Positions 1 through 35,162 of a stretch of DNA of 35,162 nucleotides are shown here, in pieces. The notes below the pieces were generated by a model. The model was given only the letters and a program-made list of their open reading frames with translations. It ran no database searches and was not told where the DNA came from. The stretch is from Chromera velia. Its lineage: Eukaryota; Sar; Chromeraceae. Both the position numbers and the translations under genes were made by a program. Position 1 is the first letter of the stretch. Each line of letters starts with the position of its first letter. Where the stretch lies: positions 3,085 to 38,246 of the forward strand of contig JAHBMJ010000913.1 of the NCBI GenBank assembly GCA_018398765.1, read 5' to 3'.

Positions 1-904
1 CCCCCCTTTGTGTTCTCCTTCTCTCCCCTCATCGCCCCGATGCGGTGTCTGAGGGCACCTGCAGGGGTGAGCCTTGCCTGGGCAACCAGGAGAAGGTAGT
101 AGGTGTACCTGCAGCATTCTTTCACACATACAGGGAGGGGCAGTCACTCACATGCATTCACACACACAAACGCAAATACACACACACACGGATGGATGGA
201 TGAGGTAAGAATCGAGTCCCCCCCCAAGAAAGAAAATTCATTGCCCCCCCGTCTCTTTTCTTTTCTTTTCTTTTCTTTTCTCTCCCTCCCTTTCTGCCGA
301 GAATGGAAGGAAGGAAGAAGTCTTCACGGACATCCACCCATGCAGGCCTGCATTCGTCGCCACGTTGACGGAAGACGGAGATGAAATGCGGGCACCCAGC
401 TGTCAGCGGGCGGCGACGTTTCCTCTGAAGGGTCTGTTTGTTTCTCTCAGGGCTGACAGCAGAGAAGAGAAGAGGAGAGAAGAGGAGAGGCGAACCTTTT
501 GGAAAGAAAGAAACAAAAGTAGAAATACATGAATCCTCGGTTGATTGATCAGGTAATAATCGTTGCTTCTTTCGTCCGTCGCTCCTGCTGTTGACAACCT
601 TGCAGCAAAAGTGAGGGAGAGAGAGAGAAAGAGAGAAGCCATTTCCTTCGAGAATCGACCAGTGACAGCTAGGCTGCCTGCCTGACTGACTTGACCATCT
701 TCCCCGAGAAGGAGGGAGGCACGAAGGGGGGGATGCGGCACTCGTACCCGACTGCATCCAGCAACAGAGAGAGAGAGAAATGCATTCAACAAAAGATTAA
801 TAAAAGGATTTCAATAAGAACAGGATGACAGAAAAAAAAGGAAACGGATTTTCTCATCTCGATTCTCATGCAGACCCTTTTCTCTTCTCATGCAGTCCCA
901 CACT

Positions 905-939
<35 letters not shown>

Positions 940-2052
940 TATATGTTTCTTCTTCTCCCTTCTTTTCTTCATGGACACAATAGACAAAAAGAAAGAAAGC
1001 AACAAAGACAGACAGACAGACAGACTATATGTTTCTTCTTCTTCTCCCTCCTTTTCTTCATGAACACAACAGACAAAAAGAACAGACAGACAGACAGACA
1101 GGCAGGCAGGCAGACAGACAGACTATATGTTTCTTCTTTTTCTCTCTCCTTTTCTTCATGAACACAACAGACAAAAAGAAAGAAAGAACAAAGACAAAAG
1201 AACAGCACCAACAATCAAACAGCGTGGGCAGGGGGCCCGAAAGGTGAGAGTTAAGCGCCCCTTGCCTCTCCACCTCCCGACAGACTTTCACGTGATCACT
1301 GGTTTCACACGCTACTCCTCTGCTGCTTCCACTCAAGACAAGAAAGAGAAGAAAAAAAGACAAGACAAGAAAATTCAAAAATCAAAAAAAAGAAAAAGGA
1401 AAAAAGAAAGAAAACTGCACGCGGGGACCGGCACCGTCATGGTCTTTAGACAGGGGTGGGGGGGTGGGGGGGCGTCCCTGCGGAGGGGGATTCTTCTGAT
1501 GCTGTGTCTTCGTATCTTGCGGGAGGACTCTTTCGGCGGTAACGAAACTCTCAAAGTCCCATACCGAAAGAGCGACGGTGCTGGTGGGGCCGAAAACCTT
1601 CTCCAGAACCTCTTCTCTCTCTCAGGATTCCTGTTCTGAAGGGGACGAGTTTTGATACTCTTGGTCATGCGTGGAAGCTCGGTGGGGGATGTCGCTAAAA
1701 GCAGAAGCAGAAGCCGAGGCGGAATTGGATTCTGCGGCTGGGGCGGAGACGGGGACTGGCATGGGATCGGGGGCGGCGGCTGCATCTGGCTCTGGCTGGT
1801 TCTCTTCTGTTCGGTGCAGCCTTCTTGATTTTCCTGGTGACGACCTTCTCCAGGGGGGTTGCGATAATGGTGGGGCTTCAGGGGGAGGGTCTTCGGGGGA
1901 AGCCGGAGGATTCGGCAATGCTGCTGCGATAGCTGAGGAGGAGGAGGAGGACGACGACGAGGAGGAAGAAGAGGGAAGGGAGGGAGGTGGGAGGGGAGGG
2001 TTCGGGTCCGGATTGGAAGATGAAGAAGACTGCGGGGGGGCGGGGGCGGGGG

Positions 2053-2088
<36 letters not shown>

Positions 2089-2144
2089 TATATGTTTCTT
2101 CTTCTTCTCCCTCCTTTTCTTCATGAACACAACAGACAAAAAGA

Positions 2145-2178
<34 letters not shown>

Positions 2179-2331
2179 TATATGTTTCTTCTTCTTCTCC
2201 CTCCTTTTCTTCATGAACACAACAGACAAAAAGAACAGACAGACAGACAGACAGACAGACAGACGACAGACAGACTATATGTTTCTTCTTCTTCTCCCTC
2301 CTTTTCTTCATGAACACAACAGACAAAAAGA

Positions 2332-2365
<34 letters not shown>

Positions 2366-3294
2366 TATATGTTTCTTCTTCTTCTCCCTCCTTTTCTTCA
2401 TGAACACAACAGACTAAAAAAAAAGAAAGAACAAAGACAAAAGAACAGCACTAACAATCAAACAGCGTGGGCAGGGGGCCCGAAAGGTGAAAGTTAAGCG
2501 CCCCTTGCCTCTCCACCTCCCTGTCTGTCTCTCTGTCGGTCTGTCTGTCTGTCTCTTTCTGTTCATCAACTGACACCATCTGTTGCTCCGCTCATTCAGA
2601 AGAGAGATGTCCGTGCAGATGACGGTGGGATCAGACACAAACAGAAGCTTGCTTTGACCTGCACAAATGCAGAGAGAGAGGGAGATAGTGTGTGTGATAG
2701 AGAGGAGTTGAACACGGCAAAAGAAAAAGTGCAGGGAAGTGAGAGCAAGGATGTATAGTAGGGTACGCCTGGCCTGCTTTGTTTTCCTTTTTGCTCTTTT
2801 GTGGTTCTTTTTCTTTCAATCAACACGATATAGGAAAGAGAAGGAGAGGAAAGAGGAGGGAGCAGTTTCCTTCGAGAGTGTCATGTTGCCATGCAATCCA
2901 TGAGAACAACTAGAGAAGTTTCCTGGAAAGTTTTTGATGAGAGTGAGTTGCCTGCCTTCATTTCAGAGCCTTCACACAGTTAGACAACGAAACAGACAAG
3001 ACACACATGCACAGACCCACCCCCCGCATCCTCAGAGGAGAGCAGCGTGACGCCTCCCCAGACGCCGAACGCCCGGGGATCCTTTTTTCTCAGCACGCTC
3101 ACGTGGCTTGACGACACGGACCCCACCAATTGGACCATCACGTAGTCGAATCCGGAGACGGTCCACGCGTTGGCTTGGGTCCTTTTGGGGTGGAGGGAAC
3201 TGGCGGACAGCAGAGACTGGATACGTACATTGCACCTGAACACCTCCCCCGAGAAGTGCACAGGCTTCGACGCGATCACGTCAATGTTGGCCAT
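1..3294 (-). CDS. RGP1: RGP1 homologue (Ric1-Rgp1 / Rab6 GEF subunit), 5' four exons, partial
   Basis: Exons on the minus strand: 3294-3021, 2658-2575, 751-691 and 108-1 (continues left of the window). Phases join cleanly (1, 1, 2). The start ATG at 3294 opens MANIDVIASKPVHFSGEVF, matching the RGP1 N-terminus, a beta-sandwich beginning with a 'PV.F.AGE' strand. Exons 2-4 give LLFVSDPTVICTDISLL and then PPSFSGKMVKYTYYLLLV, which lines up with the human RGP1 stretch around PPSFRGQSVKYVYKL (from memory). In yeast and animals RGP1 pairs with RIC1 to activate Ypt6/Rab6 at the Golgi for retrograde traffic; that role here is inferred from family. Donors are GTGGGT, GTCAGT and GTCAGT; acceptors all end TGCAG. 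The third exon is only 61 bp. Intron 2 (752-2574) is unusually repeat-rich. The arrangement is divergent from the gene at 4271. The main doubt is that only about 175 residues are visible. Confidence 0.72.
901..1278. repeat. Minisatellite cassette, copy A, in RGP1 intron 2
   Basis: About three units of 87-97 bp, each a (GACA)n run followed by actatatgtttcttcttctt and a tail ending in aacacaacagacaaaaag. The block ends in a 99 bp unique tail (1180-1278) that recurs at 2423-2521 with two mismatches. Confidence 0.85.
1375..2055 (-). other. Low-complexity open region inside RGP1 intron 2 (not called as exon)
   Basis: Long open frames exist on both strands: minus strand poly-Ser and Pro-rich, plus strand runs of Glu/Asp and Gly. 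The minus strand has a good acceptor-like sequence (pyrimidine-rich then CAG at about 2035). The serine frame nevertheless meets a stop at about 1622, and no phase fits between exon 2 (phase 1 out) and exon 3 (phase 1 in), which join perfectly without it. It is best read as intronic compositionally biased DNA; an alternative terminal exon is possible. Confidence 0.4.
2050..2521. repeat. Minisatellite cassette, copy B, in RGP1 intron 2
   Basis: Four units of 90-96 bp with the same (GACA)n plus actatatgtttcttcttctt module as 901-1278, then the same 99 bp tail. The two cassettes lie in the same orientation about 0.8 kb apart. The sequence between them is a low-complexity stretch (Ser/Pro-rich on the minus strand, Glu/Gly-rich on the plus strand). 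Confidence 0.85.
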
Positions 3295-4270
3295 GCTGTG
3301 GAGTGCCGTCCTTTTGCTCCCCTTAAATTCTTCTACGAAAAAAAAAAGATTTTGACAGTGAAATTGATCAGAACAGAACTCGCGTCTCCTTTGCAGGTCT
3401 TTCCTATCTGTCTCCAGGGAAGAGAAGCCAAAGAATTCCCCGGAGACCGAGAGCTACTTCAAGGCGTGTCGTCAAGAAGCCGGAACTTCTTTTTGCAAAT
3501 GGGGCCTCTCGGAAAGCCTGCGCACGACCATGTCAAGGTGTTGGCATGCAGCTACGCGGTGGTCGATCAGCGAGAGACAGACTCAGTCGGCTCCCTTTCT
3601 GTAGGTACAATAGAAATGCCCACGGATTTCCATTCCTCTTTTGGCGTTCCTGCCAGGCTATTACGAGGCGGCGCTGGCCACTGCAACCCCGTACAAGGCC
3701 AGACGGAATCCCTCCGCACTGTATAAGCAGTTATAGGCAGTCTCCTCGAATCTCGTATAATGAAGACTCAGTGCATGACAAAACACAAAGTTTGTGTATA
3801 CTTCCGGAGTAACCCGCGATCGGCGCGCGCAATGCGCGCTCACTCTCGCGTGTATTAATGCATGCATGTTGTACGTTTTTTTTTTAGGATATTAATTTTT
3901 TAAAAAAATCTGTTTATACATGGTTCATTCATGCATCAATTGCAATCCTCCCTGTTTTCAATTCTAGACTCTCTGACACCCTCAAGAGACTCGGTCGGTT
4001 TCTGTGAGTGACAAAGGGACAAACACTCCAGAATCTTTGGCGAACCGACCTTTCTAGTGGTCCTTGGAAGCCACACAAGAAGAGCATCTGAATATCTTGC
4101 ATGCACGTATATATTATGCATGCAGATCCTTGCCTGACTTGATTGTTTCTCCGTCTCTCAATTCAATCTCTGGTCGAAATAAAGCTTCCCTTGACGGCAG
4201 CAAACGTCACTACGCATACAGTACTTTCTTATCTCTCCCTTTATTAACTGTCAATTTTGTTTGACTTCCG
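3295..4270. promoter_or_regulatory. Divergent intergenic region between RGP1 (-) and the gene at 4271 (+)
   Basis: This 976 bp gap separates two start codons facing away from each other, so it should hold both promoters. It contains a GCGCGC-AAT-GCGCGC inverted repeat at 3825-3839, several TGCATG-type motifs (3859-3868, 4098-4105, 4117-4123) and an AT-rich stretch at about 3870-3920. No TATA element is convincing. An orphan exon-like frame at 3418-3606 is listed separately. Confidence 0.4.
3418..3606 (+). other. Orphan exon-like open frame, possible 3' exon of an unrecognised small gene
   Basis: Two acceptor-like sites (tttgcag ending 3396, tctccag ending 3417) precede an open frame ending at TAG 3604-3606. 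It reads with a protein-like composition (PETESYFKACRQEAGTSFC and three further Trp). No start codon or upstream exon was found, and the upstream space is occupied on the other strand by RGP1 exon 1. It may be chance. Confidence 0.18.
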
Positions 4271-5085
4271 ATGAGAATCTTCAACGCTGGTCTCGTGTCG
4301 GGTCTTGGCATCGCCACTCTGGCCCTTCTCTCTGGCTGTCGTCTCTGCGGAGGGGAGTTTGTGGGGTTCTGCTGGAACTGGAGGGACGGGGGTCTGAAAT
4401 CTTTCCAGGACGATTTGGAGGAAAGCGACGTGCGGATGGTCTATGATCGGTCCGGAATCCACTGGCTCACCACTGGCCCCACCCTCTCTGTGGTCTCCTT
4501 CGTCCTCTGCACTCTAGAGACTGCCTCATTCTCTTTTTACTCCACAATGGTACAGAGCTCTGAGAAGCTGTCCTCCTTTTCTGATTTTATCGCCAGGGCA
4601 TTAACATCGAAATCAGAGACGCGAGGCAGAGGCAGAGACAGGCCATACGAGTACAGACGGGCACGCAGAGAGAGGTGGTCATTCCTCCAGCGGGGGGCCA
4701 GTCGGAATCGTTCGGAGAGGTCGCTTTCGGGAGGCATGGTCTTGGCAGAGACTTTTTCATCGCCCTCGCCGGTGGAGACAGAGGTGACCGTGGAGGTGCA
4801 GTGCCTCTCTGATTCCCCCCTGCTGTCACCGGACCTCGAGACATTCGTCAGCAACCTGGTCAGTCAGTCGACTCATCGGTCGGAATGAAATCAATGCGCG
4901 ATCCTCCCTGGCAATTTGAATGGATTTGCGGAGAGCATTCGAACGTTGTGCTTTCTTTTCATCGCCTGTCTGTCTGGTCTATTTGGGCGTGTTTTGCCAT
5001 CCCGGATTTGTCGTCGGAAAGTGAGTGTCCGAAGCCGTCTACTCACTCTGAATGCGTGCGTGCTCTATGGGTGTATGCGCGCGCG

Positions 5086-5160
<75 letters not shown>

Positions 5161-6497
5161 GTGTTCCTTTCGGGAAGATGTAATGACTTTCTGCTTCTCT
5201 CATGAATCTTTCATCAGCTTGCTCCACAAAAAGCTGAAGTGACACTTTCCAAAAGTCAAAACAAACGAAACAGATGAATGCTTTGACGAAAATTAACTGC
5301 AGATTGTTCCGGAGGTCCAGCCCCGTCTCGCCCTCCTCCCTTCGCATGCCGGGGAAGATGCAGACGCCCGAGAAGAGAGGAAGAAGGAGACGGAGAGACT
5401 GATGAGCCTGAGGGACCTCTTGGCCCACCCAAAGAACTTCGATGTGGGGGAGCCGTTGGGGACAGGGCCACCCCAACAGTCAGTCAGTCAGTCAGTCAGT
5501 CAGTCAGTCAGTGGGCGAATTAATGGATCGAGTGAATGAAGTCGAAAGATGTCATGAGTAAATGAAGGATCGATGGAGTCTCTCGATGGATCCCTTTGGT
5601 TCCTTCCTTGGACGATGGATGCCCTGTGATTCGATTCAAGTTTTCCTCCGTTGCATGGTTTGATTCGGTTTGCGTGAATTTGATTGAGGGCTCCTGTAAG
5701 CATTCGTCTTCCGACATGAGCTTGCTTGTTCGTCAGTGGCTCTCGTAGTCATCAGAGAGACAGACAGAATGAAAGAGGGAGAAGGACTCTCCGAATGTAC
5801 AGATGTTTGGGTGGATGGACAGATGGATGGGTGCATGAAACGAGAGCGGCGGGGGCAATGAGGGAGGACAAAGAAAAAGAGGAAAAAGACCTTCCAAGAA
5901 AAGAAAAGAAAAGACCCCCACAGGAAACATCAACAGACAGAAGGCCAAGAAAAGGGAGAGGGGACTTGCTCGCTGCACTTTTCGTTCCTCATAAAATACC
6001 TCGATCGCCCGACAACGCACACGGACGGCATTTTGATCGATCCACGCAAATAAATAAATAAAGAAAGAAAGAAAGAAAGAAAAAAGGATGGATTTATGAT
6101 CCATATATACTCGAATGAAAATGCGTATGCCTGGCTGCCTACCCGCCCCTTTGTGTGTGTGTGTGTGTATGCACATGATGCATGCAGATCTACACGTCGG
6201 GTTTCCACCGTTCTGTCGGCCTCGTGCGCCCTGCCTATTTCGAGGAAGATAAGTCGGGCACGAGGACCTGGCTGTGGGAGCAGATCGCACAGATGCTCAG
6301 CGTGCCTGTGGGGTTCTTCTACGAGAGGTGGATGGGTGGGTGGGTGGGTGGGTAGGTCAGTCGGTCTTCTTTCTTTCTTTCTTGATGCCTTCAGGGGGGC
6401 ACAGAGAGAGAGGCAGGGAGGGAGCCTGGCGGGCAGGAAGAGAGAAATAAATGGTTCTGTCCCAAATCGATCGATTGATCGATGCCCCCTCAGAGAG

Positions 6498-6530
<33 letters not shown>

Positions 6531-9500
6531 CCTGTCTATTCGCAAGACTGCCCGGCCGGTTGTGGCTCTTCTCTTCTCACCATTGAACACACTCGACTGG
6601 ACGAACGGATGGGTGCATGGGTGCATGCATGCAGGTGCAAAGGAGAGGTCCTGAAGGACGCCGACACAATTCCCGGCTTGGTCCTGGGGGACCTGTGGAT
6701 GAGGGAAGCTTACGACACCGTCTCCTCATCCTGGAAGAGTGAGCACAGTCCCGAGGATACCTCCAACAGCGAGGAGGGGAAAGCGACGGTGAGGTATCCG
6801 AAGATGGCAGTGAAGGAGGGGGACCGGGAGTCATCCAAGAAGAGGAGGGTAGAGATTCTGCCCCACGCCCCCTTCTCCTTTCATATGGTCGTCCTGCAGG
6901 TCAGCCGGCAGATCGAGAGAGAATCTTGCATGCATGCGTGATACTATCTGCTCTTCAACATGATCCGGCAGATCGAGAGAGAATCTTGCATGCATGCGTG
7001 ATACTATCTGCTCTTCAACATGATCCGGCAGATCGAGAGAGAATCTTGCATGCATGCGTGATACTGTCTGCTCTTCAACATGATCCGGCAGATCGAGAGA
7101 GAATCTTGCATGCATGCGTGATACTATCTGCTCTTCAACATGATCCGGCAGATCGAGAGAGAATCTTGCATGCATGCGTGTTACTATCTGCTCTTCAACA
7201 TGATTTGTGTGATCTGTGTGGGTGGAAAGAAAATTCCTTTCAGGATCAGAGGAGCTGGCTGGGTGCATGTACGCAGAAGGCTTTTTCGACTCACCGTGCA
7301 TGTGTATCCGTCACCCAGCGCTGGATATTTTGGCAGATGGGGCCGCAGAAGTTTTTGGATATTTTTGGATATTTTTGCAGATGGGGCCGCAGGAGTTTTT
7401 GGATATTTTTGGATATTTTTGCAGATGGGGCCGCAGGAGTTGAAGTTGCAAACGTCCCTGAGAGCCCTGTGGGAGGACCGCAAGAGGGTGTGGAAGGAGG
7501 CAGTCGCCAAAGGAGAAGGCGACCCGGAACCCCCCAAACCCCCTCCAGGGCTTGTGAAGAGCCTCCATGAGTCCTTCACCATCACCCAGACGGACGTCCA
7601 AGTAAGTAGCTTTTTTCTCGATCGGCAATTCTGTGTGCATGCATGAATATCACCAGTTTTTCTCTGATTTCTTCTTCCGATGGTGAAGTGATGTGCTTTC
7701 TTCTTCCATTTCTTCTTCTTCCATTTAAAAAAAAAAAAAGTTTTTCCCTGATTTCTTCTTCCGATGGTGAAGCGATGTGCGAGTGTCTCCGAGAAATGAA
7801 AGCTTCGAGAGCAAGGAAGAAAGACTTGTATTTAATTGTGCAAACCATCAAAACCACAAGAAGCAAGATTTGTTTCTTGTGTTCTTCTTTCTGTGTGCAG
7901 ATGGTGTACTACAAGGCGTACCAGAAAATTGCAGACAGCGTCCGCTGCAAGTATAAATCTTAGAAATTTCCAAATGACTCACCGCCCTCTCTCTCCTCGC
8001 CTGTCCATGCGGCCTCCTTCTTTGATTTGATTCATTCGGCCATGCACGCACCCTCAGGGGCCTCCCTCAAGCTTTGTTTGTTTGTTTGTTTCTTTGTATG
8101 AAGTGCAAGAGAAGAGAAGAGAAAAAGTGCATGCCAAGAGAGAGCATCAACAGCTGCTGGACGGAACTGGACTCAAAAGGCATGAATGCAGGGACTCCGG
8201 CCGGACCCCTTTTTTTTTGCATCGGGGCCTCCATCCCTGTCTGTCTGTGGTTATGTTATGTTCCTCTGTTGCATTTCTTCCTTTTCTGTCCGCCGCCACT
8301 AAAGGGATCAAAGAGAGAGCCCTTGAAGATGATGCAGCCGAAAACACATGCACACACACAAGAAAGAATTGTGCTCTGCTCGTCCCTCCCTCCTCCTCGT
8401 CCTCCCGTTTCTCCTTTAATTTTCTAGCTGTCAACTCTTCATTCTCTTTTCTTTCCGCTCATGAATCAAGCCTCGATCGATCTAGCTCCATTCTGCAACA
8501 GACAGTTACCCTCCCCTGGTGCCCTCCCATCCACCGCCTACCTACCTGCCTGCACGCAGATCGACGGCGTAATGGAGAAGATCACCCCGACCGCGGCCCT
8601 TCTGCCGGTCTTCAACGTCATCTACGCCCTCATCCGGTGGGTGCATGCATTTTCTTTCATACAGAATTCTTTCATACAGAATTCTTTCATACAGAAAGAA
8701 AATGCATCTACGCCCTCATCCGGTGGGGGGGGGGGTGCGTGCTTGGCTTCCTGCGTGTCTAGCTGTTTGCGTATGTGTGTGTGTGTGTGTGTGTGTGTGT
8801 ATACATATTAATACAAGCCTCGATCCACCGAGAGAGACGCCTTCAAGAGCTGTCAGTGGAAGGACACGCACGGGATTGGATGCTGCGATGCGAAGTTCCT
8901 TTTTTTGTCTTTTTCTGGAATTAATTGATTGATTGATTGATTGTCTTCCTGTTCTCTGCAGATTCTAAGACTTTGGTATGGCTGTGGTCGATCAGACATC
9001 TTCGTTCCTGTCCTTTTGTGCATGTGAACTTGTTTACTGAATGAATGAATGAATTCGGTAGGGCCTGCAACATACGTACAGACGGGCTAGCTGACTGGGT
9101 AGACGGAGAAGAGATGCCGCTGTCAATTTTTCACCCAGATACGTTCGCGCAAGAAGGCTCCCCCGTCTCTTCCCTCTCTCCCTCTCTCTATTTACCAATC
9201 TATTCACTCATTTATCTGTCCATCCATCCATCCATCCCCTTGGTCGATCTGTGCAGAAAGGGCAAAATGGACTACAGCACCGTTGCAGATGTGGCGTTTA
9301 CCAGTCAGTCAGTGAGTCCATCTTCTCTTATGCTTTCTCTGGACAGGTCTGACTGGACTAGACGATGAACTTGCCATTGATTACCGACATGACATGTTGA
9401 AATTTCATCAAGTGTTTCCATGCTCACTTTCCTGCTCAGCCTGCATTCATGCGTTAAAAAAGAAGTCCGACTTTCAGCAACAAGTTTTACTTCGCAAGAA

Positions 9501-10531
9501 TTATTCAATCTTTCCTGCCCGCCTGCCTGCCTGCCTGCCTACCTCCCTGCCTCCCTGCCTCCCTGCCTCCCTGCCTGCTTGCCTGCCTCCCTCCCTGCCT
9601 GCCTGCCTGCGCCCCCCATGCATCCATCCGCCCACCTGCATGCAGCCCACGGAAGTAAGGGCCGCATCGAGGATCTCGCCTCGATGAAGGAGGCCAACTG
9701 TCTGACCTTCGCGCAGCTCGTGTACGACTTCTACAAGGTCTTCTACAAGGAATGCTTCTTCAAGGACTTCCCCAAAAAAGAACATATGATGAGGAACGGA
9801 AAACCAAGCCTGCCGTTGAGGGGGGGGTCTCCCAGAACCCGTACAGCGTCAGTGAGTGAGTGAGTGAGTGTGTGTGTGTGTGTGCGCGCGCGTGGTACTT
9901 CACTTGCTTTGGTGTGTGAGTACAGCAACTAGGCTCCGAGTCGCGGTTCAAAAGGATGAGTCAGAAAATGGCATGCAGCTAGACCAAAGCAGGCAGGCAG
10001 TCCCGCATCGATCTTAGTTCTGCTGCATGCGTATTGGAGTCCCGGGTGCATGCGTGGTGATATCTGCGCGTCTCTCTCTTATGCCTGTGGGTCCTTCTCA
10101 TTCCCTCCCGACTATAAGCTTCCCTCCCTGCAGAAAGTCAAGTCTGTTTCCTCTTCTCGTAGCTGCTTCAATCTTTTTCACACATCCTCGGGACGGCATG
10201 TGCGTCTCTTTTGTCTGCCCGGCCTCTTGACGGGTTCCGGGCAATCCAGTTGTATCATGCACTCAACAATTTCTATTTCATGACTTGACTGAAAGGTCAA
10301 ACAGCTCCAAATGCTTATTTGTTTGGTGATTCGAATTCTTGACTCAATCCTTCCTTCTCTCGATTCAGAAGACTAGTGAATGTCTTAATCCGTGCATGCA
10401 TGCGTGCCTGCAGATACGCAAATTGCGTCGTGGAGCAGTTTGACGCCGCCCAGAACAAAATTCACAGGATTTTGCGGTCAGAACAGAAAGCAGGGGAAAT
10501 CCAAAGCCTTCCTGACTGGCTAGCCTCGTGA
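4271..10531 (+). CDS. Uncharacterised membrane-anchored protein, 12 exons
   Basis: Proposed exons: 4271-4858, 4934-5020, 5303-5482, 6188-6327, 6635-6899, 7425-7601, 7901-7939, 8560-8636, 8835-8894, 9257-9303, 9646-9847 and 10414-10531 (TGA), about 659 aa with all phases consistent. I do not recognise a family. The start at 4271 gives a signal-peptide-like or anchor helix (residues ~6-23). A second hydrophobic segment lies at ~69-92 and a third in exon 2 (TLCFLFIACLSGLF). The rest is mostly soluble and mixed-charge, with a Trp-rich stretch in exon 4 and an aromatic run FYKVFYKECFFKDF in exon 11. Exons 1-6 and 10-12 are well supported by phase. The 7901 exon needs a GTCCGC donor (GTATAA at 7951 would break phase), and the 8835-8894 exon has a weak GTTCCT donor. 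The exon 3 donor lies inside (CAGT)n, so several donor positions are possible and only some keep frame. Confidence 0.6.
5091..5164. repeat. (CT)n(GT)n microsatellite in intron
   Basis: A pure CT run passes into a pure GT run within intron 2 of the 4271-10531 gene, just downstream of the GTGAGT donor at 5021. Confidence 0.9.
5477..5513. repeat. (CAGT)9 tetranucleotide run at a splice donor
   Basis: Nine CAGT units begin exactly at the end of exon 3. Each unit recreates the donor GTCAGT, offset by 4 bp, so the exon end is ambiguous. Using the GTCAGT at 5483 keeps phase 0 with the next exon. Confidence 0.85.
6905..7204. repeat. Five exact 60 bp tandem repeats in an intron
   Basis: Five head-to-tail copies with a 60 bp period, each starting ccggcagatcgagagagaat and containing TGCATGCATGCG. 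Only isolated substitutions are visible (for example near 7066 and 7182). The array begins right after the donor of the exon ending at 6899. Confidence 0.95.
7337..7440. repeat. 44 bp tandem repeat duplicating a 3' splice site and exon start
   Basis: The unit atggggccgcag(a/g)ag plus two GGATATTTTT and gcag occurs so that CAG/ATGGGGCCGCAG appears three times, with CAG ending at 7336, 7380 and 7424. Only the third copy leads into the open exon (MGPQELKLQTSL) in phase. The first two are decoy acceptors. Confidence 0.9.
8619..8727. repeat. Duplicated exon end and donor, with a TTTCATACAGAATTC triplication between
   Basis: The 23 bp catctacgccctcatccggtggg is identical at 8619-8641 (true exon end, donor GTGGGT) and 8705-8727. 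Between them tttcatacagaattc is repeated, about three copies at 8655-8697. Confidence 0.9.
9514..9612. repeat. Degenerate (CCTG/CCTC)n tract before an acceptor
   Basis: A long pyrimidine-rich CCTGCCTC-type repeat lies in the intron upstream of the exon starting at 9646. It may serve as an extended polypyrimidine tract. Confidence 0.8.
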
Positions 10532-11354
10532 GAGAGAGAGCAAAGATAGAGAAAGAACAAAAGAAACAACACACGCGGCTTCTAATTCCCGTACGTGTTA
10601 GAAACTGTGTCAAAAACTGGGTTGCAAGATCTAGCTAGCTATCGGATTTAAACGTTTTATACAAGGATGTGTTATAGTCAGAATCATGAGGTTCCTAAAA
10701 AATAAAACATGTATGACTATTTGTCACTCAAGACTAATGCATGCTTGTGTCTCTTATGTCTTTTATAAATTTTTGTGCCAGTGTGTTTCTATAAAGAAAA
10801 AATCCTTTTGGTTACTTATGTACGTTTATGAGTGCGTTTTCTTTCCAAAAACTTAATTTCTGTTTAGAAATGAATATATCTTTTTGTATGTATACATGTC
10901 GGCACTTCCAGTGAACATCGGTTTTGTTATAGTAGGTTTTACCGCCATAATTTGAACGCAATACTATACTAAAATGAATTATAATATAAGTCCATATAAA
11001 AAAAGCCGGTTGATGACGCTTTTTAAACCATTTTTTGTGTATTTCATAACAAATATACAGTTAAAACAATTTTTATGAGATTGAACTAGATTCAAGTATA
11101 TTGAAATATTCAGGCCCCTTATGATGATAGTGACCAGGAGTGAACACTAATTGACTGAATAGGCCAAAAGCTTTTAGTCGACAAAGACGATGCATATTGA
11201 ATTTCTTGTTTCTCATTCACTTTCTTTCGAAGGAGCAAAGACAAAAGAGTGGGTTGAAACTAACTTCTCTAATTGAGAGCGCTCGATTTCTTGCCAGACG
11301 TTTGAACCGATGACTGAGGGTTTTGTTTGAACGCACGAATTCGCTCCGCGAGAT
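10532..11354. other. AT-rich intergenic segment downstream of the 4271-10531 gene
   Basis: From about 10620 the sequence becomes clearly AT-rich, with no ORF or exon-like frame that I can support. Several AATAAA-like and ATAAA motifs (for example near 10700) could act in 3'-end formation. No repeat family is obvious. Confidence 0.5.
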
Positions 11355-11358
11355 CCGC

Positions 11359-11380
11359 ATACCCTGGACATTAATTTGTG
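11359..11380 (+). repeat. Left terminal inverted repeat
   Basis: A 22 bp perfect complement of 12706-12727, starting ATACCCTGG and ending TTTGTG. Confidence 0.88.
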
Positions 11381-11704
11381 GGCCCTTTTCTGGGCCACGC
11401 CGCCGGAGCGCCGCGTATTGATGCCCGTCTACCGATACAGATGCAACATGCATGCGATGAAGATTGCATGCATACATCTGATCATTATATGCCGTCTCCA
11501 CTGAGGTCTTTTTTTCACGCTCCTGTTATGATCTCTACTGTCAGTGAGAGAGGTCAAGAAGAAAAATGAAAGTCCAAACCCCTATCTGGAAGACTTATCC
11601 GGCAGATCCCGAGCTTTAGAGCCCTAAAGGAGCCAATTTTTTTCTTTTGCGGCCGCCCTGAAGCTGGGCAGGGGGGATTGCGGCTTCGCTGCCTATAAGC
11701 AACA

Positions 11705-12613
11705 ATGTGCACACTTCCTCCTTTGTTAATTGAGATCTGGAGGTCGATTCAAAAGGAAGCAGAGGCTGTGTGGATAGACAGAGCACTTCTTGTGCAAGTG
11801 TTAGAAGAGAGAAATGAGAAGTTTGCTTGTAGGAAAGTGAAAGCGGGAGACTTTGTGCCGTATGTCATTACAGGCACCACTGACGAGGGGACTTTCAGAG
11901 TGTGGGCAGGGTTGCAGAAAGCGGGCCCCCGAGATGGGGAGAAGAGGGCTTACACGATTGCTGAGCATCGCGTGTGGGGGATTCCCGGCCGACACAATTT
12001 TAAATTTCATTTCTCTGCAGAATGGGGGACAGATTGGGTAAAATGCATGAAGAGAGAGACAGTCCGTCTCTATGTGGTGGATGTTGTTAAGACAGAGGAA
12101 GCAGGGTTGAAGGCAGAAACGGATTGGGCACTTGGATTGACAGCTGCTCTCTGGGGTGAGGGAATAGTGACCAAGGCACGGCCTCAGTTAAAGCATACGC
12201 CAGTGAAAGGATCTTTTTTCAGCAAGTTTCACAGCGGGGAGACAGAACTACACACAGTGGAAACCCTTCTTCGAGTCTGGGGTCCTGAATGGAGGGATCT
12301 CTTGATAGATGAGCAAGGTGTGTGGATGGGAGAGCTGAAACTCTTATGGTTGCACGTAAAAGCCTTGTGTTTTAAATGCGAAGGCCCCCTTAGAGTCTGC
12401 GGGGGAGTCCGGAGATGCAACAGAATGCTTCCTTCCGCTGAGACTGAACCTTCCAGGCCGGCTCATCGCCCTGTCACGCAGTGTGAAATCTGTCGTGCAA
12501 ACCCCGCACACCCCCCTTGCTTTGGAGATGAGCGGTGCACCCAGGGAGAGAACAGAGAAATCAGACTTTGTGTCACAAATTGCAAGGAAAGAAAAGTTTC
12601 ATGTCAATGTTAA
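11705..12613 (+). CDS. Intronless 302-aa ORF of the TIR element, Cys-rich C-terminus
   Basis: This is the only long uninterrupted ORF in the window without introns, and it lies centrally between the inverted repeats. I do not recognise the family. Residues 1-215 are Trp-rich and mixed alpha/beta in appearance (RVWGPEWRDLL at ~190-200). The C-terminal 80 residues carry 12 cysteines in C-x2-C pairs (222/225, 260/263) plus single Cys at 232, 238, 272, 278, 289, 293, 300 and 302, suggesting zinc binding. No DDE/D catalytic triad or RNase H-like pattern is evident by eye, so it may be an accessory or captured gene, or a truncated transposase. The start ATG at 11705 follows a TATA-like tgcctataagcaaca. 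TAA is at 12611-12613. It could be a captured host gene, a DNA-binding protein of the element, or a relict. Confidence 0.6.
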   Translation: MCTLPPLLIEIWRSIQKEAEAVWIDRALLVQVLEERNEKFACRKVKAGDFVPYVITGTTDEGTFRVWAGLQKAGPRDGEKRAYTIAEHRVWGIPGRHNFKFHFSAEWGTDWVKCMKRETVRLYVVDVVKTEEAGLKAETDWALGLTAALWGEGIVTKARPQLKHTPVKGSFFSKFHSGETELHTVETLLRVWGPEWRDLLIDEQGVWMGELKLLWLHVKALCFKCEGPLRVCGGVRRCNRMLPSAETEPSRPAHRPVTQCEICRANPAHPPCFGDERCTQGENREIRLCVTNCKERKVSCQC

Positions 12614-12705
12614 ATGACAGTAAATGATTTGAAAAGTAAATTTTCTTCAGGACTAGATTTCTTTAAAGTTGAATGCATCTATAATTTATTTTTTATAAAA
12701 ATGCA

Positions 12706-12727
12706 CACAAATTAATGTCCAGGGTAT
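12706..12727 (-). repeat. Right terminal inverted repeat
   Basis: A 22 bp perfect complement of 11359-11380, reading cacaaattaatgtccagggt then at. It is followed by the CCGC direct repeat. Confidence 0.88.
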
Positions 12728-12731
12728 CCGC

Positions 12732-13331
12732 CTCGCCTTTCATGCAACAGAAGAAAATTATGCAACACATGCATGCATTGCATGCCTGCACAAGAAGGTG
12801 TCATTTCTCTGGCTGTCAAGCAGCTCGTGTGGACAGGCAGTAAAAAGAATCAATCACTCATGCATCTTCTCTGAGAGGACCTCGTTGTGCTTGTAATTGG
12901 TGAAAGGTTTGAGCCTCCTTCGTGCTCTACAGGTGACGGAACAACAGTTCACCCTGAACAACGCGCAACGGCAATTCGCATGCACTGGACTGTATATACG
13001 TATGCGTATATGTGAATGCGACTGACAAAACGAGCAGAGGGACTCGGATACCTCGGTCTCACGCATCATTGCGTGTCTTGAGTTGTTCCGACGATGTTTC
13101 CATCCGTCTATGACCCGTTTCTCTCTTCAAGCGTTCAGCATCAGCGTGTTTGGGGACTCATCTCTGTCAGCGAGTTATCTGCCCGAACGGCCATTTGCGA
13201 TCACCATAAATAGACAGGCAGGTACCCGCAATCAGAAGCAGATCAAAAGAGTGTCTCTCTGAGCCCCCATCTCTGCTCTTCACTCTCCTTATCCACCCCC
13301 ACACCAGTGAACACGTATATCTAACCAGCTC
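12732..13331. promoter_or_regulatory. Upstream region of the 13332-21683 gene
   Basis: About 600 bp between the mobile element and the next start codon. TGCATGCA-type motifs at 12768-12787 and an alternating tatatacgtatgcgtatat stretch at 12990-13010 are visible. No core promoter can be fixed. No ORF is supported. Confidence 0.3.
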
Positions 13332-16300
13332 ATGAAGCGTGGGAGCCTTGTCTCGTCCTCCCCCTTCTCCGGGGCTTCCAAGTTTCCCCCCACCTTCTCC
13401 AGCTCCCGCACCGGTCTGGGGGCAGATGGCATTAAATCGGCCCAGTCCCAGGCCCTCCAGCAGCGCCGCCGGAGTTCCCTCCTCCACTCCAACGCAAAAA
13501 GCCTCGACGACCTCGCCAAGGCCATCGAAGACGTTCCGGAGCTCGGCAGAAGAAAGGTGGGGTTATATATATGTACAAATACATGCCTCTATGCGTGCAT
13601 TTTTACGAGTACGTGTGGAGCAGATGAATGCACAGACGGAATGAACAAACGGGTTTCCTCACCTCTGACATGTGTGTGTGTGTGTATGTGTACGTCTGAA
13701 ATACGTACACGTGTGAATGCACTTCAGGTCACAGAGGAGGACCTGAAGCAGCAGGCCCGTCTCCTCACCCCTGTCGGGTACTCCGTCCACTCTCGGAGTT
13801 GCGTTGCCCTCCCCACCTGCCCCCCGTCTGCCCAGGGGGGCCTCAGACAGTCAAGAGGACCCCTCAGGCCCCAGAGCTTTCGGACAGATGTGGTCTCGTC
13901 ATCGCAAGGGAGGGCAGGGGGGCAGTCAGCAGAGGCGGAGACGGAGACCGTGGGTGTCTCTATGCTTATGAGAGGGGCCTCGAGGGAAAGAGGGGGGACC
14001 GGGCCGACGTCCACCCCCTTCCGGGATCTCTCCACGAGAGGGGACCCCTCCTCGAGACTAGGCACGGCTGTGTCCATGACTAGGCCTGGTCTGCCCTCCC
14101 AGGGGTCCAGTAGACCTAGAACCAGATTCGTACTACCCTCTCTAGACCCCCACCCCTGGGGAGGGCCCTCTGCCTTCTCTCGTTCCTCCACTCAGCAGGG
14201 GGGGGCAGGGAGGAGGGGAGTGCATAGGAGGGAGGGTCTATTTGAGAGTCCATCGGGTGGGGAGTCGAGGGAGAGGGTGGCCTTGCCGTCTCCTGGGGGT
14301 AGACAGTCGGGAAGGAGACGGACGTGGGAGTTGCAGGATGCCTCCAGGAGGGCAAAGGAAATTTCGGGTCTGGAGGCTGTGGACGGTCTGGCTGCACGGA
14401 GGGCTCAGGAGAAGGAGCTGTCGAATGAATACCAATTCCTTAAGAGACAACCGACGTCCACTCTGCATTCCCTTCTTCTTAGCTCGGAAGAAAAAGAGAA
14501 GGAGACGCTGACAGGATCTTCGGAGACGGCATCGAGTAGCTCGGCCCATGGGGGGGGGATAGAGGGGGTAGGGAATTCGAGTTTGAGAAGGCATGGGAAG
14601 GAGAGTCCGTCGCAGTCGCCTGCGTCCAGGCAGAAGGAGAGGGAGGCCGACAGGTGGTTGGAACTTGTTCGAAATTTGCGTGCAAAGAATGAAAAGCAGA
14701 AAAGAAATGCCGAGAAAAGGAGAAAGAAGCAACAGAAGAGTTTGTACAAAAGCCTTCCGAAGCCCAGTGAGGTGGGTTTTGACCTGACCCTCGCTGCCCG
14801 TTTTGAGAATTCCCGCATTGCTGCTCTAGACGATCAAGTGGGAACAGAAATCCAAAGAAAGAGCAGAATAGACAGAGTGAGAGCGGGGGGTGCAGCGGAC
14901 GAATCGTTGGAGTTCCGAGAGACCCAAAGTGCAGTTGTGACATCATTAGAGCGGGCAGAAAAGGCCGTGGAGAGCATGGACGAGGCGTTCAGATATCCCG
15001 AAATTTCATGGGGATTTGAAGACTTGCTGGAGGGGATCCCGACTCGAAGAGGATCCCAACTGGACGTCGAGGACTCGGGACAGTCAGGAGGGGCAGGGGA
15101 GGGGTCGCCTTTCGGATCGAAGAGGAGAGGGAGTGAGCAGACTGTGTTGGATGCAGCCAGCCGGGTGGCATTGAAGATCAAAAACTTCCGGGAACAGGCC
15201 GAGCTAGATCCCCACATGGACCCGGAGGCCTGGAACAAAAGCATTGACAGCATCTTGCCGAGAGACAGGCCTGTGCCGACACATCAACTGGAGGGCTCAA
15301 AAGATCTGGTCAGCTTCTCAAGGGAGGGCATGAACCTAGTTGGTCTTGTTGTTGTTGGGATTGTGTTTTGTTTCGTTGTATGATGTTTCGATAGGGACCT
15401 GAGGTTGGTTTCTTGTTCGGCTGAAGTGCTCAGTGGGGGGGATTGTGTATAGTGAACGTGTTGATCATCATGTTTGCTTGTTTGTTGTTCAGACCCAGAA
15501 CAAAGAAAAAGAAGAAAAATATCGGTCGCACAGAACGAAACTTAACAGAGCGATTCTGGAGGACAGCGGAAGGACCGACTTTATTGATTCATTGGTCGAT
15601 CGATGAACTCTTGAACGAACAGAAGAGGACTCACATTTTGTCATATGCATCTATCTATTTGAAAGACAAATCTTGGAGGGAAAGGAAGGAAACCAAAAAC
15701 AAAATTTATTGGACGAAAATCTCCCGCAGACGAGGGACGCACGTGTCGCACCGACAGCAAATGCAGAGAGGATTGTTGACTTGAACAAACTTCGAATGCG
15801 TCTGTTCTTCCCGGGTCGGTCGGTGGGTCCATCGGTCGGTTGGGTTCTTTTCATCTGATGGATTTTTTGAAATCAGAGACTTTCTTGTTTTCGCTTCTGT
15901 CTCTGTCTCTGTCTGTTTTTTCAATGTGGTTGTTCCTCTCATTGCCTTACTTGTCTCCTGGCTTTCCTTTTTTCTGGTCAGTTACATCTTTTGGTCGCTT
16001 TCTCTCTTTTTGGAGTCCCTATTCCCTTTTCTACTTGGTCCGTTTTCTTTTTTTCTGTTCTTTTATTTTCTCTTCTTGTCAATCCCCTTTCCTTTCCGTG
16101 TGCTTTTGTTCTCTCTCCAAATCATTGTCTCTCATGATGCTCTGGTTTCTTTTGGCATCCTTTCGATACACCCACTGCATCAAAAGAATAGGAAAACACG
16201 AGGGTTTCTCAAAATGAGGATAAGATCATGTATCAGGATCTGATTCTGGCTGCTCGCTCTCCCTCCCTCCTCATGTACTGTGCAGGTCTGGGTGCGACGA

Positions 16301-16565
16301 ATCTGGACCTTCTTCTGAAGCAGTGGTCTCTCCTCCCCGTCTCCCAGAGGACGGCGTTCTCCATGGGGGGGCAGATGCTCGACTTCATGCAGACACAGGC
16401 GGGGGGCACAAGGAGCAACGCTCTGGCAGCAGCCTTCAGGACTGTGAAGGGCACAGGCGTCAACTTTTTGAAGAGAAACAGAAGCGCCCCCGTGTTGCGG
16501 TCCTTCTGTCCTGAGGAGCAACGGGAGAGGCTATTCAGGTCAGATTCGACTGATGGATGCATGGG

Positions 16566-16622
<57 letters not shown>

Positions 16623-16822
16623 TAATCTAGGCAGGAACGTACGGATTTGGGTATGGGGATGGGGGCGTGTGGGTGTGTGTAGAACTTTTTTTCACTTTCC
16701 CCCGATTTCCGTTTTTCCTCTTTTCCTGCCCTACTGAGCGTCTCTGTGGAGGCTTTCTAACCCGACTCCAAATTCTCCCCTTTCTCCCGACACTGCCTTG
16801 CCTACCCTTCTCTCTCTGTCTC

Positions 16823-16861
<39 letters not shown>

Positions 16862-17128
16862 AGGAGCGCCTCTATCAGACAACTGAAGCAAAACGAGGCG
16901 TACCTCGCCCGTATGTACAAGAAGTTGGTGAGACGCGCGTGCGTGCGCAAAGCAATCGGCCTCCTGGAGCTGCACAGACACACACAGTGCCTGAGAAGGA
17001 TGGAGCAATACTATCTGTCTCATAGAGGGAGAGGGGGGGCGTCGTCTTTTTTCTCGTCGTCCGCTCCAAACTCTCAGAACGACTTTCTCCAGGTCAGATG
17101 GGCTCTCTCTCTCTCTCTCTCTGTTCGT

Positions 17129-17166
<38 letters not shown>

Positions 17167-18463
17167 GTGTGACAATCTCGGAGTGGTATTCCTCAGAATG
17201 CCTCAGAGTGACAATCTCGGAAACGTTCTGTGTGTGGTGTTCTTGTCCATGGTCTTTCTTCGTAGAGAATCAGACGCGCCAGTTCAACGACATAAGAAAA
17301 AACGACCCTTTGACTCCCCCTTTTTCCTTCCTCCCCTTCTTCCTTGCAGAACTCCCCGTCGTCTGCGTTGAACAACGAGGGCGCGGTGACTGCTGACGGC
17401 TCCCCCCGACGGGAGGCCGTGAAGATGCGGAGAATCAAAGAGCAACACAAACTCATCGAGGCCACCTCTCCGCAGGCCTCCAAGGAGAGGGATGCAGAGA
17501 AGGACAAGAGCAAACTGGCACTTGTAGCAAACAATCAACAGAAGCCAATCAGAAAAGCGGAACAGGTCAGAAAAGTCAAAGACTGCGCAGAAAAGCAACA
17601 AAAGACAGGTCAAAGTCCGATTTCGTTCCAGACATGCATGGACACACACAAATATCCATAGACAAGAAGGACAAAGGAAGCAAGGTCCTGTTCCGCTCGC
17701 ACTGCCAATCGATTGTAGCAATTGAACGAAGCATAACCGGGGTCCTTTACCCTTCCATCTACATCCCGTCTGCTTCTCTCTCTCTCACTTTCATTCCCGC
17801 TCTTGCACCCCCTCACAAAGTCGAGTGTACCCACTGCCTTGCCTGCCTGCCTGCCTGCCTGCACCCTGATCTCAACCCCCCCTTATCGTGTGCAGGTGAA
17901 TATGCCCCGCGAGGCCTCCACAAGAGGTGACTGGGACTTTGAGCCTCGAAATTGGAGGGCTGCAAGGGCGCTGCACCTCACAATTCCACAGGTAGGTAGA
18001 ACAGGCAGATCGATAGGATCGAGTGCGTGCTTGTGCCAACAAATGTGTAGAAAGAAACAGAAACGGTTTTCACTCTATTTTCCCTATTTTTCATGTCTTA
18101 ATACAGAGAGCGATTATAGAGAAGAGATAGACTGAGTCTTTCGGTTTTTGGTCGTGTTTCCCCTCTGCCACTATTGTTGCTCCCTTGGCCGACTTACTTC
18201 CTTGTCGGACCCGAAGCAGTGATATCTCTCTCATGCTGGTAGTGTTGCTCGATCCACAGGGAGGATGAATCCTGTCAGGCAGAATTAATGCAGGAGGGAG
18301 GGCAGGCTCTGACTGACGAGGTTTACTCTTCCATTCTTTCTCTCTGTCTTTTGTCGGGCCCCTTTGCTTTCTTTCCTTATCTCTTGCTTTCCATTTGTGC
18401 TGACTGTAACTGCAGGTGTACTGGTCCAATCGTATTCCTGAGAGTCTTCTGGTCAGTTGCTCC

Positions 18464-18500
<37 letters not shown>

Positions 18501-21500
18501 GCGCGCGTGTGTGTGTGTGTGTGTGTGTGGAAGTGAGTGAGTGAGTGTGCGTCTGGGGGTGCGATGATGGGCTCTGAAAGAGGACATCCATCCATGAATG
18601 AAACTGATTTTTTCACATGAGGACTGACCGGGCTAGCTCACCTGTTGGTCCGTACGCCTGATATCAGTTCCCTTGCCTGCGTGTGTCGTTGTGTATTCAC
18701 GCCTTTGTGTATGTGTTTTGATCTTGTTCTGCTCAACTGACCATGGACTGCAGGTGAGCACCGACTGGGTGGGTGCAGAAGACTTTGACTCCGATCTCTA
18801 CTCTGACGTGTACAGTGACGAGGAGGAAGAGGAAGATGAGGGGGAGTTGGAAGCCCCAGGGCAGAGGAGCAGAAGCAGGGCATTGAGGGGAAAGGGTTCA
18901 CGGCAGAGCGTGTGGGACCGGATTGTGAAGAACAAAAAGTCCAACTACTGCTTTGCATGTGAGGTCAGTAGATCGTATGGAGCGCTCCCTGAAAAGAATT
19001 CTGCATGAAAATGAATCCATAGAAGAACAAAAGGTCCAACTACTGCTTTGCATGCGAGGTCAGTAGATGGGCGGGATCGGGGGCGGTACCTTTCTTCGCT
19101 GGGTCGCCCTTCCTTTTTTGAATTGGTATCGCTAATATCACATTGAGCATGCAGGTTCCGTTCTGACAGCTAGTGGGATAAAAAAAAGAGTACAGAGAGA
19201 TAAACATAAAGAGACAGACAAACGAGACACCCCTCTCTTACTGCCTTAATTCTTTCAGGCAACAAATCCCGTGGATGTGCTCGTTCTGTCTCGGGGGTTC
19301 GACTCCGTGTTCTTCAATCCTCTGGCCTGGCTGAAGACTCTCATGATGGCCTCCTTTCTGAGTAAACTGTCGAAGGTGTGGGAGGAGGAGTGTAGAAGGC
19401 GGGACCTCGTCAGGTTCTTTCAATTGCAGGTGCGTTCGTGGGTCTGTTCAGTGGGTGGTCGGTCAGGTGTATGGCCGAAAGGGGGGGCTCCTCTTGCTTT
19501 TCTCGCATCTCTGTTTGTTTGTCTAAATTCGCAGGCTGTGAATCCGTCAGGCGATATCCCTCCAGAAAAAGGGCTGGTGACAAGATGAAAAAGATTCAGT
19601 GATAACGCTACAGACGTTGATTTGACATTCGCATTTTGGGTCAGCTTTTTCGCGTACCGGCATCGATCAATTCTCCTTGCTCTTTGACGCGTAAGATGTC
19701 CAACAAACTGAAGAATGAATATTCTGCATGCATGCGCATTTCGTCGATTCGTCTCTGCATGCAGGACCAACGTCTGCGGACAACGATGGACCCCCGTCTC
19801 CGTTTTCTTGCGAACATGAGGAAGTATCTTCTCCTTGTTGCCACCCGTTTCCTCTCCCGTCTCTCCAGAATCAGAAGGAGGGGGCAGGCCGCAGAGCTGC
19901 TCCTTCGATTCCTTCGCAATGCCACTCTCGACGACGCAATGCAGAAACGAGTGCGGAAGCTGATCGAAAAAGGAAACGTCATCAAGAGAGCTCTGTGGAC
20001 CTGGGTGCAGAGAAAGAAAACGATTCTGGACTACGCAAGTCAATGTTGGCACGCGGTGGAACTCCATTTGTTTCGATCCGACATGGCAGAAAAGTTGAAT
20101 GCTGCTCTGAATAAAAAGAGACAGGAGGAGAGAGATCGTAAAGCAGCAGCTCGGAGGGCAGCGAAGCACGCAGCTGCATTGGACGACCAGAAGAAGAAAG
20201 AGAAGGAGGCAGCCACCATGAAGCGAACCCCAAAGCTTCTCCTCTCACGTGCCATTGGTACTATTCAGGAGAGGAAGGTTGCTTTGCCAGAAGGATGCTC
20301 TCCCCTCGTCGGAGCTGCCAACGCTCTTCTGATGAAGGTCAAAAAAGGCTCTACCCCCAGCTCAGCATCCCACCATCCGAACACAAACGCAGGCACAGGA
20401 GCCACCACCAGAGGATCCCAAGTAGGCCACCAGAGACCTTCCTTCTCCCTCATTTCAAAGAGAAGGGGAGACAGGGGAGCGCTCTCACCCACAGCCTCCC
20501 CCCCCATATCGGGAGACTTTGGGGGTCCGACGTACTCCGCCCACGGGGACCCCCTCTCCCCCTCTCACCACAACGCCCCCCCCCCCCCNCCCCCCCCCCA
20601 CCAGGGTGGCTTCATCACCTGCCCCAACTGACGAAGTACAGAAACACCACACCCTCAAAGTACCTCCAGGGCCTCTCTAAATTCGGAAAGGCATTCCAGA
20701 CGTACAAACTCTTCGAGGGAGAAAAGGCAATCCCACCAGACGTCAGTCAGTCAGACAAGGTTCACTTTCCTCCTCTGCTAACTTCAAATAAAATCATTTT
20801 TCGTCTTCCCTCATCAGCCCGCCCCCATTTAATTGTGTTGACTCAAGTATGTGAAATGCCTTGCTGTTCTCTGCTGTTCCCTCGCAATTTGAGTTTCTCT
20901 GTCAAGGCCAGACATGCAGGCGGGTTTTGTTTTTTTTCCTCTATCCACCATCCACGCGCGTAAGATCTTTTCCGGTTCTTCTCTGATCGCCTCTTTTGGT
21001 TTCTCTCGACCAAAAAAACGAATGAAGTGGGCAGGCACCGGTCTGCTCCCCTGAGTAGATATCTCTCTCCGCATGTGTGAGCGAGCAAGAGGGGGGCGGG
21101 GGGAACGAAACATAAACAAACACACAAACGAACCGATCAAGAGATGGACAGAGATAGACAGACACATGCAGAAGCTGGAATTAAGGAAGAACGGCCGGCT
21201 GTACGTGTGGATGGCCATATACGGAAATGAATGCAGGTCAGAAAATACTACCTCGAGGAGCTTTGGCACTCTTTGGTTTTGAAGTTCGGTGAGGGTCTGG
21301 AGCAGCACTGGCTGGAGGTTTCCCAGTACAAAACTGACGAGAAGTCGATTGAGAATTTCCTTGAGGGGTTCGGCACAACCATCAAGAAGGCATTTGGACC
21401 AAGGGGGGCGCCGTTGATGAAGCCGAAGCCGAGGCCGAGGATGATCATCGCGTCCGAACAACAGATGTGCGATATGGTTGCAGACGCCCATATTTACTGG

Positions 21501-21683
21501 ACCGGTTTGTTGGCAGAGCGAGAGAGACAGGCACGGAGAGCCTCCCTGATCGCTGCCAGGAAACGCGGGGAGGCTCCCGAAGAGGGTGAGGGTGAAGGGG
21601 AGGGAGATAATCAGAAACAAGAAGGTGGAGAGAAAAAGGGTGGAGAAGCTGTAAGCGTAGAAAGGGTGGATCCGCCAAACTGA
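13332..21683 (+). CDS. Large uncharacterised charged, coiled-coil protein, 14 exons
   Basis: Exons: 13332-13556, 13728-15308, 15493-15594, 15730-15814, 16286-16538, 16864-17092, 17350-17565, 17896-17991, 18416-18451, 18754-18963, 19259-19429, 19765-20524, 20605-20741 and 21237-21683 (TGA). Phases agree throughout and give about 1515 aa. No family was recognised and there is no signal peptide. Exon 2 is Ser/Arg/Gly-rich, with a basic coiled coil at residues ~379-420 (EKQKRNAEKRRKKQQK). A second Lys/Glu/Ala-rich coil is at ~1178-1222 (RQEERDRKAAARRAAK). Exon 10 has an acidic run (DEEEEEDEGE). The C-terminus is Glu/Gly/Lys-rich. Trp-containing short exons (VYWSNRIPESLL, 12 codons) stand out. The composition would suit a cytoskeletal or scaffold protein, but that is only a guess. 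Exon 4 could instead begin at 15679. The 80 bp intron 20525-20604 with a poly-C tract containing an N is discussed as a finding; without it the frame breaks. Confidence 0.7.
16569..16622. repeat. (CA)n microsatellite
   Basis: A long CA run in the intron after the exon ending at 16538. A (CT)n run at 16805-16860 forms the polypyrimidine tract of the next acceptor. Confidence 0.9.
18468..18529. repeat. (CT)n / (GT)n microsatellite after the 12-codon exon
   Basis: CT and then GT runs fill the start of the intron following exon 18416-18451. Confidence 0.88.
18928..19068. repeat. Duplicated exon end plus donor (46 bp, two mismatches)
   Basis: Segment 18928-18973 (last 36 bp of exon 10 plus GTCAGTAGAT) recurs at 19023-19068 inside the following intron with two substitutions. 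The copy keeps an intact GTCAGT donor. Reading through from the real donor meets a stop at about 19008, so the second donor cannot simply extend the exon. Confidence 0.93.
20576..20599. repeat. Poly-C run containing an ambiguous base
   Basis: A 24-position C run with an N at 20589. It lies directly before an ACCAG acceptor and probably forms the pyrimidine tract of an 80 bp intron. The run length in the assembly is not reliable. Confidence 0.85.
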
Positions 21684-23292
21684 TCGAGTGTAGTCTGCTT
21701 TACAAAGAGTTACACACCTTTCATAATCCGTACAGTCTAGATAAAATATTTGGCTAATTTCAAAAAGTGTTTGACAAAATTTGTCAGCATACGTAGATTC
21801 ATACATACCCTAATATGATGGAGATGGTTTAGAGCTTTGGATCTCTCAAAAATAGGTTTGCATATCCAATTAAACCTGAAATTTGGAGCACCCTTGGAGT
21901 GACCCTCCTTATGTTTGATCTATAACTTACTAAGATGTTCTATCCAGCGTTCTTAGTGAAACTAAACGTGCTGATCATGTTTTTAACCTTTGCCGTTCGC
22001 AGAGGCGCACCTTTGCCGTTCATAGAGGCGACTTCTGGTAGAACGGCAACAGTGCTCTACCTAGAGCACCAATTAAATCACTATCACTATCACTAAGCTT
22101 TATATGATCATATTGTATCTAAAAAAAATGTTAGAGATGTTGGAGATTATAACATTATTATAATCTTTAAATTAAGATATCAAAATCTTTAATGATATTC
22201 AATTAGACTTGAATTAGTGACTTAAATAATTTCATACTCATTTTCATTAGAATAAATGTTTATGCACATATCGAGTCTCTTAAAAAATCATAGCAATTTT
22301 TTCTTTTTTTGCAGCAAATTCTGATGCATCTATCGGTTTTTCTCTCAAATGGTATAAGGACGACACGAATGACCAGAGTCGGACTCAGGACAAAAAAGAA
22401 GCGGCTACTCGAAAAACGGTTTAGGTCGACCGTCGACTTCGATGACAGCACTGGCATGCTTGTGTGTATACCCATGTCTCAAAGGACGGTAGCTCTAGCT
22501 ACGCTGAGCTACCGGAGTCCGCGCAGAATGAATGAAGCGCATATTCTTCCGCCCCTTCGGTTCGGATCGATTCCTTCCACGATATTCGTACATGAAATAG
22601 TTCGTCGCATCAAGAATGCATGCATGCATGCAGCCTTCAGTGAGACCCCGCATTGAAAACTTCTTTCACACGTAAGCTGGTTGAAACCCGACCCGCGCAT
22701 GCAGCTAATTGCCACACACGAGGCTGTAGTGTTCTTTCCGACTGGCCTGGTTGTTCATTTATGAACATTGAAGCTGACATACAGATGGTCAGATCTGTCC
22801 CACACCACGCACACACACACACGCCCAGGCTTGCTCTCTGACATGATGCGTGTTTGCATACAAGGGTCACTCACGCATGCGGGTAATCACGCAATGTACA
22901 AGCAGACCATGCGTGCACATCGATCCATGCAGACCCAATCATCCGTGCATGCGTGCATGCATGCTCATGCACGCAATGAAATGCGCCACTGCATGGCCTG
23001 AAACTCTCCTCATGCATGCACGCTTTCCTTCCTTTGCTTTCCTTCATTTCTGCCTTTCTGCCTGCCTGCCTTCCCGACTTATGAATACACTGAAGGCATA
23101 TGCATGCACACCTCCACCCGTCCATCTATCGTTTCAGAAAAGAGACTGAAGCTCTCCGTCGTTTGTCAACGATCGAAGAAGAAGAAAAAACGATTCCTTC
23201 TTTCCCTCTCCCTCCCCCTCTCTTTCAACTCACACCGAAGGGCAATAAGGACTCTCTCTCTCTCACTCTTTCTCTGTATGTGTCTCTGCGTG
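21684..23292. other. Convergent intergenic region between genes ending at 21683 and 23293
   Basis: The region is AT-rich from about 21700 to 22320, then GC-normal with many TGCATGCA motifs (22618-22632, 22950-22972, 23008-23020). A 23 bp direct repeat (acctttgccgttc...) lies at 21986-22031. A near-perfect palindrome, GTGCTCTA-cc-TAGAGCAC, sits at 22052-22069. No exon chain could be built. An acceptor-like tttttttgcag at about 22315 precedes an open frame to 22656, but no donor partner was found. Confidence 0.5.
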
Positions 23293-26200
23293 TCACGTGT
23301 CAACGCAGCGGAAGCTCCGCTCCTCATTCACAGCCCCCCCCATCTCCTCATCAAAAAAGCCAAAAGACGAGGGGCTCTCATCACCTACCCTCTCATGGAC
23401 ACCCACAGCTCCTACAAGATTCCCACTCCCTCTAAGTTCCCCCTCCTCAGAAGGACCCCCAACGGACCTATGACACACACCCTTTGCTCCTCCTTCTCCT
23501 TTACTCGTGGCGGCACAAGTTGCAGGAGGAGACGGATAGACGACGAGAGGGGGACATTCATCATCGTCAAAAAAGAGACGGGGGGCCTCTGTGTGGCCGC
23601 ACCTTTCCTTCTCCCTCAGCCGCTCCTCAACAGACCCCTGCAGGATGCTTTGACACTTCCCATCAATTGCCTTCTTCTCTCTTCCTTGTCCACTCCCAGA
23701 CACCGGAAGGGAAGGAGGGCTCGTCTGCCCTTCTTCACTTGGAACGCTGAACTTTTCCAGAGGAGAGTCGCCCTCTTTTTCTTCTTCTTGCGGCGCAGTG
23801 CACCACCCTGTCTTGACGGTGGGGCCGCTCTCTGCTGCTTCGGTTTTCTGCCCTCCCTCCTCCTTGCCGCCATTACGGCTGTTCCCACTTCCCCTCTCCC
23901 TCTGCCTCTGCCTCCTCTTCTCCTTCCTCCATTTGGAGAACCACAAGGCGCCCGTGTAGGCGACCTTGATGGTGTTAGTCACAATTGACACGGCCTGCAT
24001 TCAATCAATCAATGCAGCAATCGACACGGCCTGCATTCAATCAATGCAGCAATCGAAAAGAAAAGGAAAGAAGAGGAACAATTAAGCGCAGAGGTATTCA
24101 AAATGTACGGATGATTCATAAATCACGACTTGCGCAGGCGATGCTAGTGGAAAGGGAACTGACAATACTATCATACACACAGCAATGAAAAAGGGGTACA
24201 CAAAAACACACACGCACATGCACTCTTCATGATCCCTCCTTACGCAGAGAGGCGGAAGGAAGGAAGGAAGGAAGGGCGGAAGGAAGGAAGGAAGGAAGGG
24301 CGAAAGAGTGATCGAATGAATGCCGTCAAACGAGGGGTATGATCGCGCACAAACCCTGCAGGCTGATCTGACTATCACCACGCCAACTCATGAGGCAAAC
24401 AAACAAGTGTCTCTCTCGAGTCAGAAAATCAATCTCCTGCCAAGTCTTCTCAATCTCCTCATAATCAATGACACGTGACACACAGACAGAGAGACTGACC
24501 ATCAGCCTCCCCGTGTACCTTTCAAAAAGAAAGAATGTACACATACACATACACATACACAGACATACAGACATACATCATATACATACACAAAAGAACA
24601 AACATACAGACAGACAGACTGACCATCAGCCTCCCCGTAAATTTTTCCAGCACCTCCCTCAGATTCGCATTTGCATCTGCACTCTTCTCTGGATGGTGGG
24701 AGGACAGAGAGACGGCAGCGAAGAGAGCAAGGCCCAACACCCCCAGGTCAGTCAGGGTGAGGAAGAACCGGGTGCACGCGAAAGAGGACCCAAAAGCCGT
24801 CTCCCACCCTGCATCCTCAACCTTCGCGTGCTGTAACTGGAACGCAATCAGCAACCCGACTTGCCCGAGGGCAAGGAGGAGAATGGCTAAGCCGATAGGA
24901 AACGCGCAGTTCTGAGGCATGGGGACGCTGCTGCCCCCAAAGAAGAGAAAGGTGCCGAGACAGACGTCTGAGTAGAAGGAGATAAAAATGAACAGGGTAG
25001 AGAATAAAAGCGCAATACGACGGTAGTCTGCGTAGTCGGCCGTGGGTCTCCGGCAACAAAGGACGGTAGACACGGCAGTCGTGATTCTTTCCCCCAATGA
25101 AGCTAGTCTCTCTGGGATCGTGCGCTGGCTTTTGATTTTTCGTCCTCTTCCTCCTCTCTTTTCGGTCTCTCTTTTTCTTTCCCTCCTCCCCCTGCTGCTG
25201 TCATTCTCTTCTCCTCCCTCTTCACTTTCTCTCCTCAAACTGTCCCCTCTTTCTCTTTCCGTTCCCTCCTTCTCCGACTCCTCACTTGAACCCTTTCCAG
25301 ACCAACCCCCCCAACTCGACCGAAGAGTTTCAGGTCGAAAGGAGGAGACGGAACATCTGTGCTCACAGACCTCGAAGGAGTGGGTGACACCCCACCTGTC
25401 CGTGACTGAGAAGGACGAAGGACTGTCTCCCTCTCCCCCCCCATGCACAGAAGGCGCCCCTCCAGACTCAAGGTCGAGTTCGTGAGGTTCTGGGTGGGCG
25501 TGTGTGTTGGGGGCACACGGGGAGACGGGAGGAGACGCACAGTTGGAGACGGAGACGGCGGAATGCACAGATGGTCTCTTGATAGACTCCAAACTCGAGT
25601 CTCTTCTCAAAGTCCCCTCCGTCGTCTCTCCCCCCTCCGTGTTTCCCTCAACCTCAACGTTACAGCGAGTTTCGTTCTCTCCCTCTGCCTTTGCAACTGC
25701 CTGCATGGCACTCGAAGACACTGAGGGAAACGCAGGGCTGTGCGCACGTTTGTGGTCTTCTGCAGGGACTCTGACTGGAAGGTGCAGGCCTGAGAAATCA
25801 ACGCTGCCGTTACAGCAGCCAAGGTTGCCGTCTCTCCCTCTCCTGTCTGCCTTAGCCCCCCCCCTCACCCTCTTGAGATATTGGAGGGCTTCTGCGCAGT
25901 CAAAGCGTCTGGGCACTGCCCTAGGGACGTAGCAGATGACAATGAGCATACAGCAGAACATGCACAGGGGGAAGAAACCCAGGGAAGAGAAGGGGCCGAG
26001 GAGGGCGTGGAAGACCGGGATCCTGTGCGACGTGTCTCTGTACCCCATGGCCAGCTCCAGTCCCTTTAGGATGGACGTGTGGGCTGTGGGGACGAACAGT
26101 TGCAGCATCATGAGCACTCTGCCTGTGCGAGAGCGCAAAGGGAAGAGCATAGTGGCAACGAGGAGAAAAATAAATCCGGGCATGAGGATAATGTTCACCG

Positions 26201-26444
26201 CGTCCAAAACCTTCACGGGAGTGTAGGTAGCGTGGGTGATTAGGACGAGAAGGACGGAAGGCAGATAGAAGATGAGCACCCTGGAGGGGGTGTCGTGGAG
26301 GTACAGATGGAAGCGGCAGGGCATCTGGAGTTTCAGAAACATGAGCCTGGAGGGATCCGCGAGAGTGCCCTCGGACTGGGAGCTTGGAGAAGGAGACGGC
26401 CGTCTCATTGTCAGGCTGTCAGACTGACTGCTGCTCTCGACCAA
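23293..26444 (-). CDS. Polytopic membrane protein with long Ser/Glu-rich loop, two exons
   Basis: Exon 1 is 26444-24624 (607 codons, ends at ATG/GTCAGT, phase 0). Exon 2 is 23994-23293 (233 codons plus TGA). Together they give about 840 aa. Four hydrophobic segments lie near the N-terminus (roughly residues 56-72, 83-103, 109-128 and 147-173). A hydrophilic Ser/Glu/Arg-rich loop of nearly 300 residues follows, then three more segments (about 470-500, 512-534 and 557-579), and exon 2 begins with a possible eighth (AVSIVTNTIKVAYTGALWF). The tail is basic, then Ser/Gly/Glu-rich, and probably cytosolic. I do not recognise the family; the layout is compatible with a receptor-like or transporter protein. 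The start at 26444 precedes a Ser-rich leader, and no upstream in-frame exon was found. A candidate extra exon at about 24444-24380 (LTRERHLFVCLMSW) does not fit phase. Confidence 0.68.
23984..24056. repeat. Duplicated acceptor region of the minus-strand gene
   Basis: The sequence cgacacggcctgcattcaat plus caatgcagcaatcg appears twice in tandem (about 23986-24023 and 24022-24055). On the minus strand this duplicates the acceptor GAATGCAG/GCCGTGTC of exon 2. The copy nearer the exon is the one used in the model. Confidence 0.88.
24250..24302. repeat. (GGAA)n tract
   Basis: GGAAGGAAGG runs interrupted by gggcgga, within the intron of the minus-strand gene; on the coding strand this is a long pyrimidine tract. 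Confidence 0.85.
24492..24638. repeat. Duplicated exon end plus donor, minus strand
   Basis: A 23 bp identical block (agactgaccatcagcctccc plus cgt) lies at 24616-24638, where on the minus strand it forms the end of exon 1 and its GTCAGT donor. It recurs at 24492-24514 within the intron. A simple CATACA repeat lies between the copies. Confidence 0.9.
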
Positions 26445-27023
26445 AAAGACGAAGCTTCCGATGTCTTAGAAACGTCGAATTCGGGCTGGGATAAAGATGA
26501 GACGCAACTATGTATATTAATATATTACTCGTCCAGTCAGATCGATGAGTTTGCCTCGCTGGCTGCCGTTCGACTGGCCCATGTCTCGAAGAAAGGAGGC
26601 GCGTATTCGCGAAAGAAGTCTTGGGAGCCGGGGCCGAGCTGCATGAATTCGCTCTTCGAACGCGCGCCGTGCATGGGCATGCATCCATGCATGCGTGCGT
26701 CAGTGAACTGCTGCGGCCATTAATTGACGCACGCCTGGGGCGCCATTGACGCACGCCTGGGGCGGCATTGACGGGGCGGCATTGACGCACGCGCGCCTGC
26801 ATGGGGGCGTTAGGTCGAGACCTCATGCAGTTTTGTCAAAGGCTGCATGAGACCTTTGTGTTGGCCTGCAGTGCATGACTCGATTCAGCTGGCCTAGCTC
26901 ATGCAGATCGATCCAAGCCGCATGCAGGTGCATGACATTTCGACTGAAGGTTGAGGTACTCGGCTGGATCGCTGTTGGCTGCATGACCGTTTGTTCATCT
27001 CTATTCGGGGATTTTAGTTAATT

Positions 27024-27059
<36 letters not shown>

Positions 27060-27062
27060 TGC
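26445..27062. promoter_or_regulatory. Divergent promoter region with TGCATG clusters
   Basis: This 618 bp gap separates start codons of the minus-strand membrane protein gene and the plus-strand DHRS1-type gene. It holds a dense set of TGCATG/CATGCA motifs (26671-26700, 26798-26803, 26822-26851, 26920-26940). It also has an inverted repeat CTCATGCAG...CTGCATGAG at 26822-26851, tandem copies of ttgacgcacgcctggggcg at 26723-26765, and a (CT)n run at 27027-27055 just before the ATG. In Apicomplexa TGCATG is a known AP2-factor site; use here is inferred. Confidence 0.5.
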
Positions 27063-29810
27063 ATGATGATTCGCTTCCTCTGCACTATTTTCCTGCTTTT
27101 AAGCTTTGTCGATTATACGCTCGGTTTTGTCCCCTTTTCTTCCGGTCCTGCTGAACCCCTGTGGCTCGGGAACTCATTCCGTCTCCTTTCACCGAGAGGA
27201 GACGGGAAGGCAAGCCGTCTCCTTCTGAGCATGGCCGCCGGATCTGAACGCAAAGTCGCAGTGGTGACTGGAGGTCAGATTATACAGGGGAATATGGTTT
27301 AGGGGGTAAGGGGAGAAGAGAGTATGCATGGGACGGTAGCCAGCTAGGGCCGGGGAAGAGGGACACAGGAGACGGTAGCCAGCCAAGGCCGGGGAAGAGG
27401 GACACAGGGGACGGTAGCCAGCTAGGGCCGGGGAAGAGGGACACACAGGGGACGGTAGCCAGCCAGGGCCGGGGAAGAGGGACACAGGGGACGGTAGCCA
27501 CCGGGGCCGGGGAAGAGGGACACAGGGGACGGATGCCCAAGAGTGACGGAGACGGAGACAGAGGCAGGGGAGACGGAGGTGGAAAGCCCCGCCATGCACT
27601 CCCGCCCTCCACCGTTGTAGAGTTTAGCGCAAGCACGTGTGTCGTACTCCCGATCTTAGCAAGCTCCTCTTCCCTCCTCTCCTTTTTGCTTCTGGGTGAC
27701 CGTTCTTCTTCTTTTTTCCTCCGTTTCCGTCTCTTCTCTTGGACCATTCCCTTCCGTCCCTTCGCACCACCCCAATGTCATGTGCTTTGCTTGATCGGCT
27801 ACTTCTCTTTTTGCCTGTTTGCAGCAAGTAGAGGAATCGGTGCAGGGATCGCGAAGGTCGGCGAGCGTGCCCAGAGAAGAGAAGGTAGAATGAAGAGCTA
27901 GCTGATAGATAAAAGAGTACAGAATGGAGAACCGCACACACCACCCACCCGGGTACCTGGAGATTCACTTAGAGTGCTAAGAGGATGACGGGACATGAAT
28001 CATAAAGATGCACAAATTGCATCAAATGCGTGAATGTTGTGCGGAGGCGAATGCACAGGCGCGCAGGAAAGGAGAGAGAGGGGGGGGGGCGGAGAGAGGG
28101 GGGGGGAGAGACGAACGAGACGGACAGACGAACTGGAAAGAGAGGGAGAGAGCCACAGGATTGCCGCAAAAGAAAAATCAAAACCATTCGATCGTTCCTT
28201 CACTTGAGCGACCAATCACGTTTCTGTGTCCTCTATGTGTGAGGGAGGAGCAAAAGACAAGAGAGAAAGGCCAGGGAAAACGCACGCACCTCTTCTGTTT
28301 CTCTTCCCGTGTGCATTTTGTTTCTCCTCTCTCGCTTATTCGCTTCATTCTCCTGCTCAGTCTAACTCAAGATTTTCTCTTCTCTACAAACGCCTGCAAC
28401 ACAACCGCTCTCTGTGTCCCCCCCTCTGCCCTACAGGCTCTCGGAGAAAATGGCTACAAAGTCTACATCACAGGGCGGACAGAGAAGAGCGCTCCCGCCC
28501 CCAAGACCAAAGAGAAGGGCCCCAGTCTGGAGGTCACAGCTGCGTACATCCGAGAGGCGGGGGGTGAGGCCGTGCCTGTGCGGGTGGACCATTCGAAGGA
28601 CAGCGAGATCGTGAAGCTCTTCCAAAGGGTCGACAGGGAAAATGGGGTCAGTCCGGTGATCCATCCGTCTTTCTTATCCGTTTTTAATTGTCGGTTTAGA
28701 AAGAATTTGGTTTCCTCTTTCCTTTCGTCATGGACCTCTGCAGAAAAGCATTTTTGTTCACAGCAGAAAGGCCACCCTTGTGGATCAATGGCTGATGTCA
28801 TCACAGAGACGTCAAACAAAAACCTCTCAACACGAGAAAGTGTGGGATTCGACGCTCGTCAGCCTCGACAGAGAAAGAGCGCAAAAAGATCGTATCTCTT
28901 CGACATTTCATTCAGACAATTCCTACACTCCTTAATTCTGCAGGGCCGACTCGACCTCCTGGTCAACAACGCCTTCGCTGCTGTTCCTAATGTCGGGGGC
29001 ACGATGGGGAAGCCCTTCTGGGAGAAGGGAGGGGGGTCACATTGGGATGCCGTCAATCTGGTCGGGCTGAGGGCCCACTACGTTGCCTCGACCTGTGCTG
29101 CACCTCTGATGACAAGACGACGGTCCGTATTTCTGTCTGTCTGTCTGTCTGCTTCTTTCTGTTTGTAGCTCCCCATCTTCACCCCTGTATCATTATCTTT
29201 TTTTGTCTTCTGTTTCTCCTCAATTCATCTCTCTGTTTAACTTTCTGCTAAAATCACATTCCTTTCTCACGGAACTCAAAGGAGTGCAAGTCGCCCGTCT
29301 TTTTCTTTCAAAGAATGAATAATTAATGCAGGTCTGAATGAATGCAAAGAACACGTATGAATACCCTCATGCAGGTCTGGTTTGATCGTGAATGTGTCCT
29401 CTTGGGGCGGGATGTCGTATATCTTCGACGTCGCGTATGGGATTGGAAAGGCGGGGATGGACAGAATGGCGGCAGACATGTCGGTGGAACTCCGGTGGGT
29501 CTCTTTCTCTTTCTTTCTCTGCCTGCCTTTCTGCTCTTTCTTCTTGGTCGGTTCTGTCTCTGTTCCTGTGGGCGTACATGGCTTTATCTATTGTTTCGTC
29601 TGTATTTTTGAAGACCCGGGAGAAGGGGAACGGTCGGGAGCAGAAGAGATGAGTGAAAGGTTTTGTGCAGGAAAGAAGACGCTCTTCTTTCTTTTGCTTG
29701 GTGCCTTTTGTCAAAGTCTGCATGCATGTGCCTCCTCTTCAGTCGGTCTCTCCTCTCAGTCCATACCCCCTGTGCACGCACGGGCGTGTGTGAGTGACTG
29801 TCTGTGAATG

Positions 29811-29842
<32 letters not shown>

Positions 29843-30479
29843 CATAAGTCTGAGTGACTGTACACGGGAATGTCATTCGTTTGCTTTCTGTTGTCGTTTG
29901 TTATGCAGACCTTACGAAGTTTCAGCCATCTCACTATGGCCTGGAATCGTCTCCACTGAGGTTTGTCTTTGTCTGCCTCTTCTGCTTGTCTGAGATCATA
30001 TCCACAAACAGATCGACGACACGCGTACGCTCTTTTTATAGGAAGACAAACAGACAGACGATGACGAAGGGGGGGAAGGGGGTGTCGCTGGCAGCCGGGG
30101 GGCACGAAGAGAAACGAGGTAGGAAGGAGAGACATACACATACATCATATACATACACAATATACATATACATATACATCATATACATATACATATAGGA
30201 GAGTATACACATACAGAAGGGAAACGAGGTAGGAAGGAGAGAAGGCAGGACGAAAGCCCCGAGATCGATCACTTATGCATGCCAGCCGATTGTGAATGAA
30301 TGGAGGAATGAATGGATTGATGCTTCCGAAAGGTCACTTGTGGGACCTGCCGTGTCTCGGGTTTTTCAATTGACTCACTCTCTTCCTCCCTGCAGACTGA
30401 ATAAATAAAGGAACCCACCCACTGGTCTCTCCATCTCATCCGATCCTTCCGAGGCTTCTTCTCTCCATTTGACTCTGCG

Positions 30480-30515
<36 letters not shown>

Positions 30516-32973
30516 CCTTCTTCTCTCTGTTTGCTCTTTCTTTGTGTTCCTGTGAGCAGGCAATGCTTGCAATGGCATCGTCTGACAATCCAGACGAGAG
30601 GGGACTGATGAAAGCTTCTTTCGGTCCGTCTGCTCCCCCTTCTGTGCTTCTCTTGTGATCTGATGGGACATTATTCCACTCTTCTCATACGTACAGTGTG
30701 GGGGTCCTGTCGACATGTCTGTGCATGCATGTGTCTTCGAGTGAGCATGTACGGGTCCGGGTGCCTGGAAGGGGCTTGAAATGAAGAAGTGCGCGGATGA
30801 AGAATGGACTTTGACCAATGGACACCTGCACATGGGAGCGAGAGGAACAGAGGGAGGAAACCAATTCTCTCCCTTGCTTCAACTTTCTCTTAGGGCACAC
30901 ACCTTTTTTCATTTCCGAAGCAGAGAGAGATACGCCCTGACCTCGTGAATGAAATCTTGAAAACACCAACGACGCACTGGACAAAGACATTCCTTCATTC
31001 ATTCATTTCCTTCTCAATCTGCCCTCCCGTCCTGAAAGAAAAAAGAATTGATGGATCATTTCTCGTCTTCCCTTCCTCCTTCCATGCAGTGGACCTCTAC
31101 GGAGCGGAGACGCCCCTCTACGTCGGGAGGACACTCGCGGCGATGGCTGGGCTCTCCCAATCGGAACTTATCAAGAGGTCAGAATATTTGGATATTTTTG
31201 GATATTTTTCCACAAAAATATCCAGAGGCGATGGCTGGGCTCTCCCAATCGGAACTTCTAAAGAGGTCAGACAGCACAGAGGAGGTCCCAACGCCTCACT
31301 GTCCCTCGAACACACAGAGAAAGATTAACAATGTGGGGAGTAGTCATGACGGGGGGCAGGGACCCTTCAGATCTTTCAGTGGAAGGGAAGAGTGCGCGGA
31401 GAATTAAAAGAGTCAGATGGGGATCGAGACAGAAGGGGAAAAGGAAGGAAGCTGCCAGAGGTATTGTATTAATATGTTCGTTGAGTGAAAAAGAGAGAGT
31501 CTGTATGCGTCTATGCGTGCGTGCAAACAAACTCGTCCCTTCACATCCCTTCGAACTCTCTCTCTACACCTTCTTCCCTCCCTTTTCTCTGCAGAAGCGG
31601 TACAGTGCAGCTCTGCGGGGAACTCGGACAAGAGTTTGGCGTGACGGACGAGGAAGGGAACTCCCCCGCGTCCTTTCGGTCCCTCAGGTGGATTCTCCCT
31701 AAGGTTCGTCCCTCCCTCGTTGGTATGCCTGTCTTGATGCATGCATGTCTGCAGTCTGCGTGTATGTATATATGCATGTAGGGGTACTTATTCGTTTGTA
31801 TGTGCCCTTGCACAGCAAGGACAGGTAGAGGCTCGACAGTCCCTCTCTCTGCCTGCCTTGCTGGTGGGTGCTCCCTTTTGAAGAGCTCCTGCAAAGATTG
31901 ATTGGGGTGCAGTGAGGAGAGTGAAAACCTAACACACCTCCTCAATCGCTTCAATGTAAACTTGATCCCTTCATGAGGTCTCGTGAAGAACAGCCACATG
32001 AGTGAAAGAAAAACATTCCAGACTGCATTCGTGTCGGCAAGCGCTGGCCCGTTTGACTGAGTGTGTGCCTGAGTGTCCGTTTGTCGATCTGTCTGTTTGA
32101 GTCACTCTCTCTCACTCTCTCTCTCTCTCTGTGAATGTGTGTGTGTATGTGTGTCCGTGTGTGCGTGTGCGTGTGTACGTACAGGGCGTCCCCTTCCTCC
32201 GAGGAAAAGAAAAATCAATTCCGGACATCCGAATTCCATGGAATGTCAGTCAGTCCATCGACCGGTCTTTCGCACACAGAAGGGCAACACACACACACAC
32301 ACACAGACGTACAGGTGCCTTCCCTGTTGAATCCCATTGGATTCTGTCGCCCCCCCCTTCCTCTCTCTCTCTCCCCCTCCTGCCCGCGATCTTTGCGGTC
32401 CGTTCCCTTCTTTGAATTGCATGTCTGTCTGTCTACTTGCCGGTATCGTTTTTGTCACACGTCTGTGAGTCATTTACGTATGTTCTCGGTGAGGCACTGA
32501 GCTCAAAAGGCGGGGGGGTGCTTTAATCGTATTTGTCTTTTTTGTCAGTGAGGAGACAGAGGGGGAGATGCAGAGCAGTGGCAGATGGACCGACGGATTG
32601 TTTATTGCTCACGGATCGAGTGATTGCATAGGATTGGCGTACCACGGGGACAAGGAAGCCGTCTTGTGAATGTCGTGAGTGTGTGGCGATTCTGACGAAG
32701 CACTCGATCATTCGTTTGTACGGTCCTGTTCTTAAACTGGGAAGGTTCCCATGCAGCACAACGAACACCGGCCCTGTCTTCACGTCTCTTTGTGCAAGTG
32801 TTCATCGGTGCGTTTGTGTTCCCGTGATTTCTCTTTAATTTTCCGCATACGTGTATAATCCTGATGCATGCACGCAGGCGATCAAATCTGGAGTGGCGTC
32901 TCCGTTGAGGGATTCCAATGAGTTGAACTACCGCATTGCGTCAAATAGGATTATAGGAGGAGAAAACAAATAG
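27063..32973 (+). CDS. DHRS1: DHRS1-type short-chain dehydrogenase/reductase, 11 exons, possible plastid leader
   Basis: Exons: 27063-27273, 27825-27856, 28437-28646, 28944-29122, 29375-29494, 29909-29960, 30560-30623, 31090-31177, 31595-31703, 32185-32244 and 32878-32973 (TAG). This gives 406 aa with every phase matching. Residues 69-76 form the Rossmann motif TGASRGIG. VYITGR and then VDRENGGRLDLLVNNAF carry the family NNA motif (159-161). The catalytic Ser is 219/220 (IVNVSSWGG), and Tyr232-Lys236 form YGIGK. LWPGIVSTE follows, as in DHRS1. The segments FWEKGGGSHWD and NLVGLRAHY also match DHRS1 rather than generic SDRs. The first 56 residues are extra: a hydrophobic signal-like helix (FLCTIFLLLSF) and then FVPFSS after a likely cleavage site, resembling a bipartite plastid leader with Phe at +1. 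A second ATG at 27231 in strong context (gagcATGGCC) starts exactly where animal DHRS1 starts. Expected activity is NAD(P)H-dependent carbonyl reduction; the substrate is unknown. Confidence 0.9.
27332..27540. repeat. 39 bp minisatellite in the first intron of the DHRS1-type gene
   Basis: Units starting gacggtagcc at 27332, 27371, 27410, 27451 and 27490, with a degenerate one at 27528 (period 38-41 bp). Each contains ggccggggaagagggacaca. Confidence 0.93.
29808..29843. repeat. (GT)n microsatellite
   Basis: A GT run in the intron before the exon at 29909. A similar GT run is at 30484-30514 in the next intron. Confidence 0.9.
31139..31271. repeat. Duplicated exon end plus donor in the DHRS1-type gene (45 bp)
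   Basis: Segment 31139-31183 (ggcgatggctgggctctccc to gtcaga) recurs at 31227-31271 with two substitutions. It contains the last 39 bp of exon 8 and its GTCAGA donor. The spacer carries two GGATATTTTT motifs and an inverted AAAAATATCC. Confidence 0.93.
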
Positions 32974-34125
32974 AAAAAAAAGTTCCAACTCCAGCTCCAA
33001 CTAGGCGCTCTATGATCAAAGAATCTTCCAGACTTCGCGACGCATAGCAATAAAAAACTTGAAAAAAGGAATAGATGTTGACAGGTTTTTTTTATTCTTT
33101 ATCCAACTGACGTTTGTAGATTCTTACTAGGATTCTTAGCTAAAATCCGATACACAAAATCCAGTAAAATCTTAATCTAGACCCTAGCTACAAAATCTCT
33201 AGCAAAATCTTTAAATTCTATAAAATGGTAGCTAGCTACAAGGTGAATTAGCAGCCATGCAGAGAATATAGGTAACTTAAATTAAAAAGTAAGTTATAAA
33301 AAGAAATTCCGGCGATGTTCTGCGGCAGCCGCGTGGAAACATGTATTCAACATTCTTCACTTCAAAAAAGTTACTGGAAAAGTTACACTCTAAGTTAGAC
33401 TTAACTATAAAATTGAATTGTTTTTTAAATTACAAATTGTCCTCAGACTGGATAATTCACAAAAATTTATTGCTAATTCATCAATTTAAAACTTGAAATT
33501 CAATTTGTTCTCTATACATTTCTAGATACATTTTATTAAAAGGCTAGTTCAAAGGTAAATTAAGAATAAAATTCTAGATAAAATTAAAAAAAAACAGTGA
33601 AGTTAATATTTACAGTTGGAATAGATCGACATATGCAAGCATGTATAGTGACCAGGTTTGATTTGATTTGATTTAAGGTTGGGCTTAACTTCAAATCAAA
33701 TCTGCAGGTGTTTCATGGACATGCAGGTGGGAAGGCTATCAATCACCTCCAACCAGGCAGCAATTGATCGATTGATCGATCGAAGCATATATTCAGGCAG
33801 GCAGGGAGGGCAGAGACGACTAACTGGCCAAAAGAAACCTCAATCAAATTCTTCGATCGGCCGGCACGAAGGAAAAAAGAAAAAAAAACCGCCAGGCAGC
33901 CAAAAGCAACGTGCATGCCTCCCCCCTTCCATACATATGACCAAAGGCTGCCCAGACTGGAGGAAGGCGACTGGCTATCAACCAACTCGGACCCATCCAT
34001 AGACCGACAGACTGATGATCGGCCACAAACGAACGGACACGCACACGGTCCACTCAATACTCCTGCACTCCATACTCCTGTCCAGCCGGGAGGCCGAGTA
34101 GGGCGCTTCTATTAATAAACTTGGA
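32974..34125. other. Downstream intergenic region, AT-rich then normal composition
   Basis: The stretch 32980-33700 is strongly AT-rich, with short repeated phrases such as aaaatct and tagcta. Nothing coding was seen. From 33700 base composition returns to average, with TGCATG motifs (33910-33917) and (GATC)-rich sequence at 33765-33782. No gene is supported. Confidence 0.45.
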
Positions 34126-34758
34126 TTGATCAGATCCCTCTCCCTGCATGCCTTCGCTCTCTCTCTGCCTCCTTCCTACCTGGTTGCCCTAGGTGATCTC
34201 TTTTACGAATGGGATTGGACGGACTGCGCTTGCGTGGAGGGAGCAGCCGATGGAAAGCTCGGACGAAGGAACGACAGTCAGAAAGCGGAGGCCGAATCAC
34301 GGAAAACTCAGTCAATGCCTTTCAGCAGACTGAAAGCTACCGCAAAGACGACCTCACATGCTTGCCGGCCACTTCGAGACTTGAAAGAAAGCAAACAGCC
34401 AAGCAAAAGATCGATCACCCATGCATGCAATCATCAGCAAGACGGGCGCTCACTCAGAGACAGACAGACTTTCACTCTCTCACCTTGGGAGGTCTGCAGA
34501 GGAGCTAAGCAGTCCAAGAAGGGCACGCGAAAACCAATCAGGGAACGCCAGCTACACACAGCAGCCTTGGGAGGTCAGGATCAGAATGCTGTCGAGGCCT
34601 TTATTGATTCAATGACATCACTGCATGGCTACCTCGATCGATCGTCGTGGCGCTGCGTTCATTCATACTCCATTCACCTGGCTTCTCAGCCGGTCTCAAG
34701 AGACCCGATAGCTGCGGGTGAATCGAGAATCTTCCAGAACACTCCCACCCATCTGTGA
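34126..34758 (+). CDS. Weak hypothetical ORF (210 aa)
   Basis: An open frame without recognisable motifs, from ATG at 34126 to TGA at 34756-34758. It is basic and Ser/Gln/Arg-rich. An acceptor-like ttgccctag at about 34192 lies inside it, so it may be part of an exon rather than an intact gene, or chance. Neighbouring splice sites could not be assembled into a chain. Confidence 0.18.
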   Translation: MIRSLSLHAFALSLPPSYLVALGDLFYEWDWTDCACVEGAADGKLGRRNDSQKAEAESRKTQSMPFSRLKATAKTTSHACRPLRDLKESKQPSKRSITHACNHQQDGRSLRDRQTFTLSPWEVCRGAKQSKKGTRKPIRERQLHTAALGGQDQNAVEAFIDSMTSLHGYLDRSSWRCVHSYSIHLASQPVSRDPIAAGESRIFQNTPTHL

Positions 34759-34950
34759 CGACCTTTATACCTTTCATGCGAGACTGACCTTATAAGCAGC
34801 ATATTGGTTTTCGTTCGTCTTTTCTTGATTCTCCGCATGATTGCTTGAATATGTTCATAGTCTCTCCTTCAACTTTCCACCCTGCACTTTTCGTCGAGTC
34901 GCACTGCATCACCAGATGGACGGATCGATAAGTGGGAGGCAAAGCCCCCC

Positions 34951-35162
34951 AGCCGAAGTTGTTTCGAGGGCGCCCAGTCCATGCCACATAAGGAGGCAGA
35001 CTGAAGGCAACCAACGAGATCAACTCCAACCTCCCCCCCAGCCGAAGTTGTTTCGAGGGCGCCCAGTCCATGCCACATAAGGAGGCAGACTGAAGGCAAC
35101 CAACGAGATCAACTCCAACCTCCCCCCCAGCCGAAGTTGTTTCGAGGGCGCCCAGTCCATGC
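34951..35162. repeat. 89 bp tandem repeat reaching the window edge
   Basis: Units start agccgaagttgtttcgaggg at 34951, 35040 and 35129 (period exactly 89 bp). Copies look identical where they overlap. The array continues past the right end. Confidence 0.93.

Follow-up and report, generated by a model that had tools for sequence, protein, structure and literature searches.

Splice junctions of Chromera velia are in excess, about three-fold over the neutral expectation, inside the direct repeats that flank a dispersed family of short palindromic elements. The reading we favour (probability roughly 0.55) is that a short inverted-repeat mobile element inserts with a bias towards exons, and that insertions which duplicate an intact splice site survive. 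A first-pass annotation of a 35,162-nt stretch of contig JAHBMJ010000913.1 (the window) had reported six short duplications at splice junctions. Comparison of the window sequence located all six where they had been placed:

7322-7365, 7366-7409 and 7410-7441, plus strand: three copies with a 44-bp step, spanning the acceptor TTTTTGCAG/ATGGGGCCGCAGGAGTT; last acceptor at 7424
8619-8641, plus strand: first direct repeat copy, in which the exon ends at 8636 (CATCTACGCCCTCATCCG) before the donor GTGGG; junction score 16.7
8642-8704, no strand: palindromic element (spacer); hairpin z -4.18
8705-8727, plus strand: direct repeat copy 2, decoy donor, inside the intron
18927-18973, plus strand: first direct repeat copy, in which the exon ends at 18963 before the donor GTCAGTAGAT
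18974-19021, no strand: spacer, divergent member of the element family (local alignment); no longer folds well as a hairpin, z -0.22
19022-19068, plus strand: direct repeat copy 2, decoy donor
23982-24009, minus strand: copy whose acceptor the minus-strand gene model uses; shares its intron with the 24602 donor
24018-24045, minus strand: decoy acceptor copy, ATTG-rich, 36-bp step
24478-24514, minus strand: direct repeat copy with decoy donor
24515-24601, no strand: spacer, ACATAC-rich; hairpin z -3.66
24602-24638, minus strand: direct repeat copy whose donor the minus-strand gene model uses
27231-32274, plus strand: DHRS1-like SDR gene, ten exons in frame; last exon end arbitrary
31139-31183, plus strand: direct repeat copy 1, donor used (exon end 31177) in the SDR gene
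31184-31226, no strand: hairpin-forming spacer outside the family; z -4.86
31227-31271, plus strand: direct repeat copy 2, decoy donor

The paired copies are identical (23/23) at 8619-8641 and 8705-8727 (step 86), 96% identical at 18927-18973 and 19022-19068 (step 95), at 23982-24009 and 24018-24045 (step 36) and at 31139-31183 and 31227-31271 (step 88), and 95% identical at 24478-24514 and 24602-24638 (step 124). Junctions 7424, 8636 and 18963 were placed from reading frame and motif. In the SDR gene the upstream donor (exon end 31177) keeps the ten-exon frame, and splicing from the downstream copy runs into a stop. A protein of 299 aa, spliced from nine exons, can be aligned to human DHRS1 (2qq5) through residue 267, and the alignment extends four residues beyond the 31177 junction. 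On the minus strand, an 828-aa frame is preserved when the donor copy at 24602-24638 is joined to the acceptor copy at 23982, so that two of the six duplications lie at opposite ends of one intron. Scanning of the window gave eleven clusters, and the five besides these six are tandem arrays (6905, 26723, 27330, 27387 and 34945). Two further pairs of lower complexity lie away from junctions (7655/7739 and, read by eye, 30111/30221). Twenty contig-start stretches (∼152 kb readable of 200 kb, the remainder being N), scanned as the window was, contained 6 clusters; by eye, related repeats make up the spacer in all of these but one (L019:5429), whose duplication spans a TGCAG acceptor-like site. 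No local duplications were found in six kinase-gene stretches (L033-L038, 9.1 kb). The tie between the window duplications and splice junctions exceeds chance.

The spacer between 8619 and 8705 is one member of a family of palindromic elements, 39-120 bp long and dispersed in the genome. A search of its own genome with the 8642-8704 element gave at least 59 matches (40 of 132 candidates scored), and a 17-base family core occurs 827 times in the genome (177.8 Mb, 4,040 contigs; reversed control 0); the number of loci is estimated at about 707. A strict pattern found both arms in 41 of the 83 loci scanned, and the variable arm letter is complementary in 36 of these 41 (T-A 24, A-T 10, G-C 2). 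The CTTTC arm was recognised at both ends in only 36/64 elements. A 23-base piece of the element had no exact match in viral contigs. Aligned locally to a family element (L079), the 18974-19021 spacer scored 56 (60 shuffles, ≤28), and is thus a divergent member. Both spacers are copies of a dispersed repeat, so both sites are insertions with a long target duplication, which is at odds with the plain tandem duplication that had been proposed for them. The other spacers searched gave no family. Genome searches with 31184-31226 and with 24515-24601 (simple repeats skipped) returned only the query itself; the former shows no similarity to the element family, and the best family match of the latter (L083) seemingly stems from ATAC runs. 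A 23-base pattern of the GGATATTTTT spacer (7322-7441) has 4 exact genome hits; because 3 lie in the window, we do not regard it as a family (its sole hits outside 7322-7441 are one at 31187 and one on a different contig). This leaves four of the window's six duplications without a family link, which suggests a wider process; they may be other spacers captured likewise or simple tandem duplications. The 23982/24018 pair looks like a short tandem duplication.

Direct repeats surround the element in 79 of 82 other family loci sampled; 3 loci have none, and in 2 more the repeat pair fell within the element. The median repeat length is 35 bp (16-68 bp at measured sites, 5-95% range 21-57 bp). The repeat copies range from identical to about 90% alike, and 36/78 pairs are identical and hence recent. 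With splice and coding models whose training set was the window plus a small sample, the calibrated share of element sites that carry a junction inside the repeat is 0.50-0.58 (n=78), against an expected 0.167 for uniform insertion with purging of exon hits; the share is 0.45 in the contig-order sample and 0.56 in the BLAST sample. Junction scores above 10 were obtained at 39/78 sites, compared with 16% in the genome sample, 20% in the window genes and 19% at the same loci. Exactly one flank is coding at 41/78 sites (23%, 32% and 35% respectively) and both flanks at 3/78 (15%, 17% and 8%); the coding model calls neither flank coding at the remaining 34. Score and reading by eye conflict at some sites (e.g. 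L003, L040 and L052). Counts of splice words, which are free of the models, agree in direction: observed/expected in the repeats are 30/9.3 for TGCAG, 25/8.5 for GCAGG, 15/3.8 for GGTCG and 14/4.7 for CAGGT. GTNNG or AG is intact in 46 of 47 scored decoy copies. The over-representation at junctions and the second intact splice site within the intron, both claimed from the window, are thus supported by the family loci sampled.

Exons of CK2 alpha, ABC1 and UCH were identified by homology at element sites. The CK2 alpha exon (L050) begins at the acceptor in the repeat, which is an ordinary acceptor, and a paralogue of the L012 gene has the same acceptor in single copy without the element. Junction sites, moreover, score as coding on one flank and as intron on the opposite one. 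These data argue that the elements have not created new introns. Only 5/78 empty sites are open through both flanks; one of these (L073) was mis-called and the other four (L065, L074, L099 and L108) each hold a junction candidate (7.5-10.7), so that none is a clear new intron.

In the model we favour, high-copy, very short, largely palindromic elements would insert with a long, variable target duplication, and we infer a roughly tenfold preference for exons over introns. Insertions in exon interiors would be removed by selection, whereas those whose duplicated stretch holds a whole splice site would persist, since correct splicing of the gene is maintained by one of the copies. The other copy, together with the element, would be absorbed into a longer intron, and every surviving insertion would leave a decoy splice site. 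In the window, the cases at 8619 and 18928 are such insertions, two of the six. An exon bias of 10-12 fold with purging of exon hits yields a junction share of 0.51-0.55, and relative intron parts of the repeat of 0.25-0.26 at donors and 0.26-0.27 at acceptors. The observed means are 0.24 (19 donors) and 0.35 (29 acceptors, interval 0.26-0.44), compared with ∼0.5 if uniform; the repeats are hence skewed to the exon, at acceptors more weakly than fitted.

The first-pass annotation had suggested a mechanism tied to splice sites. Such a mechanism is not required, since exon bias and purging give the junction share and roughly the exon skew. In its most direct form the insertion machinery would recognise splice junctions, e.g. 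through DNA opened by the nascent transcript, and junctions would be targets rather than mere refuges. We consider this possible but unlikely. It would explain the three-fold excess, and at 14/19 donors the repeat stops 5-12 nt into the intron, just beyond GTNNG; by eye, two non-junction copies (L008 and L043) also lie near a junction. However, the distance from repeat to junction is not fixed and the repeat ends show no strong base preference; a one-parameter account by exon bias and selection, moreover, reproduces much the same numbers. Equally tentative is an integration of mobile hairpins coupled to splicing, with cuts on both sides of junctions during transcription and copying of the 20-60 bp between them; if true, splice sites would have been multiplied across the genome. 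As for reverse splicing or insertion of intron RNA, which had also been raised, the location at splice sites is all that speaks for it and the structure of the copies contradicts it: element ends differ from intron ends, junction-spanning repeats hold both exon and intron sequence, and introns reach past the spacer in the gene models made. We give this explanation the least credence of all.

Staggered double-strand breaks or paired nicks, followed by fill-in repair with a captured hairpin as filler, could also generate the structures, the element family being merely the commonest filler. The variable repeat length and the solitary hairpin-forming filler at 31184-31226 suit this idea, and direct repeats of new Daphnia introns have been ascribed to staggered breaks in the available portion of PMC4202315. 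Nevertheless it appears improbable: one palindrome with matched arms recurs at hundreds of loci, which calls for a multiplying source, and duplications with unrelated filler are as rare as the contig-start control indicates. Chance tandem duplication or slippage near junctions, without any mobile element, suits the short periods and low-complexity content of 23982/24018 and 7322-7441. It is at odds with the shared spacer family and the junction excess, and we hold it to be very improbable as a general explanation.

Exon-biased insertion followed by selection would allow mobile DNA to make introns longer and to sow alternative splice sites while genes stay intact. Should the share found in the sample apply throughout, the genome contains several hundred natural cases of near-identical splice-site pairs ∼100 nt apart, in which the choice of the spliceosome between such sites could be tested. 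The family also offers a means to separate the sites that an element enters from those at which it persists.

Like MITEs, the elements are short, carry terminal inverted repeats, have no coding capacity and are present in hundreds of copies. MITE target duplications are 2-11 bp long and fixed per family, unlike the long and variable ones seen here (21-57 bp, 5-95% range). Target duplications of variable length are characteristic of short retroposons that use target-primed reverse transcription, and in this the family is SINE-like; unlike those retroposons, its elements (64 inspected by eye) show no A-rich, simple-repeat or other common 3' tail, and their ends tend to the same inverted repeat.

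Titles and opening lines of abstracts in the open-licence PMC literature gave no account of this family or of long duplications straddling one junction. The direct repeats at intron borders described in part of PMC11782384 (4-30 bp, mean 11.4) pair both ends of an intron; here both copies stem from a single border and lie on either side of an element. Another close comparison is with introners, as far as the available portions of PMC9860276 and PMC7789003 describe them. Dispersed similar copies within genes and an interplay with splice sites are common to both, and some introner families share inverted repeats and target duplications. The latter measure 3-9 bp in some families (PMC9860276) and 3-5 nt in Amoebophrya (PMC7789003, which puts MITE target duplications at 10-15 bp), unlike the median of 35 bp found here. 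Introners become new introns; at the sites sampled here the insertion is not itself an intron ending near the element ends, but lies within an existing intron and lengthens it.

Short palindromic elements are dispersed through the Chromera velia genome as a family, flanked by long direct repeats that span splice junctions in excess of expectation. In the window, all six duplications reported by the first-pass annotation are present in the sequence:

7322-7441, three copies, junction near 7424
8619/8705, pair, junction near 8636
18927/19022, pair, junction near 18963
23982/24018, acceptor pair, minus strand
24478/24602, donor pair, minus strand
31139/31227, donor pair, plus strand, exon end at 31177

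The two minus-strand pairs lie, in our gene model, at opposite ends of one intron. The gene context was upheld by homology where it could be tested, at the donor of the DHRS1-like SDR gene (27231-32274, +); the junctions near 7424, 8636 and 18963 were placed by frame and motif only. Ten SDR exons are in frame with the upstream donor, and the downstream copy leads to a stop. The alignment of the SDR protein (nine exons spliced) with 2qq5 extends to residue 267, which is four residues beyond the 31177 junction.

The family was found through the spacer of the 8619/8705 pair (8642-8704). A search of the same genome with 66 bases around this spacer gave at least 59 matches among those listed (40 of 132 candidates scored). 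The 17-base core of the element has 827 exact matches, compared with none for a reversed control, and we estimate ∼ 707 loci from the hits per examined locus; the exact core is missing in 5 of the 42 loci of the BLAST set. At 64 two-copy sites, spacers measure 39-120 nt (median 70.5) and fold with a median of -19 kcal/mol, against -7 for letter-shuffled copies. A CTTTC arm was found at both ends of 36 of these spacers; with a stricter pattern both arms were present in 41 of 83 loci, with the variable letter pairing in 36 of the 41. Regularly spaced element matches on two contigs, every 119 bp (C3687:11272-12978, 15 rows) and every 83 bp (C3773:43011-43554, seven rows), seem to reflect amplification of element plus repeat into arrays.

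Spacer 18974-19021 is a divergent member that folds poorly (z -0.22). Four of the six window duplications show no tie to the family: the spacer at 31184 is a hairpin without other copies, that at 24515 is ATAC-rich, and the copies at 7322 and at 23982 resemble a short tandem duplication. Of the four genomic occurrences of the sequence TTTGGATATTTTTGGATATTTTT, possibly copied filler, three (7354, 7398 and 31187) are in the window, in two genes 24 kb apart. Other window repeats are:

905-1187 and 2053-2430, arrays of ∼ 90-bp units (GACAGACA...CTATATGTTTCTTCTTCTTCTCCCTCC...), related to a stretch on another contig (L014:7520) and apparently another dispersed repeat
6905-7204, five near-identical 60-bp tandem copies straight after what looks like an exon end
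27330-27532, a 39-bp unit repeated in tandem about five times, first SDR intron
30111-30131/30221-30241, 21-bp duplication in an SDR intron, ACATAC-rich spacer, away from a junction by eye; its spacer's likeness to locus L083 seems due to ATAC runs
34945-35162, 89-bp tandem repeat reaching the contig end

Besides the window we sampled 82 loci, 7 + 35 from the genome similarity matches listed (one listed place, on contig C2506, was left out) and 40 in contig order from the core matches listed, skipping four places already sampled and merging clusters. A direct repeat surrounds the element in 79 of the 82, and none was found at L095, L103 or L107. Dropping L092 and L111, where the repeat pair lies inside the element, and adding the window copy gave 78 sites. 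Repeats have a median length of 35 (5-95% range 21-57), with more than two copies at 13 sites and identical pairs at 36. The mis-called pair at L073 is counted in the repeat-length, word, coding-flank, junction-score, calibrated-share and skew results, and excluded from spacer length and fold, the lengths in the exon-bias model, the family comparison and the later identity count.

The junction excess is visible without a model, since the most enriched 5-letter words in the repeats include four that belong to acceptors and donors in this genome (TGCAG, GCAGG, GGTCG, CAGGT). TGCAT and GCATG are likewise enriched and may derive from acceptors or from the element's own ends. Hand-listed window junctions follow GTNNG in 18/18 donors, an unusually strict G at +5, and end in CAG in 20/20 acceptors. 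With a coding model, exactly one flank was coding at 41 of the 78 sites, compared with 23% of genome-sample, 32% of window-gene and 35% of same-loci positions; neither flank was coding at 34. The joint splice and coding score exceeded 10 at 39 sites, against 16%, 20% and 19% of the same controls (Mann-Whitney p 9e-12, 6e-9 and 9e-8, rough values because the controls are positions, not independent genes). Calibration on hand-listed junctions puts the junction share at 0.50-0.58; these junctions also trained the splice matrix, so sensitivity looks high and the share is, if anything, low. Uniform insertion with exon-interior hits purged predicts 0.167 (18 window introns, mean 365 bp), which bears out the earlier suggestion that junctions are hit beyond chance. 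With the threshold at 10, the 42 sites of the BLAST set give a share of 0.56 and the 35 contig-order sites one of 0.45. At L003, L040 and L052 a junction was seen by eye where the score was low or pointed elsewhere. The second splice site had been described as intact, and indeed GTNNG or AG is kept in 46 of 47 scored decoy copies.

Independent checks were made on individual junctions. At L050 the exon (ALDYCHSQG...) that follows the acceptor in the repeat aligns to CK2 alpha over 65/65 residues, so splicing should use the acceptor copy that adjoins the remainder of this exon. Ten of 43 exon readings, chosen by eye, were compared with Pfam; five scored above the family cut-off (L039 ABC1, L050 kinase, L090 EGF, L099 UCH, L074 DUF4215), three matched weakly and two had no match at E 0.1. 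L012, chosen for its GGATATTTTT pattern, has a family-like spacer and three copies of an acceptor plus ∼ 44 bases of exon. In a paralogue, on contig C3501, this acceptor and the start of the exon are present in single copy, with no element within the 451 bases read.

Placement of the repeats across junctions bears on mechanism. The intron part is only 5-12 bases at 14 of 19 donors, where the exon part is mostly larger (donor calls at L007 and L071, at least, are doubtful by eye), and its relative size averages 0.24 over the 19 donors and 0.35 over 29 acceptors, compared with ∼ 0.5 for uniform placement. We modelled insertion with a likelihood b times higher when centred in an exon than when centred in an intron, and purged hits in exon interiors. 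At b = 10-12 the modelled junction share is 0.51-0.55, with a skew of 0.25-0.26 at donors and 0.26-0.27 at acceptors; the observed donor skew agrees, and the observed acceptor skew, with an interval of 0.26-0.44, agrees only at the limit. We infer that insertion is biased to exons, with purifying selection acting alongside; insertion aimed directly at splice junctions is a possible alternative. As for known systems, the length and variability of the repeats speak against a classical transposase, as the absence of a tail from the elements does against a typical retroposon.
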